Part shown: positions 1-64,000 of the stretch, piece after piece
How the letters are laid out: each line of letters opens with the position of its first letter
How positions within the stretch are numbered: the first letter of the stretch is position 1
DNA from: Microbacterium sp. TNHR37B
Lineage (GTDB): Bacteria; Actinomycetota; Actinomycetes; Actinomycetales; Microbacteriaceae
Direction of reading: 5' to 3'
Assembly (NCBI RefSeq): GCF_001620065.1
Contig: NZ_LQGV01000001.1
Location: 1,426,001-1,490,000 of the forward strand
Length of the DNA: 64,000 nt
The notes under the pieces: generated by a model
Databases searched by the model: none
What the model was told of the DNA's origin: nothing
What the model saw: only the letters and a program-made list of their open reading frames with translations
Made by a program: the position numbers and the translations under genes

Positions 1-87
1 TCCGTCTACGCCGTCGACGGCGACCGGCTCGACCTCCGACAGCGCGTGGAGACCGGGCGAGGCGCGAACTGGGTCCGGTTCGTCTGA
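1..87 (+). CDS. C-terminal end of an unidentified protein (partial)
   Basis: An open frame enters from the left edge and ends in TGA at 85-87, giving the last 28 residues (SVYAVDGDRL...WVRFV). Codon use is typical of this genome. The fragment is too short to name a family. It converges with the membrane protein gene that ends at 185. Confidence 0.55.
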   Translation, partial: SVYAVDGDRLDLRQRVETGRGANWVRFV

Positions 88-184
88 TCCTGGCCCGCGC
101 CCGGTCCGCCGCGACCTGACCCGCGTCCGCCGGCTCCCTCGCCGACGGAGGTCGTCGTGATCGTCTCCGGAGAGTCGGTCGCGC

Positions 185-1834
185 TCAATCGGCGAGCGGG
201 ATCACCTGCACGGTGCCGCCTGCCCCTCCGAGCACGAGAGCGCGCCGCGCCGCCACGGACTCCAGCGCCTGCAGGAGCGCGCCAGGGTCGGTGGCAGTCT
301 CCAGGTCAGCGCGCACCCAGCGCGTCACACGCGCTCCCGTCGCGTCCCGCACCGCGCGGGCGAGGTCCTCGACATCGCTGCCGGCCACCACGACGACCTC
401 GTCGATGGCGTGGTCGACAGTCGCGGCGGCATGAGCGCGCTCTCGGCGCCACACCGGGAAGTGGTACCCCGCGACGAGGACGGTGGCCGCCAGCAGGCCG
501 AACGGCGCTCGGATCCGCTCGAAGAACCCGTCGGGATCGGAGTCGAGCACGAGCGAGAACACCCGGTAGCCGACGACCAGGAGCGCGATGATGGCCACGA
601 CGGCGCTCACGCCGAACACCGCGACGAGGTAGATCCGCCGCGACGTGCTGCCGCTCTCGTCCGACGCGCGGTCGGGGCGCCATGCCGCCCACCACACCGG
701 AGCGCCCACGAGGAGTGAGGCGATTCCTCCGAGGAGGAGCGTGCGGGCGTCGTCTCCGGCGAGAGGCGTGCCGAAGGTGGCCAGGAGCGCGTTGATGACG
801 ACCCCGATGCCCGAGGCGGCCCCCACGAGGCCGGCTCCGGCGATCACGAGGCGGGCAGCGCTGCGTGTGGCGGGGCTCCGGTCGGCGACGGTGGCGCGAT
901 GCCCCGTCCAGATCAGCGCGCCGATTGCGGCGGCCGCGACGGCGATCGGAAGCGGCGACAGCACGTCGCCCCAGCCGTCGTCACGGTCGGCGATCGACCG
1001 CAGCACCACCGACAGTGTGACCCCGAGTCCGCCGAGCGTGAGCACGGCCCCGCCGAGGACTCCGGTGAGCACCACCATGACGTCCGCGAACCCGCCACGC
1101 AGCTGCCGCGCACGGTCGACCCACCAGTACCACGCCCACACCGCAGCGCCGAGGATGCACCACGCCAGCGGCGAGACGAGCGCGACGCCCCACGGCGCCC
1201 CCAGGCTGACACCGGCGCCCTCGGGTGTCGGCAGGGCCTCGTCGATCAGCACCGCGAGAGCCCGGACGCCGCCAGCCGCGGCGACGGTGAGTCCGTAGGC
1301 CGCCCCGAGGACGACAGGGACGGAGGCGAGCCGGGTCGGGCGCCGCGTCGGGTGGGCCCACATCGCCCGATGCGCCGCCCACAGCAACAGCCACGTGACG
1401 GCGACGGCGAGGGTGTCGGGCTCCCACTCGCCGCGCGCGAGGGCGCCGGCCAGACCCGCCAGCGCGGAGGTGAAGACGATGAGCGAGACGACGCTGACGG
1501 CAGCGAGGTAGAGCCCCCAGGCCACCGAGTCACGGTCACCCCTCTCCAGCCGGCGCCACACGAACCACCACAGCACGACGGCGAGCGCACCGCCGATGAG
1601 GGCGAACGCGAGCGAGAGGGCGAGACTGGCCGGACCGCTGTCGTACTCCGGACGCGTCTCGAGCAGGCGTCCGAGCAGTCCGCTGACGCCGGTCGCCGCC
1701 ACCATGACGAGGACGAACAGGATGGAGAAGACGATGAGACGCCGGACGGTTCCCTGCGTGCGTCCGCCCCGGACCGCGGTGGATCGGGATGACGGCTCGT
1801 GCGAAGGCTCCTGCATACGCGACGGAGCGCTCAC
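185..1834 (-). CDS. Multi-pass membrane protein, DUF5671-like
   Basis: This 549-residue protein has about ten to twelve hydrophobic segments, many with R/W-rich ends, arranged as repeated blocks of roughly four helices. The first block starts near residue 31 (VRRLIVFSILFVLVMV). This resembles DUF5671 membrane proteins of Actinobacteria, whose function is unknown. The last ~75 residues are soluble and look like a small alpha/beta domain. The start codon overlaps the stop of the upstream gene by 4 nt (1831-1834), so the two are probably translationally coupled. The family call is from memory of the pattern, not a search. Confidence 0.75.
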   Translation of the reverse strand: MSAPSRMQEPSHEPSSRSTAVRGGRTQGTVRRLIVFSILFVLVMVAATGVSGLLGRLLETRPEYDSGPASLALSLAFALIGGALAVVLWWFVWRRLERGDRDSVAWGLYLAAVSVVSLIVFTSALAGLAGALARGEWEPDTLAVAVTWLLLWAAHRAMWAHPTRRPTRLASVPVVLGAAYGLTVAAAGGVRALAVLIDEALPTPEGAGVSLGAPWGVALVSPLAWCILGAAVWAWYWWVDRARQLRGGFADVMVVLTGVLGGAVLTLGGLGVTLSVVLRSIADRDDGWGDVLSPLPIAVAAAAIGALIWTGHRATVADRSPATRSAARLVIAGAGLVGAASGIGVVINALLATFGTPLAGDDARTLLLGGIASLLVGAPVWWAAWRPDRASDESGSTSRRIYLVAVFGVSAVVAIIALLVVGYRVFSLVLDSDPDGFFERIRAPFGLLAATVLVAGYHFPVWRRERAHAAATVDHAIDEVVVVAGSDVEDLARAVRDATGARVTRWVRADLETATDPGALLQALESVAARRALVLGGAGGTVQVIPLAD

Positions 1835-2331
1835 GAGACCGCCTCCTCACAGATGGTGAAGATCCACGGCGAGGTGCGGATCCGCCACGCGCCGCCCTCC
1901 TTCTCGAGCGAGAACGCGTCATCCTGCTGGTACTCGCCGGCGCCGAACAGTCCGCCGCGGTCGCGGGTGACGAGAGAGACGTCGACCGTCGCCGTGTCGG
2001 CGCGCTCGCGCGCGCGCAGGAGCGTCATGCGCGTGTCCCCCACGGGGCCCGGATCGACTCGACCGCAATCCTCGGCGAGGTCGGCGATGAGGTAGCGCGT
2101 GGCCGCATCCCGGTCGCCGTCGAGCACGGCCTGCGTGTAGCGCTGCACCACTCCGGCGGGAGTTCCCTCATCCAGCGGTTCCCCCTCGCCTCTCGTGAAG
2201 ACGACGACGAGCGCGACGATCACGATCGCGACGATCACGCCGACGACGACGAGCAGGGCCCGGTCCGGCTTCCGGGGCGCCGGGGCGGTGGGGGCGGGAT
2301 CGGTGGCGGCGGGATCGGTGGGGGCATCCAT
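1831..2331 (-). CDS. Single-pass membrane protein with NTF2-like (DUF4878-type) extracellular domain
   Basis: 166 residues from the ATG at 2331. The frame is open further upstream, but this start places a short Pro/Ala/Thr-rich N-terminus (MDAPTDPAATDP) before one strong transmembrane segment (ALLVVVGVIVAIVIVALVVV). A compact exterior domain of about 110 residues follows (TPAGVVQRYTQAVLDGDRDAA...), reminiscent of NTF2-like DUF4878 lipoprotein domains, with two Cys that could pair. The upstream alternative start would add 70 residues of out-of-character Arg-rich sequence. It is coupled to the DUF5671-like gene; a joint envelope role is inferred only. Confidence 0.7.
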   Translation of the reverse strand: MDAPTDPAATDPAPTAPAPRKPDRALLVVVGVIVAIVIVALVVVFTRGEGEPLDEGTPAGVVQRYTQAVLDGDRDAATRYLIADLAEDCGRVDPGPVGDTRMTLLRARERADTATVDVSLVTRDRGGLFGAGEYQQDDAFSLEKEGGAWRIRTSPWIFTICEEAVS

Positions 2332-2421
2332 ACCGCCATCATGTCGACTCCCGTCGCCACTGGCCAGCATTCGCGCAGGGCCGGTCGGGTATGCGCGGGC
2401 GGAACACATCGGGTCGCGGGA

Positions 2422-2503
2422 CACAACGGCGGATCCGGCGGCCCCTCCATCGGCGCGTCGCCGCCGTCGCGCGGCGTGTCGCCCCCCGTGATCCGCCGTT
2501 GTG
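2422..2503. repeat. Dispersed 82-bp inverted-repeat element, copy 1
   Basis: The ends are a perfect 14-bp inverted repeat (CACAACGGCGGATC at 2422-2435 and its complement at 2490-2503). An internal CGGCGTGTCG box lies near the right arm. Two related elements occur at 27677-27757 and 55028-55108 (both 81 bp). Read as reverse complement, this copy has the box about 23 nt from the left end, matching the others. It lies in the 269-bp gap downstream of the PEP-mutase-family gene; I see no gene in the rest of that gap. Confidence 0.75.
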
Positions 2504-2600
2504 CTCGGCAACAGGTGACCGAGCGGTCGGCACAGGGGCACCCCCTCACGGCGGGCACACCGACGCGCCCCGAGCGGCCGGCCAGCCCCGCCGCGATGGA

Positions 2601-3383
2601 TCAGTTCAGGGCGCGCGTGGAGGAGGGGATGACGCCGTCGGCGTAGAGGCTCTTGGCCACATCCTGCAGCGCGGTCAACGCCACCCGCTGGGTCAGGGGG
2701 CCGTAGGAGATGCGTGCCACGCCGAGCGCCTCGTACTCCGCCGCGCTCAGGGCGCCCGGCAGCCCGATGACACTCACCTTGCGTTCCCCGATGCCTTCCA
2801 CGAGCTGACGAGTGACGTCGGCGTCGAGGATCCCGGGGACGAAGATCACGTCGGCGCCCGCCTGGAGGTAGGCCCGCCCGCGCTCGATCGCGTCGGCGAT
2901 CGACTCCTCGACCGGGCGATCCCCCGCCCGGACGAACGCGTCGGTGCGGGCGTTCAGCGCGAACGGCACACCCTCTGCCTCGCCCGCGCGGACGATCGCC
3001 TCCACCGCGGCCACGGCATCGCCGAGCGGCCGCAGGCGATCCTCGACATTCGCGCCGACGGCTCCGACGCCGATGGCGCGCCGGGCGGTGTCACCGGGGT
3101 CGCCGAAACCCGCGTCGAGGTCTGCGCTGACCGGCACGTCGCCGGCGACCGACACGATGCGGCCGACCATGTCGAGCATGAGGTCGCGCGGGATGTTCTC
3201 GCCGTCGGCATATCCGAAGGTCGCCGCGATCGAGTGCCCCGCGGTGGCCAGCGCCCGCGTCTCGGGGAGAGCCAACACCGCTTGTGCCGACACGACATCC
3301 CACACGTTGACGACCCGGAGGATCTCGGGGGCGGTGTGGAGGGCGGACAGGGTCTGCGCGCGCTGCGCGGTGCTCGTGGTCAT
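2601..3383 (-). CDS. Isocitrate lyase/PEP mutase family protein
   Basis: 260 residues, a normal length for the ICL/PEP-mutase TIM-barrel superfamily (members cleave or form C-C or P-C bonds on oxoacids such as 2-methylisocitrate, oxaloacetate or phosphonopyruvate). The metal-site signature VSADLDAGFGDP, a conserved VEDR and NARTDAF are visible. The KKCGH catalytic loop of true isocitrate lyases is missing, so this is one of the small actinobacterial members of uncertain substrate. The ATG at 3383 is preceded by a leaderless-type -10 box and no Shine-Dalgarno. It stands alone. Confidence 0.85.
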   Translation of the reverse strand: MTTSTAQRAQTLSALHTAPEILRVVNVWDVVSAQAVLALPETRALATAGHSIAATFGYADGENIPRDLMLDMVGRIVSVAGDVPVSADLDAGFGDPGDTARRAIGVGAVGANVEDRLRPLGDAVAAVEAIVRAGEAEGVPFALNARTDAFVRAGDRPVEESIADAIERGRAYLQAGADVIFVPGILDADVTRQLVEGIGERKVSVIGLPGALSAAEYEALGVARISYGPLTQRVALTALQDVAKSLYADGVIPSSTRALN

Positions 3384-3389
3384 GCTTCC

Positions 3390-3395
3390 ACGGTA
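3390..3395 (-). promoter_or_regulatory. Leaderless -10 box of the PEP-mutase-family gene
   Basis: TACCGT (minus strand) lies 6 nt before the ATG at 3383. This spacing puts the transcription start at or next to the start codon. Confidence 0.55.
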
Positions 3396-3483
3396 GCCGC
3401 CGCCGAAGCGGCGAGGACCGGGATCGACGAGTTCGCCCGGGCAGCCCGCAGCACCCGCCCGAGACGCCGCCCGCGCCCGCGGA

Positions 3484-3660
3484 TCAGGACGAGCGGCGGA
3501 GCATCCCCCGCAGCACGAAGAACACGACGGCGGCGACGATCGCCACGATGACGAGCTTGACGATGAAGGCCAGCACGCTGAAGATCACGTTGACGAGCAC
3601 CCAGGCGATCACGACCGCCACGACGACGCCGACGATGGTCCACAGCCCGTTCCTGGTCAT
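3484..3660 (-). CDS. Small two-helix membrane protein
   Basis: 58 residues from the ATG at 3660 (MTRNGLWTIVGVVVAVVIAW). Almost the whole protein is two hydrophobic helices followed by a basic tail (RGMLRRSS). I do not recognise a family. The frame extends to 3720, but the ATG at 3660 has a TACGCT box 6 nt upstream, which fits a leaderless start. It diverges from the ATP-grasp gene at 3744. Confidence 0.6.
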   Translation of the reverse strand: MTRNGLWTIVGVVVAVVIAWVLVNVIFSVLAFIVKLVIVAIVAAVVFFVLRGMLRRSS

Positions 3661-3666
3661 CCCTCC

Positions 3667-3672
3667 AGCGTA
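3667..3672 (-). promoter_or_regulatory. Leaderless -10 box of the small membrane protein
   Basis: TACGCT (minus strand) lies 6 nt upstream of the ATG at 3660, and the intervening GGAGGG abuts the start codon too closely to act as a normal ribosome binding site. Confidence 0.5.
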
Positions 3673-3729
3673 GGTCACGGTCTCGCCGCGCGATGCCTCC
3701 GCGGCGCCGTCGCCCTGCATCCGCCCCGC

Positions 3730-3735
3730 TACGCT
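3730..3735 (+). promoter_or_regulatory. Leaderless -10 box of the ATP-grasp gene
   Basis: TACGCT lies 8 nt before the GTG at 3744 and supports that start over the ORF opening at 3693. Confidence 0.5.
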
Positions 3736-3743
3736 GGGGCCTC

Positions 3744-4640
3744 GTGAGCTCCCCCGCGCGTATCGGCATCGTCGTCACCGACGGCTACACGGAGGAAGAC
3801 CCGGACCACGACACACCCCTGCTCGTGGCGGCGCTCCTCGACCGCGGCGCGGCAGCGTCGGCGGTCGTCTGGCACGCCGGCGACGATCCGGCCTCCTACG
3901 ACCTCCTCGTGCTGCGATCGCCGTGGGACTATCCGGATCGCCTGGACGAGTTCCAGGACTGGCTATCCCGGGCGGCGGCGTCCACCCGCCTGGCCAACTC
4001 GCCCGCGATCGTCCGCTGGAACCTCGACAAGACGTACCTCAGCGAGCTGGCCTCGGCGGGCATCGCCGTCGTCCCCACCCGTTACTGCCGCACGACTTCG
4101 GAGGCGGCGGAGGCGCTCGACGCAGCGACTTCCGCACGCGTGGTCGTCAAGCCGACGATCTCGGCCGGCGCTCGCGACACCGGGCTCTTCGCGCGGTCGG
4201 ATCCCGCCGCGCTCGCCCTGGCGGAGCGGATCGTCGCCCGCGGCGGCGTCGCGATGATCCAGCCCGAGATCGCCGAGCTCACCGCCGGCGCGGAGAAGGC
4301 GCTGTACGTCATCGAGGGCGCGTTCACCCACGCCATCGCGAAGGGGGCTCTCCTGGCTCCCGGCGGCGGGCTCATCGGCGGCGTCTACGTCGAAGATCCA
4401 CAACCGGTGCCGGCGACCGCTGCCGAACGCGGCTTCGCCGCCGATGTGCTCACCGCCGTCGCGGCGATCACCGGGGAGGGGATGCCCCTGTATGCCCGCG
4501 TCGACACGGTCGACAGCGCGGAGTTCGGGCTCGTCGTCCTCGAGGTCGAACTGATCGAGCCGGCCCTCAACCTGCACCGGGCCCCCGAGGCGATGCCCGC
4601 GGTCGCCGACGCGATCCTGCGCGCGGCGTCTCACCCCTGA
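3744..4640 (+). CDS. ATP-grasp domain protein (DcsG-like)
   Basis: 298 residues from GTG 3744. The layout is that of ATP-grasp ligases: an N-terminal Rossmann-like part (ARIGIVVTDGY... DLLVLRSPWDY), a lid with the nucleotide-binding VVVKPTISAGARDT, and a C-terminal metal-binding segment (YARVDTVDSAEFGLVVLEVELIEPALNL). The RSPWDY, WNLDKTYL and FGLVVLEVELIEP segments resemble the DcsG-type family that includes the cycloserine-ring-forming ligase. No other cycloserine or peptide-ligation gene is nearby, so the acceptor is unknown. Confidence 0.8.
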   Translation: MSSPARIGIVVTDGYTEEDPDHDTPLLVAALLDRGAAASAVVWHAGDDPASYDLLVLRSPWDYPDRLDEFQDWLSRAAASTRLANSPAIVRWNLDKTYLSELASAGIAVVPTRYCRTTSEAAEALDAATSARVVVKPTISAGARDTGLFARSDPAALALAERIVARGGVAMIQPEIAELTAGAEKALYVIEGAFTHAIAKGALLAPGGGLIGGVYVEDPQPVPATAAERGFAADVLTAVAAITGEGMPLYARVDTVDSAEFGLVVLEVELIEPALNLHRAPEAMPAVADAILRAASHP

Positions 4641-4710
4641 CCCGGTCTCCACACCGGCCACCCCGCGATCACGACGCCCTCCCGGTCGGCGACCTCCGGA
4701 TGACGGCATC

Positions 4711-4740
4711 TTGACGCGGACGGACGGCAGCCGCTACGGT
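4711..4740 (+). promoter_or_regulatory. Sigma-70-type promoter
   Basis: TTGACG (4711-4716), an 18-nt spacer and TACGGT (4735-4740). Transcription would begin near 4747 and give an untranslated leader of roughly 165 nt before the ATG at 4914. Confidence 0.55.
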
Positions 4741-4853
4741 CGGCTCTCGTGTCTGCCTCCCGCTTGCCCTCTCGCGCCCGTTGCGGCGCTGGTCGGCGCG
4801 CGGTCGAGGTCCGGTCGAACCCAGGGAGCCGTGCCTCCGCCACGGCATAGCCC

Positions 4854-4878
4854 GCATCGGTCGGCTCCCGACCGATGC
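4854..4878 (+). other. Leader hairpin upstream of the 4914 gene
   Basis: An 11-bp perfect stem (GCATCGGTCGG / CCGACCGATGC) with a 3-nt loop lies inside the predicted leader, 35 nt before the ATG. No U-tract follows, so this is not a standard terminator. It may be a translational or RNA-stability element. Confidence 0.5.
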
Positions 4879-4913
4879 ATCCTCCAGTTCCTCTCGACCC
4901 AGAACACACGACC

Positions 4914-5312
4914 ATGGACACGACTCTGTGGAGCGACGACCAGTTCCGCTCCTTCTTCGCGGCCCTCCGCGATCACTCCTGCTTCGCCGAGCCCGACGAC
5001 GCGCAGCGCGACGCCTTCCTCGTGCAGGCGCGTCTGCGCCTCGCCCCCGAGGTGCAGCGCCGCCTGCTCACCGACCTCGGCGCAACGACCGACGCCCAGG
5101 GCATCGCTCGCGTCGCTTGGGAAGCACTCGAAGACGAGGCGTGGGGGAAGCGGCGCTCCTGGCTGCTCGTGTCGACCGAGCCGTGGGGTGTGCTCGTCGA
5201 CCTCGTGACGCGCCAGATCCGCGAGTCGTACCGGGCGAGCGTGCGCCGTCCGCGCGCCAAGGCGCTCAAGGAGCTCGCGCGCGCGAGCGACGACGCACCG
5301 GGCGGCGCCTGA
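4914..5312 (+). CDS. Hypothetical protein, all-alpha, basic C-terminus
   Basis: 132 residues from the ATG at 4914 (MDTTLWSDDQFRSFFAAL). It is predicted soluble and helical, with a basic tail (RRPRAKALKELARAS). I recognise no family. There is no good Shine-Dalgarno, and an alternative ATG at 4875 would add 13 residues and sit within the hairpin. It converges with the NYN gene, leaving a 13-nt gap. Confidence 0.6.
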   Translation: MDTTLWSDDQFRSFFAALRDHSCFAEPDDAQRDAFLVQARLRLAPEVQRRLLTDLGATTDAQGIARVAWEALEDEAWGKRRSWLLVSTEPWGVLVDLVTRQIRESYRASVRRPRAKALKELARASDDAPGGA

Positions 5313-5325
5313 GGCGACGAGGCGC

Positions 5326-5880
5326 TCAGTCCAGGAAGAAGGCCGGGTCGAACTCGTCGATCGGGATGATCCGCACGCGGGGAAGCTGCGCGTCGAAGGC
5401 GTGCACGTCGTACTCGAGGTCGAAGAACTCGACCCCGGGGATGCTCGCGAGCTCCGCACTGCGGAACTCCTGGAACCCGATGAGACCGACCCGGCGCATG
5501 CCGTCGGCGAGCGCAGCCGTCTCGGCGACGAAGTCCCGGTCGTGGCTGACCAAGACCACGTCGGCGTCGCGCTCTCCGAGCGTGCGGAGGGTTCGCTGGA
5601 TGGCGATGTCCACCACCTTGGCATCCGACGGCCCTGAGAGCGGCACGGGACGATAACCCAGAGCGAGGAGCGCCTGCACGAAGGACATGGGCAAGTGATC
5701 GGAGGCATTGAGGAAGAACAGTCCCTTGGCGGGCTGGTGCCAGCGGTCGGCGACGAAGCCGAGCAGGCGATCCCACCGGGGGCGCTCCTCCGGCTGCGGG
5801 CGGCGCCCGAGGATGGAGCCGCCGAGCGTGGCGTCGATGTTCTCGCCGTCGACCAGCACCCAACTGTTGCGCTCGGACAC
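5326..5880 (-). CDS. NYN-domain (LabA/DUF88-like) putative RNase
   Basis: 184 residues. The PIN-like NYN fold is indicated by the N-terminal VLVDGENID (D11, N14, D16), the central SDAKVVDIAIQRTL and the VVLVSHDRDF motif; these acidic residues normally hold the metal of the nuclease centre. Proteins of this family are predicted single-strand RNA nucleases. Start: GTG at 5880 with an AGGGAG ribosome binding site upstream. No partner gene is apparent. Confidence 0.8.
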   Translation of the reverse strand: MSERNSWVLVDGENIDATLGGSILGRRPQPEERPRWDRLLGFVADRWHQPAKGLFFLNASDHLPMSFVQALLALGYRPVPLSGPSDAKVVDIAIQRTLRTLGERDADVVLVSHDRDFVAETAALADGMRRVGLIGFQEFRSAELASIPGVEFFDLEYDVHAFDAQLPRVRIIPIDEFDPAFFLD

Positions 5881-6007
5881 CGCTGCTCCCTGCTGTGCTG
5901 TGAGAACCGGATGCTCACCGCACCCGACGACGGATCGGTCGCGTCGCTGGAGCCGACGCTAGCAGGCCCGGGGTGCGACCAGGCCAGCGGGGGGCCGGCC
6001 CGACGTG

Positions 6008-7249
6008 TCAGTCGCGAGCGGAGCGCGCAGCCCCGTCGACGGGAGTCCGGACGCGCGAGTTGACGAGGCCGAGCACCAGGACGAGGGAGGCGGCGACGAC
6101 GGGGAGCAGCATCGCGACCTGGGCCGACGCCGTCTCGGCCACGGCACCGGTGACCGCGGCCGCGATCGCCTGCGCGAGGGTGAGCGCCGATCCCAGCAGC
6201 GTCATGGTCGTGGCTGACCTGCCGGCGGGACTGCGCTCCCCCGCCAGGCTGAACAGCGTGACCAGGGTGGGGCCGACGCCGAGTCCCATGAGGCACAACA
6301 TGACCGTGACCGCGCCGAGGTCGTTCGCGAACGCGTACCCCGCTGCCGACGCCACCAGCACACCGCTGAAGACGAGCCATCGCCACGACAGCCGGAACCG
6401 GGACGGAAGCAGCATCACCGTGAGAGCCAGGACGGCAGAACCGATCCCCATGAGGCCGTAGAGGAGGCCCGACAGCTCGGGGCGGCCGCTGGCCTTCGCG
6501 AACGCGGTGAGAGAGGTGAGGGTCGAGCCGAAGAACAGGCCGACGCCGAAGGTCGCCGCCACGAGCAACAGCACGGGTCCGCTCAGCACGGCGCCCAGCG
6601 GCGCACGCCCGGCGGCCGGCGCGGGAGCACGGTCGACGAGCGCGGCGGTGGAGTGCAGGGCGAAGGCGGTCACGAAAGCGAAACTCAGCGCAGCGGCGAT
6701 CGCGATCGGGGCCCACGGGGCGAAGAGGGCGGCGAGGAGACCCACGAGGACGGGACCCACGACGAACGCCGTCTCGTCGGCGGCAGACTCATACGACATC
6801 ACGCGGGACAGCGTGCGCTCGCGGCGCGGCTCGGCCACCCGTTCCCGTGTGATCGCGATCAGCCGGGTGCGCGACAGTGCCGCCGCCTGCGGGGCCGTCA
6901 GGCCGATCAGCGCCCCCGCCGCGAGGATCGCAGCGTCGGGGAGGCCCGACAGGACGACGAGAGGGAACAGGCTCAGCAGCACTCCGTTCGCGATCCCGAT
7001 GGGAAGCAGCACGGGCCGTTGCCCGAACCGGTCCACGAGGTCGCCGATGAGAGGTCCTGCCACGACGACGCCCACGCCGACGGCGCCCGAAGTCAGGCCG
7101 GCGAGAGCGACCGAATCGGTCGCGGACGACACGAGGGTGAGGACGCCCACGACCATCATCGCGAACGGCAGTCGGGCGAGGAAGGCGACCGGGAAGTAGC
7201 CCCAGCCGGTGTGGTGGATCAGGGAACGATCACGCGTGATCGTCGTCAT
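6008..7249 (-). CDS. MFS transporter
   Basis: 413 residues with about 12 hydrophobic segments. It has the MFS loop 2-3 signature (GPLIGDLVDRFGQRPVLLPIG) and a long central cytoplasmic loop rich in Arg/Glu. Such actinobacterial drug:proton-antiporter-like proteins usually export small molecules; the substrate cannot be told. The ATG at 7249 has a good GGAGG site 6 nt upstream, which decides the start over the much longer open frame. Confidence 0.85.
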   Translation of the reverse strand: MTTITRDRSLIHHTGWGYFPVAFLARLPFAMMVVGVLTLVSSATDSVALAGLTSGAVGVGVVVAGPLIGDLVDRFGQRPVLLPIGIANGVLLSLFPLVVLSGLPDAAILAAGALIGLTAPQAAALSRTRLIAITRERVAEPRRERTLSRVMSYESAADETAFVVGPVLVGLLAALFAPWAPIAIAAALSFAFVTAFALHSTAALVDRAPAPAAGRAPLGAVLSGPVLLLVAATFGVGLFFGSTLTSLTAFAKASGRPELSGLLYGLMGIGSAVLALTVMLLPSRFRLSWRWLVFSGVLVASAAGYAFANDLGAVTVMLCLMGLGVGPTLVTLFSLAGERSPAGRSATTMTLLGSALTLAQAIAAAVTGAVAETASAQVAMLLPVVAASLVLVLGLVNSRVRTPVDGAARSARD

Positions 7250-7350
7250 AGGTGCCTCCGGAACAGTCGGCTCGTCGTCACGTGCCGCCTTGCTCCCACA
7301 AGCAGGTAGATGCACCTCCACGTCCGCCGATCGGCGGGCGCCCCTCGATT

Positions 7351-9138
7351 CTAGCGGAGCCTCCTGCCACCACCCCGGGTGCCCCGACCCCGAGCCGAGG
7401 CGCGGGAGAACACCCCCGCCGTCACCGCGTGCAGGAGCGGCACGACCGAGAGCGACATGAGGACGATCCCCGACACGGAGTCGGTGGCCTGCAGGATCGC
7501 GCCGGCCACCAGGAGCGCGGCGAAGACGACAGCCGACACCACCCGACGTACCGCGAGGTCGAGCCGATCCAGCTTCCGCTCGACGGCAGGACTCTCCACG
7601 CGCAGTCGCCCCTCCTCGGCACGGGTCACCAGCGCATCGATCTTGCCCGGCAGTCGCGCGGCCGTTCCCCCGAACGACACGACGCGCGAGACCACGTCGC
7701 GCACCACTCCGCGCGTCTCCTCGGCGAGGAGCCGCTGCGCGTAGGGATCGACCGCCTCCCAGATGTTGAACGTCGGATCCAGCGCGCTGCACAGCCCCGA
7801 GGTGAGCGACATGGCGCGGATGATGAGGAGGAAGTCCTCCGGGAACTGGAACGGCAGCGAGCGCATCACCTCGCCGAACTCGTCGGCGAACGCGCGGAAC
7901 TCCCGCGGATCCACCTCCTGCAGCTCCGCGAACCCCATGCCGCCGAAACGCGCGAACAACTGCGTGAGAGCGTGTTCGAGGTCGGCGGTGTCGGCCGTCG
8001 GCAGCAGAACGCCGACGTCCTGGATGGCCGACACCAGTCCCGCACCGTCGCGTGCGGCGACGGCGAGGACGAGCCGCCGGAGTCCCCGACGCAGCCCCTC
8101 GGGTACGTGACCCATCATCCCGAAGTCGATGAACGTGAACCGCCACGCGGGATCCTCACCGGGCTCCCCCGGCGTGACGAAGATGTTGCCGGGATGCGGA
8201 TCGGCGTGGAAGAAACCGTCGCCGAAGAGCTGATCGAACATGACCGCCGCGAACTCGGCCGCCACCTCCGCGGGGTCGATCCCGGCCCGGCGCAGAGCCT
8301 CGACGTCGTTCACCTTGATCGCGGTGACATCGGCGAGGGTGAGCACACGCCCGGTGGTGCGTTCCCAGACGATCTCGGGCGCCGCGACGCGCGAGCGGTC
8401 GGCGATCTCCATCGCGAAGCGCTCGGCGTCGGCCGCCTCGTGGAGGTAGTCGATCTCCGCGTTGCTGGTGGTGGCGAACTCCTCCACCAGGGCCGGCATG
8501 TCCACGCGGTCGGAGACGATCCGTACCCGATCGAGCCACCGCGCGACGCGGCGGAGCGCCGCGAGGTCCACGGCGACGATGCGATCGATTCCCGGACGCT
8601 GCACCTTGACCACGACCTCGTCGAAGCCCGCGAGCCGCGCGTCTTCCTCGGCGAGCCGTGCGCGATGCGCCTGCCCGAGCGACGCGGCGGCGAGAGGGCG
8701 CTCGTCGACCCACGAGAACGCCCGCTCGAGCGTGACGCCCAGTTCCGTCTCGGCGAGAGCGCGGATCGCGGGAAACGGAACGGGCGGCACCTCGTCCTGC
8801 AGCTGTTCGAGCTCCCGAGTCACTTCCGGCGGAAGGACATCGAGCCGCGAGGAGAGGAACTGGCCGACCTTGATCATGAGCCCACCGAGGTCCACCGCCA
8901 ATCCGCGGAAGCGCTGGGCGGTGCGCTGCAGGCGCCGCGCACGCGTGCGCTCCGCCACGCGCCGCAACCCGACGCGGGGAAGGGCGAGCTCGTACCACCA
9001 CGTCTGCGCGATCGCGCGCGCCGCGAAGCGAAGGATGCGGCGGTACCGCGCGCGTCCGTCGGGAGACGGCGTCTCCACGACGGCCACGCGGGAATCCCCC
9101 CGCCCGCGCGCCGGGGACGGGGAATCGGGCCGGGCCAA
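7351..9138 (-). CDS. ABC1/UbiB-family atypical kinase
   Basis: 595 residues. The diagnostic KxGQ motif (LMIKVGQFLSSR, residues 90-93), AAASLGQAHRA, the ExD-type segment and HADPHPGNIF are all present. The family is a protein-kinase-like fold with ATPase activity that acts on isoprenoid-lipid metabolism (UbiB/Coq8). The last ~80 residues contain two transmembrane helices anchoring it to the membrane. It follows the PadR gene by 6 nt, so it is very likely its regulated partner. In menaquinone-using actinobacteria the exact role is unclear. Confidence 0.88.
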   Translation of the reverse strand: MARPDSPSPARGRGDSRVAVVETPSPDGRARYRRILRFAARAIAQTWWYELALPRVGLRRVAERTRARRLQRTAQRFRGLAVDLGGLMIKVGQFLSSRLDVLPPEVTRELEQLQDEVPPVPFPAIRALAETELGVTLERAFSWVDERPLAAASLGQAHRARLAEEDARLAGFDEVVVKVQRPGIDRIVAVDLAALRRVARWLDRVRIVSDRVDMPALVEEFATTSNAEIDYLHEAADAERFAMEIADRSRVAAPEIVWERTTGRVLTLADVTAIKVNDVEALRRAGIDPAEVAAEFAAVMFDQLFGDGFFHADPHPGNIFVTPGEPGEDPAWRFTFIDFGMMGHVPEGLRRGLRRLVLAVAARDGAGLVSAIQDVGVLLPTADTADLEHALTQLFARFGGMGFAELQEVDPREFRAFADEFGEVMRSLPFQFPEDFLLIIRAMSLTSGLCSALDPTFNIWEAVDPYAQRLLAEETRGVVRDVVSRVVSFGGTAARLPGKIDALVTRAEEGRLRVESPAVERKLDRLDLAVRRVVSAVVFAALLVAGAILQATDSVSGIVLMSLSVVPLLHAVTAGVFSRASARGRGTRGGGRRLR

Positions 9139-9144
9139 GAGCGC

Positions 9145-9771
9145 TCAGCCCCGCGCGAGGATGGCGTAGAGCTTGCGCCGCGCCTCGTCGATGACCTCGA
9201 CGGCCTCCTGGATCTGCTCCGACGTTCCGGTGCGCCCCACCTGCATGGCGGCCTGCGCGAGGTGTGCGCCCGCCTTCGGCAGCGCGCCGTGGCGGTGGCC
9301 CTGCGCGTCGGGTGCCGAATCGCCGGACGCTCCCTCGGCGCTCGCCCACGGCCGGTCCGTGTGCTCGGACTCGGTGCGGCCGGCGGGGGTCAGGGAGTAG
9401 GTCTTGCGTCCGGCCGACTCCTCCACCTCGATGAGCCCTTCGTCGGTCAACAGCTGCAACGTGGGGTAGACCGAGCCCGGGCTGGGCTTCCACGACCCGC
9501 CGCTGCGCTCCTCGATCTGCTGGATGATCTGGTAGCCGTGCATCGGCTGCTCGGCGAGCAGCGAGAGGATCGCCGCACGGACGTCGCCGCGTCCCACGCG
9601 CGTGCCCACCTTCTGCCCGAAGGCCTGGCCGAACCCCTGCCCGAAGGTCTGCTCGAACCCCTGCCGCAGCTGGCCGAGCGTGTCCCACAGCTCTTGCGGC
9701 ATGCCGGATCCGAAGCCCTGACCCGAGAAGCGTCCCGAGAACCCGTCACCCATGTGTGCGCGATCATTCAT
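9145..9771 (-). CDS. PadR-family transcriptional regulator
   Basis: 208 residues. The central winged helix ([47 protein letters not shown]) is typical of PadR. A Gly/Phe/Gln-rich N-terminal extension with repeated FGQ units and an unusual hydrophilic linker after the wing precede a C-terminal dimerisation helix. The start ATG at 9771 has GGAGG at 6 nt; the track frame upstream runs through the operator. It probably represses itself and the UbiB-like gene through the dyads at 9784-9813. Confidence 0.88.
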
Positions 9772-9783
9772 GTCGTCCTCCAA

Positions 9784-9813
9784 CGATATATCGAGCGATA
9801 CTCGACGATACAT
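9784..9813 (-). promoter_or_regulatory. Probable PadR operator
   Basis: Overlapping dyads CGATATATCG (9784-9793) and TATCGAGCGATA (9789-9800), followed by a further CGATA (9806-9810), lie in an AT-richer patch directly upstream of the PadR ribosome binding site. This arrangement suits an autorepressor. Confidence 0.55.
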
Positions 9814-9944
9814 CGCACGAGTGGGGATGCCGAGGGTACGGGAAGGGCTCACAGCCAACCCGAAGCATCACCGGGACCAAAAGCCTCCTCCGTCGCGTTG
9901 TCCCCGATGACCTGGAAAACTGGTCGACGACGAAGGAGCCCACC

Positions 9945-10487
9945 ATGACCGACGACGGCAGCATCACCCGCATCCCCGGCACCGAGACGGCGATCCTCGC
10001 CGGCGGCTGCTTCTGGGGGATGGAAGACCTCATCCGCCGCCAGCCCGGCGTGCGCGACACGCGCGTCGGCTACACGGGCGGCACCAACGACCACGCGACC
10101 TACCGGAACCACCCCGGCCACGCGGAGGCCGTGGAGATCGTGTTCGATCCCACCGAGACGACCTACCGCGACATCCTCGCCTTCTTCTTCCAGATCCACG
10201 ATCCGTCCACCCTCAACCGCCAGGGCAACGACATCGGCACGAGCTACCGCTCGGCGATCTTCCCGCTGACACCGGAGCAGGAGAAGGTGGCGCGCGAGAC
10301 GATCCAGGACGTCGACGCCTCCGGGCTCTGGCCCGGGAAGGCCGTGACCACGATCGAGCCCGCCGGTCCCTTCTGGGAGGCCGAGCCCGAGCACCAGGAC
10401 TACCTGATCCGCTATCCGAACGGCTACACGTGCCACTTCCCGCGCGCGGGCTGGGTGCTGCCGCGACGGGCGGAGTCGACGGTCTGA
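9945..10487 (+). CDS. msrA: Peptide-methionine (S)-S-oxide reductase MsrA
   Basis: 180 residues. The catalytic GGCFWG motif (Cys22) and the conserved [22 protein letters not shown] and GTSYRSAIF segments identify MsrA, which reduces methionine S-sulfoxide in oxidised proteins. The ATG at 9945 has AAGGAG upstream; the long open frame before it overlaps the PadR operator region and is not coding. It stands alone and converges with the DUF3054 gene 12 nt away. Confidence 0.96.
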
Positions 10488-10499
10488 GTCGCCGCGCTC

Positions 10500-10883
10500 T
10501 CAGCACGCGGGGCGTCGCCGCCGGGCGATGATCCCGCGCGCGACGGCGCGCCATCCCACGAGCACGACGAAGAGCGTCCCGGTGGCCACGAGGATGAACG
10601 GCAGCGCGACGCCCTGACCGCTCACCGCCCGGACGGCCAGCCCGCCGATGAGCGTCACCGCCCAGACGACGACCCCGGTGCGCAGCGGGGCGACGGGGTC
10701 TCGCCAGGCCCGACTCGCGAGCCATCCCGCGGCGAGCGCGAGCAAGAACGGACCGGCCGTCCCGACGAGCCCCGACCACACGTCGGAGTCGTGGCTGGCG
10801 CGGCCGACGGCAGCGAAGCCGATCACGAGGACGGCGTCGGCGAGGAGTGTCGCGCCGACGGTCGCCTGCCGCCGACTGCTCAT
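10500..10883 (-). CDS. DUF3054 membrane protein
   Basis: 127 residues with four hydrophobic segments. The pattern LLADAVLVIGFAAVGRASHD and GWLASRAWRDPVAPLRTGVVVWAVT is characteristic of DUF3054, a small actinobacterial integral membrane family of unknown function. It overlaps the end of the trhO gene by 4 nt (ATGA) and is therefore co-translated with it. Confidence 0.85.
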   Translation of the reverse strand: MSSRRQATVGATLLADAVLVIGFAAVGRASHDSDVWSGLVGTAGPFLLALAAGWLASRAWRDPVAPLRTGVVVWAVTLIGGLAVRAVSGQGVALPFILVATGTLFVVLVGWRAVARGIIARRRRPAC

Positions 10884-11608
10884 CGCCGCGCCGTGAGATC
10901 GGGAGCCAGCGCCTCGCGCTCATCGAACACGAAGCACTCACCGTTCCAGTGGGCACCGCCGACGTGCTCGAAGTAGCCGAGGATGCCACCCTCGAGCTGG
11001 TAAGCGTCCACCCCGTGCTCCCGCAGGTACAGGGCTGCCTTCTCACAACGGATCCCGCCGGTGCAGAAGCTCACCACGGTCGTGTCCGCCAGCTCGGCCG
11101 CGTGACGCCGCGCCGCATCGGGGAACTCCGTGAACCGCGACAGCCGCCAGTCCTGCGCCGACGCGAACGTTCCGTAATCCACTTCGAACGCGTTGCGGGT
11201 GTCGAGGAGGGTCACCGGCCGTCCCGCGTCATCGTGCCCCTGATCCAGCCACCGGCGCAGCGTCGCCGGAGCGACCGCGGGCGCGCGCACCTCCCCCGGG
11301 CGGATCGTCGGGCGATCCATACGGATGATCTCCGCCTTCACCTTGACGATCATCTTCCCGAAGGGCTGCTCGTCCGACCAGCTCTCCTTGGCGGTCAGTG
11401 CCGCCAGCCGCGGATCTTCCCGGAGCTCAACGAGGAAGGCGCGAACAGCGGTGGGATCACCGGCGAGGAAGAGGTTGATGCCCTCTTCGGCGAGGAGGAT
11501 CGTCCCCTTGAGACCCGCCGCGACGGCACGGTCCTTCAGGCGCGGACGGAGCTCGTCCCGGTCGGGCAGGGCCGTGAACAGGTAGGCCGAGACGTTGAGG
11601 ACTCCCAC
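10880..11608 (-). CDS. trhO: tRNA uridine(34) hydroxylase TrhO (rhodanese family)
   Basis: 242 residues from GTG 11608. It has an N-terminal ferredoxin-like domain (NVSAYLFTALPDRDEL...LKGTILLAEEGINLF) and a C-terminal rhodanese domain with catalytic CTGGIRCEKA, the TrhO/YceA architecture. TrhO makes 5-hydroxyuridine at tRNA position 34 in the mo5U/cmo5U pathway. The start is chosen because it begins the conserved domain 4 nt after the aminopeptidase stop; the Shine-Dalgarno is weak. It is part of an operon M18-trhO-DUF3054. Confidence 0.9.
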   Translation of the reverse strand: MGVLNVSAYLFTALPDRDELRPRLKDRAVAAGLKGTILLAEEGINLFLAGDPTAVRAFLVELREDPRLAALTAKESWSDEQPFGKMIVKVKAEIIRMDRPTIRPGEVRAPAVAPATLRRWLDQGHDDAGRPVTLLDTRNAFEVDYGTFASAQDWRLSRFTEFPDAARRHAAELADTTVVSFCTGGIRCEKAALYLREHGVDAYQLEGGILGYFEHVGGAHWNGECFVFDEREALAPDLTARR

Positions 11609-11612
11609 CGGA

Positions 11613-12893
11613 TCACCCGCGCCAGAAGGCGCCCGCCGCCCGCGACAGCGCGGTGAGATCGTGCGTCCCCGCGAGTTCCCGCGCCGAGTGCATCGACAGC
11701 AGCGGGATGCCGACGTCCACGGTGCGCAGGCCCAGTCGGGTCGCGGTGATCGGACCGATCGTCGAGCCACAGGGGACCGCGTTGTTCGAGACGAACTCCT
11801 GGCTCACGACGCCCGCAGCGGCACACCACCCGTGCCACGCCGCGGCACCGGCGCCGTCGGTCGCGTAACGCTGGTTGGCGTTGATCTTGAGGATCGGCCC
11901 CGATCCGAGCACCGGCTGGACCACGGGGTCGTGCTTGTCGGGGTAGTTGGGGTGCACCGAATGCCCGACGTCGCTCGAGACGCACCAGGAGTCGGCGAGA
12001 GCCCGCATCTGCTCCTCGCGATCGGCTCCGAGCCCCCGCTGGATCCGCTCCAGCACGTCGGCCAGGAACGGACCCGCGGCACCCGATCGCGTCGCCGACC
12101 CGACCTCCTCGTGGTCGAACACGGCGAGCACGGCGATGTGCGGGTGGTCGTCGCCGAGGTCCTCGAACGCGACGAGCCCCGCGTGCACCGAGGCGAGGTC
12201 GTCGAGGCGGCCGCTGGCGAAGAACGCGTCGTCCTTGCCGAAGACCGCTCCGTGCGCCGCATCCGCCGTGACGATGTCGTAGCCGCGGATACGGGATGCA
12301 TCGACGCCGGCTGTCGCAGCGACCTCAGCGAGGAGGTCGGCGGAGTCGGGCGACCCGACGCCCCACACCGGTTGGGTGTGGCTCTGCTTGTGGAGGGCGA
12401 GGTGCTCGTTCGCCTCGCGGTCGAGGTGGATCGCGAGCTGCGGCAGCCGCAGCAGCGGTCCCGTCGCAGCCAGCACGTGGGTACCGTCATCCAGGACGAG
12501 TCGTCCCGCCAGTCGCAGCTCCCGATCCAGCCACGAGGTCAGCAGGGGACCGCCGTAGATCTCCACCCCGGCCTGCAGCCAGCCGTAGCGGCCGGTCGTG
12601 GGCTGGGGCTTGAGCTTGAACGCCGGTGAATCGCTGTGCGCGCCGAACACGTGAAATCCGGTGCGAGCGTCGGCGTGGCGCGGGACCGACCAGGCGATCA
12701 CGGCACCCTCCCGCACCACCACGTTCCGCGATCCCGGACGCACGTCCCATGCGTCCGCTTCACGGAGCGCGGAGAATCCCGCCTCGCCCAGGCGCCGGGC
12801 AACCTCGGCGGCAGCGTGGTAGCTGGACGGTGACGCCGCGACGAAGTCCGCGAGGTCCTCCGCGTGACGGACGTCGGTGTGCGAAGAGGTCAT
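11613..12893 (-). CDS. M18 family aminopeptidase
   Basis: 426 residues, normal for the family. Metal-site and catalytic segments are visible: FGAHSDSPAFKLKP (H and D), the LDDLASVHAGL stretch, VFDHEEVGSATRSGAAGPF and the C-terminal DVGIPLLSMHSARE. M18 enzymes are cytosolic dodecameric di-zinc aminopeptidases that prefer acidic N-termini. The ATG at 12893 has a TAGGCT box 6 nt upstream, so the mRNA is probably leaderless. First gene of the M18-trhO-DUF3054 unit. Confidence 0.93.
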   Translation of the reverse strand: MTSSHTDVRHAEDLADFVAASPSSYHAAAEVARRLGEAGFSALREADAWDVRPGSRNVVVREGAVIAWSVPRHADARTGFHVFGAHSDSPAFKLKPQPTTGRYGWLQAGVEIYGGPLLTSWLDRELRLAGRLVLDDGTHVLAATGPLLRLPQLAIHLDREANEHLALHKQSHTQPVWGVGSPDSADLLAEVAATAGVDASRIRGYDIVTADAAHGAVFGKDDAFFASGRLDDLASVHAGLVAFEDLGDDHPHIAVLAVFDHEEVGSATRSGAAGPFLADVLERIQRGLGADREEQMRALADSWCVSSDVGHSVHPNYPDKHDPVVQPVLGSGPILKINANQRYATDGAGAAAWHGWCAAAGVVSQEFVSNNAVPCGSTIGPITATRLGLRTVDVGIPLLSMHSARELAGTHDLTALSRAAGAFWRG

Positions 12894-12899
12894 GCCCTC

Positions 12900-12905
12900 A
12901 GCCTA
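12900..12905 (-). promoter_or_regulatory. Leaderless -10 box of the M18 aminopeptidase operon
   Basis: TAGGCT (minus strand) lies 6 nt upstream of the ATG at 12893. Confidence 0.55.
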
Positions 12906-12958
12906 TGCCGGGGAGGGGTCCGTCACCCCGCCCGCACCCGATCGAACGGCACGGCGAA

Positions 12959-13079
12959 GAGCGCTCTCACCGCCGCCTCCCTGCGGTCTCCGAAGGAGCG
13001 CTCCCAACGCGAACTTCGTCACGATACCGCCGATCAAGGGGCGAATCTAGAGGGGTTGCCTGGCGCACTGGGAGCGCTC
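12959..13079. promoter_or_regulatory. Three GAGCGCTC palindromes upstream of the TIG surface protein
   Basis: Identical 8-bp palindromes lie at 12959-12966, 12996-13003 and 13072-13079, centres 37 and 76 bp apart. The third abuts the predicted -10 of the surface-protein promoter. Flanks extend the dyads (AGAGCGCTCT, GGAGCGCTCC). They may be regulator binding sites. A few single GAGCGCTC sites are expected by chance in DNA of this composition, so the clustering is the evidence. Confidence 0.4.
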
Positions 13080-13085
13080 TACATT
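13056..13085 (+). promoter_or_regulatory. Promoter of the TIG surface protein
   Basis: TTGCCT (13056-13061), an 18-nt spacer and TACATT (13080-13085), predicting a leader of about 75 nt. The spacer contains the third GAGCGCTC palindrome. The rest of the 272-bp intergenic gap holds no gene that I can support. Confidence 0.5.
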
Positions 13086-13165
13086 CCCCAGGCACAGCCC
13101 TGTCCCCCGGGGCTGGTCGCGGCCCCCGAGCGCCGCGACCGTTCGAGAGAAACGGACCGGCGAAG

Positions 13166-16100
13166 ATGCGCGCCTTGAGAAAAGCCCCCCGTTCCCCCCA
13201 GGTCGAGCCATCGAGACAGCGTGGCGCGCGGCGGCATCGTCACGTCGCGGCGGGTGTCGCCGCCGGCCTCTTCCTCGCCTCGGCGACTCCGGCCGCGGTG
13301 TTCGCCGCACCCGGAGACCGAAGCGAGGCCGAAGCCCTCATGCTGTCGGGCGGCGGACTGATCGATCTGGGCACGATCGCGCAGCTCCAAGGGCCTTACA
13401 ACGCCTACACGCCGGGAGACACCGACAACTCACCGATCGACCTCGACGCACTCGGCCTGATCGATCTGGGTCTGGGCGTTCAGCTCTTCGGCGGGAACGA
13501 CGTCCTCACGCTCGGCGCCGTCGGCCAGTACTCCCGCACCGACGCTTCCGGTTCCTTCGCCTCGGCGGGCCTCATCGGCGCGAACGGGGCGATCCAGGCA
13601 GGGACCGGAGCGGCGGGTGAGAACGCCACGCTCGATCTGAGCCCCGTCCTCTCGGCCGTCGGCGTCCAGGCCCTGCTGAGCGACCTCCGGCTCGACCTCG
13701 GAGCCCTCTCGGCGTCCGCCACCGCGACCCGCGGCAGTGCCGTGGCCACCGAGGGCGACTACCAGATCGCCAGCGGCGAACTCACCCTGACCTCGCCGGT
13801 CCTCAGCGCCGTCGCCGCCGACCTCGACGGCACTCTCGACGACGCCAGTGCCGCCGTCAATGCCGTCGCTGGCACGGGCGGCACGATCGCCTCGACCGTC
13901 AACGGACTCTTGGGAGGGATCGAGGACATCATCGGCACCCTCCTGCTCGGCGCCGTATCGCTCGACAGCCCGGCCGTCACGGCGACGGTGAACGCGAACC
14001 TCGGGACGGCGCTCGACGCCGTGGCAGAGACGCCCTTCGTATCGGGGCCGGTGACCCTCACTCTCGGAACGGGAACGATCGTCGTCGACCTCGACGAACT
14101 GTACGCACTCAACGCGCTGGGTCCCAACACGCCGATCCTCTCCGATCTCGCCCTCAACCCGACGATCGCCGAGGCGCTGAGCGACATCCTCACCGACCAG
14201 CTTCCGACCGCGCTGACCACTGCGGTGCGTGACGTCCTGAACTCCACCACGCTCACCGTGGGTGTCACCGCCGGCGTCGACCTGGGTGTGCCGCCGCTCG
14301 CGGCCGATGTGGGCGACCTCGCGCTCACGGTGACCGGGAGCCTCGGCGGCTTCCTCGCGCTGACCGGCTCGACAGCCCCGACCGTGTCGCTGGCCGGTAC
14401 GAACATCCTCGGGCTGCCCGTGGGAACACTCTTGACCCCGATCACCTCCTTCGTCACGGACGACCTCGTCCCCGCGGTCGGCGGAGTGGTCGAGGCCGCG
14501 CTGGATCTCGACGCCCTCGAGGCGGACTTGACATCCACTCTCACGTCCACCGTGACCGCGCTGCAGCCCGTGCTCGGCGCCGTGAACCAGGTGGTCTCCC
14601 TCACCGGCAATGTGCAGGAGCAGGACGGCGACTTCCGGGACCCCGCCGGCACCGACGCGGGATCGTTCACCCAACGGGCGTTGAGCATCGTGGTCGCTCC
14701 GTTCCTGGGAGGAGCGGTGACGCTGCATCTGGCGTCGGCGACCGTCAACGCGGTGCCGCTCGACGCCCCGGGCGGCCTCGCCATCGATCCCGACCGCGGC
14801 CCGGTCGCGGGCGGCACCGAGGTGACGATCACCGGTGACGGTCTCGACGACGTGACCGAGGTGCTCTTCGGCGACGAGCCCGCCGCCTCGTTCACGGTGA
14901 ATCCTGACGGCACGATCACCGCGGTGACTCCGCCGGCAACGGCGCCGGGGACTGTCGCGGTCACCGTGACGAACCCCGACGGGTCGGACGATTCGCTCGA
15001 CTTCGAGTACTTCGAGCCGACGCGCATCGACGGGATCGATCCGGACAGCGGCACGACCGCCGGCGGCACCGCGGTGACCATCACCGGCGTCTGTTTCACG
15101 GGAGCCACGGATGTCCTGTTCGGCACCACCCCGGCGGCGAGCTTTACCGTCGACAGCGACACCCAGATCACGGCCGTGACGCCTCCGGGCGCCGAAGGGT
15201 CGGTCGACGTCACGGTGGTGGGATCGGCGGACTGCGGCGACGGGACACTCCCGGACGGCTTCACCTATGTGGTTCCGGGCGCCCCCGCCCTGACCTCGCT
15301 CGACCCGGACAGCGGGCCGGAGACCGGCGGTACCGTCGTCACGATCACCGGTACAGACTTCACCGGTGCGACCGACGTGACCTTCGACGGTGTTCCCGCG
15401 ACGAGCTTCACGGTCGTGAGCGACACCGAGATCACAGCGACCTCCCCCGCGCACGCGCCGGGCGCGGTCGACGTCGTCGTCACGAACCCGACGGGCGCCT
15501 CTGCTCCGCTGCCGTTCACGTACCTCGTGGTGACGGGGGTGGATGAGGTGGATCCGGGTAGTGGTCCGGAGGCCGGTGGCAACACCGTCACGATCACCGG
15601 CGTCTGCTTCACCGGTGCCACCGACGTGCTCTTCGGCGATGTGTCGGCCACGAGCTTCACGGTCGACAGCGACACCCAGATCACCGCGGTCGTCCCCGCC
15701 GGGACCGGAACCGTCGACGTCACCGTCGTCGGAACCGGCACCTGCGGCACCGGCACCCTCCCCGACGGCTACGAATACGTCGCCCCGCCCACCGTCACCG
15801 ACCTCGACCCGACCAGCGGACCCGAAGCGGGCGGCACGCTCGTCACCATCACCGGCACCGGCTTCACCGGCGCCACCGCGGTCACCTTCGACGGCACCCC
15901 GGGGACGGCGTTCACCGTCGTCAGCGACACCGAGATCCAGGTCACCACTCCGGCACACGCGCCCGGCACGGTGGACGTGGTCGTCGAACACCCCGGCGGC
16001 GACACCGACGCGGGCGAGTTCACCTACCTCGCCGCGCCGGAGGTCACCGGCCTCGATCCGACCAGCGGACCCGAAGCCGGCGGCACGCTCGTCACCATCA

Positions 16101-18166
16101 CCGGCACCGGCTTCACCGGCGCCACCGCGGTCACCTTCGACGGCACCCCGGGGACGGCGTTCACCGTCGTCAGCGACACCGAGATCCAGGTCACCACCCC
16201 CGCCCACGCCCCCGGCACGGTGGACGTGGTCGTGGAGCACCCCGGCGGCGACACCGACGCCGGCGAGTTCACCTACCTCGCCGCACCGGAGGTCACCGGC
16301 CTCGATCCGACCAGCGGACCCGAAGCGGGCGGCACGGTCGTCACCATCACCGGCACCGGGTTCACCGGCGCCACCGCGGTCACCTTCGACGGCACCCCGG
16401 GGACGGCGTTTACCGTCGTCAGCGACACCGAGATCCAGGTCACCACCCCCGCCCACGCCCCCGGCGCGGTGGACGTGGTCATCGAGCACCCGGTCGGAGA
16501 CGCGGGCGCGGGCGAGTTCACCTACCTCGCCGCGCCCACCGTCACTGGCCTCGATCCGACGAGCGGACCGGAGACCGGCGGCACCGTCGTCACCATCACC
16601 GGCACCGGGTTCACCGGCGCCACCGGAGTCACCTTCGACGGCACCCCGGGGACGGCGTTCACCGTCGTCAGCGACACCGAGATCCAGGTCACGACCCCCG
16701 CGCACGCCCCCGGCACGGTCGACGTGGTCGTCGAGCACCCCGGTGGCGACGCAGAGGCGGGCGAGTTCACCTACCTCGTGGTGACGGGGGTGGATGAGGT
16801 GGATCCGGGTAGTGGTCCGGAAGCGGGCGGCAACACCGTCACGATCACCGGCGCCTGCTTCACCGGTGCCACCGATGTCCTCTTCGGTGGCGTGTCGGCC
16901 ACGAGCTTCACCGTCGACAGCGACACCCAGATCACCGCGGTCGTCCCCGCCGGGACCGGAACCGTCGACGTCACCGTCGTCGGAACCGGCACGTGCGGCA
17001 CCGGCACCCTTCCGGGCGGATACGAGTACCTGCCCGCCCCGACCGTCACCGACCTCGACCCGACCAGCGGACCCGAAGCCGGCGGCACGGTCGTCACGAT
17101 CACCGGCACCGGATTCACCGGCGCCACCGCGGTCACCTTCGACGGCACCCCCGGGACGGCGTTCACCGTCGTGAGCGACACCGAGATCCAGGTCACGACC
17201 CCCGCCCACGCCCCCGGCGCAGTGGACGTCATCGTCGAACACCCCGGCGGCGACACCGACGCCGGCGAGTTCACCTACCTCGCCGCGCCGGAAGTCACCG
17301 ACCTCGACCCCACCAGCGGACCGGAGACCGGCGGCACGGTCGTCACGATCACCGGCACCGGATTCACCGGCGCGACCGCGGTGACCTTCGACGGCGCCCC
17401 AGGAACCGCGTTCACCGTCGTGAGCGACACCGAGATCCAGGTCACCACCCCCGCCCACGCCCCCGGCGCAGTGGACGTGGTGGTGGAGCACCCCGGCGGC
17501 GACACCGACGCAGGTGAGTTCACCTACCTTCCCGTCACCCACGTGGACGACGTGGAGCCGGGAGTCGGGCCGGAGTCCGGCGGGACCACCGTGACGATCA
17601 CCGGCTCGTGCTTCACGGGCGCCACCGATGTGCTCTTCGGCGACGTCTCGGCCACGAGCTTCACGGTCGACAGCGACACCCAGATCACCGCGGTGGCTCC
17701 TCCCGGAGTCGGCGTGGTCGATGTCACCGTCGTCGGCACGGAGTGCGGCCCGGGAACCCTGCCGGGCGGCTTCGAGTACACCACCGCGCCGATCATCGCC
17801 GACCTCACGCCCGCGCGCGGACCGGCCTCGGGCGGGACTTTGGTGACGATCACGGGAGCGAACCTCGGCGGCGTCACCTCCGTCACGTTCGACGGCGTCG
17901 ACGCCACGGCGCTGCAGATCGTCAGTGATACCGAGCTGACCGTCCGCACACCGGCCGGAACGCCCGGCGTCGTCGATGTGGCGGCCGTCGCGCTGACCGG
18001 CACGAGCGACCCGGGCACGTTCGAGTACTACGCGACCGGCTCGGATCCCGTCGATCCTCTGCCTGCGACCGGCGCGCGCTCGACCGGCGACCTCTGGGCA
18101 GCCGCTGGCCTGTTGCTGATCCTGGCGGGCGTCGGCGCGGTGCTGCGTCGTCGATGGTCGGCCTGA
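13166..18166 (+). CDS. Secreted choice-of-anchor-G protein with 13 IPT/TIG repeats and LPATG sorting signal
   Basis: 1666 residues from ATG 13166, the first start that gives a proper signal peptide (basic RKAPRSPQ...RRHRH, then hydrophobic VAAGVAAGLFLASATPAAVFA, cleavage near 48). Residues ~49-535 form a beta-rich domain resembling choice-of-anchor-G modules (LSGGGLIDLGTIAQLQGPYNAY). Residues ~536-1620 are 13 IPT/TIG immunoglobulin-like units of ~83 residues with the hallmark DPxSGPxxGGTxVTITGTGFTGA. Four units (2nd, 4th, 9th, 12th) carry a CFTG...CG cysteine pair, probably a disulphide. The protein ends with LPATG (1632-1636), a transmembrane helix and RRRW, so it should be sortase-anchored. 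Role inferred: adhesion or cell-surface structure. Tandem terminators follow. Confidence 0.9.
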   Translation: MRALRKAPRSPQVEPSRQRGARRHRHVAAGVAAGLFLASATPAAVFAAPGDRSEAEALMLSGGGLIDLGTIAQLQGPYNAYTPGDTDNSPIDLDALGLIDLGLGVQLFGGNDVLTLGAVGQYSRTDASGSFASAGLIGANGAIQAGTGAAGENATLDLSPVLSAVGVQALLSDLRLDLGALSASATATRGSAVATEGDYQIASGELTLTSPVLSAVAADLDGTLDDASAAVNAVAGTGGTIASTVNGLLGGIEDIIGTLLLGAVSLDSPAVTATVNANLGTALDAVAETPFVSGPVTLTLGTGTIVVDLDELYALNALGPNTPILSDLALNPTIAEALSDILTDQLPTALTTAVRDVLNSTTLTVGVTAGVDLGVPPLAADVGDLALTVTGSLGGFLALTGSTAPTVSLAGTNILGLPVGTLLTPITSFVTDDLVPAVGGVVEAALDLDALEADLTSTLTSTVTALQPVLGAVNQVVSLTGNVQEQDGDFRDPAGTDAGSFTQRALSIVVAPFLGGAVTLHLASATVNAVPLDAPGGLAIDPDRGPVAGGTEVTITGDGLDDVTEVLFGDEPAASFTVNPDGTITAVTPPATAPGTVAVTVTNPDGSDDSLDFEYFEPTRIDGIDPDSGTTAGGTAVTITGVCFTGATDVLFGTTPAASFTVDSDTQITAVTPPGAEGSVDVTVVGSADCGDGTLPDGFTYVVPGAPALTSLDPDSGPETGGTVVTITGTDFTGATDVTFDGVPATSFTVVSDTEITATSPAHAPGAVDVVVTNPTGASAPLPFTYLVVTGVDEVDPGSGPEAGGNTVTITGVCFTGATDVLFGDVSATSFTVDSDTQITAVVPAGTGTVDVTVVGTGTCGTGTLPDGYEYVAPPTVTDLDPTSGPEAGGTLVTITGTGFTGATAVTFDGTPGTAFTVVSDTEIQVTTPAHAPGTVDVVVEHPGGDTDAGEFTYLAAPEVTGLDPTSGPEAGGTLVTITGTGFTGATAVTFDGTPGTAFTVVSDTEIQVTTPAHAPGTVDVVVEHPGGDTDAGEFTYLAAPEVTGLDPTSGPEAGGTVVTITGTGFTGATAVTFDGTPGTAFTVVSDTEIQVTTPAHAPGAVDVVIEHPVGDAGAGEFTYLAAPTVTGLDPTSGPETGGTVVTITGTGFTGATGVTFDGTPGTAFTVVSDTEIQVTTPAHAPGTVDVVVEHPGGDAEAGEFTYLVVTGVDEVDPGSGPEAGGNTVTITGACFTGATDVLFGGVSATSFTVDSDTQITAVVPAGTGTVDVTVVGTGTCGTGTLPGGYEYLPAPTVTDLDPTSGPEAGGTVVTITGTGFTGATAVTFDGTPGTAFTVVSDTEIQVTTPAHAPGAVDVIVEHPGGDTDAGEFTYLAAPEVTDLDPTSGPETGGTVVTITGTGFTGATAVTFDGAPGTAFTVVSDTEIQVTTPAHAPGAVDVVVEHPGGDTDAGEFTYLPVTHVDDVEPGVGPESGGTTVTITGSCFTGATDVLFGDVSATSFTVDSDTQITAVAPPGVGVVDVTVVGTECGPGTLPGGFEYTTAPIIADLTPARGPASGGTLVTITGANLGGVTSVTFDGVDATALQIVSDTELTVRTPAGTPGVVDVAAVALTGTSDPGTFEYYATGSDPVDPLPATGARSTGDLWAAAGLLLILAGVGAVLRRRWSA
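14770..18033 (+). repeat. Tandem IPT/TIG-coding repeats, 249-bp period, with a 1251-bp higher-order repeat
   Basis: Thirteen in-frame units. Those from about 15784 to 17530 are nearly identical at DNA level; for example, over 120 consecutive bases match between the units starting near 15784 and 16033. A segment beginning GTGACGGGGG recurs at 15530 and 16781, 1251 bp (417 codons) apart, including the same rare codon choices. This points to recent unequal crossing-over or gene conversion. Confidence 0.85.
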
Positions 18167-18181
18167 TCCCCCGGGGAAGAA

Positions 18182-18220
18182 GGAGGGTGGGGCCGTCCCC
18201 CCAATACAGCCCCACCCTCC
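18182..18220 (+). terminator. Terminator after the TIG protein (hairpin 1)
   Basis: A perfect 12-bp stem (GGAGGGTGGGGC / GCCCCACCCTCC) with a 15-nt loop begins 16 nt after the stop. There is no clear U-run, as is common in high-GC Actinobacteria. Confidence 0.6.
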
Positions 18221-18222
18221 GT

Positions 18223-18253
18223 GTCGCCGCTCCTGCACGCCGGGAGCGGCGAC
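18223..18253 (+). terminator. Terminator after the TIG protein (hairpin 2)
   Basis: A second hairpin immediately follows: an 11-bp stem GTCGCCGCTCC / GGAGCGGCGAC with a 9-nt loop. In tandem with the preceding one it should insulate the S4-domain gene. Confidence 0.55.
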
Positions 18254-18296
18254 GGCGGGAGGGAAGCGAGGCATCGCCGCCCACGATGTCGGCGGC

Positions 18297-18302
18297 TAGC
18301 AT
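18297..18302 (+). promoter_or_regulatory. Leaderless -10 box of the S4-domain gene
   Basis: TAGCAT lies 6 nt before the GTG at 18309. Confidence 0.5.
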
Positions 18303-18308
18303 GCTGGA

Positions 18309-18530
18309 GTGACGGATCCGATCGACGACATCTCCATCGGCGGCGACATGATCCGCCTCGGCCAGTTCCTCAAGTTCTCCGGGCTCATCGACTCCGGCGG
18401 CGACGCGAAAGAGGCCATCATCGACGGCCTGGTGCACGTGAACGGCGACGTCGACCGACGGCGCGGTCGCCAGCTCAATGACGGCGACCTCGTCACCTTC
18501 GGCGCGCGGACCGTTCGCGTCCGCGGTTGA
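18309..18530 (+). CDS. Small S4-domain RNA-binding protein
   Basis: 73 residues from GTG 18309, almost entirely one S4 domain: IRLGQFLKFSGLIDSGGDAKEAI, then HVNGDVDRRRGRQLNDGDLV. It is similar in size and pattern to YbcJ/YaaA- and RqcP-type proteins that bind structured RNA, usually ribosomal. The start is supported by the leaderless box and by the MTDPIDDISIGGDMI lead-in. It is convergent with the esterase gene. Confidence 0.85.
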   Translation: MTDPIDDISIGGDMIRLGQFLKFSGLIDSGGDAKEAIIDGLVHVNGDVDRRRGRQLNDGDLVTFGARTVRVRG

Positions 18531-18557
18531 AGACCGTCTCCCAGTCGACCGGACCGG

Positions 18558-19466
18558 TCAGCGCGTGACCGCCGCGGGATCGGCCGCGAACTCCCGCACC
18601 ACGCTGTAGGCGTCGCGCGCTTCACGCGTCCAGAAGGCGCCGGGGTACACATGGAAGCCATCCTCGGCCACGACGAGGCGCACCCGCGTGCCCGCCGACC
18701 GCCATTTCTCCGCCAGCGCGACGACATCGTCGTGGAAGACGTCGCGACCGCCCTGGAAGAGGAGCGTCGGCGGGAGTCCCGCGCCGCTGTCCCGGAGGGG
18801 ACTGAGCTGCGGGTCGTCGAGAGACGCACCAGCCGCCCACGCGACGGCCGCCGCGCGCAGGCCCGCGCAGCGCAGCGAAGGATCACGCCGCTGACGGGAC
18901 CATGCCCCCGGGTTTGCCATGGACACCTCCACCCACGGCGCGAGGAGGACGAGCCCGTCGGGCATGCGGCGCCCACCGTCGCGGATCCGAAGCGCAAGCG
19001 TCGCGGCGACGTTGCCGCCCGCGGAATCGCCGGCGACGAAGAGCTGTCTCGTCGTCGCACGCGCGGCCACGTCGTCGTAGACGGCATCGACGAACCGGCG
19101 CGCGTCATGGATCGTGTGCTCCGGGATCAGCGGATACTGCGCGATCGTGATGGCCGCCTTCGTCTGCTCCTGCAGCCGCCGGATGATCAACCAGTGCGCC
19201 GTGACCAGCGGATTGACGAAGCCGCCGCCCGGGAAATAGACCAGCTCCCGGCCGGCCTCATGATCCCGTGGCTCCCAGCGCCACACCCGGCGACCCTCGA
19301 CCGTGGACTCGGTGAGCTCGCCCGCACCGATCATGCCGGACGGAGCCGAGACAGGCGCGCGGCCGGGGTCCACGCGCTGGAGGTAGTCGGACCCGGAGAG
19401 ATCGCGACGGGTGCTCCCCGCCGTCAGCCAGAGCGCGGCCGCGGTGAGCTTCATGAGAAGGGACAC
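18558..19466 (-). CDS. Alpha/beta-hydrolase, HSL-type esterase
   Basis: 302 residues. The hormone-sensitive-lipase pattern is clear: oxyanion FPGGGF (79-84), nucleophile GDSAGG with Ser148, acid Asp242 in GGRDVF, and His272 in EDGFHVYPG. The family hydrolyses short-chain esters. The N-terminus is hydrophobic (MKLTAAALWLTAG) and could be a membrane anchor or cap helix rather than a secretion signal. Start GTG 19466 has a TAACGT box 6 nt upstream. No operon partner. Confidence 0.88.
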   Translation of the reverse strand: MSLLMKLTAAALWLTAGSTRRDLSGSDYLQRVDPGRAPVSAPSGMIGAGELTESTVEGRRVWRWEPRDHEAGRELVYFPGGGFVNPLVTAHWLIIRRLQEQTKAAITIAQYPLIPEHTIHDARRFVDAVYDDVAARATTRQLFVAGDSAGGNVAATLALRIRDGGRRMPDGLVLLAPWVEVSMANPGAWSRQRRDPSLRCAGLRAAAVAWAAGASLDDPQLSPLRDSGAGLPPTLLFQGGRDVFHDDVVALAEKWRSAGTRVRLVVAEDGFHVYPGAFWTREARDAYSVVREFAADPAAVTR

Positions 19467-19472
19467 GGCGCC

Positions 19473-19478
19473 ACGTTA
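19473..19478 (-). promoter_or_regulatory. Leaderless -10 box of the HSL esterase
   Basis: TAACGT (minus strand) lies 6 nt before the GTG at 19466. Confidence 0.5.
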
Positions 19479-19512
19479 ACACGCCGCGACCGACGAGCCG
19501 TCGACCGCAGCC

Positions 19513-20157
19513 TCAGGCGCGGACGGCCTCGGCGATGGGAGTCGCCCCGTTGTTGAAAGAGATCGTGCGACCGGAGGCGGTGGGCTCACCGATCACCGCC
19601 GCGATGACCGCGGCCACATCGGCCCGGCTCACGTGCTGCGACGAGGAGGCGGAGACGTCGATCCGACCCGTGGGCGCGTCCATGGTGAGGGCGGAAGGGG
19701 CGAGGATCGTCCATTCCAGCGCGCTCGCGCGCAGGTGCGCGTCGGCCGCGGCCTTCGCCTCGGCGTACGCGAAGAAGGGGTCATCAGGATCGATACCGTG
19801 GTCGGGTCCCGCACCGAAGTACGACACCATGACGTAGCGGGGAACGCCGGCCACCTCGGCTGCGTCGATCGAGCGGATGGCCGCGTCGCGATCGACCGCG
19901 AAGGTGCGCTGCGGGTCTCCCCCACCGGCGCCGGCCGACCACACGACCACATCGTTTCCGCTGACGAGGTTGGTGAGCTGGTCGACGTCGAGGGTCTCCA
20001 CATCGGCGACCAGGGCGTGCGCTCCCGTCGCTTCGACCTCGCCCGTATGCGCAGGACGACGGATGACGGAGGTCACCGTGTGACCCTCCTCGACGAGGAT
20101 CGGCGCGAGCAGGAGCGCGACCTTTCCATGCCCTCCGATGATGAGAATGCGGCTCAT
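19513..20157 (-). CDS. NAD(P)-binding SDR-like protein (NmrA/YwnB type)
   Basis: 214 residues. It begins with the Rossmann signature ILIIGGHGKVALLLAPIL, followed by VWSAGAGGG and YVMVSYFGAGP, and ends with a short C-terminal region. This is the atypical SDR family that covers NADH-dependent reductases and NADP sensors; the substrate is unknown. The ATG at 20157 has a GAGGAG site and a TAGGGT -10-like box about 40 nt upstream (20197-20202), which rules out the longer frame. Confidence 0.85.
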   Translation of the reverse strand: MSRILIIGGHGKVALLLAPILVEEGHTVTSVIRRPAHTGEVEATGAHALVADVETLDVDQLTNLVSGNDVVVWSAGAGGGDPQRTFAVDRDAAIRSIDAAEVAGVPRYVMVSYFGAGPDHGIDPDDPFFAYAEAKAAADAHLRASALEWTILAPSALTMDAPTGRIDVSASSSQHVSRADVAAVIAAVIGEPTASGRTISFNNGATPIAEAVRA

Positions 20158-20251
20158 GGTGACTCCTCGCTGTCGTCCGGATCGTCCTCGATCCACCCTA
20201 GGCGCCGCATCATCGCGGCGGGCCGGGTCCACTCCCTCCGCGCCCCGCCGG

Positions 20252-21091
20252 TCAATGCGAGACCGCCACCACCGCCACTCCGCCGAGGACGAGCACGACA
20301 CCCAGTACCTGCACGCGGAGGAGCCGCTCCTTCAGCACCCACCACCCCAGCACCGCGGTCACGGCGGGGAAGACCGACGCACACACGGCGACGACGGAAA
20401 GCATGCCGGAGTCACTCGCGACGGCGAAGCAGAGATTCGCGACGAACCCGAGGAGCCCGATCGCGACGATACCCACGAGGTCTCGGCCGCGCGCCTTGGG
20501 GACCACTCGCAGCACGGCGAGCGCCACGAGGTAGAGACCGAGGGTGACCAGGACATTGGCCAGCAGCGTCGCGGAGATGTCATACGCGCTCCCCCACGCC
20601 ACGGCGAGATTGTTGGTACCGAACCCCACCGCCGCCACGAGCGCCAACAGCACCGGCTTGGCCCCTCCGCCACGTCCTCGGCCGCGCAGTTCCGGCCCGC
20701 TGGCGCACACGGATCCCACGACCGCCACGATCATCCCGATCACGAGTAGCAGCCCGGGAGCGTCGCCACCGACGAGACCGGCGGCGACGGGGACGAGCAC
20801 CCCCAACGCCGAGATCGGGGCGACGACGCCCATGGTGCCGATGGCGAGAGCGCGATAGAGCGCGGAGACCCCCACGGCCGCGCCGACGCCGCTGAGCGCA
20901 CCCCATCCGTAGGCAGGCAGGGCGTCGGGACCGATCGGCTCGAGGAGCACCCGGGGGACGACGGCGGCCGTCGCGACCACCTGCGAGAGGACGAGGACCG
21001 TGATCTGCGCGACCCTGCGCGAGAGCACCCCGCCGAGGAAGTCCGCGACACCGAGGAAGAGCGCCGCCAGCAGGGCGAGGGCCGCCGTCAC
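20252..21091 (-). CDS. EamA-family (DMT) transporter
   Basis: 279 residues with ten hydrophobic helices in two halves (EamA repeat), each half ending in the typical GWWVLKERLLRVQVLGVVLVLGGV-like pattern. EamA proteins export metabolites or amino acids or act as permeases of unknown substrate. Its start overlaps the ATPase gene stop by 4 nt, so it belongs to the ECF/nucleoside unit, possibly as an efflux partner for purine bases or ribose products (inference). Confidence 0.85.
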   Translation of the reverse strand: MTAALALLAALFLGVADFLGGVLSRRVAQITVLVLSQVVATAAVVPRVLLEPIGPDALPAYGWGALSGVGAAVGVSALYRALAIGTMGVVAPISALGVLVPVAAGLVGGDAPGLLLVIGMIVAVVGSVCASGPELRGRGRGGGAKPVLLALVAAVGFGTNNLAVAWGSAYDISATLLANVLVTLGLYLVALAVLRVVPKARGRDLVGIVAIGLLGFVANLCFAVASDSGMLSVVAVCASVFPAVTAVLGWWVLKERLLRVQVLGVVLVLGGVAVVAVSH

Positions 21092-21906
21092 GAGGAACGC
21101 TCGCGCGCGGCCGTCCCCACGAAGGTCTCGACGGTTCGGGGGCGCGCGTCCCAGCCGAGCCGGGCGGCCAGTCGCATGAGTTGCGGCGGCTCCACGCGAG
21201 CGGCACCGATCACCTCGGACTGCGCGAAGACCTCTTCCGGCGATCCGTCGGCGCGGACCTGCCCCTGCGTCATCACGATCACTCGGTCGAACTGCTCGAC
21301 GCAGAAGTCCATGTCGTGAGTGATGGCGACGACGGTGCGCCCCTCGGCGCTCACCTGCCGCACCACGCGCGAGATCATCTCGACGCCCCGGGCGTCCTGC
21401 CCGGTGGTCGGCTCGTCCAGCACCAGCACCGGTGTGCGCATGGCGAGGACGCCCGCGAGCGCGACGCGTTTCCGCTCCGACAACGACAGCTGGTGGGGGT
21501 GGCTGTCCGCCTCCCCGGCCAGGCCCACGGTCTCCAGCGCCTCCATCGCGCGCGCCCGCGCCTCGGTATCGTCGGCGCCGAGGTTCTTCGGTCCGAACAT
21601 GACGTCGGCGATCACCGTGCGGGCGAAGATCTGCTCGTCCGGGTTCTGGAACACGTAGCCCACGAGCGCGGCCATCTGGGCGATGGTGCGGTCGGCCGTC
21701 GTATGCTCCCCGACCGTCACGCGTCCGCTCGTGGGAACGAAGATGCGGTTGAGATGACGGACCAGGGTGGTCTTCCCCGCCCCGTTCTGCCCGACGATGG
21801 CCACACGCTCGCCCGCACCGATCGACAGGCTGACGCCCCGCAGCGCCTCCGTCCCGGAGGGGTAGGCGAAGCGGACGTCGTCGAAGACGATGGCCGCGCC
21901 GGTCAT
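21088..21906 (-). CDS. ECF transporter ATPase (EcfA, second)
   Basis: 272 residues. Walker A GQNGAGKTT, Q-loop VFQNPDEQIF, the signature LSLSERKRVALAGVLAMRTPVL (a non-canonical LSGGQ, as often in CbiO-like ATPases), Walker B LVLDEPTTGQD and switch His AITHDMDF. It would pair with the ATPase encoded at 21903-22751 to drive the EcfT/S complex. The start overlaps the other ATPase stop by 4 nt. Confidence 0.9.
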   Translation of the reverse strand: MTGAAIVFDDVRFAYPSGTEALRGVSLSIGAGERVAIVGQNGAGKTTLVRHLNRIFVPTSGRVTVGEHTTADRTIAQMAALVGYVFQNPDEQIFARTVIADVMFGPKNLGADDTEARARAMEALETVGLAGEADSHPHQLSLSERKRVALAGVLAMRTPVLVLDEPTTGQDARGVEMISRVVRQVSAEGRTVVAITHDMDFCVEQFDRVIVMTQGQVRADGSPEEVFAQSEVIGAARVEPPQLMRLAARLGWDARPRTVETFVGTAARERSS

Positions 21907-22751
21907 GAGGCGACCGCCTCTCCGAAGAACGCCGCCGCTTCGTCGAGCGAGACCGGCAGCTCGCCGTCGCCGGGGAGGATTCCCAGCCGCTGTGCCCCGC
22001 GTGCCGCGAGGGTGAACCGGGTCTCCCCGATCCCCCACTCGCTCATGCGCGGGTCGGCCAGGATCTCCCGCGGTGCTCCCACCGCCGCGATCGTCTCACG
22101 CGCAATGACCGCGACGCGGTCGCAATGCTCGCGCAGGAGCTCCACCTTGTGCTCCAGCACGACGATGGTGCTCCCCGCGTCTCGCAGCGACGACAGCACG
22201 TCGAACACCATCCGCGTTCCCGCAGGGTCCAGCTGTGAGGTCGGTTCGTCCATCACGAGCACCGGCGTGCGCAGGACGACCATCGAGGCGATCGCCACGA
22301 GCTGCTGCTGCCCGCCGGACAGATCGTAGGGCGACGAGTCGAGCAGATGCTCGATCCGCAGAAGCTCAGCGGCGGCGACGACGCGCTCGGCCATCTCCGC
22401 GCGGGGCACTCCGAGGTTCTCCAGGCCGAACGCGATCTCATCGCGCACGGTGTATTTGGCGCCCGAGATCTGGTTGAACGGGTTCTGGATGACCAGCCCG
22501 ACCTTCGCGACGGCGTCGGTGAGCTTGAGGTCGGAGACGTCGGCTCCATCCACCTCCACCCGACCGGTCAGCTCACCGCCGTCGACATGCGGGATGAAGC
22601 CCGCGATGATCTTCGCCAGAGTCGTCTTGCCCGCCCCCGACGCGCCGACGACGCCGAGGATCTCGCCGCGGTCGACCTGCAGGTTCACCTTCTCGAGCGC
22701 GAAATGCTCCGCATCGGGATAGGCGTACGAGATGTTCGTGAGGGTGATCAC
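21903..22751 (-). CDS. ECF transporter ATPase (EcfA, first)
   Basis: 282 residues from GTG 22751, chosen because AGGAG lies just upstream and because this start forms a GTGA overlap with the EcfT stop. Walker A GASGAGKTT, VIQNPFNQISG, LSGGQQQLVAIASMVVLRTPVLVMDEPTSQLDP and the switch region VVLEHKVELL are present. The C-terminus carries a short extension. It powers the ECF importer with the second ATPase. Confidence 0.9.
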   Translation of the reverse strand: MITLTNISYAYPDAEHFALEKVNLQVDRGEILGVVGASGAGKTTLAKIIAGFIPHVDGGELTGRVEVDGADVSDLKLTDAVAKVGLVIQNPFNQISGAKYTVRDEIAFGLENLGVPRAEMAERVVAAAELLRIEHLLDSSPYDLSGGQQQLVAIASMVVLRTPVLVMDEPTSQLDPAGTRMVFDVLSSLRDAGSTIVVLEHKVELLREHCDRVAVIARETIAAVGAPREILADPRMSEWGIGETRFTLAARGAQRLGILPGDGELPVSLDEAAAFFGEAVAS

Positions 22752-23527
22752 AATGCTCCTGTCACGATCGGAAGAACGATGGCGGCCACGCCGACCACCG
22801 GCATGGTCCAGCGGACGATCCGCTGCGTGGTCGTATCGGGCACCGGAGTGAGGGCGGTGCGCTTGGCGGTCGACCCGAAGCCGCGCGCCTCCATCGCCGT
22901 CGCCCGCTCCTCCACGTCGGTGAACATGCCCAGCACGAGGGGCGCCAGCAACGGCATCATCGCTCCGATGCGCCCTCGCACGCCTTTGCCGACCGCGAGC
23001 CCGCGCGCCTGCTGGGCGAGGAGGATGCCGTTCGCGCGGTCCTGGAAGGCGGGGATCAGCTGCAGAGTGGAACTGATGATGTAGCTGAACTTGGGCGACA
23101 TGCCCCGCTCGGTCAAGGCCGAGAGGAGGTCGCCGGGGTGGGTCGTCAGAACGAAGAGGATCGAGGCGAGGACGAGGCAGACGATCCGCGATCCGATCCC
23201 GAGCGCGAACAGCAGCCCTTCCGTCGTGAGGGCCAGGGGCCCCCACGCCCAGAGGGCCGTGCGGCCGCCCGGGAAGGTGAGCCCCTGGACGACGAACAGG
23301 ACGAGGACGATCGGCAGCAGGATCGTGACCCCCATCCGGGCGAGCCGGCCGCCGCAGCCGGAGACGACGGCGGCCGGCACGATCACGACGGCGACGACAC
23401 CCGCCGCGACCCACCAGAAGGGGATCGCGAACACGATGACGATCAGAGTGACCAGGATCACGAGTTTGGTCACCGGGTTGAGGGCATGGATCGGCGAGGT
23501 CCGATCCACGTAGAGTGTCGACGCCAT
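22748..23527 (-). CDS. ECF transporter transmembrane component EcfT
   Basis: 259 residues, five to six transmembrane helices, and the two EcfT coupling motifs with Ala-Arg-Gly (QQARGLAVG and MEARGFGS) that dock on the two ATPases. The N-terminal LYVDRTSPIHALNPVTKL is also typical. It couples ATP hydrolysis to the substrate-binding S component encoded just upstream (6-nt gap). Confidence 0.9.
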   Translation of the reverse strand: MASTLYVDRTSPIHALNPVTKLVILVTLIVIVFAIPFWWVAAGVVAVVIVPAAVVSGCGGRLARMGVTILLPIVLVLFVVQGLTFPGGRTALWAWGPLALTTEGLLFALGIGSRIVCLVLASILFVLTTHPGDLLSALTERGMSPKFSYIISSTLQLIPAFQDRANGILLAQQARGLAVGKGVRGRIGAMMPLLAPLVLGMFTDVEERATAMEARGFGSTAKRTALTPVPDTTTQRIVRWTMPVVGVAAIVLPIVTGAL

Positions 23528-23533
23528 CGCGTC

Positions 23534-24379
23534 TCAGCTCCGGGACTCGTCTGCCGAGGCGCTGCGGCTGGTCGCGCTGACGGGTGCCTTTCCGAACACG
23601 CGGTACTGGCGCACGAAGGGGAACCGCTGCCGGAACCGGCTCGGGAGGGCGGCGAGGATGAGCACGACGATCGTGAAGGTGATCGCTTTGTCGAGCGGGT
23701 CGGAGAGGAGGCCCTGAAGCGTTGTGGCCCCGAGGAGCGTCTGGCCCATGGCTTGGAAGGCTCCGACGATGGCGCCCGTTCCGCCACCCGTCGCGCCACC
23801 GAAGATGAACGCCGAGATCGGCGCCGAGACGACGGCCGCGACGATTCCGGTCACGGCACCGGCGATCGGGGCGAGGTAGAAGCGGCGGAACATGCCGTAG
23901 CGGGCGGCGTAGCCCGCCAGGACGCCGATGATCACCTGGACGACGGCGAACGGGAGGGCGATCGGGCTCAGCGTGAGCCCCCAGATCACGTTCGTGAGGA
24001 TGCCGGTGACGACGCCGGCGGCAGGACCGGCGAGCGCGGCGACGAGCACGGTGCCGATCGAGTCGATGTACACCGGCAGTCCGAGGATCGCGACGAGCTG
24101 GCCGACCACGATGTTCAGGGCGATCGCCACGGGGATCATGGCGATGGTCGCGGTCGGGAGCCGGTGGATCGATCCCGCGGCGAGCAGGATCGCGCCGATG
24201 ACGTACCCCGCGATGGCGATGAGCGAGGCCTGGCTCGTGCTGCTCTGGGCGACTTCGGCGGGCTGCCCGATCACGAGGTAGAGGTAGGTGGCGACGATGA
24301 CGACCGAGCCGATCGCGATCAGGACGGTGTTGCGGAGCCGACGCGAATCGTCGGTCTTCGCGGGTGCGGTGCTGAACAT
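23534..24379 (-). CDS. ECF transporter S component (substrate-specific)
   Basis: 281 residues, more than the ~200 usual for S components because of a long hydrophilic C-terminus (FRQRFPFVRQYRVFGKAPVSATS...). About six to seven hydrophobic helices include GLPVYIDSIGTVLVAALAGPAAGVVTGILTN, a stretch common in S proteins. Substrate is inferred from neighbours (nucleoside hydrolase and sugar kinase upstream), which suggests a nucleoside or nucleobase. The ATG at 24379 is preceded by a hairpin that displays AAGGAG in its loop. Confidence 0.85.
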   Translation of the reverse strand: MFSTAPAKTDDSRRLRNTVLIAIGSVVIVATYLYLVIGQPAEVAQSSTSQASLIAIAGYVIGAILLAAGSIHRLPTATIAMIPVAIALNIVVGQLVAILGLPVYIDSIGTVLVAALAGPAAGVVTGILTNVIWGLTLSPIALPFAVVQVIIGVLAGYAARYGMFRRFYLAPIAGAVTGIVAAVVSAPISAFIFGGATGGGTGAIVGAFQAMGQTLLGATTLQGLLSDPLDKAITFTIVVLILAALPSRFRQRFPFVRQYRVFGKAPVSATSRSASADESRS

Positions 24380-24397
24380 GAATGCCTCCTTGCATTC
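24380..24397 (-). promoter_or_regulatory. Hairpin presenting the Shine-Dalgarno of the S-component gene
   Basis: In the mRNA, GAAUGC and GCAUUC form a 6-bp stem around the loop AAGGAG, immediately 5' of the AUG at 24379. The ribosome site sits exactly in the loop. The remaining ~80 nt to the nucleoside hydrolase stop contain no gene. Confidence 0.5.
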
Positions 24398-24479
24398 TTC
24401 GGGTGAGGGTGCCGGAGATCCGGCGGTCGATGAGACGGTGCGGTGGTGGGCGGGAGGTGGCGGTGCGGCGGGGCGGGCG

Positions 24480-25529
24480 TCAGCCCACGGTGCGGGCCAG
24501 GCGCCCCACGCGCTCGATCACGCGACGGAAGAACTCCTCCGGGTCGGTGTCGACGACGATGGCCGCATTGTGCGGCCGGCCCCACATCCCCCGCCAGTCG
24601 GCCACCGTCTGACCGCGGGTGAGGGTGCCCGCCAGCTCCAGATCGACGGTGGCGCCTCGCGTGGTGGCCAGCGAGGGGTCCAGCGCCACGGCGGCGGCGA
24701 ACGGGTCGTGCATGTGGGCGAGGAAGCCCTGGTCGTAGGCCCGGTGGAACTCCATGTAGAAGCGCACGGCGTCGGAGAGGTGGCGGACGATGGCGTGGGA
24801 GGCCGTCGAGCGGGTGCCCTCCGGGTCTTCCGGCGAGATGATCTCCTCCGGCGTGCTCCCCGCTTCGCGCGCGAGGGCGGCGATGTGCTCGGGCTTCATC
24901 TCGATCCGCTCCGTCACGTCGAGTGCGCAGATCACGGGATGACGCTCCGCGGGAAGTCCCGAGAAGGCGTCGAAGACGATCTTGGCCGACTCGGGATCCA
25001 CGGCGATGTTCCACTCGGTGGTCGGGAGCGTGTTGCCCGCGTGGTTGAACGCGCCGCCCATGATCACGAGACGTTTGAGCAGCGACGGCAGCTCGGGGCA
25101 GAGCTTGACGGCGAGCGCGAGGTTGGTGAGCGGGCCGGTCACCAGACCGACGATCTCTCCGGGACGCCGGCGCACCGCGTCGATCCACACCTCGGTCGCA
25201 TGACGATCCGACACCGGACGGGTGGGCGCCGGGAGCTCCGCGTGTCCGATGCCCTGGGGGCCGTGGGTCTCCTCGGTCGTCATCAGCGGCTGGACGATCG
25301 GGACTTCGGCACCGAGGGCGACCTCCACGTCGTCGTAGCCGCAGAGCTCGAGCCACGCGAGATTGTTGGTCGCGACCTGACGGGCCGGCACGTTTCCGGC
25401 CGTGCAGGTGATCGCGACGATCTCGGCCTCGGGACTGGCCATCAGGTAGAGGAGAGCAAGAGAGTCGTCGATCCCCGTGTCCACGTCGACGATCAGGGGC
25501 GTGCGAGGGGCGGTGGTCGGGTCGGTCAT
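24480..25529 (-). CDS. Nucleoside hydrolase
   Basis: 349 residues. The N-terminal IVDVDTGIDDSLALLYL is the calcium-binding signature of inosine-uridine-preferring nucleoside hydrolases; VTGPLTNLAL, the IMGGAF and EWNIAVDPESAKIVF segments, and MHDPFAAAVALDP complete the active site. The enzyme splits ribonucleosides to base and ribose. Start ATG 25529 has GGAGG. The ribokinase-like gene upstream would phosphorylate the released ribose. Confidence 0.93.
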   Translation of the reverse strand: MTDPTTAPRTPLIVDVDTGIDDSLALLYLMASPEAEIVAITCTAGNVPARQVATNNLAWLELCGYDDVEVALGAEVPIVQPLMTTEETHGPQGIGHAELPAPTRPVSDRHATEVWIDAVRRRPGEIVGLVTGPLTNLALAVKLCPELPSLLKRLVIMGGAFNHAGNTLPTTEWNIAVDPESAKIVFDAFSGLPAERHPVICALDVTERIEMKPEHIAALAREAGSTPEEIISPEDPEGTRSTASHAIVRHLSDAVRFYMEFHRAYDQGFLAHMHDPFAAAVALDPSLATTRGATVDLELAGTLTRGQTVADWRGMWGRPHNAAIVVDTDPEEFFRRVIERVGRLARTVG

Positions 25530-25597
25530 CGGGAGGTCCTCCGGTTCGGGTGAGGGTGAAGGGTGAGAGCGGTGCGGCGCGGCGGGTGTCGCGGCCG

Positions 25598-26521
25598 TCA
25601 GGCGGGATGGGCGGTGCGGCGCAGGATGCCGTCGACGAAGTCGGGGGTGAGTGAGGGATGTCGCGCCCCGCGGACAGCGACGGTCGCAGCACCGGCTGCC
25701 GCACCGCGGCGCGCGGCCGCGACGAGGTCGTCTCCTGCGGCCAGTGCCGAGACCATCGCCCCCACGAAGGCGTCTCCCGCACCCACCGTGTCGACGGTCT
25801 CGGCAGGAAACGCGGGGATCACGCTGGCGTCGCCGTCGCGGGAGGCGACGATCGCGCCCCGTTCGCCGAGCGTGACGACGAGGTCGACGTGCTGGCGTCG
25901 CGCCGCTTCCGCCACCGCTGTGGCGTCGCCGGCCGCGGTCAGGGAGAGGAGCTCTTCCGCCTCACCCTCGTTGACGATGAGCACGTCGACGAAGGGAAGG
26001 AGGGATTCGGCGCCGGGAGTGACCGGGGCGGCGTTCAGCACGACACGAGCCCCGGCGGTGCGAGCGGCGCGGGCGAGGTGCTCCACCACGTGCAGCGGGA
26101 TCTCCAGCTGCAGGGCTAGCACATCGCCCGCGCCGACGGGGGGTTCGGGAAGCTCCCCCCACCGGTGATTGGCTCCCGGGGCGACCACGATCACATTGCG
26201 GCCGTCGGGATCGACAGCGATCATGGCCATTCCCGACTCACCGGTCGTCCGGATCACGTGAGCGACATCGACGCCCGCATCGGCGAGGTCGTCGATGAGG
26301 CGCGCCCCCGCGTCGTCGTCTCCGACCGCGCCGGCCATCGCCACCGAGACGTCGCGCGTCGTCCGCGCGGCCGCATGCGCCTGGTTCGCGCCCTTGCCGC
26401 CCGAGGCGCGACGCACAGCGTCGGCGACGACGGTCTCCCCCGCCGCCGGGATGCGGTGCACTTCGAAAGTGATGTCGGCATTGAGCGAGCCGAACACCAC
26501 GACACGTCGCGAAGCGGTCAT
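25598..26521 (-). CDS. Ribokinase-like carbohydrate kinase (PfkB family)
   Basis: 307 residues. The N-terminal GSLNADITFEV, GGKGANQAHAAAR (41-46 GGKGAN) and C-terminal DTVGAGDAFVGAMVSAL are the PfkB/ribokinase signatures; the GAGD Asp is the catalytic base. With a nucleoside hydrolase alongside, ribose is the most likely substrate, although nucleoside kinases share the motifs. Start overlaps the LacI stop by 4 nt (26518-26521). Confidence 0.9.
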   Translation of the reverse strand: MTASRRVVVFGSLNADITFEVHRIPAAGETVVADAVRRASGGKGANQAHAAARTTRDVSVAMAGAVGDDDAGARLIDDLADAGVDVAHVIRTTGESGMAMIAVDPDGRNVIVVAPGANHRWGELPEPPVGAGDVLALQLEIPLHVVEHLARAARTAGARVVLNAAPVTPGAESLLPFVDVLIVNEGEAEELLSLTAAGDATAVAEAARRQHVDLVVTLGERGAIVASRDGDASVIPAFPAETVDTVGAGDAFVGAMVSALAAGDDLVAAARRGAAAGAATVAVRGARHPSLTPDFVDGILRRTAHPA

Positions 26522-27516
26522 CGAGAGCCTCCTCGGGCGCGGACACTCGCGCCGGGCATCAGAACGGTGGGCAGGGTGACGTCGGGGACGGAGGAGTCGG
26601 CGTCGATCTGGGCGAGCAGGCTCCGGCACGCCGCAGCGCCGAGCTCGCGGATGGGCTGTGCGATCGTCGTGAGCGCCGGCGTCGTATAGCGGGCGAGCTC
26701 GATACCGTCGATGCCGATCACCGACATCTCGTCCGGTACGCGGATGGACCGCTCCGCGCACAGCGCGAGGAACCCGATGGCGCTGAGGTCGTTCGCGGCG
26801 AAGACCGCCGTGAGGTCCGGCACCCGATCCAGGAGTTCCTGGCCCGCCCGGTGACCGCCCTCTTCTTCGAAGTCGCCACTGGCCACGAGCTCCTCTCCTG
26901 CGGGAAGACCGGCCTCCTCCAGTGCCCGGCGCCACCCCGCGCGGCGCGCGTGGGCCACCGACAGCTCCGCCGGGCCCGCGATGTGCCCGATCCGGATGTG
27001 CCCCGCCGCAAGGAGATGTCGCGTGGCGTCGTAGCCTGCGGCCTCCTGATCCACTCCGACCGTCGCATGCACGCCGCTATGGCCGCGGTCGAGCAGAACG
27101 GCAGGCGTGTCGCCGAACAGGTGCGCCATGTCGTCGTCCAGAGCGCTGGCGACCAGGAGGATGCCGTCCACCTGCTTGCGGCGAAGCGCGGCCAGACGCG
27201 GCCGGAGAGTCTCGGCATCGGTGGGCGCGTCGAGGAGGAGCAGCAGCAGGTCGTTCTCATCCGCGACGGACTGCACGCCCTTGACGAGTTCCGGGAAGAA
27301 GGGGTTGGTGATGTCGGGAACGAGCAGGGCGATGGTCTGCGTCGACTTCGCCACGAGCGAGCGAGCGACCTCGTTGCGCTGATACCCCAGTTCGTCGGCC
27401 GTCCGAAGGATTCGTTCCGCGGTCGCCTGCGACACCCCGACCTGGCCGTTCAGGGCGCGGGACACGCTCGCGATCGACAGGCCGCAGGCCTGTGCCACGT
27501 CGTAGACCGTCACCAT
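26518..27516 (-). CDS. LacI-family transcriptional regulator
   Basis: 332 residues. N-terminal helix-turn-helix TVYDVAQACGLSIASVSRALNG with hinge, then a periplasmic-binding-protein-like sensor domain (IALLVPDITNPFFPELVKGV ... VIGIDGIELARYTTPALTTIAQP). It heads the nucleoside unit and almost certainly binds the perfect palindrome 25 nt upstream. Start ATG 27516 with GAGGG; a GTG one codon later is equally possible. Confidence 0.92.
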   Translation of the reverse strand: MVTVYDVAQACGLSIASVSRALNGQVGVSQATAERILRTADELGYQRNEVARSLVAKSTQTIALLVPDITNPFFPELVKGVQSVADENDLLLLLLDAPTDAETLRPRLAALRRKQVDGILLVASALDDDMAHLFGDTPAVLLDRGHSGVHATVGVDQEAAGYDATRHLLAAGHIRIGHIAGPAELSVAHARRAGWRRALEEAGLPAGEELVASGDFEEEGGHRAGQELLDRVPDLTAVFAANDLSAIGFLALCAERSIRVPDEMSVIGIDGIELARYTTPALTTIAQPIRELGAAACRSLLAQIDADSSVPDVTLPTVLMPGASVRARGGSR

Positions 27517-27540
27517 GAGAACCCTCGCGTCGTTGCGAAC

Positions 27541-27552
27541 GTAAGCGCTTAC
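27541..27552. promoter_or_regulatory. LacI-type operator
   Basis: GTAAGCGCTTAC is a perfect 12-bp palindrome with the central CG of LacI/GalR operators. It is placed 24 nt upstream of the regulator start and so controls the whole leftward operon. A TACGTT -10-like sequence overlaps its left edge. Confidence 0.75.
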
Positions 27553-27676
27553 TAAAGCTGATTCGGAGCATAGCGGCGCCGTCGTTCCTTCCGCAACCCT
27601 TCGCCGCACCGCGGGTGCGAATGGCAGCCGGGTGCGGGACGCGGGTGGTGCGGACCGCGGCGTGCGTCCGCGCGTG

Positions 27677-27757
27677 CACAGCGGCGGATCCCCAGGCCGA
27701 CACGCCGCACACACCACCGCGACACGCCGCATGACGCCCGCCCTCTCCGCCGTTGTG
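27677..27757. repeat. Dispersed 81-bp inverted-repeat element, copy 2
   Basis: Left arm CACAGCGGCGGATC (27677-27690), right arm TCCGCCGTTGTG (27746-27757), internal CGACACGCCGC at 27698-27708 and again at 27720-27730. Same arm and box spacing as the copies at 2422 and 55028. The ~305-bp gap between the LacI start and the SDR stop holds only this and the operator region. Confidence 0.75.
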
Positions 27758-27821
27758 TCCCGAGCGGCCCGCCGCCGGGCCGAGCCCGACGGAGGGCCGG
27801 CATCAGCCCCGAGGATGTCGA

Positions 27822-28646
27822 CTAGAGGCCGAGGAGGGCGGCACTGCGGCGCCAGAGTTCGGCGGCGAGCTCGACGTCGTCAGCAAGCGGATTCGTGCGC
27901 GCGAGCCGATTGCGCTCGTAGTAGCCGCCGCGACGCCACCGGGCCCCCGGCTCGCCCTCGGCGAGCCAGGTCAGGCGGGCGCCACCGGTCTCGGTCGACG
28001 TGAGCACGCGGCGGGCCAGCGGGTGGTGATACAGGAACTCCCACGCCCCACCCGCGCCGGCGGCGAAGCTGGTCGCGACGACGCCCGGGTGGAACGCGAC
28101 AGCGGAGAGCGCCGGTCCGTACCTCCGATCGAGCTCTCGCGTGAACAGGATGTTGGCGAGCTTGGCATTGCCGTAGGCCGTGCCGGGATTCCAGCGGCGC
28201 TCGCCCTGGAGATCGTCGATGTCGAACCGGGCGAATCGGCGCGCAGCCACCGACGCGGTCTGGATCACCGCCGCACGACTCAGACGCGGCATCAGGAGGT
28301 GGGTCAGGAGGAACGGTGCCAGATGGTTGACCTGAAAGGTGCGCTCGAAGCCGTCGACGGTCACGGCGCGCGGCGAGGGCATGACTCCCCCCGCGTTGTT
28401 GGCGAGCACGTCGATCGTCGGTGCCTCCCTCGTGAGGTCGTCGGCCAGACGACGCACTTGGTCGAGGTCGCCGTAGTCGGCGACGAAGAACGGGGCGCCG
28501 ATCTCCCCCGCCAGAGCGCGGGTCTTCTCTGAATCGCGTCCGACGACGATGACGCGATGCCCGTCTGCGCTGAGCTGCCGCGCGGCCGCGGCACCGATGC
28601 CGTCGCTCGCGCCGGTGATCACGATCGTGCGCGGCGCTCCGCTCAT
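27822..28646 (-). CDS. SDR family oxidoreductase
   Basis: 274 residues from ATG 28646. Classical SDR motifs: TGASDGIG cofactor loop, NNAGG, catalytic Ser in QTASVA, YGNAK (Tyr/Lys). The length and GGYYERNRLARTNPLADD tail resemble retinol-dehydrogenase-like SDRs; the substrate is unknown. An alternative ATG at 28655 overlaps the DUF427 stop; both give a full domain. Last gene of a leftward unit with DUF427, HTH_42 and DUF4386 genes. Confidence 0.88.
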   Translation of the reverse strand: MSGAPRTIVITGASDGIGAAAARQLSADGHRVIVVGRDSEKTRALAGEIGAPFFVADYGDLDQVRRLADDLTREAPTIDVLANNAGGVMPSPRAVTVDGFERTFQVNHLAPFLLTHLLMPRLSRAAVIQTASVAARRFARFDIDDLQGERRWNPGTAYGNAKLANILFTRELDRRYGPALSAVAFHPGVVATSFAAGAGGAWEFLYHHPLARRVLTSTETGGARLTWLAEGEPGARWRRGGYYERNRLARTNPLADDVELAAELWRRSAALLGL

Positions 28647-28648
28647 GC

Positions 28649-29164
28649 TCACCATCCCACCGATCCCGGCACACCCTTGAAGGGCCCGACGACGGCAGCC
28701 GTGATCCACCCGCCGTAGAACCCGCCGGGCTGCGGCTGCACCGTCTCGCCCGCCACGGTGCACCGGTCCATCGCCCCGGCGTAGATGGCGACACGGCCGC
28801 GCAACGCTTCGAACCCGGGCGCCGGATCGGGATATGCCCATCCGGCGCGCTCGCGCACCCAGCCGCCACCCAGCACGTCGACGTACGAGGCCATCCCCTT
28901 GTACTCGCAGAACGACGATCCTTCGGCCGGCCGGAGGGATCCGGCGACGAACGCATCGACCGGGAGGTAGTAGACCGGCGGATGGCTCGTCTCGAGCACC
29001 CGGACGACGTCGGTCGTATCGGCGATCAGTTCACCGCCGAGCTCGACCGTGACCCGCTCCGGCACCGCTTCCAGACGTGGCGGGCGGGGGTAGCTCCACA
29101 CCGATTCCTGCCCGGGCCCGACAGGATCGGGCGTGACGGGAGGCCGACGCCGACCGGACCTCAT
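28649..29164 (-). CDS. DUF427 domain protein
   Basis: 171 residues from ATG 29164. DUF427 signatures: VYYLPVDAF, FCEYKGMASYVDV and RAGWAYPDPAPGFEAL. The family forms small beta-sandwich proteins of unknown function common in Actinobacteria. The start overlaps the HTH_42 stop by 4 nt, favouring it over the earlier ATG at 29194. Confidence 0.88.
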   Translation of the reverse strand: MRSGRRRPPVTPDPVGPGQESVWSYPRPPRLEAVPERVTVELGGELIADTTDVVRVLETSHPPVYYLPVDAFVAGSLRPAEGSSFCEYKGMASYVDVLGGGWVRERAGWAYPDPAPGFEALRGRVAIYAGAMDRCTVAGETVQPQPGGFYGGWITAAVVGPFKGVPGSVGW

Positions 29165-30240
29165 GACAGCCCCACGACCGGGACCCCGAGCCACCCGCCC
29201 AGATCGCGGATCTCGGCGCGCACCATCTCGACGTCGTCGTCATCGAAAGGGCTCATCTCGTGGATAGCGGTCACGACGAGGTTCTCCTTCTTCTTGTCGA
29301 GGGCGGCGTCGAGCTGGCCGACGAACCGGTCGCCGATGAGGATCGGATGAGCGAAGTAGCCGTAGCGGCGCTGCGAGGCCGGTTTGAACTGCTCCAGCAC
29401 GTAGTCGAACGAGAACAGTTCGGACAAGCGAGGCCGGTCGAACAGGATCGAATCGTACGGATTGAGGATCGCGACGCGTCCGCCCGGGTCGTCGTCGAGC
29501 GCCGCGACGGCGGCGGGATCGACCCGCCACTTCCAGGCGCTTCCCTCGACCGTCGCCTCCTCACCCGCCATCCCGACCGGCGTCCACGACGACTTCTGAC
29601 GCGCGATGCCCACCGCCTGGAGCCTGCGCTCGTCCAGCAGGCGGGTCGCCTCCTCATCGCTCAGCTCCGGGAGCGAGGCGGGGTAGACGCGTTCGCCGAT
29701 GTCCCACACGCGCTGTCGCCCCTCCCGACGGACGATGCCCACCTCGCCGAGATAGGACAACAGCTCGAGCATGCGCGGCACCTGATTGGAGCCGTACCAG
29801 CCGGCTTCGTTCTTGTGCGCCACCTGGCTCGTGTCGGGGATCTGTGCCGCCAGCAGAGGCCCCTCCGCGCGCAACCGTGCGAGCACGTCGCTGCGGAAGC
29901 GAGCGTTGGCCGTGAGCCACTCGGCGGCTTGCGCCCGGAAGACACGGCGCCGCATGCGGGCGACGAGAGCCGGCATGAGGCTGACCGGCCGGAAGTGCCC
30001 GTCGTACTCGAACAGGAGCCGGTCGTCTTCCACAGCCTTCTTCAGCTGACCGGTCTCATACGCCCACCCGATCCGCGCCCACGGAATGGCCTGTTCCGAG
30101 GTGGCGATCACCGCGGTGGGATCGATCTTGATGGCCGCCAGCTGCTCGGCCACCTCGACGACGTCGCCGGGGCGCTGAGCGTCGAGGAGCTGGGCCCGGA
30201 CCGCGATGCGGCGCGCGTCGTCGCGGCTGAGCTCGTGCAT
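29161..30240 (-). CDS. Winged-helix DNA-binding protein, HTH_42 (YcaQ/AlkX-like)
   Basis: 359 residues. An N-terminal SRDDARRIAVRAQLLD block, winged-helix repeats in the middle (YLGEVGIVRREGRQRVWDIGERVYP) and a C-terminal YGYFAHPILIGDRFVGQLDAALDKKKENL match the HTH_42 family, whose characterised members unhook DNA interstrand crosslinks as glycosylases. The substrate is not deducible from sequence alone. It follows the DUF4386 gene by 1 nt. Confidence 0.85.
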   Translation of the reverse strand: MHELSRDDARRIAVRAQLLDAQRPGDVVEVAEQLAAIKIDPTAVIATSEQAIPWARIGWAYETGQLKKAVEDDRLLFEYDGHFRPVSLMPALVARMRRRVFRAQAAEWLTANARFRSDVLARLRAEGPLLAAQIPDTSQVAHKNEAGWYGSNQVPRMLELLSYLGEVGIVRREGRQRVWDIGERVYPASLPELSDEEATRLLDERRLQAVGIARQKSSWTPVGMAGEEATVEGSAWKWRVDPAAVAALDDDPGGRVAILNPYDSILFDRPRLSELFSFDYVLEQFKPASQRRYGYFAHPILIGDRFVGQLDAALDKKKENLVVTAIHEMSPFDDDDVEMVRAEIRDLGGWLGVPVVGLS

Positions 30241-30241
30241 G

Positions 30242-30898
30242 TCACGACAGTAGCGACCCCCTCCGACGTCGCGACACCTCGCCCGACGCCCCGGCGCCCG
30301 GGCGAGCGCCCGCGCCCCGCGCGAGCAGCCACGCCCCGAGGACGAACTCCCAGAGTGCGATGGGCAGCGCCAACAGCCCCGCCAGTCCCGAGACCTGATC
30401 CACGGCGCCGAGGATCGACAACACCGCCGACACCATCAACAACGGCGAGCCGACCAGTCCCAGGACGGGGATGGCGCGTGGCACGAGCCGGGCCCGGATC
30501 ACCGCCGGCGCGAGGAGTGCCGCGTTGATCGCCGGCATCAGCCCGGGGCCGAGGAGGAACACGGCGTCGTGGACGGGGACCAGCGAGCGCTCTGCGCCGC
30601 CGACGATCGCGAGCACGACGGCGACGCCGATCAGCACCAGGGTCGCCTCGATCGTCCGCGCCGCCACGAATCCGAGAGCAAGCGTCTCGGAGCGGCGACG
30701 CAGAAGAGGGAAGAGGGCCACCGCCGTGCCGGCGCAGGCGAACGCCAGGACCACTTCGAGCAGCGATGCCGCCGCAGCGGCCTCGGGTGCTGACCCGTCT
30801 CGCAAGAACGGGGTCTTCCACAGGAGGGCGGGGATCGACGTGGCGAACGTCGCGAGGTAGAGCGCCCCCGCGATCCGGGCCCGGTGCTGATCGGTCAT
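30242..30898 (-). CDS. DUF4386 membrane protein
   Basis: 218 residues with six hydrophobic helices; the RIAGALYLATFATSIPALL opening and GFVAARTIEATLVLIG in the middle are typical of DUF4386. Function unknown. Start ATG 30898 has AAGGA. It lies divergent from a TetR gene with two operator dyads between, so it is the probable repressed target and first gene of the unit running to 27822. Confidence 0.85.
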   Translation of the reverse strand: MTDQHRARIAGALYLATFATSIPALLWKTPFLRDGSAPEAAAAASLLEVVLAFACAGTAVALFPLLRRRSETLALGFVAARTIEATLVLIGVAVVLAIVGGAERSLVPVHDAVFLLGPGLMPAINAALLAPAVIRARLVPRAIPVLGLVGSPLLMVSAVLSILGAVDQVSGLAGLLALPIALWEFVLGAWLLARGAGARPGAGASGEVSRRRRGSLLS

Positions 30899-30936
30899 GG
30901 TTCTTCCTTCGGGAAAGTGGAATGCGATATCGCTAG

Positions 30937-30983
30937 GTGTACGGCGTACACTCACTCTCTCACCTTAGGTATACGGCGTACAC
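30937..30983. promoter_or_regulatory. Tandem TetR operators between DUF4386 and TetR genes
   Basis: Two near-identical 15-bp dyads: GTGTACGGCGTACAC (30937-30951, perfect arms) and GTATACGGCGTACAC (30969-30983). The centres are 32 bp apart, three helical turns, so two dimers would bind the same DNA face and cover both divergent promoters. Confidence 0.75.
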
Positions 30984-31035
30984 TTGCGCAAGCATGGAGC
31001 ATCTCCGTCGCGACGGCATAGCGGAGAATGGAGCA

Positions 31036-31704
31036 ATGCCCTCCTCCAGCGATCGTCCGCGGCTGACGCGTGACCGCGTCGTGGCCGAAGCGATCTCGCT
31101 GGCCGACGAGCAGGGCCTCGACGCCGTGAGCATGCGATCGCTGGCCGCGCGGCTCGGCGTCGTGCCGATGGCGCTCTACAAACACGTCCCCGACAAAGAG
31201 GGCCTGGTCGCGGCGATGATCGATGCCGTCGTGGCCGGGTTCCCCACCGTCCCCCCGGCCCAGCCGTGGCGTGACGCCCTCCGCACCCGGATCCGCCATG
31301 CCCGCCACGCGCTGGGGCGGCACGGGTGGCTGCAGGGGGCGATCGAAGCGGCACCCCACCCGACGCCGGCCGTGCTCGCCCATCTCGACGCGGCAACGGG
31401 CGACCTCCTCGCCGCGAGATTCTCGGTGGATCTCACGCATTACGCGATGCATGCGCTCGGCAGCCGCGTGTGGGGGTTCTCGCCCGAGGCCTTCACCGGA
31501 CGCGCGCCCGCCGAGGCGCTCGACGAGCAGTCCGCTCGGGCAGCGGCCGAGCGCTTTCCGCACATCGCCGCCGTCGCTGCCGACGCGGCGACGCGTCATC
31601 CGGCGGGTGGGTGCGAGCCGGACGGGGAGTTCGACTTCACCCTCGACCTCATCCTCGACGCCGTCGCGCGCCTCCATGCCGACGGGTGGACCTCGCACCC
31701 GTGA
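31036..31704 (+). CDS. TetR/AcrR-family regulator with TetR_C-type domain
   Basis: 222 residues. The N-terminal helix-turn-helix is clear (RDRVVAEAISLADEQGLDAVSMRSLAARLGVVPMALYKHVPDKEGL). The C-terminal half (TRIRHARHALGRHGWLQGAIEA... FTLDLILDAVARL) matches the tetracycline-repressor C-terminal type. Start chosen at ATG 31036, preceded by GGAG at short spacing; ATG 30994 would add 14 residues. It should repress itself and the divergent DUF4386 unit. Confidence 0.87.
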   Translation: MPSSSDRPRLTRDRVVAEAISLADEQGLDAVSMRSLAARLGVVPMALYKHVPDKEGLVAAMIDAVVAGFPTVPPAQPWRDALRTRIRHARHALGRHGWLQGAIEAAPHPTPAVLAHLDAATGDLLAARFSVDLTHYAMHALGSRVWGFSPEAFTGRAPAEALDEQSARAAAERFPHIAAVAADAATRHPAGGCEPDGEFDFTLDLILDAVARLHADGWTSHP

Positions 31705-31737
31705 GCGCGCCGTCGACGCGGGTGCGAGCCCGGTCGA

Positions 31738-31743
31738 TACCCT
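31738..31743 (+). promoter_or_regulatory. Leaderless -10 box of the HNH gene
   Basis: TACCCT lies 7 nt before the ATG at 31751. Confidence 0.45.
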
Positions 31744-31750
31744 GCTCCTC

Positions 31751-32128
31751 ATGACCACCCCGCGCGCCCGCCCGTCGCCGTCGCGCCGCGCGCGGGCCTC
31801 GCGCCGGCGCTCCCGCCGGGTCGCCGCCTCGGGGAGCGATCTCACCGCCGACGAGTGGTACCGGATCCTCGACGCCTGGAAGCGATGCGCCTACTGCGGC
31901 GCGGACGGGGCCGCACTCCAGAAGGACTGTGTGCTTCCCATCTCGCGCGGGGGCCGCTACACGCTGGAGAACGTCGTTCCCGCCTGCCGCTCGTGCAATG
32001 CGAGCAAGTGCAACGAGGAGGTCACCTCGTGGATGCGCCGGCGGCGCCTCGACGAACCGGCCTTCCTCGTCCGCTGGTACGAGGTCACGGCCGCCCTCCT
32101 CGGCCCCGGAGCCGGCGACGAGGACTGA
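31751..32128 (+). CDS. Small HNH endonuclease-domain protein
   Basis: 125 residues: a very basic N-terminus of ~35 residues (RPSPSRRARASRRRSRR) then a single HNH module with CAYCG, DCVLPISRGGRYTLENVVPACRSCNASK (second CxxC) and a short helical tail. The first His of the canonical HNH is replaced here by the PISRGG stretch (Ser/Arg region), while the Asn and structural zinc cysteines remain. No restriction methylase, phage or intein context is nearby, so the target is unknown. Confidence 0.85.
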   Translation: MTTPRARPSPSRRARASRRRSRRVAASGSDLTADEWYRILDAWKRCAYCGADGAALQKDCVLPISRGGRYTLENVVPACRSCNASKCNEEVTSWMRRRRLDEPAFLVRWYEVTAALLGPGAGDED

Positions 32129-32134
32129 CGCGCG

Positions 32135-33574
32135 TCAGTCACCCTGCCGGGCAGCGCCCGGTCTCCCCCAGGCCTCGAGCCACCGCAGCCAGACTTCGCT
32201 GACCGTGGGATAGGCGGGCACCGCGTGCCAGAGCCGTTCGAGGGGCACCTCCCCCACGACCGCGATCGTCGCGGCGTGGAGGAGTTCCGCCACATCGGGG
32301 CCGACGAAGGTGGCGCCCACGAGCACGCCGCGGTCCTCGTCCACCACGGCCCGGGCCGTGCCCGCATAGGAGCGCGCGTACGTGCTCGCCCCGGCCACCC
32401 ACGACAGGTCGTAGTCCAGCGCGCGGACGCGCAGACCGGCACGCTGCGCCTGGGCGAGGGTGAGCCCCACCGAGGCCAATTCGGGCTCGGTGAAGGTCAC
32501 CTGCGGCACCGCGGCGTGGTCGGCGGTGGCGACGTGGGCGCCCCACGGCGCATCGTCCACCTCGCGGCCGAGAGCGCGCGCGGCGATGACGTCGCCGGCC
32601 GCTCGCGCCTGGTACTTGCCCTGGTGGGTGAGGAGTGCTCGGTGGTTCACGTCGCCGACGGCGTAGAGCCAGTCGTGGCCGCGCACACGCAGCGTGTCGT
32701 CGACGTCGAGCCACCCGCCCGGCTCGATCCCAATGGTCTCGAGTCCGAGATCCTGGGTGCGGGGAACGCGACCGGTCGCGACGAGCCCTTCCGCCGCGCG
32801 CACCTCGGTGCCGTCGTCCAGGGTGACGACGACGTCGCCGTTCCCGTCGCGCACGACGCGCACGAGGTCGACGCCGGTGCGGACATCCGCCCCCGCCGCC
32901 CGCAGACTCGATGCCACGCGGTCGCCGGCGAACGGCTCCGCACCCCGCAGCAGGCCCGAACGCGCGAGGACGGTGACTCGGGAGCCGAAGGAGACGAAGG
33001 CGGTGGCCATCTCGCACGCCACGACACCACCGCCGACGATGACGAGCGAGGGCGGCACCTCTCGAACAGCCGTGGCCTCTCGACTCGTCCACAGTTGCGC
33101 GGCAGCGATCCCCTCCACATCGGGGAGGAGCGACGCAGTCCCGGTGCACACGGCGACGGCGTGCCGCGCCCGGAGCACCCGGTCGCCGACCGTGACCTCG
33201 CGCTCGCCCGTGATCCGGCCGTGACCGCGCACGAGGTCGATCCCCGCACCGGCCAGCCACTCCACCTGTCCGCTGTCGTTCCAGTCGTGGACGATCTCGT
33301 CGCGGCGGCGGAGCGTCGCGGCGACATCCACCTCTCCGGTCACCGCCTCCGCGGCTCCCGGAACGTCCTTCGCTGCGCGGAGCGCCGCCCCGGCGCGCAG
33401 CAACGTCTTCGAGGGCATGCACGCCCAGTACGAGCACTCGCCCCCGACGAGCTCGCTCTCCACGATCACCGCCGAGAGCCCACCCTGCACGGCACGGTCC
33501 GCCACGTTCTCCCCGACGGGTCCCGCCCCGATGACGATCAGATCGTAGGTCGCAGTCTCCACTCGTCCACGCAT
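32135..33574 (-). CDS. MerA/dihydrolipoamide-dehydrogenase-like flavoprotein
   Basis: 479 residues from ATG 33574. FAD Rossmann GAGPVGENVAD, redox disulphide GGECSYWACMPSKTLL (Cys47, Cys52), a NAD(P) site (VIVGGGVVACEMA) and YAVGDVNHRALLTHQGKYQAR. The C-terminal interface normally ends in HPTxxE, whose His is the catalytic base; here it reads AYPTVSE, with Tyr in place of His. So it belongs to the pyridine nucleotide-disulphide oxidoreductases but is probably not a lipoamide dehydrogenase; the substrate is unknown. Confidence 0.88.
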   Translation of the reverse strand: MRGRVETATYDLIVIGAGPVGENVADRAVQGGLSAVIVESELVGGECSYWACMPSKTLLRAGAALRAAKDVPGAAEAVTGEVDVAATLRRRDEIVHDWNDSGQVEWLAGAGIDLVRGHGRITGEREVTVGDRVLRARHAVAVCTGTASLLPDVEGIAAAQLWTSREATAVREVPPSLVIVGGGVVACEMATAFVSFGSRVTVLARSGLLRGAEPFAGDRVASSLRAAGADVRTGVDLVRVVRDGNGDVVVTLDDGTEVRAAEGLVATGRVPRTQDLGLETIGIEPGGWLDVDDTLRVRGHDWLYAVGDVNHRALLTHQGKYQARAAGDVIAARALGREVDDAPWGAHVATADHAAVPQVTFTEPELASVGLTLAQAQRAGLRVRALDYDLSWVAGASTYARSYAGTARAVVDEDRGVLVGATFVGPDVAELLHAATIAVVGEVPLERLWHAVPAYPTVSEVWLRWLEAWGRPGAARQGD

Positions 33575-33681
33575 ACCGGAGTGTGACGCTGTATGCCACC
33601 CCGTTCCCCCATGTCGGACACGTGTGATTGGGTGAACCACGGGAATCTGTCCCTCTGTCCTCACGTCGAATCGGAGACGAC

Positions 33682-34524
33682 ATGTCGATCGAGTTCCGCG
33701 CCGTCACGAAGCGGTTTCCCGACGGCACGGTCGCCGTCGACGACTTCAGCTTGCTCATCCCCGCGCACAAGACGACCGTGTTCGTGGGGTCGTCGGGGTG
33801 CGGCAAGACCACGCTCCTGCGCATGATCAACCGGCTGATCGAGCCGACGGAGGGCGAGATCACGATCGACGGCGACAGCATCCTCGATCGCGACCCGGTC
33901 CGGCTGCGGCGCGGAATCGGCTACGTCCTGCAGAACTCGGGCCTGCTCCCCCATTTCACCGTCGCCGACAACATCGCCACGGTTCCCGTGCTCGGCGGAA
34001 CCCCCCAGCGCGTGGCCCGCGAGCGGGCGCTGGAGCTCCTGGACATCGTGGGACTCGACCGCGCCCTGGCCGATCGCTATCCCCGCCAGCTCTCGGGCGG
34101 TCAGCAACAGCGTGTCGGCGTGGCGCGCGGGCTCGCCGCCGATCCCAACATCCTCCTCATGGACGAGCCGTTCGGCGCCGTCGACCCGATCGTCCGCAAA
34201 GAGCTGCAGGCCGAGACGCGAAGGCTCCAGCGCGACCTCGACAAGACCGTCGTGTTCGTCACCCACGACATCGACGAGGCCTTCCTGCTCGGCGACCAGG
34301 TCGTGATCCTCCAGAAGGGGGCCCAGATCGCCCAGGTCGGGAGCCCCGACGAGATCATCGAGAACCCCGCCAACGACTTCGTCGCCGACTTCGTGGGCTT
34401 AGAGCGCGGGGCGCGGGCCCTGCGCACCAAGCGCACCCCGCGCGGCACCGTCCTCATCGACGACAGCGGCCGCACGCAGGGCGTGCTCGTCGGAGAGGCG
34501 CCCGCCTCCGAGGACCGCCCATGA
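33682..34524 (+). CDS. Osmoprotectant ABC transporter ATPase (OpuCA-like)
   Basis: 280 residues. Walker A GSSGCGKTT, VLQNSGLLPHFTVADNI, LSGGQQQRVGVARGLAADPNILLMDEPFGAVDP and FVTHDIDEAFLLGDQVVIL are those of the glycine-betaine/choline type. The tail after the ATPase is short (~45 residues) and does not carry a full CBS pair, unlike longer OpuA-type ATPases. Start ATG 33682 follows GGAG. First gene of a four-gene operon. Confidence 0.92.
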   Translation: MSIEFRAVTKRFPDGTVAVDDFSLLIPAHKTTVFVGSSGCGKTTLLRMINRLIEPTEGEITIDGDSILDRDPVRLRRGIGYVLQNSGLLPHFTVADNIATVPVLGGTPQRVARERALELLDIVGLDRALADRYPRQLSGGQQQRVGVARGLAADPNILLMDEPFGAVDPIVRKELQAETRRLQRDLDKTVVFVTHDIDEAFLLGDQVVILQKGAQIAQVGSPDEIIENPANDFVADFVGLERGARALRTKRTPRGTVLIDDSGRTQGVLVGEAPASEDRP

Positions 34525-35198
34525 CCTGGATCCTCGACAACCTCGACCTCATCGGGAAACTGAGCCTGGTGCACCTGCGCCAGAGCCTCATCCCGATCCT
34601 GCTGTCCTTCGTCATCGCGGTGCCGCTCGGATGGCTGGCCTGGCGATACACGGCCCTGCGCGGCGCGACGCTCACGACGATCGGCCTGCTCTACACGATC
34701 CCGTCGCTCGGACTGTTCGCCGTCCTCGCGGGAGCGGGGATCCCCCTCCTGTCGGAGGCCAACCTCATCACGGCGCTCACGATCTACGGCGTCGCCATCA
34801 TGACGCGGTCGGTCACCGATGGCCTCGATGCGATCGATCCCGCGGTGCGTGCGTCGGCCGTCGCGGTCGGCTTCGGCCCGTGGCGGCGCTTCTGGACCGT
34901 CGACTTCCCGCTCTCCGGACCGGTGCTCCTGGCCGGTCTCCGGGTGACGGCCACCTCCACGATCGCCCTCGCGACCGTCGGCATCCTCATCGGCATCCAG
35001 AACCTCGGTCTGCTGTTCACCGACGGCTACCAGCGACGCATCGTCGAAGAGGTCCTGTCGGGGGTGGTGGCCGTCGTGGTCATCGCCCTCCTCATCGACC
35101 TCGTGCTGGTGCTCCTGGGCCGTCTGCTCATGCCGTGGCTCCCTCGACGGCAGCGGCGGGTGCCGGTGCGCGCTCCGCAGGCGGTGGTGCAGGCATGA
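34521..35198 (+). CDS. Osmoprotectant ABC transporter permease (OpuCB-like)
   Basis: 225 residues with five to six helices and the cytoplasmic EAA-type loop (DAIDPAVRASAVAVGFGPWRRFWTVDFPLSGPVLLAGL). It overlaps the ATPase gene by 4 nt. It forms the membrane channel with the second permease. No fused substrate-binding domain is present. Confidence 0.9.
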   Translation: MTWILDNLDLIGKLSLVHLRQSLIPILLSFVIAVPLGWLAWRYTALRGATLTTIGLLYTIPSLGLFAVLAGAGIPLLSEANLITALTIYGVAIMTRSVTDGLDAIDPAVRASAVAVGFGPWRRFWTVDFPLSGPVLLAGLRVTATSTIALATVGILIGIQNLGLLFTDGYQRRIVEEVLSGVVAVVVIALLIDLVLVLLGRLLMPWLPRRQRRVPVRAPQAVVQA

Positions 35199-35911
35199 AC
35201 TTCTTCCTCGACGCCTTCGGCTGGATCTTCTCGCCCGACCGGCTGGAGGGGTACCTCCCTCTTCCCCTCGCGATCGGGCAACACCTCGCCTTCACCTTCG
35301 GGGCCGTCGCGATCGCGGCCCTCATCGCCATCCCGCTCGGCTGGCTGATCGGCCACACCGGCCGCGGCCGCGAGGTGGCGGTGGCCCTCTCCGGCGCCGC
35401 GCGAGCGTTGCCCTCGCTCGGGCTCGTCCTCCTGCTCGTGCTCCTGATCGGCGTGGTCCACAAGACCGAGGCCGCCGTGATCTCGTTCGTCCTCCTGGCG
35501 ATCCCCTCGATCCTCGCCGGCGCGTACGCCGGCTTCGAGGCCATCGACCGCACCGTGATCGACGCAGGTCGCGCCATGGGGATGACCCCGTGGCAGGTGC
35601 TGTGGAAGATCGAAGTACCGCTGGGGTTGCCCCTCCTCATCGGCGGCATCCGCAGTGGCGCCCTCCAGGTGGTGGCCACCGTCACGATCGCCGCCTACGT
35701 CGGCCTCGGCGGGCTGGGGTTCTTCTTCATCCAGGGCATCCAGCTCCAGCGATTCGAGCAGATCCTCGGCGCCTCGATCGTCGTCATCGCTCTGGCCCTC
35801 GCCGTCGACGGCGTCTTCGCCCTGCTGCAGCGGCTCGTGGTGCCGCGGGGCGTCGCTGTCCGCTCGCCCGCCCGCGACCGCCGCCCTGCCACCGCGGCGA
35901 CCTCGACCTGA
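35195..35911 (+). CDS. Osmoprotectant ABC transporter permease (OpuCD-like)
   Basis: 238 residues, the second permease of the pair. The EAA loop reads AIDRTVIDAGRAMGMTPWQVLWKIEVPLGLPLLIGGIRSG, and YVGLGGLGFFFIQGIQL is typical of quaternary-amine importers. ATGA overlap with the preceding permease. Confidence 0.9.
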   Translation: MNFFLDAFGWIFSPDRLEGYLPLPLAIGQHLAFTFGAVAIAALIAIPLGWLIGHTGRGREVAVALSGAARALPSLGLVLLLVLLIGVVHKTEAAVISFVLLAIPSILAGAYAGFEAIDRTVIDAGRAMGMTPWQVLWKIEVPLGLPLLIGGIRSGALQVVATVTIAAYVGLGGLGFFFIQGIQLQRFEQILGASIVVIALALAVDGVFALLQRLVVPRGVAVRSPARDRRPATAATST

Positions 35912-35963
35912 CTCTCTCTCCGGCACCATCCCGCGCCTACAGCACACCAGAAAGGCACCTCCC

Positions 35964-36890
35964 ATGTCCCGCATTCGTTCCCGCTTCACCGCGGCAGCCG
36001 GCCTCGTCGCCGTCGCCGCCCTGGCCCTGGCCGGCTGCGCCTCCTCCGATCCGCTCGGTGGAGACTCGTCCAGCCCGGCACCCACCTCCGGCTCCGGAAC
36101 CGGGTCGTCGACGATCGTCGTCGGCTCCCAGGCGTACTACTCGAACGAGATCATCGCCGAGATCTACGCGCAGGCTCTGGAGGGCGCCGGCTTCACGGTC
36201 GAGCGCAAGTTCCAGATCGGTCAGCGCGACCTCTACATCCCGTCGCTCGAGGACGGCAGCGTGCAGTTGTTCCCCGAGTACACCGGAAACCTCCTCCAGT
36301 TCTTCGAGCCCGACACCACCGCAACCACGTCCGAAGACGTCTACGCGGCGCTCAAGAACGCCCTCCCGGAAGGCCTGACGGTGCTCGACCAGTCGTCGGC
36401 GACCGACCAGGACTCCTACAACGTGACGGCCGACTTCGCGCAGAAGAACAACCTCACGTCGCTGGAGGACCTCGCCGGCCTCAGCGGTCTCACGCTCGGC
36501 GGTGCCCCCGAACTGGAGGAGCGTCCGTACGGGCCGAAGGGTCTGAAATCGGTCTACAGCGTCGACGTCGCCTTCTCGGCCACTGCCGACACCACGGTCG
36601 ACGAGCTGGTCGCCGGCAACATCCAGATCGCGAACGTCTACAGCGCCGACCCGCGCATCCAGACCAACGACCTCGTGACGCTGGAAGACCCGAAGGGCCT
36701 GTTCCTGGCCTCCAACGTGGTCCCCGTCGTCAACTCGGCCATCGCCGATGAGATCGCCGATGTGATCAACCCCATCAGCGCGGCCCTGACCCCCGAGGGC
36801 CTGGTCGCCCTGAATGTGGAGTCGACGGAGCAGAAGCGCTCGTCCGCCGACATCGCGAAGGACTGGCTCGCCGCCAACGGCGTCGGCTGA
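35964..36890 (+). CDS. Glycine betaine/osmoprotectant-binding lipoprotein (ProX/OpuCC-like)
   Basis: 308 residues. Lipoprotein signal with lipobox LAGC (Cys25) and a Ser/Gly-rich tether, then the QAT-domain start IVVGSQAYYSNEIIAEIYAQALEGAGFTV and LFPEYTGNLL. This is the substrate-capture subunit on the outer face of the membrane. AAGG lies upstream of ATG 35964. The gene is followed by a strong terminator. Confidence 0.93.
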   Translation: MSRIRSRFTAAAGLVAVAALALAGCASSDPLGGDSSSPAPTSGSGTGSSTIVVGSQAYYSNEIIAEIYAQALEGAGFTVERKFQIGQRDLYIPSLEDGSVQLFPEYTGNLLQFFEPDTTATTSEDVYAALKNALPEGLTVLDQSSATDQDSYNVTADFAQKNNLTSLEDLAGLSGLTLGGAPELEERPYGPKGLKSVYSVDVAFSATADTTVDELVAGNIQIANVYSADPRIQTNDLVTLEDPKGLFLASNVVPVVNSAIADEIADVINPISAALTPEGLVALNVESTEQKRSSADIAKDWLAANGVG

Positions 36891-36901
36891 TCCGACACAC
36901 C

Positions 36902-36936
36902 AGAACGGCGCCCCGGATCTCCCGGGGCGCCGTTCT
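36902..36936. terminator. Bidirectional terminator after the osmoprotectant operon
   Basis: A perfect 15-bp stem (AGAACGGCGCCCCGG and its complement) with a 5-nt loop lies 11 nt after the lipoprotein stop. Imperfect CACAC/GTGTG pairing extends it. It lies between convergent genes and can serve both. Confidence 0.8.
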
Positions 36937-36954
36937 CGCGTGTGCGGGTGCTGA

Positions 36955-38271
36955 CTAAAAGGCGCGGAGCGTGGCGTGGAGGCCGCCGTCGATCAGGTCG
37001 CGGCGGAGGATGCCGCGCCGGCGCAGCACCGGCACGAGCTCGTCGAGCGTGCGGTGGATCGTCACGGGGTGGAGGTCGCCCCACAGCAAGATGCCGTCGT
37101 TGCCCCAGTCGCCCAGCTCGTCGATGAGATCGGCGAACTCGTCGGCCGTCCCGACGAAACCGGTGCGATCGGAGATCCGGCCGAGCCGCGCCAGCGCCGC
37201 GAGATGTGTCCGCAGCGGCGTGGAGGCCACGTCGCGGTCGCCGGCGAGTCGGCGGATGCTCCCCTGGGAGACGTGCTCGCCGAAGATCCCGAGATCCAGC
37301 GGCGCATCGAGGTCGAGCCCGGTGAGGTCCGTCTCGAGATCGCTCGACTGCCGCCGCGCGATCAGACGCAGCGTGTCGTCGTCGGGATCCGCGGCCGCCG
37401 CGACGAGGCGATCAGCTTCTGCTGCGCTCGCGACGATCGTGGGCTGGATCGCGAAGAGGATCTTGATGTCCTCCGGCGCGCGGCCCCGCTCGATGGCTGC
37501 GGCGTGGATGCGGGCGCGATACTCGCGCACGCTCTGTTCGTGGAGCGGCGCAAGAGCGAGCTGGATGTCGGAGTTCGCGCCGGCGAAGGCGAGACCCCGT
37601 CCGGATCCGCCCGGCGAGGCGATCACGGGTTCGCCATGCTCGAACGGGATGGCGTTGAGGGGACCGTCGAAGGCGAAATACTCGCCGCGGTGCCGGACAG
37701 CCTCCAGTCGCGAGCCGTCGGCGTAGACGCCCGAGACCGGATCGGTCACCAGCGCGCCGTCGCCCCAGCTCCGCCAGAGCGCACGAAGCCCGCTCAACCA
37801 CTCCTCGGCGCGATCGTAGGCGGCATCGTGACCGAGTTGCGGCGCATCCCCGAAATGGCGTGCGCTGGCGGTGTCGGTCACGACGTTGAGCCCGAGACGG
37901 TGGCCGGACAGGTGCTGCAGGGTCGCGAACTGCCGAGCCGCGGTGTACGGCAGGTAGGCGGCGGGATTGACGGTGGGGATGATCCCCAGATGCGTCGTGG
38001 CGGCGAAGAGATACGGCGCGAGAAGCAGCGGATCGTGCTTGGGACCGCCGAACGCGTGCCGCACGCGGAGATCGATCGTGGCCGCCGAGCCGAGCGAGGG
38101 GGCGTCCTCGATCAGCACGAAGTCGAACCCGGCGCGCTCCAGCTCGCGCGCCGACTGCTGATACAGATCGGGCGATGTCCAGCGCCAGTCCCAGTCCAGC
38201 GAGGGGCTCCCCCAACCGTGCGGACCGAATCCCCGCGCGAGGAACCAGCCGAAGTGCTGCGGCCTGCTCAT
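36955..38271 (-). CDS. NtaA/SnaA/DszA-family FMN-dependent monooxygenase
   Basis: 438 residues, normal for the family (bacterial-luciferase fold). The sequence opens MSRPQHFGWFLARGFGPHGWG and has YLPYTAARQFATLQHLSGHRLGLNVVTDTAS, DRAEEWLSGLRALWRSW and EPVIASPGGSGRGLAFAG. Such enzymes use FMNH2 from a separate reductase to cleave amines, sulphonates or chelators. It overlaps the sulfhydrylase gene by 4 nt, which suggests organosulphur scavenging (inference). Confidence 0.88.
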   Translation of the reverse strand: MSRPQHFGWFLARGFGPHGWGSPSLDWDWRWTSPDLYQQSARELERAGFDFVLIEDAPSLGSAATIDLRVRHAFGGPKHDPLLLAPYLFAATTHLGIIPTVNPAAYLPYTAARQFATLQHLSGHRLGLNVVTDTASARHFGDAPQLGHDAAYDRAEEWLSGLRALWRSWGDGALVTDPVSGVYADGSRLEAVRHRGEYFAFDGPLNAIPFEHGEPVIASPGGSGRGLAFAGANSDIQLALAPLHEQSVREYRARIHAAAIERGRAPEDIKILFAIQPTIVASAAEADRLVAAAADPDDDTLRLIARRQSSDLETDLTGLDLDAPLDLGIFGEHVSQGSIRRLAGDRDVASTPLRTHLAALARLGRISDRTGFVGTADEFADLIDELGDWGNDGILLWGDLHPVTIHRTLDELVPVLRRRGILRRDLIDGGLHATLRAF

Positions 38272-39605
38272 ACCGTCACCTGCGCGTGTGCGGACGAAAG
38301 TGGGCCGCCCACCGCAGCACCGGAGGCGGCGAGCGCGGTCGCGAGGTCGGCGATGAGGTCGGAGGCGTCCTCGATGCCGATCGAGAGACGGAGCGTTCCC
38401 GGGAACACGCCGACCGCGGCCTGCTCTTCTTCGCTCAGCTGCAGGTGACTCGTGGTGCCGGGGTGCAGCACGAGCGAGCGGACATCGCCCAGGTGCGTCA
38501 TGTGCGTGAACACCTCCAGCGCCTCGACGAAGCGCCGCGCCGTGGACTCGTCACCGGCGAGCGTGATCGTGAAGACCGATCCGAAGCCCCGCGGCAGGAT
38601 CTCGGTGGCCAGCTCGTGATCGGGGTGAGAGGGAAGGCCCACATAGTCGACGGCCGCGATCCCCGGCTGCTTCTCGAGCCACCGGGCCACGGCGAGCGCG
38701 TTGGCGGACTGACGGTCCACGCGAAGACTCAGCGTCTCGATGCCCTGCGCGATGAGGAAGGCGTTCAGCGGCGACGGCGTGGGGCCGAGGCGGGGCGCCA
38801 CGCTCTCGCGGGCGTACGCGAGGCGGGCATTCCCGCCGACCCGGTCGGCGATGCTGGGCGCCCCCCGCCGGCCCGGTGCGACGAGGTGCGGGAAGAGCGC
38901 ACCGGAAGCGATCGGGTCGAACCGGCCGCTGTCGACGATCGCACCGCCGAGCACCGCTCCCTGCCCGGCGAGGAACTTGCTGGCCGAGTGGACGACGACA
39001 TCGGCTCCGTGCTCGATGGGACGGAACAGGTAGGGCGTCGCGAACGTGTTGTCGATGACGAGCGGGATCCCCCGCTCACGCCCGACGCGCGAGATCGCGG
39101 CCACATCGATGAGGCGATTGGTGGCGTTGGAGATCGACTCGGCGAACAGCAGTCGGGTCTCGGGGCGGATGGCGGCCGCCCACGCGGCGGGATCGCGGAT
39201 GTCGTCGACGAAATCGACCTCGATCCCCAGGCGCGACAGATTGTCGAGGAAGAGGCCGCGCGTTCCCTCGTAGATGTGTCTCGACGACACGATGTGGTCG
39301 CCGGCTCCGGCAAGGCTCAGCACCGCGACGGTGGTGGCGGCTTGGCCGCTCGCGAGGAGTAGCGCCCCGCTCCCACCCTCGAGCGACGCGAGCGCGGACT
39401 CGGCGGAGGAGACGGTGGGATTGCCGGTGCGCGTGTAGGCGAAGCCGTCGCCGGCCCCGAAGTGCGCCGTGGCCTGCTCATACTCGTCGAACGAGAACCC
39501 TGCCGTCAGGTAGATGGGGGTCACCCGCGGCGAGCCTCCGTGGGCGCGGTCACCGTCGTGCACCTGTCGCGTGGTGAACCCGCGATCCGTCGAACCACCG
39601 CTCAT
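38268..39605 (-). CDS. O-acetylhomoserine sulfhydrylase-type PLP enzyme
   Basis: 445 residues, the length of MetY rather than the ~385 of MetB/MetC. The PLP lysine lies in SASKFLAGQGAVLGGAIVD; PIYLTAGFSFD, YTRTGNPTV and LVLHPGTTSHLQLSEEEQ are family blocks. The reaction is O-acetylhomoserine plus sulphide to homocysteine (or O-acetylserine to cysteine). First gene of a unit with the monooxygenase; there is no recognisable SAM riboswitch upstream. A mini-ORF lies at 39631-39651. Confidence 0.88.
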   Translation of the reverse strand: MSGGSTDRGFTTRQVHDGDRAHGGSPRVTPIYLTAGFSFDEYEQATAHFGAGDGFAYTRTGNPTVSSAESALASLEGGSGALLLASGQAATTVAVLSLAGAGDHIVSSRHIYEGTRGLFLDNLSRLGIEVDFVDDIRDPAAWAAAIRPETRLLFAESISNATNRLIDVAAISRVGRERGIPLVIDNTFATPYLFRPIEHGADVVVHSASKFLAGQGAVLGGAIVDSGRFDPIASGALFPHLVAPGRRGAPSIADRVGGNARLAYARESVAPRLGPTPSPLNAFLIAQGIETLSLRVDRQSANALAVARWLEKQPGIAAVDYVGLPSHPDHELATEILPRGFGSVFTITLAGDESTARRFVEALEVFTHMTHLGDVRSLVLHPGTTSHLQLSEEEQAAVGVFPGTLRLSIGIEDASDLIADLATALAASGAAVGGPLSSAHAQVTV

Positions 39606-39693
39606 GCGCGCCCTTCCTTCCGGCCGGGCCTCACCCGCCGAGAGACATCATGCGGTCGCGCGGAGCAGTTCGCCTATTCGCGGTGTCGCCGTG

Positions 39694-40650
39694 TTACGCG
39701 CCGCCGTCCCACCGTCGCAGGGCACGCTCGGCGAGAAAGGTCACCCACTTCGAGGGCTCGCCCGGGGCAACGTCGTGCGTGACCCACGTGTCGCCTCCGA
39801 ACCGCCAGCCCTGATCCCAGCGGCCGTCGTCGCGTCGCGCTGCCCGCAGACGCTCCACCGCCTCTTCGGCGCGGGAGTCGTTCGGTGCGCCATCCCACTC
39901 CGCAGCCTCGGTGACGTGGTCCACCGCCTTGAGCAGGGTGAAGGGCGCGCGATACGGGTACACGATGAGGTCGGTCCACCGTCCCACCTGTTCTCCCGTC
40001 GATGCCCGGTAACGGAGCCGCCGACTCAGCAGGTATTCCTCACCGCGGTGCCGCGCATCGCGGACGCTCGTGTCGCCGGTGAGCTTCTCGTAGGCCAGGA
40101 GCCCGCGCACCGCGTTGATCGTGGAGTGGAACGATGACCGAGCCGAGCCTTCCACCCATTCGCAGTTCCACCCGCCGTCAGCGAGCGCGTGGGAGGTGAA
40201 CCACGCCGCGAGGTGTGACATGTCCTCGCCCAGCCACGCACCGTTGGCGAGCGTCATGGCGTTGATGCACACGTCCACCTCTCCGTCCCAGTAGGGGAGG
40301 TCGTCGTACTCCCACCGGCTGTGCACACGGAGCTTGCCGGCGGTGCCATCGAGGACGCGGGGGTCGAGCCCCCACTCGCGCAGACTCGTCAGGGTCCACG
40401 TGGTGGCGGTGTAGGGCTGGTCGTCCTGCGGCGGATGCTCGGTCATCGTCGCGGGGAAGAACGCCCCACCGGCCCACTGTCCGTCGTCGTCCTGGTGCGA
40501 CAGGAGCGTCGCGCCGTCTCCCTCGACCGCGATGCGCGCCCGCGTCGGCTCCCAGACCTCGCTCGGAAGATCGAGCAGGTCTCGTTGCACCTGCCATCGA
40601 AGGGTGGGATCGGAATCCTGCAGCCATTCGAGGACGGTCGCCGACGTCAT
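39694..40650 (-). CDS. Squalene-cyclase-like alpha/alpha-toroid protein
   Basis: 318 residues with repeated terpene-cyclase/prenyltransferase QW-type motifs: HQDDDGQWAGGAFFP, HALADGGWNCEW and AARRDDGRWDQGW. True squalene cyclases are over 600 residues and have a DXDD catalytic motif; this protein is half that length and the only Asp-rich run is QDDDG within a repeat, so cyclisation activity is doubtful. It may be a single toroid domain used for ligand binding. Leaderless-type start at ATG 40650. No terpenoid genes nearby. Confidence 0.78.
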   Translation of the reverse strand: MTSATVLEWLQDSDPTLRWQVQRDLLDLPSEVWEPTRARIAVEGDGATLLSHQDDDGQWAGGAFFPATMTEHPPQDDQPYTATTWTLTSLREWGLDPRVLDGTAGKLRVHSRWEYDDLPYWDGEVDVCINAMTLANGAWLGEDMSHLAAWFTSHALADGGWNCEWVEGSARSSFHSTINAVRGLLAYEKLTGDTSVRDARHRGEEYLLSRRLRYRASTGEQVGRWTDLIVYPYRAPFTLLKAVDHVTEAAEWDGAPNDSRAEEAVERLRAARRDDGRWDQGWRFGGDTWVTHDVAPGEPSKWVTFLAERALRRWDGGA

Positions 40651-40656
40651 GCGCTC

Positions 40657-40662
40657 ACGCTA
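40657..40662 (-). promoter_or_regulatory. Leaderless -10 box of the squalene-cyclase-like gene
   Basis: TAGCGT (minus strand) lies 6 nt before the ATG at 40650. Confidence 0.5.
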
Positions 40663-40704
40663 CGCCGGGGCGCCGACACCGTGGAAGCGCCCTGCACAGA
40701 CGCA

Positions 40705-41505
40705 TCAGCCGCGCGCGAGGATCTCCCCGTGCGGCATCAGCAGCCATCCATCCTCGCTGTCCGCCCACTCCCGCCATCCGGCGCTGATGCGTTCGAGCGC
40801 TGCCCGATCGGCGATCCCCCGGCGAAGGACGTTCTCGGCGAACGAGGAGTGCAACGCCCGGTCGGCCCAGGCGCCGCCCCACCACTGGCGCGCCTCCGGG
40901 CTCTCGAAGAGCCAGATGGAGGCGGACGAGGTCACCTCGGCGAATCCCGCCTCCCGCGCCCAGGCCTTCAGCCGGCGGCCCGCGGCCGGCTCGCCGCTCG
41001 TGGCGCGATGACCGGCGAGGTAGACCTCGCGCCATTCGTCGAGCCCCGGCGGCTGCGGCCACCAGATCACGCCCTCGTAGTCGACTTCGCGCACGGCGAC
41101 GACGCCATCGGGCGTGCGCACGCGACGGAACTCGCGGAGCGCGTCGACGGGACGGCTCAGGTGCTGCAGCACCTGATGCGCGTGCACGACATCCCACTCC
41201 TCGTCGCCCGACGAGAGCGCGTAGGCATCGTCGACGGCGTATTCCAGGTTCTCGATCCCGAGGTCCACGCGATCCGCCTCAGCGGCCTCGATGACGTCCG
41301 CCGCCGCGTCCACGGCTCTCACGCGACCGGGCGCGACGGCGCGGGCCAGGTCGATCGTGATGGTTCCCGGCCCGGCACCCACATCGAGGACGGACATCCC
41401 GGGACGCAGCTCGGGGAGGAGATACGCGGCCGAGTTCGCCGCCGTGCGCCGGCGGTGCACCCGCAGGACGCTCTCGTGATGTCCGTGTGTGTAGTCGTCG
41501 GCCAT
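40705..41505 (-). CDS. Class I SAM-dependent methyltransferase
   Basis: 266 residues from ATG 41505. SAM-binding motif I VLDVGAGPGTITIDLA, motif II VRAVDAA, and EEWDVVHAHQVLQHL with LREFRRV downstream, all of the class I fold. The variable C-terminal part (EARQWWGGAWADR) gives no substrate. The longer open frame upstream is a shadow of the reductase gene. A CATGAT box lies 6 nt upstream, a weak fit to the leaderless pattern. Confidence 0.88.
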   Translation of the reverse strand: MADDYTHGHHESVLRVHRRRTAANSAAYLLPELRPGMSVLDVGAGPGTITIDLARAVAPGRVRAVDAAADVIEAAEADRVDLGIENLEYAVDDAYALSSGDEEWDVVHAHQVLQHLSRPVDALREFRRVRTPDGVVAVREVDYEGVIWWPQPPGLDEWREVYLAGHRATSGEPAAGRRLKAWAREAGFAEVTSSASIWLFESPEARQWWGGAWADRALHSSFAENVLRRGIADRAALERISAGWREWADSEDGWLLMPHGEILARG

Positions 41506-41540
41506 CCCCCCATCATGCGGCCTGCGCGGCGCGCGCGATG

Positions 41541-42494
41541 TCACATGTCGGTCGGCGTCCACTCCGAGACGGCGTCGAGGTCGGCGACCTCCTCGGCGGT
41601 GAGATCGACACGCGCACCATCGAGGAGGTCGGCGACTTGCGACACCCGCGACGCGGACGCGATGGGGGCGACGACAGCCGGCTTCGCGCGGAGCCAGGCC
41701 AGCGCCGTCGCCGCGATGGAGACCCCGTGCGCGGCGCCGATGCGCTCGAGGGTGTCGATGATCTGGAGTCCCTGCGGCGTGGCGTACTCGACGGCGGCAC
41801 GGGCCCGCGGCGAGTCGTGGCCATCGACCTCCGGCGAGCGGTACTTGCCGGTGAGGAAGCCCTTCGCGAGCGCGAAGTAGGGCACGAGGCCGAGACCGTT
41901 GTCCTCCGCGAACGGCACGATGTCGCTCTCGATCTCCCGGTGCACGAGGTTGTAGTGCGGCTGGATGGCGACGGGCTCGGCGACACCCAGTTCGCGCGCG
42001 ATCCGCACCCACTCGGCGATCCGGTCGGCGGAGTAGTTGGAGACGGCCGTGTAGCGCACCAGGCCGTCCTCGACGAGGCGGCCGAATGCGGCGACGGTCT
42101 CCTCGAGCGGAGTGTCGGCGTCGTCGAAGTGCGCGTAGTAGAGGTCGATCCGCTCGACGCCGAGTCGCTGCAGCGACGCCTCGGCGGCCGCGCGGACGTT
42201 GGTCGCCGACAGCCCCCGGAAATCGGGGTGCTGGCTGACCTTGGTCGCCACCACCACGTCGTTCGAGGCGCCACGGGACGCCAGCCACTCGCCGATGAGG
42301 GTCTCGCTCTCGCCACCGGTATTGCCCGGCACCCACGCGCTGTAAGAGTCGGCCGTGTCGATGAAGTCGCCCCCTCCCTCGCGGAAGGCATCGAGCACGG
42401 CGAACGAGGTGTCGCGGTCGGCGGTCCAACCGAACACGTTGCCGCCGAGGGCGAGGGGGAAGACGTCGAGGTCAGAGGATCCGATGCGGGTCAT
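41541..42494 (-). CDS. Aldo/keto reductase
   Basis: 317 residues from ATG 42494. Catalytic tetrad visible: Asp in DTADSYSAW (with the Tyr), Lys in VVATKVSQ and His in YYAHFDDAD. NADPH-binding region ALAWLRAKPAVVAPIASASRVSQV at the C-terminus. Generic family role in carbonyl reduction. The start is set by a TAGGGT box 7 nt upstream; the frame extends to 42746 without other support. Confidence 0.9.
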   Translation of the reverse strand: MTRIGSSDLDVFPLALGGNVFGWTADRDTSFAVLDAFREGGGDFIDTADSYSAWVPGNTGGESETLIGEWLASRGASNDVVVATKVSQHPDFRGLSATNVRAAAEASLQRLGVERIDLYYAHFDDADTPLEETVAAFGRLVEDGLVRYTAVSNYSADRIAEWVRIARELGVAEPVAIQPHYNLVHREIESDIVPFAEDNGLGLVPYFALAKGFLTGKYRSPEVDGHDSPRARAAVEYATPQGLQIIDTLERIGAAHGVSIAATALAWLRAKPAVVAPIASASRVSQVADLLDGARVDLTAEEVADLDAVSEWTPTDM

Positions 42495-42501
42495 ACTCGT
42501 G

Positions 42502-42507
42502 ACCCTA
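42502..42507 (-). promoter_or_regulatory. Leaderless -10 box of the aldo/keto reductase
   Basis: TAGGGT (minus strand) lies 7 nt before the ATG at 42494. Confidence 0.5.
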
Positions 42508-42593
42508 CGCTCCGCCGACGACGTCGCGGCCTGCAGATGACGAGGTTTTACATTCAGAGGAATGCACCGAGCCGGCGTATCGTTGACACCGAC

Positions 42594-43625
42594 ATGCAAC
42601 GCTTCGGAACTCTCTCGTTCGGCCATTACGGGCCCCTCGGCGGCGGGCGCGAGCTCACCGCCCGCGACTCGCTCCACCAGGCGATCGACCTCGCGCAGGG
42701 CATGGACGACCTCGGGGTCAACGGCGTCGCGTTCCGCGTGCACCACTTCGCGCGCCAGCAGGCCTCTCCCATGCCGCTTCTGGCGGCGATCGCCGCGACC
42801 ACCCGGCGGATCGAGGTCGGCACGGGCGTCGTCGACATGCGCTACGAGAACCCGCTCTACCTCGCCGAGGAGGCCGCCGCCGTCGACCTCATCTCCGACG
42901 GCCGGCTGGCGCTCGGCATCAGCCGCGGCTCACCCGAGACCGTCGTCCGCGGATACGAGGCGTTCGGCTACACCGGGTCGGAAGACCCGCGCGGAGCCGA
43001 CATGGCACGCGAGAAGTTCGACCTGTTCCTGCGCGCGATCGAGGGGGAGCCTCTCGCCGAGCGCGATGCGACCAGTCCCTTCGGGGGCGGGTCGGGACGC
43101 CAGCGCATCGAGCCCTACTCCGAGGGCCTGCGCTCGCGGATCTGGTGGGGAGCCGGCACCCGCGAGACCGCGGAATGGGCGGGGCGCAAAGGCGTGAACC
43201 TCATGTCGTCGACTCTCGTGACCGAAGCCGACGGCCGCCCGTTCGACCTGCTGCAGGCCGAGCAGCTCGACCTCTTCCGCGCCGCGTGGAAGGAGGCGGG
43301 TCACGCGGGCACGCCGCGCACCTCGGTGAGCCGCTCGATCTTCCCGATCACGACGGCGGAGGACGAGCTGTACTTCGGCCACTCCGCCGAAGGCGATGGC
43401 ATCGGCTACATCGACGGCTTCCGGTCGACCTTCGGCAAGACCTATGCCGCCGCACCCGACGTGCTCGTGGAGCAGCTGCGCCAGGACGCCGCCGTCATGT
43501 CGGCCGACACGCTCATGCTCACGATCCCGAGCCAGTTGGGTGTGGAGTTCAACCTCCGCATCGTCGAGTCCTTCGCGAGGCATGTCGCGCCGGCGCTGGG
43601 GTGGGAGCCGACCACCACGAGCTGA
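42594..43625 (+). CDS. Luciferase-like (LLM) flavin-dependent oxidoreductase
   Basis: 343 residues from ATG 42594, where the conserved opening MQRFGTLSFGHYGP begins. LLM motifs include RVHHFARQQASPMPLLAAIAATT, VDMRYENPLYLAEEAAAVDLISDGRLALGISRG and IWWGAGTRETAEWAG. Such proteins use FMN or F420; Microbacteriaceae encode many. It is divergent from the reductase gene with a 99-bp gap. A TATCGT box lies about 11 nt upstream. Confidence 0.88.
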   Translation: MQRFGTLSFGHYGPLGGGRELTARDSLHQAIDLAQGMDDLGVNGVAFRVHHFARQQASPMPLLAAIAATTRRIEVGTGVVDMRYENPLYLAEEAAAVDLISDGRLALGISRGSPETVVRGYEAFGYTGSEDPRGADMAREKFDLFLRAIEGEPLAERDATSPFGGGSGRQRIEPYSEGLRSRIWWGAGTRETAEWAGRKGVNLMSSTLVTEADGRPFDLLQAEQLDLFRAAWKEAGHAGTPRTSVSRSIFPITTAEDELYFGHSAEGDGIGYIDGFRSTFGKTYAAAPDVLVEQLRQDAAVMSADTLMLTIPSQLGVEFNLRIVESFARHVAPALGWEPTTTS

Positions 43626-43655
43626 GGCCGCTCCCGTCGGTCCGAACCGGCCGTC

Positions 43656-43661
43656 TAGGTT
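43656..43661 (+). promoter_or_regulatory. Leaderless -10 box of the GNAT gene
   Basis: TAGGTT lies 6 nt before the ATG at 43668; the GGAGGG that separates them abuts the start codon. Confidence 0.5.
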
Positions 43662-43667
43662 GGAGGG

Positions 43668-44216
43668 ATGGCCGTGACGTTCACCCCCATCGACCCGGAG
43701 GGAGCGGACCGCGACGAGCTCGTCGCGTTCATGACCTCGCAGACCTTCCCCTTCCACGTGCGCACCTCTCCCACCGCGGAGCAGATCTCCGACGCGATCG
43801 CGGCGGGCGCGTACCGCGACGACGACAACGCGTCGTTCTGGATCGATCACGCCGAGCATGGTCGCGTCGGGTTCTTCCGCTTCGAGGACCTCTCCGAGGA
43901 CACCCCGTTGTTCGACCTGCGCCTCGCCGAGCAGTGGCGCGGACGCGGGCTCGGCGGTGAGATCCTCGCGGCGGCGACCGAGCGGGTGTTCACGACGATG
44001 CCCGAGGTGCGCCGCTTCGAGGGGCAGACGCGCGAGGACAACGTCGCGATGCGCCGGGTGTTCGTCCGCGCCGGGTGGGTGCAGGAGGCGTACTACCGCG
44101 AGGGCTGGCCGGTCGAGGGCGGGGAACCCGTGGCTTCCGTCGCATACAGCGTGCTGCGTCGCGACTGGGAGTCCGGCACGGTCACGCCCGTGGTGTGGGA
44201 CGCGGCCTCCGCGTGA
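43668..44216 (+). CDS. GNAT family N-acetyltransferase
   Basis: 182 residues. The acetyl-CoA motif AEQWRGRGLGGEILAAATERVF and the DNVAMRRVFVRAGWVQEAYYREGWPV segment resemble the RimJ/RimL type. Likely acetylates an amino group on a protein or small molecule. It overlaps the next gene by 4 nt (GTGA). Confidence 0.9.
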   Translation: MAVTFTPIDPEGADRDELVAFMTSQTFPFHVRTSPTAEQISDAIAAGAYRDDDNASFWIDHAEHGRVGFFRFEDLSEDTPLFDLRLAEQWRGRGLGGEILAAATERVFTTMPEVRRFEGQTREDNVAMRRVFVRAGWVQEAYYREGWPVEGGEPVASVAYSVLRRDWESGTVTPVVWDAASA

Positions 44217-45148
44217 AGGGCACCGGCGGGGCCCGGATCCTCGTCACCGGCATGTCGGGGGCGGGTAAGAGCTCGCTCCTCCGCGAGCTCGCGAGCCGCG
44301 GCATCACGACCGTCGACACCGACTACGGCGACTACGTCGACGCCGACGGCCGCTGGAACGACGAACGCGTCCGCGCGCTGCTGGACGCTCACCGCTCGAT
44401 CGTCGTGTCGGGCACCGTCGAGAACCAGGGCGACTACTACGACCGGTTCGACCACGTCGTCCTGCTGAGCGCACCGCTAGCCGTCCTGCTCGCCCGCGTG
44501 GCGGCACGCACCGACAACCCGTACGGACAGACGGGGGAGGACCGCGACGAGATCCGGCGGCACGTCGCCGAGGTCGAGCCGCTCCTCCGCCGCGGCGCCG
44601 ACGTCGAGCTCGACGGCACTCAGCCGCTCACTGACCTGGCCGATGCGGTGGAACGCCTCCTGCGCTCAGGCTCAGCGGAGGTTCGGGACGCGGTGTTCCC
44701 GCGCGACCTGTCGTCGGTGTCCGCTCTGCTGGAGGACTACCTCGTCCAGACGGAGCGAGAGAAAGCCGACCACGGCCTGGCCGCTCCCTCCGACGAGCTT
44801 CCCGCGCGTTATGCGCGCGAGGTCGACGATCCCGCGAGCGCGTTCCGGGGTGTCCGCGTGATGCTCGCCTCGGTCGCGGGCACAGACTGCGGCATCATCG
44901 TCACGGCCGCGATCCCCGGCGGCTCGGAGATCAAGCGCTTCTGGACGACTCCCCCGGCGCGCGGCCGGGGTGCGGGAGCGGCACTCCTCGACGCCGCGCT
45001 CGCCGCGGCTCCCCCACCCGTCCGCTTGTCGGTGTGGGAGTGGCGGACACCGGCGATCGAGCTGTACCGGAGGCGCGGCTTCGAGGTGGTCGCACCCGCC
45101 GACGCGTGGGATTCGCGTCCCGGGATCCTCTGCCTCCGCCGCGGCTGA
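44213..45148 (+). CDS. Fusion protein: P-loop kinase plus GNAT acetyltransferase
   Basis: 311 residues from GTG 44213. Residues ~1-165 form a nucleoside-monophosphate-kinase-like P-loop domain: Walker A GMSGAGKSS (13-21), VDTDYGDYVD, VVSGTVENQGDYYDRFDHVVLLSAP and a lid ARTDNPYGQTGEDRDEIR. After a linker near residue 165, residues ~200-311 are a GNAT domain (RFWTTPPARGRGAGAALLDAAL, ELYRRRGFEVV). The fused pair also overlaps a separate GNAT gene, so the locus has two acetyltransferases and one kinase. Substrate unknown. Confidence 0.85.
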   Translation: MKGTGGARILVTGMSGAGKSSLLRELASRGITTVDTDYGDYVDADGRWNDERVRALLDAHRSIVVSGTVENQGDYYDRFDHVVLLSAPLAVLLARVAARTDNPYGQTGEDRDEIRRHVAEVEPLLRRGADVELDGTQPLTDLADAVERLLRSGSAEVRDAVFPRDLSSVSALLEDYLVQTEREKADHGLAAPSDELPARYAREVDDPASAFRGVRVMLASVAGTDCGIIVTAAIPGGSEIKRFWTTPPARGRGAGAALLDAALAAAPPPVRLSVWEWRTPAIELYRRRGFEVVAPADAWDSRPGILCLRRG

Positions 45149-45182
45149 CCATCACGTCCGCGCACACCGCTGCGCAGGAGGG

Positions 45183-47984
45183 TCAGCCCGCGACGCGCGT
45201 CCGGCGCCGCACGAGGGCGAAACCGACGAGGAGGGCGATCATGCCCCCGACGACGGCGAGTGCGGAACCGCCACCGGCGCCACCCGTGGCGGCGAGGGCA
45301 TCGTCGGTCACCGTCAGCTCGGTCCAGGCCAGCACCGTGCCCGTGGGGTCGGCGACGACGAGGCGGTGCTCCCCCGCGGGCACGGTGACCGGGATCCGGA
45401 CGGTGATCGTCCCGTCGGACCCGACGACGGCGGCACCGAGGTCGGTCGGTGCGGAGAAGAGCCACACCGCCACCGTCTCGCCGGCAAGGGCCGGATCGAG
45501 TCGCACCCGGAACGAGCTTCCCGCCCGGACGGTCGAGGGCGCCTGGATCGTCCCCCGGTTGGCCTCGGTCAGCTCCGACGGATCCGGGGCCACCCTCGCC
45601 GGCGCCGACGGACCGGGCGTCGCGGTCGCTGACGGATTCGGCGTCGCGGACGGCTTCGGCGTCGCGGACGGCTCGGGCGTCGCCGTCGGCCGCGGTGTCG
45701 GGGAGGGATCCGGCGTCGGCGACGGCTCGGGGGTCGGGCCCGTTCCCTCCTCGGTGCAGGAGAGGGTTCCGCCGCGGAGGGAGAAGCCATCGGTGTCGGC
45801 GTCGTCGGCGTAGAACGTCGCGGCCTTACCGTCGACGCACGCGGAGGCGATCGCGAACCCCTCGTTGGCGACGTTGGCCGCCTCCGCCGGCCGCGCATAC
45901 ACGGCCGTCGGAACGAATGCCCCGGTCTCGTCGATCTCGTAGGTGGCGCTCCGACCGTCGCAGGCCTCGTCACACACCACCCACAGCCGGTCACGGTCGA
46001 ACTCCAGCTCCGCGACGAGCGCGAAGTCCGTGTCGATCGTCGCGATGCGCGCGAACGAGCCGTCATCCATCAGCACATAGGCGTATGCCGCAGCGGTGCC
46101 TTCGACGCCGACGAAGAAGACGCCCTGTCCGTGACCCGTATAGTCGCCGGGCGCATACGCGCGTCCGGTGCGCTCGTCCACGAAGCCGCGCGCGACCAGC
46201 CAGCTGTCGGGGATCCAGGTGATGCCCTCAAGCCCGGCGTTGGCGCCGAGCCCCGGGAAGTCGGCCGCGAGGTTCCACTCGGCATCCGCCGTCAGCTCGG
46301 TCCCGCTCGCCGCCGGATCGACGCGCAGCACGGCGGGGCGGCTCACCGAGCTCGCGTCGTTATTGCGCTCGCTGGAGATGTACACGTCGCCGCCGACCGC
46401 GACCACGCCTTCCGCGTCCACGGTTCCGCCGCCACCCGGATACCGGAGCTTCTTGCCCGACTCCCAACCGGTCTCCGGCAACCACCGGCTGCCCTGGGGC
46501 TGGAGGCGGTACAGCAGGCCGTTGCCGTTCTCGACGCCCCACAGCACGCCGTCGACCTCGTCGAGACCGCTGAGGTCGCCGCTGAAGGTGGCCTCCTCGT
46601 CGAGGATCCGCACGCTCGCGCCTCCCGGCCACGGCGAGACGACGACCTCGCCCGCACACCGGTTCGCCGCGGCGCGCGTCGACTCCGCCGTCACGGCGAA
46701 GGGCCCCGTGCCATCGCCGCAGCGCCCCCACGTCGTGGCGGCGTGCGTGGTCCACGAGGTCTGATCCAGCAGCGTCACCCCGTCGGTGTCGAACAGGTGC
46801 ACGGCGTCCGCGCCGCCGAGCCCGAAGCCGAAGGCGCTCTCGTCGAGCACGAGGTAGCCCCGGGCGGGGATCGTCGCGCCGGAGGGCAGCATGTACCGGT
46901 GACCGGACACATCGGAGTCGGTGACGACGAGTGCTGCCGCCTCGACGGCGGTGTCGCTGAGGTTCACGAGCTCGATCCAGTCGCCCGGTGTCCCGCCGCT
47001 GGATTCCACTTCGTTGATCTTCACCGGGAGGGCGCAGTTGTTGGGCGCTCCCTTCGTGGTGACCGTGGTCTGCCGCATCTCACCGGTGCCATCGGGGCAC
47101 CGGCCGTAGCTGGTCGCGGCGTGCACGGTCCAGGCGTAGGAGGCGACGAGAGTGGCGCCGTCGGGCGAGAAGACCCGCACCATGTCGGCGTTGCCGAGCC
47201 CGAAGTCGAATCCGGGCGAGTGGGCCGTCAGCTGGTCGACGAGGAGGATGCCCTGAGCCGGCACCACCGACCCCGCCGGGAGGACGTAGGCCTTCGCGTC
47301 GTCGTTGTCGCGCACGATGTAGCCGGTGAGGTCGAGCGGAGCGTCGCCGAGGTTGAACAGCTCGAACCAGTCGGTGTCGTCGCCGTTGGACTCCACCTCG
47401 TTCACCACGAGCACGCCCGACGCGGGGTCGGCGGTCGGTGACGCGGCGGGCGAGGATGGCGCCGGGGACGTCGGGGCCGTGCAGTCGTTGGCCGCTCCTG
47501 GAGTGGCAGCCGCGGTCGTGACGAACGACCCGGTGCCGTCGGGGCAGCGTCCGAAGGTCGTCGCGGCGTGCTGGGTCCACGAGTACTCGTCGACGAGCGA
47601 CTCGCCGTCGGGGAGGTAGAGACGCGCGGCGTCTTCCTTGCCGAGTCCGAAGCTCATCTCGGGGGCGGTGACCACCACGAACCCGCCCGGCTCGATGACC
47701 GTGCCGCCTGGCAGCGCGTCGGTGCGAGAGGGGTCGTTGTCCTTGACGATCCAGCCCGAGACGTCGATGTCGGCGTCGGACGTGTTGGTCAGCTCGATCC
47801 AGTCCGACGCGTCGCCATTGGACTCGATCTCGTTGATGACGACGCCCGGGGGGACCGGTGCGGCCGAGGCCGTCGAGGCGGCACCGACGGCGCCGTATCC
47901 GATGCTGGCGATTCCGAGGAGGATCGCGACGGCAGCGGCGATGGGGGGACGAACACGCGACACGCGCGGGGAGGTGGCAGGCAT
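45183..47984 (-). CDS. Secreted protein with three lamin-tail domains, beta-propeller-like region and LAATG sorting signal
   Basis: 933 residues from ATG 47984, chosen because GGAG lies upstream and a signal peptide follows (cleavage near ASAAP, 38-43). Three lamin-tail domains (VVINEIESNGDASDWIEL; VVNEVESNGDDTDWFEL; KINEVESSGGTPGDWIEL), each ending in GRCPDGTG or GRCGDGTG. Next, a ~280-residue region with SGLDEVDGVLWGVENGNGLLYRL, like phytase-type/esterase-like propellers. A Pro/Thr/Ser linker (PSPTPDPSPTPRP...), an Ig-like domain and LAATG (897-901), helix and RRR end it. LAxTG is the signal usually handled by class E sortases. Role inferred: cell surface. Confidence 0.87.
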   Translation of the reverse strand: MPATSPRVSRVRPPIAAAVAILLGIASIGYGAVGAASTASAAPVPPGVVINEIESNGDASDWIELTNTSDADIDVSGWIVKDNDPSRTDALPGGTVIEPGGFVVVTAPEMSFGLGKEDAARLYLPDGESLVDEYSWTQHAATTFGRCPDGTGSFVTTAAATPGAANDCTAPTSPAPSSPAASPTADPASGVLVVNEVESNGDDTDWFELFNLGDAPLDLTGYIVRDNDDAKAYVLPAGSVVPAQGILLVDQLTAHSPGFDFGLGNADMVRVFSPDGATLVASYAWTVHAATSYGRCPDGTGEMRQTTVTTKGAPNNCALPVKINEVESSGGTPGDWIELVNLSDTAVEAAALVVTDSDVSGHRYMLPSGATIPARGYLVLDESAFGFGLGGADAVHLFDTDGVTLLDQTSWTTHAATTWGRCGDGTGPFAVTAESTRAAANRCAGEVVVSPWPGGASVRILDEEATFSGDLSGLDEVDGVLWGVENGNGLLYRLQPQGSRWLPETGWESGKKLRYPGGGGTVDAEGVVAVGGDVYISSERNNDASSVSRPAVLRVDPAASGTELTADAEWNLAADFPGLGANAGLEGITWIPDSWLVARGFVDERTGRAYAPGDYTGHGQGVFFVGVEGTAAAYAYVLMDDGSFARIATIDTDFALVAELEFDRDRLWVVCDEACDGRSATYEIDETGAFVPTAVYARPAEAANVANEGFAIASACVDGKAATFYADDADTDGFSLRGGTLSCTEEGTGPTPEPSPTPDPSPTPRPTATPEPSATPKPSATPNPSATATPGPSAPARVAPDPSELTEANRGTIQAPSTVRAGSSFRVRLDPALAGETVAVWLFSAPTDLGAAVVGSDGTITVRIPVTVPAGEHRLVVADPTGTVLAWTELTVTDDALAATGGAGGGSALAVVGGMIALLVGFALVRRRTRVAG

Positions 47985-48176
47985 CTCGCTCCAGAGGGGA
48001 GGGGCGGAAGGGAGGGTCGACATCGCGATCCGGACGGGCCCGGGTCGCCTTGCCTCCCGATGGTGACGTCCTCGGGCGAACGGCCGGGAAACAGAAGGCA
48101 TCGCGACGGCAACCGACGACGAACATGGCCGAGCGGCGCGGTACCGCTCCCATCCACGACAACGCGGGCGACGCGC

Positions 48177-48205
48177 CCCACCCCCTCCGTTTTCAGGGGG
48201 GTGGG
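48177..48205. terminator. GC-rich hairpin in the 47.98-48.26 kb intergenic region
   Basis: CCCACCCCC and its complement pair (9 bp) around an 11-nt loop. It lies between divergent genes, so it is more likely a regulatory stem than a terminator for either. I see nothing else assignable in the 278-bp gap. Confidence 0.35.
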
Positions 48206-48262
48206 AAGAATCGCGGGGCTCCGCCTCTTCCCCCGGCCCGGAAGACCGTGAATAATAGTGGT

Positions 48263-48886
48263 ATGACCACAGGGCGACCCGCCGGATACAGCGCGATCTC
48301 CAGCTACTCTCGCGTCGAGCTGCTGCACCTCATCCAGGAGCAGCAGCAGCGGACGATCACCGAACTCGTCGAAGCGACGGGGCTCCACCCGAACACGGTG
48401 CGCGAGCACCTCCAGCGACTCATCGAAGACGGCTACGTCGTCGCTATCCCGGAACTGCGCACGACGCGCGGCCGTCCGCGGGTGCTCTACAGCGCCGCCG
48501 ACGGCACCGTCGCCTCCAGCCCCGTGCAACGCCGCAAGGTGAAGGCCGCGGCGGAGCGGGGCGACCTCATGCGTCGTGTGTTGCCCGGAGCGCCTCCGGA
48601 GCTCGACACCGAGGCACTCCACCAGGTGGACGCCCTCATCGACGACCTCATCGACGCGGGCTTCGATCCCCTCGTCGACGAGACCGAGCTCACGGTCGAT
48701 CTCACCCCGTGCGCCCAGGCCGAGGCGCAGGCGGCGCACCGCGAGGTGCTCTGCAGCGTCCACCTCGGGCTCATGCAGAGCGTGCTGAGCGAGGCCGGCG
48801 GTCCGCTCTCGATCGACGGCATGCGCTCGTCGTGCGATCCCCGGCAGTGCGTCGTGCAGCTCGTCCACGCCGCGGCCGCGAGCTGA
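48263..48886 (+). CDS. Winged-helix regulator with four C-terminal cysteines (SufR-like)
   Basis: 207 residues. The N-terminal winged helix is RVELLHLIQEQQQRTITELVEATGLHPNTVREHLQRLIEDGYV. Four cysteines at 150, 164, 191 and 196 (C-x13-C-x26-C-x4-C) lie in the C-terminal dimerisation part and resemble iron-sulphur ligation in SufR-type regulators. It lies directly upstream of cydA in the same direction with a 102-nt gap, so it may sense redox or oxygen for the bd oxidase. Start ATG 48263 has an AATAAT box 6 nt upstream. Confidence 0.85.
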   Translation: MTTGRPAGYSAISSYSRVELLHLIQEQQQRTITELVEATGLHPNTVREHLQRLIEDGYVVAIPELRTTRGRPRVLYSAADGTVASSPVQRRKVKAAAERGDLMRRVLPGAPPELDTEALHQVDALIDDLIDAGFDPLVDETELTVDLTPCAQAEAQAAHREVLCSVHLGLMQSVLSEAGGPLSIDGMRSSCDPRQCVVQLVHAAAAS

Positions 48887-48988
48887 TCCACCTCACCGGG
48901 TCTTTTTCACGGCTGGCTCCGCGGCCGGCTGGCAAAGGCCTGTGTACCTTCAGGCAATAGGAAGACCCACGCTCGGGGAGGGACTCGC

Positions 48989-50434
48989 ATGGACTTTCTT
49001 GATCCACTGCTGCTGGCGCGCTGGCAGTTCGGACTGACCACTCTGTACCACTTCATCTTCGTTCCGCTGACGCTCGGGATGTCGCTGTTCGTCGCGATCT
49101 TCCAGACCGCGTGGTACCGGACGGCGAACGTGAAGTGGCTGTACCTGACGAGGTTCTTCGGGAAGATCTTCCTGATCAACTTCGCCATGGGCATCGTCAC
49201 CGGCATCGTCCAGGAGTTCCAGTTCGGCATGAACTGGTCGTCCTACAGTCGCTTCGTCGGAGACGTGTTCGGAGCCCCCCTCGCCTTCGAGGGACTCATG
49301 GCGTTCTTCTTCGAGGCCACCTTCATCGGCCTGTGGATCTTCGGGTGGAACAAGCTTCCGCGCGGCCTCCACCTCGCGACGATCTGGATCACGGTCGCCG
49401 GCACGTGGCTCTCGGCCTACTTCATCCTCGCCGCCAACGCCTTCATGCAGAACCCGCAGGGCTTCAAGATGTCCGAGGAAGGACATCGCGCCGAGATGGC
49501 GAACTTCGGCGAGGTGCTCACCAACCCCGTCGCCCTGACGCAGTTCCCCCACACGATCTTCTCCGCGATCATGTTCGCCGCCGGAGTCATGGTGGCCGTC
49601 GCCGCCTGGCACCTCTCGCGCAAGCAGCATGAAGAGATGATGCGCCCGGCGCTCCGCCTCGGACTGTGGTCGGTCGTCATCGCGTTCGCCGGCGTGGCGC
49701 TCTCGGGCGACCAGCTCGGTCTCGTGATGGTCCAGACGCAGCCGATGAAGATGGCCGCCGCTGAAGCGCTCTTCAACAACGCGTGCGGCGCGAACGCCTC
49801 GTTCTCCCTGTTCTCGATCGGAACGCCCGACGGCACGAGCGAGATCTGGTCACTGCGCGTGCCGCACCTGCTCGCCTTCCTCTCCACTCACGATCTGAAC
49901 GGCTGCGTCGAGGGCATCAACGACCTCAACGCGAAGTACGCGACCGAGCTGTTCCCGCAGTTCGCCGACCAGGTCGACGGCAACTTCGCGCCGATCCTGT
50001 GGGTCACCTACTGGTCGTTCCGCTGGATGATGGGCTTCGGCGGTCTCGCCGCCCTCATCGCCGTCGTCGGCCTCTGGGTCACCCGCAAGAACGCCAAGCG
50101 TCCGGTCGCCGGCTGGATGTGGAAGATCGCCATCTGGCAGGCGCCGCTGGCCCTCCTCGGCATCCTGGTCGGGTGGGTGTTCACCGAGATGGGGCGCCAG
50201 CCCTGGATCGTCTTCGGCCAGATGCTCACGCAGGACGGCGTCTCGCCGAGCGTCCCCGGCTGGACGGTGCTCATCTCGCTGATCGCGTTCACGCTGATCT
50301 ACCTCATCCTCGCGGTCGTCGAGTTCGGTCTCATCTTCAAGACCGTCAAGACCGGCCCCGACCCGCTGCCCGGACCGGACGACCCCGATCCGTCCGATCT
50401 CTCGGTCGACCAGACCCCGTCGACGGTGTACTAG
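48989..50434 (+). CDS. cydA: Cytochrome bd ubiquinol/menaquinol oxidase subunit I
   Basis: 481 residues. The N-terminal WQFGLTTLYHFIFVPLTLG carries the heme-ligand His21, and GWVFTEMGRQPW holds the conserved GRQPW motif. The Q-loop is short, as in Gram-positive bd oxidases. Contains nine transmembrane helices. It oxidises quinol and reduces O2 with high affinity. GGGAGG precedes the ATG. cydB follows 9 nt downstream. Confidence 0.97.
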   Translation: MDFLDPLLLARWQFGLTTLYHFIFVPLTLGMSLFVAIFQTAWYRTANVKWLYLTRFFGKIFLINFAMGIVTGIVQEFQFGMNWSSYSRFVGDVFGAPLAFEGLMAFFFEATFIGLWIFGWNKLPRGLHLATIWITVAGTWLSAYFILAANAFMQNPQGFKMSEEGHRAEMANFGEVLTNPVALTQFPHTIFSAIMFAAGVMVAVAAWHLSRKQHEEMMRPALRLGLWSVVIAFAGVALSGDQLGLVMVQTQPMKMAAAEALFNNACGANASFSLFSIGTPDGTSEIWSLRVPHLLAFLSTHDLNGCVEGINDLNAKYATELFPQFADQVDGNFAPILWVTYWSFRWMMGFGGLAALIAVVGLWVTRKNAKRPVAGWMWKIAIWQAPLALLGILVGWVFTEMGRQPWIVFGQMLTQDGVSPSVPGWTVLISLIAFTLIYLILAVVEFGLIFKTVKTGPDPLPGPDDPDPSDLSVDQTPSTVY

Positions 50435-50443
50435 GAGCCCGCC

Positions 50444-51478
50444 ATGGATCTCGCCTACCTCTGGTTCTTCATCGTCGGAGTGCTGTTCGTCGGCTACTTC
50501 GTGCTCGACGGCTTCGACTTCGGCGTCGGGATGTCGCTTCCCTTCCTCGGCAAGGACGAAGTGTCGCGCCGCCAGGTCATCAACACGATCGGCCCTGTCT
50601 GGGACCTCAACGAGACCTGGGTCATCGTCGCCGGCGCGTGCCTGTTCGCGGCATTCCCCGAGTGGTACGCCACGCTGTTCAGCGGGTTCTACCTCGCCCT
50701 GCTGCTCATCCTGCTGGCGCTCATCGCCCGTGGCGTGTCGTTCGAGTACCGGCACCAGCGCGATGACCCCCGCTGGAAGCGGCGCTTCGACTGGATGATC
50801 GTGATCGGCTCGGCCCTTCCGGCGCTCCTGTGGGGCGTGGCGGTCGCCAACATCGTGCAGGGCGTCCCGATCGACGCCGACCACGAGTTCACGGGCTCGC
50901 TGTTGACGCTCCTCAACCCGTACGGGCTGTGGGTCGGCGTCACGACCCTGCTGCTCTTCTTCCTGCACGGCGTCTACTTCGTCGGCCTGAAGACCGACGG
51001 GCAGGTGCATCACGACGCGCAGGCGCTCGGCAAGAAGCTCGCGATCCCGACGGTGATCTTCGCGGCCGGGACGGTCGTCTGGACGATCTTCCTCGCTGCC
51101 GGACGCGAGGCTCCGCTCCTGTGGGCCGTGATCGCCTGCGGCGCGATCGCCGCCGTCGCCCTCCTCGTCTCGGTGTTCTTCAACTGGGCCGACCGTGACG
51201 GCCGTGCGTTCGCCGCCGGTGCGGTGACGATCGTCTTCGCCGTGCTGACCTTGTGGCTCGCGCTGTTCCCGTTCGTCATGCCGTCCTCGACGGACCTGGC
51301 GAACAACAGCCTCACGATCTCCAACGCGTCCAGCACCGAGATGACGCTCCAGATCATGTCGTGGGCGGCGCTCATCTTCCTGCCGCTCGTGCTCCTGTAT
51401 CAGGGCTGGACCTACTGGGTGTTCCGCAAGCGCGTCACGCGATCGGTCATCGAGAAGGCGGAGGCCGCGGCGCACTGA
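50444..51478 (+). CDS. cydB: Cytochrome bd oxidase subunit II
   Basis: 344 residues, eight helices. Starts MDLAYLWFFIVGVLFVGYFVLDGFDFGVG, a signature of CydB. AGGAG at the start. A strong hairpin terminator follows at 51502, so the oxidase genes can be expressed without the cydDC exporter. Confidence 0.97.
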   Translation: MDLAYLWFFIVGVLFVGYFVLDGFDFGVGMSLPFLGKDEVSRRQVINTIGPVWDLNETWVIVAGACLFAAFPEWYATLFSGFYLALLLILLALIARGVSFEYRHQRDDPRWKRRFDWMIVIGSALPALLWGVAVANIVQGVPIDADHEFTGSLLTLLNPYGLWVGVTTLLLFFLHGVYFVGLKTDGQVHHDAQALGKKLAIPTVIFAAGTVVWTIFLAAGREAPLLWAVIACGAIAAVALLVSVFFNWADRDGRAFAAGAVTIVFAVLTLWLALFPFVMPSSTDLANNSLTISNASSTEMTLQIMSWAALIFLPLVLLYQGWTYWVFRKRVTRSVIEKAEAAAH

Positions 51479-51501
51479 CCGCACACCGTGTTCACCGGGT
51501 T

Positions 51502-51536
51502 CCGGGGCGGCGAGGAGCGACACCTCGCCGCCCCGG
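51502..51536 (+). terminator. Rho-independent terminator after cydB
   Basis: Perfect 14-bp stem CCGGGGCGGCGAGG / CCTCGCCGCCCCGG, 7-nt loop, followed by CTCTTTTCCCC. It splits cydAB from cydDC. Confidence 0.85.
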
Positions 51537-51593
51537 CTCTTTTCCCCCCTCCCCCGCCCGCCCACACACCGACCGATCTGCGAGGATCGAAGA

Positions 51594-53336
51594 ATGCCGG
51601 ATGACGACACGACGAGAGCCCCCGCGCGCGGGCGCCCCGTCGATCCCCGGCTCCTGCGGTACGCGACAGCGGCACGCGGGTTCTTCGTCGTCATCGCCCT
51701 GATCGGGCTCGCTCAGACGGCAGTCACGATCGCCTTCGCCTGGACGCTCACGCGGGCGATCACGGGCGCGATCGAGCGCGAGCCTCTCACCGAGGTGCTG
51801 GGATGGTTGACGGCCACCATCGTGCTGCGCGCCCTCCTGCTGTGGGCACGCGATACCGTGTCGGCCCGCGCGGCCGCGCGCGTGCAGGCGCAGCTGCGCG
51901 GCACCCTCGTCGACGCCGTGGGGACGCTCGGGCCCGGGTGGCTCGAGACGCAGAACAGCGCACGGCTGGCGGTCACCGCCGGTCGGGGCCTGGAAGCGCT
52001 CGACGCCTACTTCGCGCGTTATCTTCCGCAGCTGACGCAGACGATGATCGCGACGCCGATCATCCTGGCGGTCATGTGGTGGCAGGACTGGATCTCGGGT
52101 CTCACGGTGCTGCTGACCCTCCCCCTCATCCCGCTGTTCATGATCCTCATCGGATTGGCGACCCGATCGGTCCAGCAGAAGCAGTGGAACACCCTGGGAC
52201 AGCTCGCTGCCCGGTTCGCCGATACCGTCCGGGGCCTGTCCACGCTGAAGGTGTTCGGCCGCCACCGCCGAGCGGTCACCTCGATCCGCACCGTCACCGA
52301 TACGTACCGCCGGGAGACGATGCGCGTGCTGCGTGTGTCGTTCCTCTCGGGCTTCGCGCTGGAGCTCCTCGCCTCCATCGCCGTCGCCATCGTCGCCGTC
52401 ACGATCGGGTTCCGCCTCATGGACGGGTCGTTGACGCTCGTGGTGGGTCTTTTCGTCCTCCTCCTCGCCCCCGAGGCGTACCTGCCGCTCCGGCAGGTCG
52501 GCGTGCAGTTCCACGCCGCCGCGGAGGGCGTGGCCGCCACCGACGACGTGTTCGCGGTGCTCGATGCCGCCCGTGACCTCCGGCGCGCGCCCACGCAGGC
52601 CGCGTGCGCCGACACCGGTACGGCGGTCGACGACCGCGCTCTCGAGGTGTGCGACCTGCGCGTCGTCCGCGGCGACCGCGAGCTGGCCCCGGTGTCGTTC
52701 ACCGCCGCGCGCGGCACCGTGACCCTCATCGAGGGGCCGAGCGGCAGCGGGAAGTCGAGCCTCCTCGCGGCGCTCCGGGGAGCCGCTGCGTTCCGCGGCA
52801 CCGCGACATTCGGAGGCGTGGGCGTCGACGTGCTCGATCCGGCCACGTGGATCGCGTGGGCAGGCCAGAACCCCGGTCTCATCGGCGGCACCGTCGCCGA
52901 CAACGTCGCACTCGGCGAGGGGGACGGCGCGGGCGAGTCCGGCGCCCCCTCGCCACAGTCCTCCGGTTCCGACCGCGACGCGCGTGTCCGCGACGCACTG
53001 TCCCGCGCCGGTGCGGCCGAGATCGAGCCGGACCGTGTGCTCGGAGTGCAGGGGGCCGGACTGTCGGGCGGGCAGTCGCAGCGGGTCGCGGTGGCCCGCG
53101 CGATCCATCACCACCTCCACCACCGCGTGCCCGTCCTCGCGCTGGACGAGCCCAGCGCCGCCCTCGATCCCTTCACCGAGGCCGAGCTGTGGTCGCAGGT
53201 GCGCCGCCTGGCCGACGAGGGCGCGATCGTCCTCCTCGTCTCCCACCGCACCTCGGCCCGCGCGATCGCCGACCACGTGCTCGACTACTCCGCGGAGCCC
53301 GCGGGCGTGCCCTTCCCTGAGGGGGTGGACGCATGA
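51594..53336 (+). CDS. cydD: Thiol reductant ABC exporter subunit CydD
   Basis: 580 residues: six-helix ABC membrane domain then ATPase (GPSGSGKSS; LSGGQSQRVAVARAIHHHLHH; VLALDEPSAALDP; LLVSHRTSARAIADHVL). With CydC it exports cysteine/glutathione-type reductants needed for cytochrome bd assembly. A loop between Walker A and the signature contains a long Gly/Ser insert (GDGAGESGAPSPQ). The start ATG is 57 nt after the terminator. Confidence 0.95.
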   Translation: MPDDDTTRAPARGRPVDPRLLRYATAARGFFVVIALIGLAQTAVTIAFAWTLTRAITGAIEREPLTEVLGWLTATIVLRALLLWARDTVSARAAARVQAQLRGTLVDAVGTLGPGWLETQNSARLAVTAGRGLEALDAYFARYLPQLTQTMIATPIILAVMWWQDWISGLTVLLTLPLIPLFMILIGLATRSVQQKQWNTLGQLAARFADTVRGLSTLKVFGRHRRAVTSIRTVTDTYRRETMRVLRVSFLSGFALELLASIAVAIVAVTIGFRLMDGSLTLVVGLFVLLLAPEAYLPLRQVGVQFHAAAEGVAATDDVFAVLDAARDLRRAPTQAACADTGTAVDDRALEVCDLRVVRGDRELAPVSFTAARGTVTLIEGPSGSGKSSLLAALRGAAAFRGTATFGGVGVDVLDPATWIAWAGQNPGLIGGTVADNVALGEGDGAGESGAPSPQSSGSDRDARVRDALSRAGAAEIEPDRVLGVQGAGLSGGQSQRVAVARAIHHHLHHRVPVLALDEPSAALDPFTEAELWSQVRRLADEGAIVLLVSHRTSARAIADHVLDYSAEPAGVPFPEGVDA

Positions 53337-54994
53337 CCTCGGCCGCCGACATCCTCCGGGGCGCGATGCCGTCCGCTCGCCGATTCTGGCCCGGGGCGGC
53401 GTCCGGATTCGCGTCCGAGGCGTCGGCTGTCGCGCTCCTCGCCGTCAGCGCCTGGCTCATCGTCCGCGCAAGCGAACAGCCGCTGCTCATGTACATCTCG
53501 GCGGCCGTCGTGGGGGTGCGGATGTTCGCCCTCACGCGCGCCGCGTTCCGGTACACCGAGCGTCTCGCGAGCCACGACGCGGCCCTTCGGCAACTCGCCG
53601 ACACCCGCACCGACCTCGTGCGGCGGCTCGTGCCCCTCGCCCCGGACGGCCTGACCCGCACGCGGCGCGGCTCGGTGCTGGGCGCGCTCGTCGACGACGT
53701 CGACGAGCTCCAGAACCTGCCCCTGCGCGTCGTGCTCCCGCTCGTCTCGTCGACCGCGGTCGCGCTGGGCGCGGTCGTGCTGATCGCGTTCGTGTGGTGG
53801 CCCGCCGCCCTCACCCTGCTCGGGTGTCTCGTGATCGCGGCGGCGGCGGCATCTGCGTGGGGCTGGGCCTCCGGGTCGCGCGCGGAGAGGTCGATCGCCC
53901 CCCTGCGGGCCGCCCTGTCCGACGCCGTGACCGACCATCTCGGCAGCCTCGACGTGCTCGCGGCGTACGGCGCCGAGGCCGCCAGCCGCGAGCGCATCGC
54001 CCGCGCCGATCAGCGGCTCCGCCGGGCCGTCGTCCGGCGTGCCGGATCTCAGGCGGGAACCGCCGCCGTCGTCTCGCTCCTCGCGGGCGCGGCCTCCCTC
54101 CTCGCCGTCCTCGTGTCGGCACCGGCGATCGCCTCGGGCCATCTCGGCGGACCCGAGATGGCGGTCGCGGTGCTCGTTCCCATGGCCGTCTTCGAGGTGT
54201 TCGCGGCCGTCCCCTTGGCCGCGGCCTCGTGGCGGCAGGTGCGCGCCGCCGCGACGCGTATCGCCGACGCCGTCCCCGCCGACGTTCCCGCCGAGCTCCC
54301 CCGGGATCGCGAGCCGACCGGCCGGGCACCGGCGCTCGGCTCCGGGATTCGCCTGCGCGGCGTGACCGCACGGTGGCCGCACACCGCAGAACCGTCGCTC
54401 CACGGCGTCGACCTCGATGTCGCGCCCGGTGAGCGGCTGCTCGTCGTCGGCTCCAGCGGCGCCGGCAAGACGACCCTCGCGCATGTCTTGGTCCGCTTCC
54501 TCGAGATCGAGGGCCAGTACGCGATCGGGGACGCCGACGTCGCGACGCTCTCCCCCGATGACGTGCGCCTCACGGTGGGCCTGTGCGAGCAGAACCCGAT
54601 GCTCTTCGACGAAGACATCCGTCAGAACCTCCTGTTCGCGCGCGACACCGCCACGGATGCGGAACTGGAGGCGGCGCTCGACGCCGTGGGACTCGGTGAC
54701 TGGGTGCGCGAGCGTGGCGGACTCGACGCGCGCGTCGGCGAGCGGGGCGCCCTCGTCTCGGGCGGACAGGCCCAGCGCATCGCCTTGGCTCGGGCACTCC
54801 TCCACGGGTTCGACGTCCTCGTGCTCGATGAGCCGACCGCCGGCGTCGATCCCGCGGCCTCCGATGCCCTCCTTGCCGACCTGCTGACGGCGGTCGGGGA
54901 CGACCGCGCCGTCGTCCTCATCTCCCATGTCCGCGTGCCCGACGGCCTCGTCGACCGCACGGTGCGGCTCGAGAACGGCCGCATCGCCGATTGA
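53333..54994 (+). CDS. cydC: Thiol reductant ABC exporter subunit CydC
   Basis: 553 residues, membrane domain plus ATPase (GSSGAGKTT; VSGGQAQRIALARALLHGFDVLVLDEPTAGVDP; LISHVRVPDGLVD). Partner of CydD; the start overlaps the cydD stop by 4 nt. In the switch region His is conserved. Downstream lies copy 3 of the dispersed repeat. Confidence 0.95.
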   Translation: MTSAADILRGAMPSARRFWPGAASGFASEASAVALLAVSAWLIVRASEQPLLMYISAAVVGVRMFALTRAAFRYTERLASHDAALRQLADTRTDLVRRLVPLAPDGLTRTRRGSVLGALVDDVDELQNLPLRVVLPLVSSTAVALGAVVLIAFVWWPAALTLLGCLVIAAAAASAWGWASGSRAERSIAPLRAALSDAVTDHLGSLDVLAAYGAEAASRERIARADQRLRRAVVRRAGSQAGTAAVVSLLAGAASLLAVLVSAPAIASGHLGGPEMAVAVLVPMAVFEVFAAVPLAAASWRQVRAAATRIADAVPADVPAELPRDREPTGRAPALGSGIRLRGVTARWPHTAEPSLHGVDLDVAPGERLLVVGSSGAGKTTLAHVLVRFLEIEGQYAIGDADVATLSPDDVRLTVGLCEQNPMLFDEDIRQNLLFARDTATDAELEAALDAVGLGDWVRERGGLDARVGERGALVSGGQAQRIALARALLHGFDVLVLDEPTAGVDPAASDALLADLLTAVGDDRAVVLISHVRVPDGLVDRTVRLENGRIAD

Positions 54995-55027
54995 CCGACG
55001 CGGGACACCGCGGCCTCGTCCGAGGAG

Positions 55028-55108
55028 CACAACGGCGGATCAGCGGCTCGACACGCCGAGGCACGAGCCGGTGAGGCCGGCGTGTGGTCGCAGATCTCCG
55101 CCGTCGTG
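55028..55108. repeat. Dispersed 81-bp inverted-repeat element, copy 3
   Basis: Left arm CACAACGGCGGATC (55028-55041), internal CGACACGCCG (55049-55058), an inverted internal CGGCGTGTGG, and right arm GATCTCCGCCGTCGTG (55093-55108). It sits between the convergent cydC and AraC genes, so it is downstream of both. Nothing else is seen in this 170-bp gap. Confidence 0.75.
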
Positions 55109-55164
55109 CACGGCCACCACTGTGCTCACTCGGGCGAGACCCAACCACACCCGGGCGATGCGCG

Positions 55165-55938
55165 TCAGCTCCGGTCGGAGAAGACGCGCGCGCGGTGTGC
55201 CCCCGGGGTCACGCCGTACTCGCGGCGGAATGCGGCGATGAACGCCCCCGCCCCGGCGTATCCGACAGCGCGAGCCACCGACTCGACGCTTCTCCCGTCC
55301 TCCAGCATCGTCCGCGCGGCGAGGAGGCGAGCGCGGAGCCGCCACCGCGGATAGGTCATCCCGGTCTCCTTGACGAAGGCTCGCTGGAGCGTCTTCGCGC
55401 TCGTGTGCACGACGCGCGCCCAGTCCTCCAGACGTAGTGCCGAGGCGGGATGCTCGACGATTCGCGCAGCCACACGACGAGCGCGGGCGTCCGTCGGCAA
55501 GACGAGCTCCGGTCGTCGCCGAACCGCCTCACCCACTCGCCGGATCACTTCCGACCGCGCCGCAGCCACGGCGCGCGGAGTGGCGATTCCCGATTGCAGG
55601 AGAACGCGGACGCACGAATCGAGCTCCGCTGTTCGGGGGATCACGTGAGCCTCGGCGGCGAGACCTTCGGGGAAGAACAGCGGGAAGACGAGGGAATCGG
55701 GGCGTGGCACGACGACGTGCTCCCTGTCTGCGGGAACGACGAGCGCTCGCGAGGTGTCGACGTTCCAGCGCCGCTCCCCGATGACGAGAGTGCAGCTGCC
55801 CGAGACGACCCAGGTGAGCTCGTCCTCGTCGTGTCGATGCGTCGCGCGATCGACGAGTCGGGCATCGGCGAAAGCAGTCCCGTTCGGGGGGCTGCTCACT
55901 CGTCCGGCACGGCGCATCGTGTGTCCAGTTCTCGTCAT
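55165..55938 (-). CDS. AraC-family transcriptional regulator
   Basis: 257 residues from ATG 55938. N-terminal cupin-like sensor (THRHDEDELTWVVSGSCTLVIGERRW) and C-terminal double HTH (LRLEDWARVVHTSAKTLQRAFVKETGMTYPRWRLRARLL; VESVARAVGYAGAGAFIAAFRREYGVTPGAHR). Regulators of this build often control adjacent iron-siderophore genes. It is divergent from the siderophore-interacting protein gene with a 49-nt intergenic region that contains an iron box. Confidence 0.9.
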   Translation of the reverse strand: MTRTGHTMRRAGRVSSPPNGTAFADARLVDRATHRHDEDELTWVVSGSCTLVIGERRWNVDTSRALVVPADREHVVVPRPDSLVFPLFFPEGLAAEAHVIPRTAELDSCVRVLLQSGIATPRAVAAARSEVIRRVGEAVRRRPELVLPTDARARRVAARIVEHPASALRLEDWARVVHTSAKTLQRAFVKETGMTYPRWRLRARLLAARTMLEDGRSVESVARAVGYAGAGAFIAAFRREYGVTPGAHRARVFSDRS

Positions 55939-55942
55939 CAAA

Positions 55943-55961
55943 CCAGGTAAGGCAAACCTAA
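55943..55961. promoter_or_regulatory. DtxR/IdeR-type iron box
   Basis: CCAGGTAAGGCAAACCTAA matches the consensus TTAGGTTAGGCTAACCTAA at 15 of 19 positions. It overlaps a TAACCT -10 (55959-55964) for the rightward operon. This predicts iron-dependent repression. Confidence 0.75.
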
Positions 55962-55987
55962 CCTGGAACCCCGACGAGAGGAAACCC

Positions 55988-56803
55988 GTGCCACAGCAGC
56001 GCCTGCCGATCGAGACCGTCCGACACGATCTCGGCGTCCGTCTGCTTCGCGTGATCCAGAGCGAACGTATCGGACCGCGAATGCAGCGCGTGATCCTGGA
56101 CGGCGAAGACCTCGATGCGACGTTCCCGTTTCCCTCGCGCGCGGTCGCCGACCACGTCAAGATCGTCCTCCCCGACTCCGCGACCGGGACCGTCACCCTC
56201 CCCCGTCGTGAGCCCGACGGTTCGGGCCTGCGCCTGCGTGAGCTGCCGAACTCCGTGCGCGACTACACCGTGCGGCGCCTCGACGACCACGGGCTGACGA
56301 TCGACTTCGTCCTGCATGCCCACGGACCGGCAGGACGATGGGCGCACTCGGCGCTCCCCGGGATGCCGTTGGGGGTGCTCGGCCCCCGTGGTTCGCACCT
56401 CTACCCCACCGGCTACGACCGGTTCGTCCTGATCGGCGACGAGACCGCACTCCCGGCCTTGGGCCGCTGGCTGGACGACCCGACCTGGACCGCGCCAATG
56501 GAGGTGCACGTCCTCGCGGCGAGCAAGGACGAGTACCCGCTCCCGGCCCGCTCCGGCACCGACGTGGTGTGGCATGTCTCTCCCGACCCGACCGCGCGGA
56601 CCGAAGCGGTGACTGCACTCGCGGCGGACCTGTCGATCAGCGAGGGCACCTTCGTCTGGGCGGCGGGCGAAGCCGACAGCCTGGTTCCCCTCCGCCGCTC
56701 GCTCCGCCAGCGAGGCGTGGCGCGCACGCAGTACGACATCGACGGCTACTGGCGCACTGGCGTCGCGAACCTCGACCACCACGCGGTACCCGACGAGGAC
56801 TGA
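55988..56803 (+). CDS. Siderophore-interacting protein (ferric-siderophore reductase, SIP)
   Basis: 271 residues from GTG 55988 (AGAGGA upstream). SIP-family FAD domain (HVKIVLPDSATGTVTL, RDYTVRRL, GRWAHSALPGMPLGVLGPRG) and the C-terminal NAD(P)H-binding half ending WAAGEADSLVPLRRSLRQRG... YDIDGYWRTG. Family members reduce Fe(III)-siderophores to release iron. The gene is the first under the iron box. Confidence 0.93.
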   Translation: MPQQRLPIETVRHDLGVRLLRVIQSERIGPRMQRVILDGEDLDATFPFPSRAVADHVKIVLPDSATGTVTLPRREPDGSGLRLRELPNSVRDYTVRRLDDHGLTIDFVLHAHGPAGRWAHSALPGMPLGVLGPRGSHLYPTGYDRFVLIGDETALPALGRWLDDPTWTAPMEVHVLAASKDEYPLPARSGTDVVWHVSPDPTARTEAVTALAADLSISEGTFVWAAGEADSLVPLRRSLRQRGVARTQYDIDGYWRTGVANLDHHAVPDED

Positions 56804-56885
56804 CACGACCGCTCTGCTCGCCCGCCGTCGAAACCCGTTCTCCGCTCCACCCACCCATCCAGTCACACATCCAGAGGGAAGACCC

Positions 56886-57878
56886 ATGACGACTCTCCGC
56901 CTCCGCGCGTTCGGCACCGCCTCGCTCGCCCTCGCCGCCGCTCTCGCTCTTTCCGCGTGCACCGGCGCGCCCGCCCCGGCATCCTCCGACTCCCCGCCCT
57001 CCTCCGCGGACGAGGGCGCCGGATGGCCCCGCACGTTCGACAACGCCGACGGGAGCACGACGGAGATCCCCGCCGCACCCCAGCGCGTCCTGTCTACGGC
57101 GGTGTCGGTGACCGGCACGCTCCTCGCCCTCGACGCGCCCGTGATCGCGAGCGGCACCTCCACGGGCGGCGCGTGGTTCGACCAGTGGGCGGGCATCGCC
57201 GAGGAGCGCGACGTCGACCCGATCTGGGAGGTCGGGAGCTTCGACCTGGAGGCCGTCATCGCCGCCGACCCCGATCTCATCGTCGTGGCCACCTCGGGCC
57301 GTGACGCCCTGCTCGATCAGGTGGAGGCGTTGCGGGATGTCGCTCCCACGATCGTCGTCGACTATGGCGGACAGACCTGGCAGGACCTCGCAGACGAACT
57401 GGGCGAGGCCACCGGACGCGAGGCGGAGGCCGACGCCGTCGAAGAGAGCTTCGATGCGCTCGTCGACGACGTCGCTGAAGAGATCGCCGTGCCCGCGGGC
57501 ACCGCCAACATCATCTCGTTCAACGGCGCAGGCCAGGACAACCCGATCGCGCGGAAGGGCGGTGCTCAGGCCAAGCTCCTCGCCGACCTCGGCTTCACGA
57601 TCGAAGACCCCGACCCGGCATGGCACACGCAGGCGCAGCAACGCGAGGACTTCGTCTGGGCGCCCTATGAGAACCTCACCCGGCTGACGAGCGAGACCAC
57701 CTTCATCCTCAGCGCCGACGACGCGACCGCGCAGCGCTTCGCCGAAGACCCGGTGATGGCGAACGTTCCCTCGGTGCGCGCCGGACAGGTCTACGGGCTG
57801 GGCGTGAACTCCTTCCGCATGGACCCCTACAGCGCCACCGAGATCGTCGAGGGCGTGCGGGCGGCCTTCGCCCCGTGA
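56886..57878 (+). CDS. Iron-siderophore ABC transporter binding lipoprotein (FecB-like)
   Basis: 330 residues. Signal peptide with lipobox LSAC (Cys25), then FDNADGSTTEIPAAPQRVLSTAVSVTGTLLALDAPVI, WEVGSFDLEAVIAADPDLIVV and the C-terminal VRAGQVYGLGVNSFRMDPYSA typical of the FecB/FepB fold. Captures the ferric chelate outside the membrane. Confidence 0.92.
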   Translation: MTTLRLRAFGTASLALAAALALSACTGAPAPASSDSPPSSADEGAGWPRTFDNADGSTTEIPAAPQRVLSTAVSVTGTLLALDAPVIASGTSTGGAWFDQWAGIAEERDVDPIWEVGSFDLEAVIAADPDLIVVATSGRDALLDQVEALRDVAPTIVVDYGGQTWQDLADELGEATGREAEADAVEESFDALVDDVAEEIAVPAGTANIISFNGAGQDNPIARKGGAQAKLLADLGFTIEDPDPAWHTQAQQREDFVWAPYENLTRLTSETTFILSADDATAQRFAEDPVMANVPSVRAGQVYGLGVNSFRMDPYSATEIVEGVRAAFAP

Positions 57879-58960
57879 GTTCTGTCCCCCCGGACCTCGT
57901 GGAGGGGGCGGCGCCGTCGGAGGCTTCGCCCCTTCCCGCGGAGTCGGCACGTCGACCACTGAGCCGGGTGGCGTTCGTCACCGGAGCGACCCTCCTCGCA
58001 TTCGTCGTGGTCACGGGAATGGCCCTGAGCACCCTCGTCGGCACACGGATGCTGGCACCGTCTGACCTGTGGGGGGTCGTCACGCGTTTCTCCGCGGAGG
58101 ATGATGCGCACCTCATCCTGCTCCACACCCGCATCCCGCGGACGATCCTCGCCGTGCTCGCCGGAGCGGCACTGGGGGCGGCAGGAGTCGTCATGCAGTC
58201 ACTCACCCGCAACCCGCTCGCCGAGCCCGGCATCCTCGGCGTCAACGCGGGCTCGGCCCTCGCCGTCGCCGTGGCGATCGCCGTCTTCGGCGTCATCCAG
58301 CCCGCCGGCTACTTCCTGTTCGCGTTGGGAGGTGCTGCTTCGGCAGGGGTCCTCGTGCTCCTCCTCGGCGGCGTACGCCGGGGCAGCGATCCGGTGCGGC
58401 TGGTGCTGGCGGGGGCGGCTCTGTCGGTGGTTCTGGGGGCGCTCGCCCAGATCGTCATCGTGAACGCCGACGATCTGCTCTTCGACCGGTACCGCAACTG
58501 GATCGTCGGCTCCCTGCAGGGGCGCGGGCTCGACGTGCTGATCCCCACCCTCGTCCTCATCGGAGTGGGCGTCATCCTGGCGCTCACCCTGGCGCGCTCC
58601 CTCGACGCCGTGTCGCTCGGCGACGATGCCTCCCGTGCTCTCGGGGTACGCCCCGCTCGGGTCTGGACCCTGGCCGGGACGGCCGTCGTGCTGCTGTCGG
58701 CGGGCGCGACAGCCGCCGCCGGTCCCGTCGCATTCATCGGCCTCACGGCACCGCACGTCGCCCGCCGCTGGGTGGGCTCCGACCATCGACGGATGCTTCC
58801 CGCCGCGATGCTCCTCGGCGCCGGTCTCGTGCTCGTCGCCGATGTGGCCGGCCGCGTCGTCGCCCTCCCGGGTGAGGTCGGCGTCGGGATCATGGCCGCC
58901 CTCATCGGCGGCCCCGTGTTCGTCGCGATCGCCCGCCACCGACGGATGGCCCTCCTGTGA
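57875..58960 (+). CDS. Iron-siderophore ABC transporter permease 1 (FecCD family)
   Basis: 361 residues, GTGA overlap with the lipoprotein stop. An N-terminal ~25 residues extension precedes the ten-helix FecCD domain; RIPRTILAVLAGAALGAAGVVMQSLTRNPLAEPGILGVNAGS and GPVAFIGLTAPHVAR are family hallmarks. Heterodimer half of the import channel. Confidence 0.93.
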   Translation: MSSVPPDLVEGAAPSEASPLPAESARRPLSRVAFVTGATLLAFVVVTGMALSTLVGTRMLAPSDLWGVVTRFSAEDDAHLILLHTRIPRTILAVLAGAALGAAGVVMQSLTRNPLAEPGILGVNAGSALAVAVAIAVFGVIQPAGYFLFALGGAASAGVLVLLLGGVRRGSDPVRLVLAGAALSVVLGALAQIVIVNADDLLFDRYRNWIVGSLQGRGLDVLIPTLVLIGVGVILALTLARSLDAVSLGDDASRALGVRPARVWTLAGTAVVLLSAGATAAAGPVAFIGLTAPHVARRWVGSDHRRMLPAAMLLGAGLVLVADVAGRVVALPGEVGVGIMAALIGGPVFVAIARHRRMALL

Positions 58961-60021
58961 CCGCCGTCGATCTGACCCGCGCGCCCGGTGGCGCCCGCGT
59001 CCTGCGGCTCGCGGGGGTATCGATCGTCTACCGCCCGCGTACGCTCGCGGTGACCCTCGCCCTGGTCACCGCCGCACTGGCGGCCGGGGTCATCGCGATG
59101 GGCATCGGCAGCGTGCCGCTCACCGCGGCGGAGGTCGTGAGCGCCCTCGGCGGGACGGGGACGGACGCGTCGGTCCGTGTCGTGCACGGCATCCGTCTCC
59201 CCCGGGTCGTCACGGCGGTGGCCGCCGGCGCGGCGCTGGGGATCGCGGGCGCGGTGTTCCAGTCGATCTCCCGGAACGCACTGGGATCCCCGGACGTGAT
59301 CGGGTTCACGACCGGCGCGGCGACCGGCGCGCTGACCTTCATCGTGGTGTTCGGCGCGAGCTCCGGGCAGATCGCGTTCGGAGCGCTGGTCGGCGGCATC
59401 GCGACAGCCGCCGTCGTCCTGGTCCTCGCTCGCCGCGGCGGATCGCTACGCGGTCGGCAGCTGATCCTCGTCGGCATCGGCGTGGGAGCCGTGCTGTCGG
59501 CGGTGAACGGTCTCCTCCTCGTCAAGGGCGACCTCGACAGCGCCGCCCAGGCGAACCTGTGGCTGGCCGGGTCCCTGGATGCGCGCGGATGGGAACACGC
59601 CGTGCCCGTGACGATCGGGGTCGTCATCGCGCTCCCGGTCGTCCTTTCCCTCACCCGCAGCGCCGACATCGTGGAGATGGGCGATGACCTGGCCGGACAG
59701 CTCGGTGTGCGCACCGAGCGTGTGCGGCTCACGCTCGTCGCCCTCGCGGTGACGCTCGCCTCTCTCGCGACGGCGGCGACGGGGCCCATCGCCTTCGTCG
59801 CCCTCGCCGCACCCCAGCTCGCCCGTCGCCTCACGCGGGACGACCATCTCCCCGCCGTCTCCGGCGCTGCCATGGGTGCCGCGCTTCTCGTCGTCGCCGA
59901 CCTCGTGACGCGGGTGCTCCCGGTGTCGTTCAGCGTCCCGATCGGGCGGATGACGGGTGTGATCGGCGGCCTGTACCTACTCTGGCTGCTTGTTCCTTCG
60001 CGCCGCCGGGCCAGTCTGTGA
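58957..60021 (+). CDS. Iron-siderophore ABC transporter permease 2 (FecCD family)
   Basis: 354 residues, GTGA overlap with permease 1. Hallmarks: RLPRVVTAVAAGAALGIAGAVFQSISRNALGSPDVIGFTTGA and ATGPIAFVALAAPQLARRLT. The partner channel subunit of permease 1. Confidence 0.93.
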   Translation: MTAVDLTRAPGGARVLRLAGVSIVYRPRTLAVTLALVTAALAAGVIAMGIGSVPLTAAEVVSALGGTGTDASVRVVHGIRLPRVVTAVAAGAALGIAGAVFQSISRNALGSPDVIGFTTGAATGALTFIVVFGASSGQIAFGALVGGIATAAVVLVLARRGGSLRGRQLILVGIGVGAVLSAVNGLLLVKGDLDSAAQANLWLAGSLDARGWEHAVPVTIGVVIALPVVLSLTRSADIVEMGDDLAGQLGVRTERVRLTLVALAVTLASLATAATGPIAFVALAAPQLARRLTRDDHLPAVSGAAMGAALLVVADLVTRVLPVSFSVPIGRMTGVIGGLYLLWLLVPSRRRASL

Positions 60022-60032
60022 AAGGAATCACC

Positions 60033-60854
60033 GTGACCTCAGCGCAGCTCCGGACGCTCGGCCTCCGGACCCACGGACTCACCACCTCGTACGACGGCCG
60101 TCAGGTGCTCCACGGCGTCGACATCGCTTTCCCGCCGAGCGCCGTCACCGTCGTGCTGGGGGCCAACGCCAGCGGCAAGTCGACCCTCTTGCGCACGCTC
60201 GCCCGGCTTCTGCCGCCGACGAGCGGCGCCGTCACCCTCGACGGCGACGACCTGCGGAACCTCCACGCCAAGGCTCTCGCGCGCAGGATCGGGCTCCTCC
60301 CCCAATCGTCGACGGCACCGCCCGGGATCACCGTGGGCGAACTCGTCGCGCGCGGACGATACCCGCATCAGCGCCTCCTGCAGCAATGGTCGGCCGACGA
60401 CGCGGATGCGGTGACCGCCGCGGTGACCGCCACGGGGATGGAGGATCTGGTGAACCGCCCGCTGGACGAGCTATCGGGGGGTCAGCGCCAGCGCGCGTGG
60501 ATCGCCCTGCTGCTGGCTCAGGAGACTCCCGTCCTGCTGCTCGACGAGCCGACGACCTACCTCGACATCGCCCATCAGCTCGACGTACTCGAGCTGATCC
60601 GCGACCTCAATCGCACACAGGGGCGCACCGTCGTCATGGTGCTCCACGATCTCGACCAGGCCTGCCGCTACGCCGACGAGCTCATCGTGCTGAAGGACGG
60701 GAGGATCGTCGCCACCGGTGCCCCCGCCGAGGTGATGACGGCAGAGCTCGTCGCCCACGCATTCGGGATCGAGGCGGAGGTTCAGCCGCATCCTCGCACC
60801 GGTCACCCCATGGTCCTCCCGATCGCCAGCTTGTCGGGGCGGGTGGGGTCATGA
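60033..60854 (+). CDS. Iron-siderophore ABC transporter ATPase (FecE-like)
   Basis: 273 residues from GTG 60033, which has AAGGA 6 nt upstream; the GTG at 60018 overlapping the permease stop would add 5 residues and is also possible. GANASGKST, LLPQSSTAPPGITVGELVARGRYPH, LSGGQRQRAWIALLLAQETPVLLLDEPTTYLDIAHQ and LHDLDQACRY are those of the FecE/FepC type. Energises the FecCD-like channel. Confidence 0.92.
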   Translation: MTSAQLRTLGLRTHGLTTSYDGRQVLHGVDIAFPPSAVTVVLGANASGKSTLLRTLARLLPPTSGAVTLDGDDLRNLHAKALARRIGLLPQSSTAPPGITVGELVARGRYPHQRLLQQWSADDADAVTAAVTATGMEDLVNRPLDELSGGQRQRAWIALLLAQETPVLLLDEPTTYLDIAHQLDVLELIRDLNRTQGRTVVMVLHDLDQACRYADELIVLKDGRIVATGAPAEVMTAELVAHAFGIEAEVQPHPRTGHPMVLPIASLSGRVGS

Positions 60855-62119
60855 GCCGCACACTGCTCACCGGGTTCACCCTCGCCCCGACGTGGCTGCG
60901 CGGGTGGGGGTGGCGTCACCCCGGCAGCCGCGTGGAGGAGATGTTCACGGGCGGGCCGATCGTCGAGGCCGTCGCGCGGGCCGAGCGGGCCGGCTTCGAC
61001 TTCGCCTTCCGGCCCGATGCCCAGGAGATCGATCCGGCGCGTATCCGCGACGACGCCGGCCAGCTGGGCCTCGATCCCCTCATTCAACTCGCGGCGGTGG
61101 CCGTCCATACACACCGGATCCAGCTGATCGCGACCCTCTCGGCGACCTTCGCCGACCCCTTCACGGTCGCGCGGCAGCTCGTCTCGCTGGAACATCTCGC
61201 CGGACCCCGCGTCGGCTGGAACCTCGTCACCTCCCTCGGGGGCGACCGCAACCACGCCACGCCGCGACCCGAGACCTCCGAGGGGCGGTGGCGACGCGCG
61301 GAGGAGTTCGTCGAGGTGGTGGAGGGCCTTCGCGCCGGGTTCCCCCCCGACGCCGTCATCCACGATCGCGCATCCGGTCGCTTCACCGACCCCGAGCGCG
61401 TCCGCCGACTGGATCACGAGGGCGAGAGCTTCCGCGTGGAGGGCCCCCTGACCACCCCGTCGGGATCCGCCGGTCGGCTGCCGATGCTGCAGGCCGGCGG
61501 GTCGGAGGCCGGAAGGGAGTTCGCGGCCCGTCATGCCGATGCCGTCTTCACCGCCGCGCCACAGGAGGAGACGGCGGCGGAGCTGCGCCGCGATCTCATC
61601 GTGCGAGCGCGGGGGCTCGGCCGAGCGCCGGCGGCCGTGGTCCCCGGGCTCAGCCTGTTCTTGGGCGCGACGAGCGCGGAGGGCTGGACCGCCTTCCGGG
61701 CCGCCCAGGCGCCCGCGACGCTGGCGCGACGTCGTGATGCGGTGGCGGCCGCGATCCACGCCGATCTGTCGGGCCTCTCCCTCGACGACTCGGTGCCACG
61801 AGCGCGGCTACGGACTCCCGACACTCCTCTCGACGCTCGCGCAGAGCGCCTGCGAGCCGCCGCAGCGGGGCACACGCTCGGCACGCTGCTGGAGTCCCCC
61901 GATGCCGTCGCGGATCTGCACTGGACGGTGATCGGCTCCGTCGACGACGCGGCGGATGCGATCTCGGCCCGCTTCGAGCGCGCATCGATCGACGGGTTCA
62001 TCGCCTTCCCCGGCGGCAGCTGGACCAGCGTCGAGCTCGCGTGCGCTGCGCTCCTGCCGGAGTTGCGCCGGCGCGGTCACCTCGCCCCGGGAACGGGGCT
62101 GCGACGCGACCCGCCGTGA
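60851..62119 (+). CDS. NtaA/SnaA/DszA-family FMN-dependent monooxygenase in the iron operon
   Basis: 422 residues, ATGA overlap with the ATPase gene. Luciferase-fold landmarks: HPGSRVEEMFTGGPIVEAVARAERAGFDFAF, AGPRVGWNLVTSLGGDRNHATPRPETSEGRWRRAEEFVEVVEGLR and LPMLQAGGSEAGREFAARHADAVF. NtaA and EmoA, the founders of the family, oxidise Fe- or Mg-bound aminopolycarboxylate chelators. Because it lies in a ferric-chelate importer operon, it may break down the imported chelate to free iron (inference). Confidence 0.88.
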   Translation: MSRTLLTGFTLAPTWLRGWGWRHPGSRVEEMFTGGPIVEAVARAERAGFDFAFRPDAQEIDPARIRDDAGQLGLDPLIQLAAVAVHTHRIQLIATLSATFADPFTVARQLVSLEHLAGPRVGWNLVTSLGGDRNHATPRPETSEGRWRRAEEFVEVVEGLRAGFPPDAVIHDRASGRFTDPERVRRLDHEGESFRVEGPLTTPSGSAGRLPMLQAGGSEAGREFAARHADAVFTAAPQEETAAELRRDLIVRARGLGRAPAAVVPGLSLFLGATSAEGWTAFRAAQAPATLARRRDAVAAAIHADLSGLSLDDSVPRARLRTPDTPLDARAERLRAAAAGHTLGTLLESPDAVADLHWTVIGSVDDAADAISARFERASIDGFIAFPGGSWTSVELACAALLPELRRRGHLAPGTGLRRDPP

Positions 62120-62122
62120 CCG

Positions 62123-62719
62123 CTACAGGCGCAGGCCGAACGCTTGCGACCCCGGTGACGAGGGCAGCGGCGCGAAGCCGAGGCGCTCGTAGAAGGCGAG
62201 AGCGCCGGTGTTCTCCGCCGACGCCACGAGGTGGAGGGCGGGAACACCACGGTCGCGGAGCGAATCGACGACCGCGCCGATGAGGCGCCGCCCCCATCCC
62301 TGACCCTGGAGCTCGGGCAGGAGGTCGATGTGCAGGTGGGCGGGATACTCTGCGGCGTACCTTTCGTCCTGATGTCCGCGTCCGTACGCGTAGAGCAGAA
62401 GCCCGTCCTGGCGAGACTCCTCCTGTTCGGGTCGCGGCCACCGTACGCCACGACGAGGCCACCACTGATCACGGAACCACGCCTCGAAAGCGACCGTGTC
62501 GGGCGTCGCCACCGCGTATCCTCGCGCGCTGCCGGACTCGTCCTCGACGACGAAGGCATGCTCGGGGTGTCGAGCGACGTACGGCAACACGAACAGATCC
62601 GCCCAGATGTCGTCGTCGTCGAGGATGCCGGTGCCGTCGGTGCCCGCGTCGGCGGTCCGGAGGCAGATCTCGGCGAGCGCCGACTCGTCGCCGGCACGGG
62701 AGGGTCGAATACGGGCCAT
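62123..62719 (-). CDS. GNAT family N-acetyltransferase
   Basis: 198 residues. N-terminal MARIRPSRAGDESALAEICLRTADAG, a middle insert with YAVATPD, and the acetyl-CoA motif LLPELQGQGWGRRLIGAVVDSLRDRG followed by ENTGALAFYERLGF. The pattern is like that of small GNATs with a wide inserted loop. The start ATG 62719 has a TAGACT box 6 nt upstream; 3 nt separate its stop from the convergent monooxygenase. Confidence 0.88.
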   Translation of the reverse strand: MARIRPSRAGDESALAEICLRTADAGTDGTGILDDDDIWADLFVLPYVARHPEHAFVVEDESGSARGYAVATPDTVAFEAWFRDQWWPRRGVRWPRPEQEESRQDGLLLYAYGRGHQDERYAAEYPAHLHIDLLPELQGQGWGRRLIGAVVDSLRDRGVPALHLVASAENTGALAFYERLGFAPLPSSPGSQAFGLRL

Positions 62720-62725
62720 CGCCCG

Positions 62726-62731
62726 AGTCTA
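62726..62731 (-). promoter_or_regulatory. Leaderless -10 box of the GNAT gene (overlaps an upstream stop)
   Basis: TAGACT (minus strand) lies 6 nt before the ATG at 62719. Its TAG is also the stop codon of the SDR gene (62729-62731). Confidence 0.5.
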
Positions 62732-64000
62732 TGTCCGGGTCCGGGCGCGACGCGGCGGCGCGGAGTCGGCAGGAGACGCGGCGAGCGCCTCGGCGGCCGC
62801 CGTGATCCGCACGGCCATGCCGCGGAAGATGAACCCGTGGAACGGCAGCACGGCCAGCCAGTACAACCGCCCCGAGAGGCCCCGCGGGAAGAACACGGCT
62901 CGCTGCCGGTAGACCGAGCCCTCGCCGTCAGGATCGCACCGCAGTTCCAGCCAGGCCAGCCCCGGCACCTTCATCTCCGCTCGCAACCGGAGGAGGTGCC
63001 CCGGCTCCACCGCCTCGACCCGCCAGAAGTCGATTGCGTCGCCGACCGATACCCGCGTGCGGCTCCTCCGCCCTCGCCGAAGGCCCACGCCGCCGACGAG
63101 GCGGTCCATCCAGCCGCGCAACGCCCACAACAGGGGCGACGAGTACCAGCCGTTCTCGCCGCCGACACCCGCGATGACCTCCCACAGGTGTGCGGGAGAG
63201 GCCGAGGTGCGCTCGGTCTGCTCGTCGGTGAAGACCGTCCGTCCCGCCCATTCCGGGTCGCTCGCCAGCGGATCGGACGGCACTCCCGACACCTCGGCGT
63301 CCTGCCAGCTGGTCTCCACCGAGTCGGCCTCGACGCGGCCGAGGGCGAGGGCCACCGCCCGGAGATAGGGAGTCAGTCCCGCCTCGGGCGGCGGGATGAG
63401 CGTGTCGATCTCGTGATCGTCCATCACGCATTCGTTGACGAGAGAGGCGATCAGCGGACGCGCGATCGACCTCGGCACGGGGGTGACGAGGTTCACCCAG
63501 TGCGACGCGAGCCCGGGCGTCAGGACCGGGAGAGGGGCGATCGGCCGCTGCGGGAGTCCCGCTTCGACGGCGTAGCCGTTCATCATCTGGCCGTAGCGGA
63601 GCACGTCCGGCCCGCCGATGTCGACCGCGCGATTGACGTGGGGATCCACCCGCGCGGCGCCCAGCAGATAGTGGAGCACGTCACGCACCGCGATGGGCTG
63701 GATGCGGTTGCGCACCCAGCGCGGGGCGGGCATGTAGGGCAGCACCTCGGTGAGGTGCCGGATCATCTCGAACGAGGCCGATCCCGAGCCGATGACCACT
63801 CCGGCTTGGAGGACGAGCGTGGGAACACCGCTGCGCAGGAACTCCTCCCCCACGGCGACGCGCGAGCGGAGATGCGGGCTCAACTCGACGCCCGTGGGAT
63901 GCAAGCCGCCGAGGTACACGATCCGACCGACCGACGCCGACGCCGCCGCCTGCGCGACCGTCCGCGCCGCCGACAGGTCGGTCTCCTCGAATCCCTTCCC
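62729..64000 (-). CDS. NAD(P)-dependent SDR/epimerase-like protein with DUF2867 domain (partial)
   Basis: The open frame runs to the right edge (GKGFEETDLSAARTVAQAA at the edge), so the N-terminal part including the cofactor Gly motif is outside. The present 423 residues show VLQAGVVIGSGSASFEMIRHLTEVLPYMPAPRWVRNRIQPIAVRDVLHYL and DIGGPDVLRY of an atypical extended SDR. From about residue 250 of this part the sequence becomes DUF2867 (GENGWYSSPLLWALRGWMDRLVGGVG, DAIDFWRVEAVEPGHLLRLRAEMKVPGLAWLEL). The two-domain layout is frequent in Actinobacteria; function unknown. Confidence 0.87.
   Translation of the reverse strand, partial: GKGFEETDLSAARTVAQAAASASVGRIVYLGGLHPTGVELSPHLRSRVAVGEEFLRSGVPTLVLQAGVVIGSGSASFEMIRHLTEVLPYMPAPRWVRNRIQPIAVRDVLHYLLGAARVDPHVNRAVDIGGPDVLRYGQMMNGYAVEAGLPQRPIAPLPVLTPGLASHWVNLVTPVPRSIARPLIASLVNECVMDDHEIDTLIPPPEAGLTPYLRAVALALGRVEADSVETSWQDAEVSGVPSDPLASDPEWAGRTVFTDEQTERTSASPAHLWEVIAGVGGENGWYSSPLLWALRGWMDRLVGGVGLRRGRRSRTRVSVGDAIDFWRVEAVEPGHLLRLRAEMKVPGLAWLELRCDPDGEGSVYRQRAVFFPRGLSGRLYWLAVLPFHGFIFRGMAVRITAAAEALAASPADSAPPRRARTRT

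What the first reader, a model, noticed from the sequence alone, without database searches (positions are those of the whole stretch)
2422..55108. Three copies of a dispersed 81-82 bp inverted-repeat element downstream of gene ends
Seen: copies at 2422-2503, 27677-27757 and 55028-55108, lengths 82, 81 and 81. All have CACA(A/G)CGGCGGATC-type left arms and complementary right arms, plus an internal CGACACGCCG box starting 22-23 nt from the same arm when oriented alike. Copy 1 is inverted relative to the others. Each lies within about 100-180 bp of the 3' end of a gene. This resembles REP/BIME or MITE elements, but no transposase or RAYT is in the window. A conserved box plus arms suggests either a mobile element or a functional RNA/terminator.
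Basis: seen in the sequence. Interest (0 to 1): 0.6.

Follow-up and report, generated by a model that had tools for sequence, protein, structure and literature searches.

The report
Nuclease gene with scattered DNA palindromes
Short mirror-image DNA elements scattered between the genes of a bacterium turn out to be matched to a gene for an unusual predicted DNA-cutting protein that is itself sandwiched between two of them, which points to an undescribed kind of bacterial genetic parasite or tamed mobile element.

Summary
The window copies belong to a family of 44 elements in this Microbacterium-type genome. Each is 86-88 bp: arm, spacer, box CGACACGCCG, middle, second box, spacer, arm. Length is nearly fixed; spacer sequence is not. 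All 43 read in detail are intergenic, mostly near gene 3' ends.

The likely cognate gene lies about 168 kb outside the window: an AbiEi-antitoxin-like module fused to a Vsr/EDxHD-type nuclease domain, with an element on each side. Of the 30 best homologues in the genus, 28 have elements on both sides (22 of 24 without six seed genes). Matching palindromes of any kind flank 14 of 20 lower-scoring paralogues (two of this type) against 0 of 30 recQ controls. Arm sequence differs between species and tracks the protein's DNA-binding half (rho 0.47, 0.44), not its nuclease half (0.00). Single elements and whole units are present in some species and absent in others.

Best reading: a nuclease/palindrome system that works like REPIN-RAYT with unrelated machinery. 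Mobilisation by the nuclease is inferred, not shown.

The parts
2419..2506 (-). element copy 1 (88 bp)
   Evidence: covariance-model match C1:1428419-1428506
2422..2435 (+). copy 1 arm CACAACGGCGGATC
   Evidence: exact match
2490..2503 (-). copy 1 opposite arm CACAACGGCGGATC
   Evidence: exact match
2472..2481 (-). copy 1 inner box CGACACGCCG
2451..2460 (-). copy 1 second inner box CGACGCGCCG, direct orientation
   Evidence: 1 mismatch
27674..27760 (+). element copy 2 (87 bp)
   Evidence: C1:1453674-1453760
27677..27690 (+). copy 2 arm
   Evidence: 1 mismatch
27744..27757 (-). copy 2 opposite arm
   Evidence: 2 mismatches
27698..27707 (+). copy 2 inner box CGACACGCCG
27720..27729 (+). copy 2 second inner box CGACACGCCG, direct orientation, 22 bp on
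55025..55111 (+). element copy 3 (87 bp)
   Evidence: C1:1481025-1481111
55028..55041 (+). copy 3 arm
   Evidence: exact
55095..55108 (-). copy 3 opposite arm
   Evidence: 3 mismatches
55049..55058 (+). copy 3 inner box CGACACGCCG
55078..55087 (-). copy 3 second inner box CCACACGCCG, inverted
   Evidence: 1 mismatch

Best explanation
The elements are the dispersed cognate sites of a chromosomal protein made of an AbiEi-like DNA-binding module (residues about 3-167) and a Vsr/EDxHD-type nuclease domain (about 170-271). SHOWN (by sequence comparison): the gene sits between two elements; elements and gene co-occur; arm sequence tracks the AbiEi-like half; single elements and whole element-gene-element units are present in some species and absent in related ones; the unit occurs in several gene contexts; the candidate catalytic residues are conserved. 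INFERRED: two protomers bind the two halves, the AbiEi-like half reading the species-specific arm and the conserved nuclease half acting at or near the conserved box; cutting of this palindrome (as duplex, cruciform or folded single strand), followed by host repair or replication, copies or moves the element. Solo elements are then non-autonomous copies and element-gene-element is the autonomous unit. The system works like REPIN-RAYT, with an unrelated nuclease. New gene variants with a new arm 'dialect' can enter, seed their own elements beside older ones, and leave the old ones to decay.
For: Flanking: 28 of 30 best homologues have elements on both sides within 700 bp, 1 on one side, 1 on none; without the six seed genes 22 of 24 (the same finder gives no background hit at its threshold in the 64-kb window apart from copies 2 and 3). 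At the pstB-pabC locus in 30 genomes, 13 hold the gene, 11 of these 13 with elements, and 17 hold neither gene nor element by that finder. Matching palindromes of any kind on both sides: 18 of 30 top genes, 14 of 20 lower-scoring paralogues (two of them with this element type), 0 of 30 recQ genes. Co-occurrence in 198 genomes: gene at E<=2e-95 in 52, of which 50 carry elements, against 56 of 146 without such a gene, nominal Fisher p=1e-14. Arm/protein correlation in 37 genes: N-terminal 0.47, middle 0.44, nuclease 0.00; partial tests 0 of 2000 permutations for N and for middle. Solo elements match their own genome's gene-flanking arms better on average than those of other genomes: 0.86 v 0.72, 0 of 10000 (15 genomes). 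Single-element differences G153 v G111; four contexts among 30 units. E175, D202, E212, D214, D228, R231, D232 in 37 of 37 genes and H219 in 36 of 37, one gap. Folds.
Against: No transposition, cutting or binding was observed. No clear target-site duplication, and at the cleaner of the two sites the 'empty' species keeps a short stretch that could be an arm remnant, so loss is as possible as gain. Non-adjacent copies in this genome share no spacer sequence (median 0.38; the seven most similar pairs, 0.65 and up, are all neighbours), so there is no sign of recent copying other than local duplication. 54 of 106 element-bearing genomes lack a gene at E<=1e-90, some with many elements (e.g. G148, G195), and G024 has no match at E<=1e-20; G165, one of these 54, does have a flanked gene just under the cut-off. 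2 of 13 genes at the pstB-pabC locus have no element by the finder (L202, L206). At the recQ site only the own genome of 30 has an element, so that site's history is unknown. In only 6 of 15 genomes does the own gene rank first for solo-arm similarity, since several genomes share a dialect, and in G065 it ranks last. The best AbiEi match, Z 7.8, is below the level at which the tool calls a match safe.
Confidence: 0.68

Rival explanations
1. Sites of a resident AbiEi-nuclease regulator or chromosome-organising protein: the elements are operators or anchoring sites kept for a host function at gene ends; no mobility.
For: AbiEi-family antitoxins bind inverted repeats and autoregulate (PMC7319586, abstract). 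Length and box position are nearly fixed while spacers drift, as expected of maintained sites. The gene commonly sits at one locus, 20 of 30 at pstB/pabC. Weak bias to the origin side.
Against: Elements lie downstream as well as upstream of the cognate gene and mostly at gene 3' ends, not in promoters: 3 of 43 divergent, 20 of 24 tandem cases nearer the 3' end. Near relative G008 gave no element, and single sites differ between related species.
Confidence: 0.2
2. Free-standing homing endonuclease: the palindromes are cut or insertion sites, and the flanking pair marks gene conversion into a pre-existing palindrome; solo elements are targets, not copies.
For: Nuclease domain resembles the I-Bth0305I catalytic domain, Z 9.9; unit found present or absent at one locus.
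Against: Homing alone would not explain tens of solo elements that share the gene's arm dialect or arrays of elements. The finder saw no element in 17 of 17 gene-less pstB-pabC loci, though L195 looks like a decayed one.
Confidence: 0.08
3. REP/BIME or MITE family moved by a RAYT or IS transposase elsewhere; the nuclease gene is coincidental.
For: General look and placement resemble REPs, which lie downstream of coding regions (PMC3733652, abstract).
Against: Flanking of the gene, 0 of 30 for recQ, and arm/protein tracking. No lone half-site outside the 44 elements. A RAYT or IS search of the genome was not made.
Confidence: 0.03
4. Structured RNA or bidirectional terminator downstream of genes.
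For: 3'-end bias and a potential long hairpin.
Against: No pair covariation within the genome; 6 of 43 copies have direct inner boxes; no Rfam match in the window.
Confidence: 0.01

Closest known systems
REPIN / RAYT (REP-associated tyrosine transposase) systems
   Same: Nuclease gene flanked by palindromes; dispersed extragenic inverted-repeat doublets downstream of genes; sequence families associated with their own enzyme (abstracts of PMC3116915 and PMC3733652).
   Different: Enzyme is AbiEi-fold plus Vsr/EDxHD-type nuclease domain, not a Y1 HUH transposase (the HUH nature of RAYTs is recalled; one search shows no Y1_Tnp); no GTAG at any of 86 element ends; nearly fixed 86-88 bp length with a conserved inner box and unrelated spacers.
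AbiE type IV toxin-antitoxin antitoxin AbiEi / Rv2827c
   Same: Predicted fold of residues 3-167 (6y8q, Z 7.8) and binding to inverted repeats (PMC7319586 abstract).
   Different: Fused to a nuclease domain; in the own genome the neighbours are pstB and pabC, not a toxin gene; sites are genome-wide rather than in one promoter.
EDxHD homing endonuclease I-Bth0305I and Vsr endonuclease
   Same: Predicted nuclease fold (3r3p Z 9.9, 1vsr Z 8.4) and conserved E/D/H residues.
   Different: Not in an intron or split gene in the loci read; carries its own DNA-binding module and matching palindromes.
MTES_1575 Vsr-like REase domain (Pfam PF18741)
   Same: Profile match in the nuclease domain, below the curated cut-off in 6 of 6 proteins.
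   Different: Described in a large HEPN/helicase protein (PMC3710099, two passages), not with palindromes.

Membership tests
REPIN/RAYT | cognate Y1 (HUH) tyrosine transposase gene | tested here: not met
   the flanked gene matches DUF559/AbiEi_4/MTES_1575; no Y1_Tnp match in 6 proteins. The whole genome was not searched for Y1_Tnp
REPIN/RAYT | GTAG (or CGTC) tag at the palindrome end | tested here: not met
   within 8 bp of 86 element ends: GTAG 0, CGTC 7 at scattered offsets
REPIN/RAYT | enzyme gene flanked by its own palindromes | tested here: met
   28 of 30, or 22 of 24 without seeds
REPIN/RAYT | extragenic, downstream of coding regions | tested here: met
   43 of 43 intergenic; 20 of 24 tandem cases nearer the 3' end
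MITE of a DNA transposon | target-site duplication | tested here: inconclusive
   none evident in two alignments of occupied and unoccupied sites
MITE of a DNA transposon | longer autonomous element with the same terminal repeats | tested here: not met
   all 75 half-sites at up to 3 mismatches lie inside the 44 elements; the gene unit is bounded by two complete elements instead
AbiE toxin-antitoxin | two-domain AbiEi fold | tested here: met
   6y8q Z 7.8 over 161 residues, rmsd 4.6 (the tool warns that Z under 8 can be a common arrangement); PADLOC AbiEi 1e-8; Pfam AbiEi_4 above cut-off in 1 of 6
AbiE toxin-antitoxin | adjacent DUF1814 nucleotidyltransferase toxin | tested here: inconclusive
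   neighbours in the own genome are pstB and pabC and pstB and/or pabC are near 20 of 30; no DUF1814 profile search of neighbours was run
EDxHD homing endonuclease | EDxHD/Vsr-type catalytic fold and residues | tested here: met
   the motif assignment itself is by fold match, not by activity
EDxHD homing endonuclease | cuts an allele lacking the gene and homes into it | not testable with these tools
   loci with and without the gene seen, no biochemistry
structured RNA | covariation of paired bases | tested here: not met
   within the genome; the between-species co-change goes with the protein and was measured on elements found by tools that reward complementary arms

The most novel reading that the evidence does not exclude
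A large, undescribed class of bacterial genetic elements: AbiEi-fold/Vsr-fold fusion nucleases, often several per genome, each sandwiched by and matched to its own family of dispersed palindromes, which it spreads. It would be an independently evolved counterpart of REPIN-RAYT in the order of this genus, with two-part recognition: a fast-evolving arm and a conserved box.
Probability: 0.55. Interest if true: 0.9.

Novelty: categorically new. Interest (0 to 1): 0.82.

Why it matters
It would give an uncharacterised protein family (DUF559 with an AbiEi-like N-terminus, found at E<=1e-20 in 190 of 198 sampled genomes of this genus) a biological role, and give high-GC Gram-positive bacteria a REPIN-like system with different enzymology. 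It makes a long-standing question, how dispersed bacterial palindromes spread and why they persist, testable with one gene and its site. The natural arm 'dialects' also form a ready data set of matched DNA-binding specificities and sites.

Tried and rejected
RNA or terminator: rejected. Lone halves or longer transposon ends: none at up to 3 mismatches. attC-like sites: considered from memory because of the nested inverted repeats; dropped without a test once direct-box copies were seen. Recurrent neighbour of solo elements other than the nuclease: none convincing among 106 loci. T:G mismatch next to the arm as a Vsr-like substrate: suggested by the own genome (positions 16-17) but not replicated in 130 elements of other genomes; dropped. 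In-situ rewriting of arms at orthologous sites: first favoured from the pstB-pabC locus, weakened because two dialects coexist in G153 and because the recQ element is in 1 of 30 genomes. Origin-side bias: 22 of 34 merged sites in three closed genomes lie in the origin half (one genome length rounded); too weak to build on. Plasmids: no match to the gene unit; phages: two weak protein matches, 30.5 and 27.0 percent; viral contigs: none confirmed. NCBIfam: none for three proteins. My first flanking control, 18 of 20 paralogues without this element type, was not a clean negative: 12 of those 18 have other matching palindromes, so recQ was used as control; some of those palindromes (for example the short GCGGATGCCGC hairpins of L180 and L182) may be ordinary hairpins. 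Shared 11-mers between flanks are uninformative (91 of 200 random pairs). A stricter element finder gave 18 both, 7 one, 5 none for the top 30. Print searches; no listing showed a paper joining these proteins to palindromes, but only an open-licence library is held and only listings were seen except for the papers named above.
Full report
OBSERVATION. Aligned alike they read arm, 9-10 bp, CGACACGCCG, a middle, a second box and the complementary arm. The window belongs to a Microbacterium-type genome: the same element was found by exact pattern in two named Microbacterium records, M. enclense NIO-1002 and M. sp. SORGH_AS_1204, and a genome of the own genus label carries the M. enclense copy letter for letter. 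A covariance model of 12 copies finds 44 distinct places at E<0.01 in the own genome, 43 of which were read in detail. Lengths are 86 (6 copies), 87 (34) or 88 (3), yet spacers are unrelated: median spacer identity is 0.38 and the seven most similar pairs (0.65 and up) are neighbours within a few hundred bases, that is, local duplications. In 6 of 43 copies the second box is direct, 21-22 bp from the first, instead of inverted (five by script; the sixth, window copy 1). All 75 half-sites at up to 3 mismatches lie inside the 44 elements; the reversed-pattern control gives 0.

PLACEMENT. With my own simple codon-usage gene caller, 43 of 43 copies are intergenic: 24 between tandem genes, 16 convergent, 3 divergent; of the tandem ones 20 of 24 lie nearer the upstream gene's 3' end (p=0.0015), and the median distance to the nearest 3' end over the 40 tandem and convergent copies is 52 bp. 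Copies in arrays are counted singly. For comparison, predicted gaps of 80 bp or more in the window and loci together were 49 tandem, 20 divergent and 14 convergent; that set includes the element gaps themselves.

NOT AN RNA. Within the genome, pairing of the two arms is no better than when right arms are shuffled among copies: each half keeps to a consensus. Rfam gives nothing in the window at gathering thresholds.

DISTRIBUTION AND DIALECTS. 106 of 198 sampled genomes of the genus and 47 of 249 of the family (28 of 85 genera) have matches at E<=0.001; 28 of 396 genomes of the order, under nine family labels, have the exact inner box pair with a 17-21 bp gap, though some of these single hits lack clear arms. 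Across species the box and the overall length stay nearly the same, but arms change: for example GTGCACAACTTCGGA, GTGCGAAAAGTCGGA, GTTCAAAACGACGGA, mostly with both halves changed together. In 130 elements of other genomes arm positions 9-15 agree between the two halves far above random re-pairing, e.g. position 11 in 118 of 130 against 45.8 expected. Those elements were found with a model or finder that rewards complementary arms, so this number is partly by construction.

THE COGNATE GENE. Comparing genes around elements from many genomes showed a family of proteins of roughly 250-310 residues lying between two elements. Pfam: DUF559 at the C-terminus above the curated cut-off in 5 of 6 proteins, AbiEi_4 at the N-terminus above it in 1 of 6, MTES_1575 REase below it in 6 of 6. 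An AlphaFold2 model of the own-genome protein (mean pLDDT 85.9, pTM 0.82) matches AbiEi antitoxin 6y8q over residues 3-167 (Z 7.8, rmsd 4.6, 161 aligned) and, over residues 170-271, 3hrl (Z 10.1), the homing endonuclease I-Bth0305I (Z 9.9) and Vsr (Z 8.4) (the tool warns that Z under 8 may be a common arrangement; Foldseek alone gives no E below 0.001). By sequence the only PDB match is 3hrl, E 1.5e-4. E175, D202, E212, D214, D228, R231 and D232 are kept in 37 of 37 genes and H219 in 36 of 37, the other being a gap.

LINKAGE. Of the 30 best homologues in the genus, 28 have elements on both sides within 700 bp, one on one side and one on none. Six of these (G072, G000, G006, G101, G146, G153) were among the eight genes from which the profile was built, chosen because they lay near elements; without them it is 22 of 24. 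An earlier stricter finder gave 18 both, 7 one, 5 none. Over 198 genomes a gene at E<=2e-95 occurs in 52, of which 50 have elements; 56 have elements without such a gene and 90 have neither (Fisher p=1e-14); related genomes are not independent, so the p value is nominal. The 20 lower-scoring paralogues were meant as a negative control; 2 have this element type on both sides and 18 do not, but 12 of the 18 turned out to carry other matching palindromes: with a generic test that looks for matching palindromes on both sides, 14 of 20 paralogues and 18 of 30 top genes are positive, against 0 of 30 recQ genes. So the rule may be general: many AbiEi-Vsr paralogues have a palindrome of their own.

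RECOGNITION. In 37 genes, similarity of flanking arms correlates with identity of the N-terminal winged-helix region (rho 0.47) and the middle (0.44), and not with the nuclease domain (0.00). Partial Mantel: N given the rest 0.41 and middle given the rest 0.44 (0 of 2000 permutations each), nuclease given the rest -0.40. The permutations do not model the genome tree. In 15 genomes with a solo element away from the gene, solo arms resemble the genome's own gene-flanking arms (0.86) more than those of other genomes (0.72), 0 of 10000 permutations; the own gene ranks first in 6 of 15 and last in one, G065. This ties arm sequence to the AbiEi-like half. That the conserved box is read or cut by the conserved nuclease half is inference.

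GAIN AND LOSS. Between pstB and pabC, in the 30 genomes with the best PstB matches, 13 have the gene (11 of them with elements) and 17 have neither by the finder; in the species with the closest PstB (G008, 97 percent) the two flanking genes are about 50 bp apart, and G008 gave no element. Among the 30 best units, 20 lie at pstB and/or pabC, 5 beside a pucR-like gene and 5 in two further groups by flank similarity. In G153 against G111 (79-88 percent identity in these stretches) one site shows an older TGCAATGGAT-dialect element in both species and, next to it, a CACAACGGCGGA element only in G153, an 83-bp gap in the alignment; G111 keeps a short sequence there that could be an arm remnant. 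A second site shows a 134-bp gap that includes an element. No clear target-site duplication is seen. In the recQ comparison only the own genome of 30 has this element.

MECHANISM AND COMPARISON. The anatomy (one nuclease gene between two palindromes, tens of solo palindromes in the same dialect, extragenic, local arrays) is that of REPIN-RAYT as described in the abstracts of PMC3116915 and PMC3733652, and the DNA-binding module is of a kind known to bind inverted repeats (PMC7319586 abstract). The enzyme is different, so membership fails while the working likeness stands. Movement itself, the DNA form cut and the chemistry are not shown. The most serious rival is a host regulator or anchoring protein with maintained sites.

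LIMITS. All inference is from sequence. Gene calls outside Pfam-supported genes come from my own simple caller. Literature was read as abstracts, passages or search listings only, in an open-licence library.

Noticed in passing
window 27553-28649 and 54995-62137 against L251-L258: Copies 2 and 3 sit at the edge of segments that find no match in near relative G008: between the flanking matches G008 has 78 bp and 25 bp in place of about 1.1 kb and 7.1 kb. For copy 1 the left flank is not found in the G008 stretch fetched.
   Followed up: partly
L241 and L249, just after recQ: Another palindrome type (AGGTGGCA arms, with GGACACGCCGCTTC inside in G153) downstream of recQ in G111 and G153.
   Followed up: no
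L171-L190 flanks: Lower-scoring AbiEi-DUF559 paralogues tend to have a palindrome of their own on both sides, e.g. ACGGATGTCGGAC, CCGACACGCCAGATC, GACGGATCACGG, TTTGTCGGGAG; 14 of 20 positive, two with the window's element type.
   Followed up: partly
G000 contigs C1, C3, C4; G021, G163, G093: No element at E<0.01 in C1:1-721k, C3:1-669k or C2 of the own genome (dnaA at C3:997k); 22 of 34 merged sites in three closed genomes are in the origin half.
   Followed up: partly
L152:997-1382: Four elements at an exact 100-bp period on one side of the nuclease gene.
   Followed up: no
L074:2960-3046 and 3110-3196: Two neighbouring elements are an inverted duplicate, spacer identity 0.97.
   Followed up: no
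own elements, positions 16-17 inside the arm: The two halves agree less often than random re-pairing (5 of 34 v 12.3; 2 of 34 v 10.6); not seen in 130 elements of other genomes.
   Followed up: yes
L195, pstB-pabC spacer of G111: Apparent decayed TGCAATG-dialect element without the gene, where relative G153 has an intact unit of another dialect (by eye).
   Followed up: no
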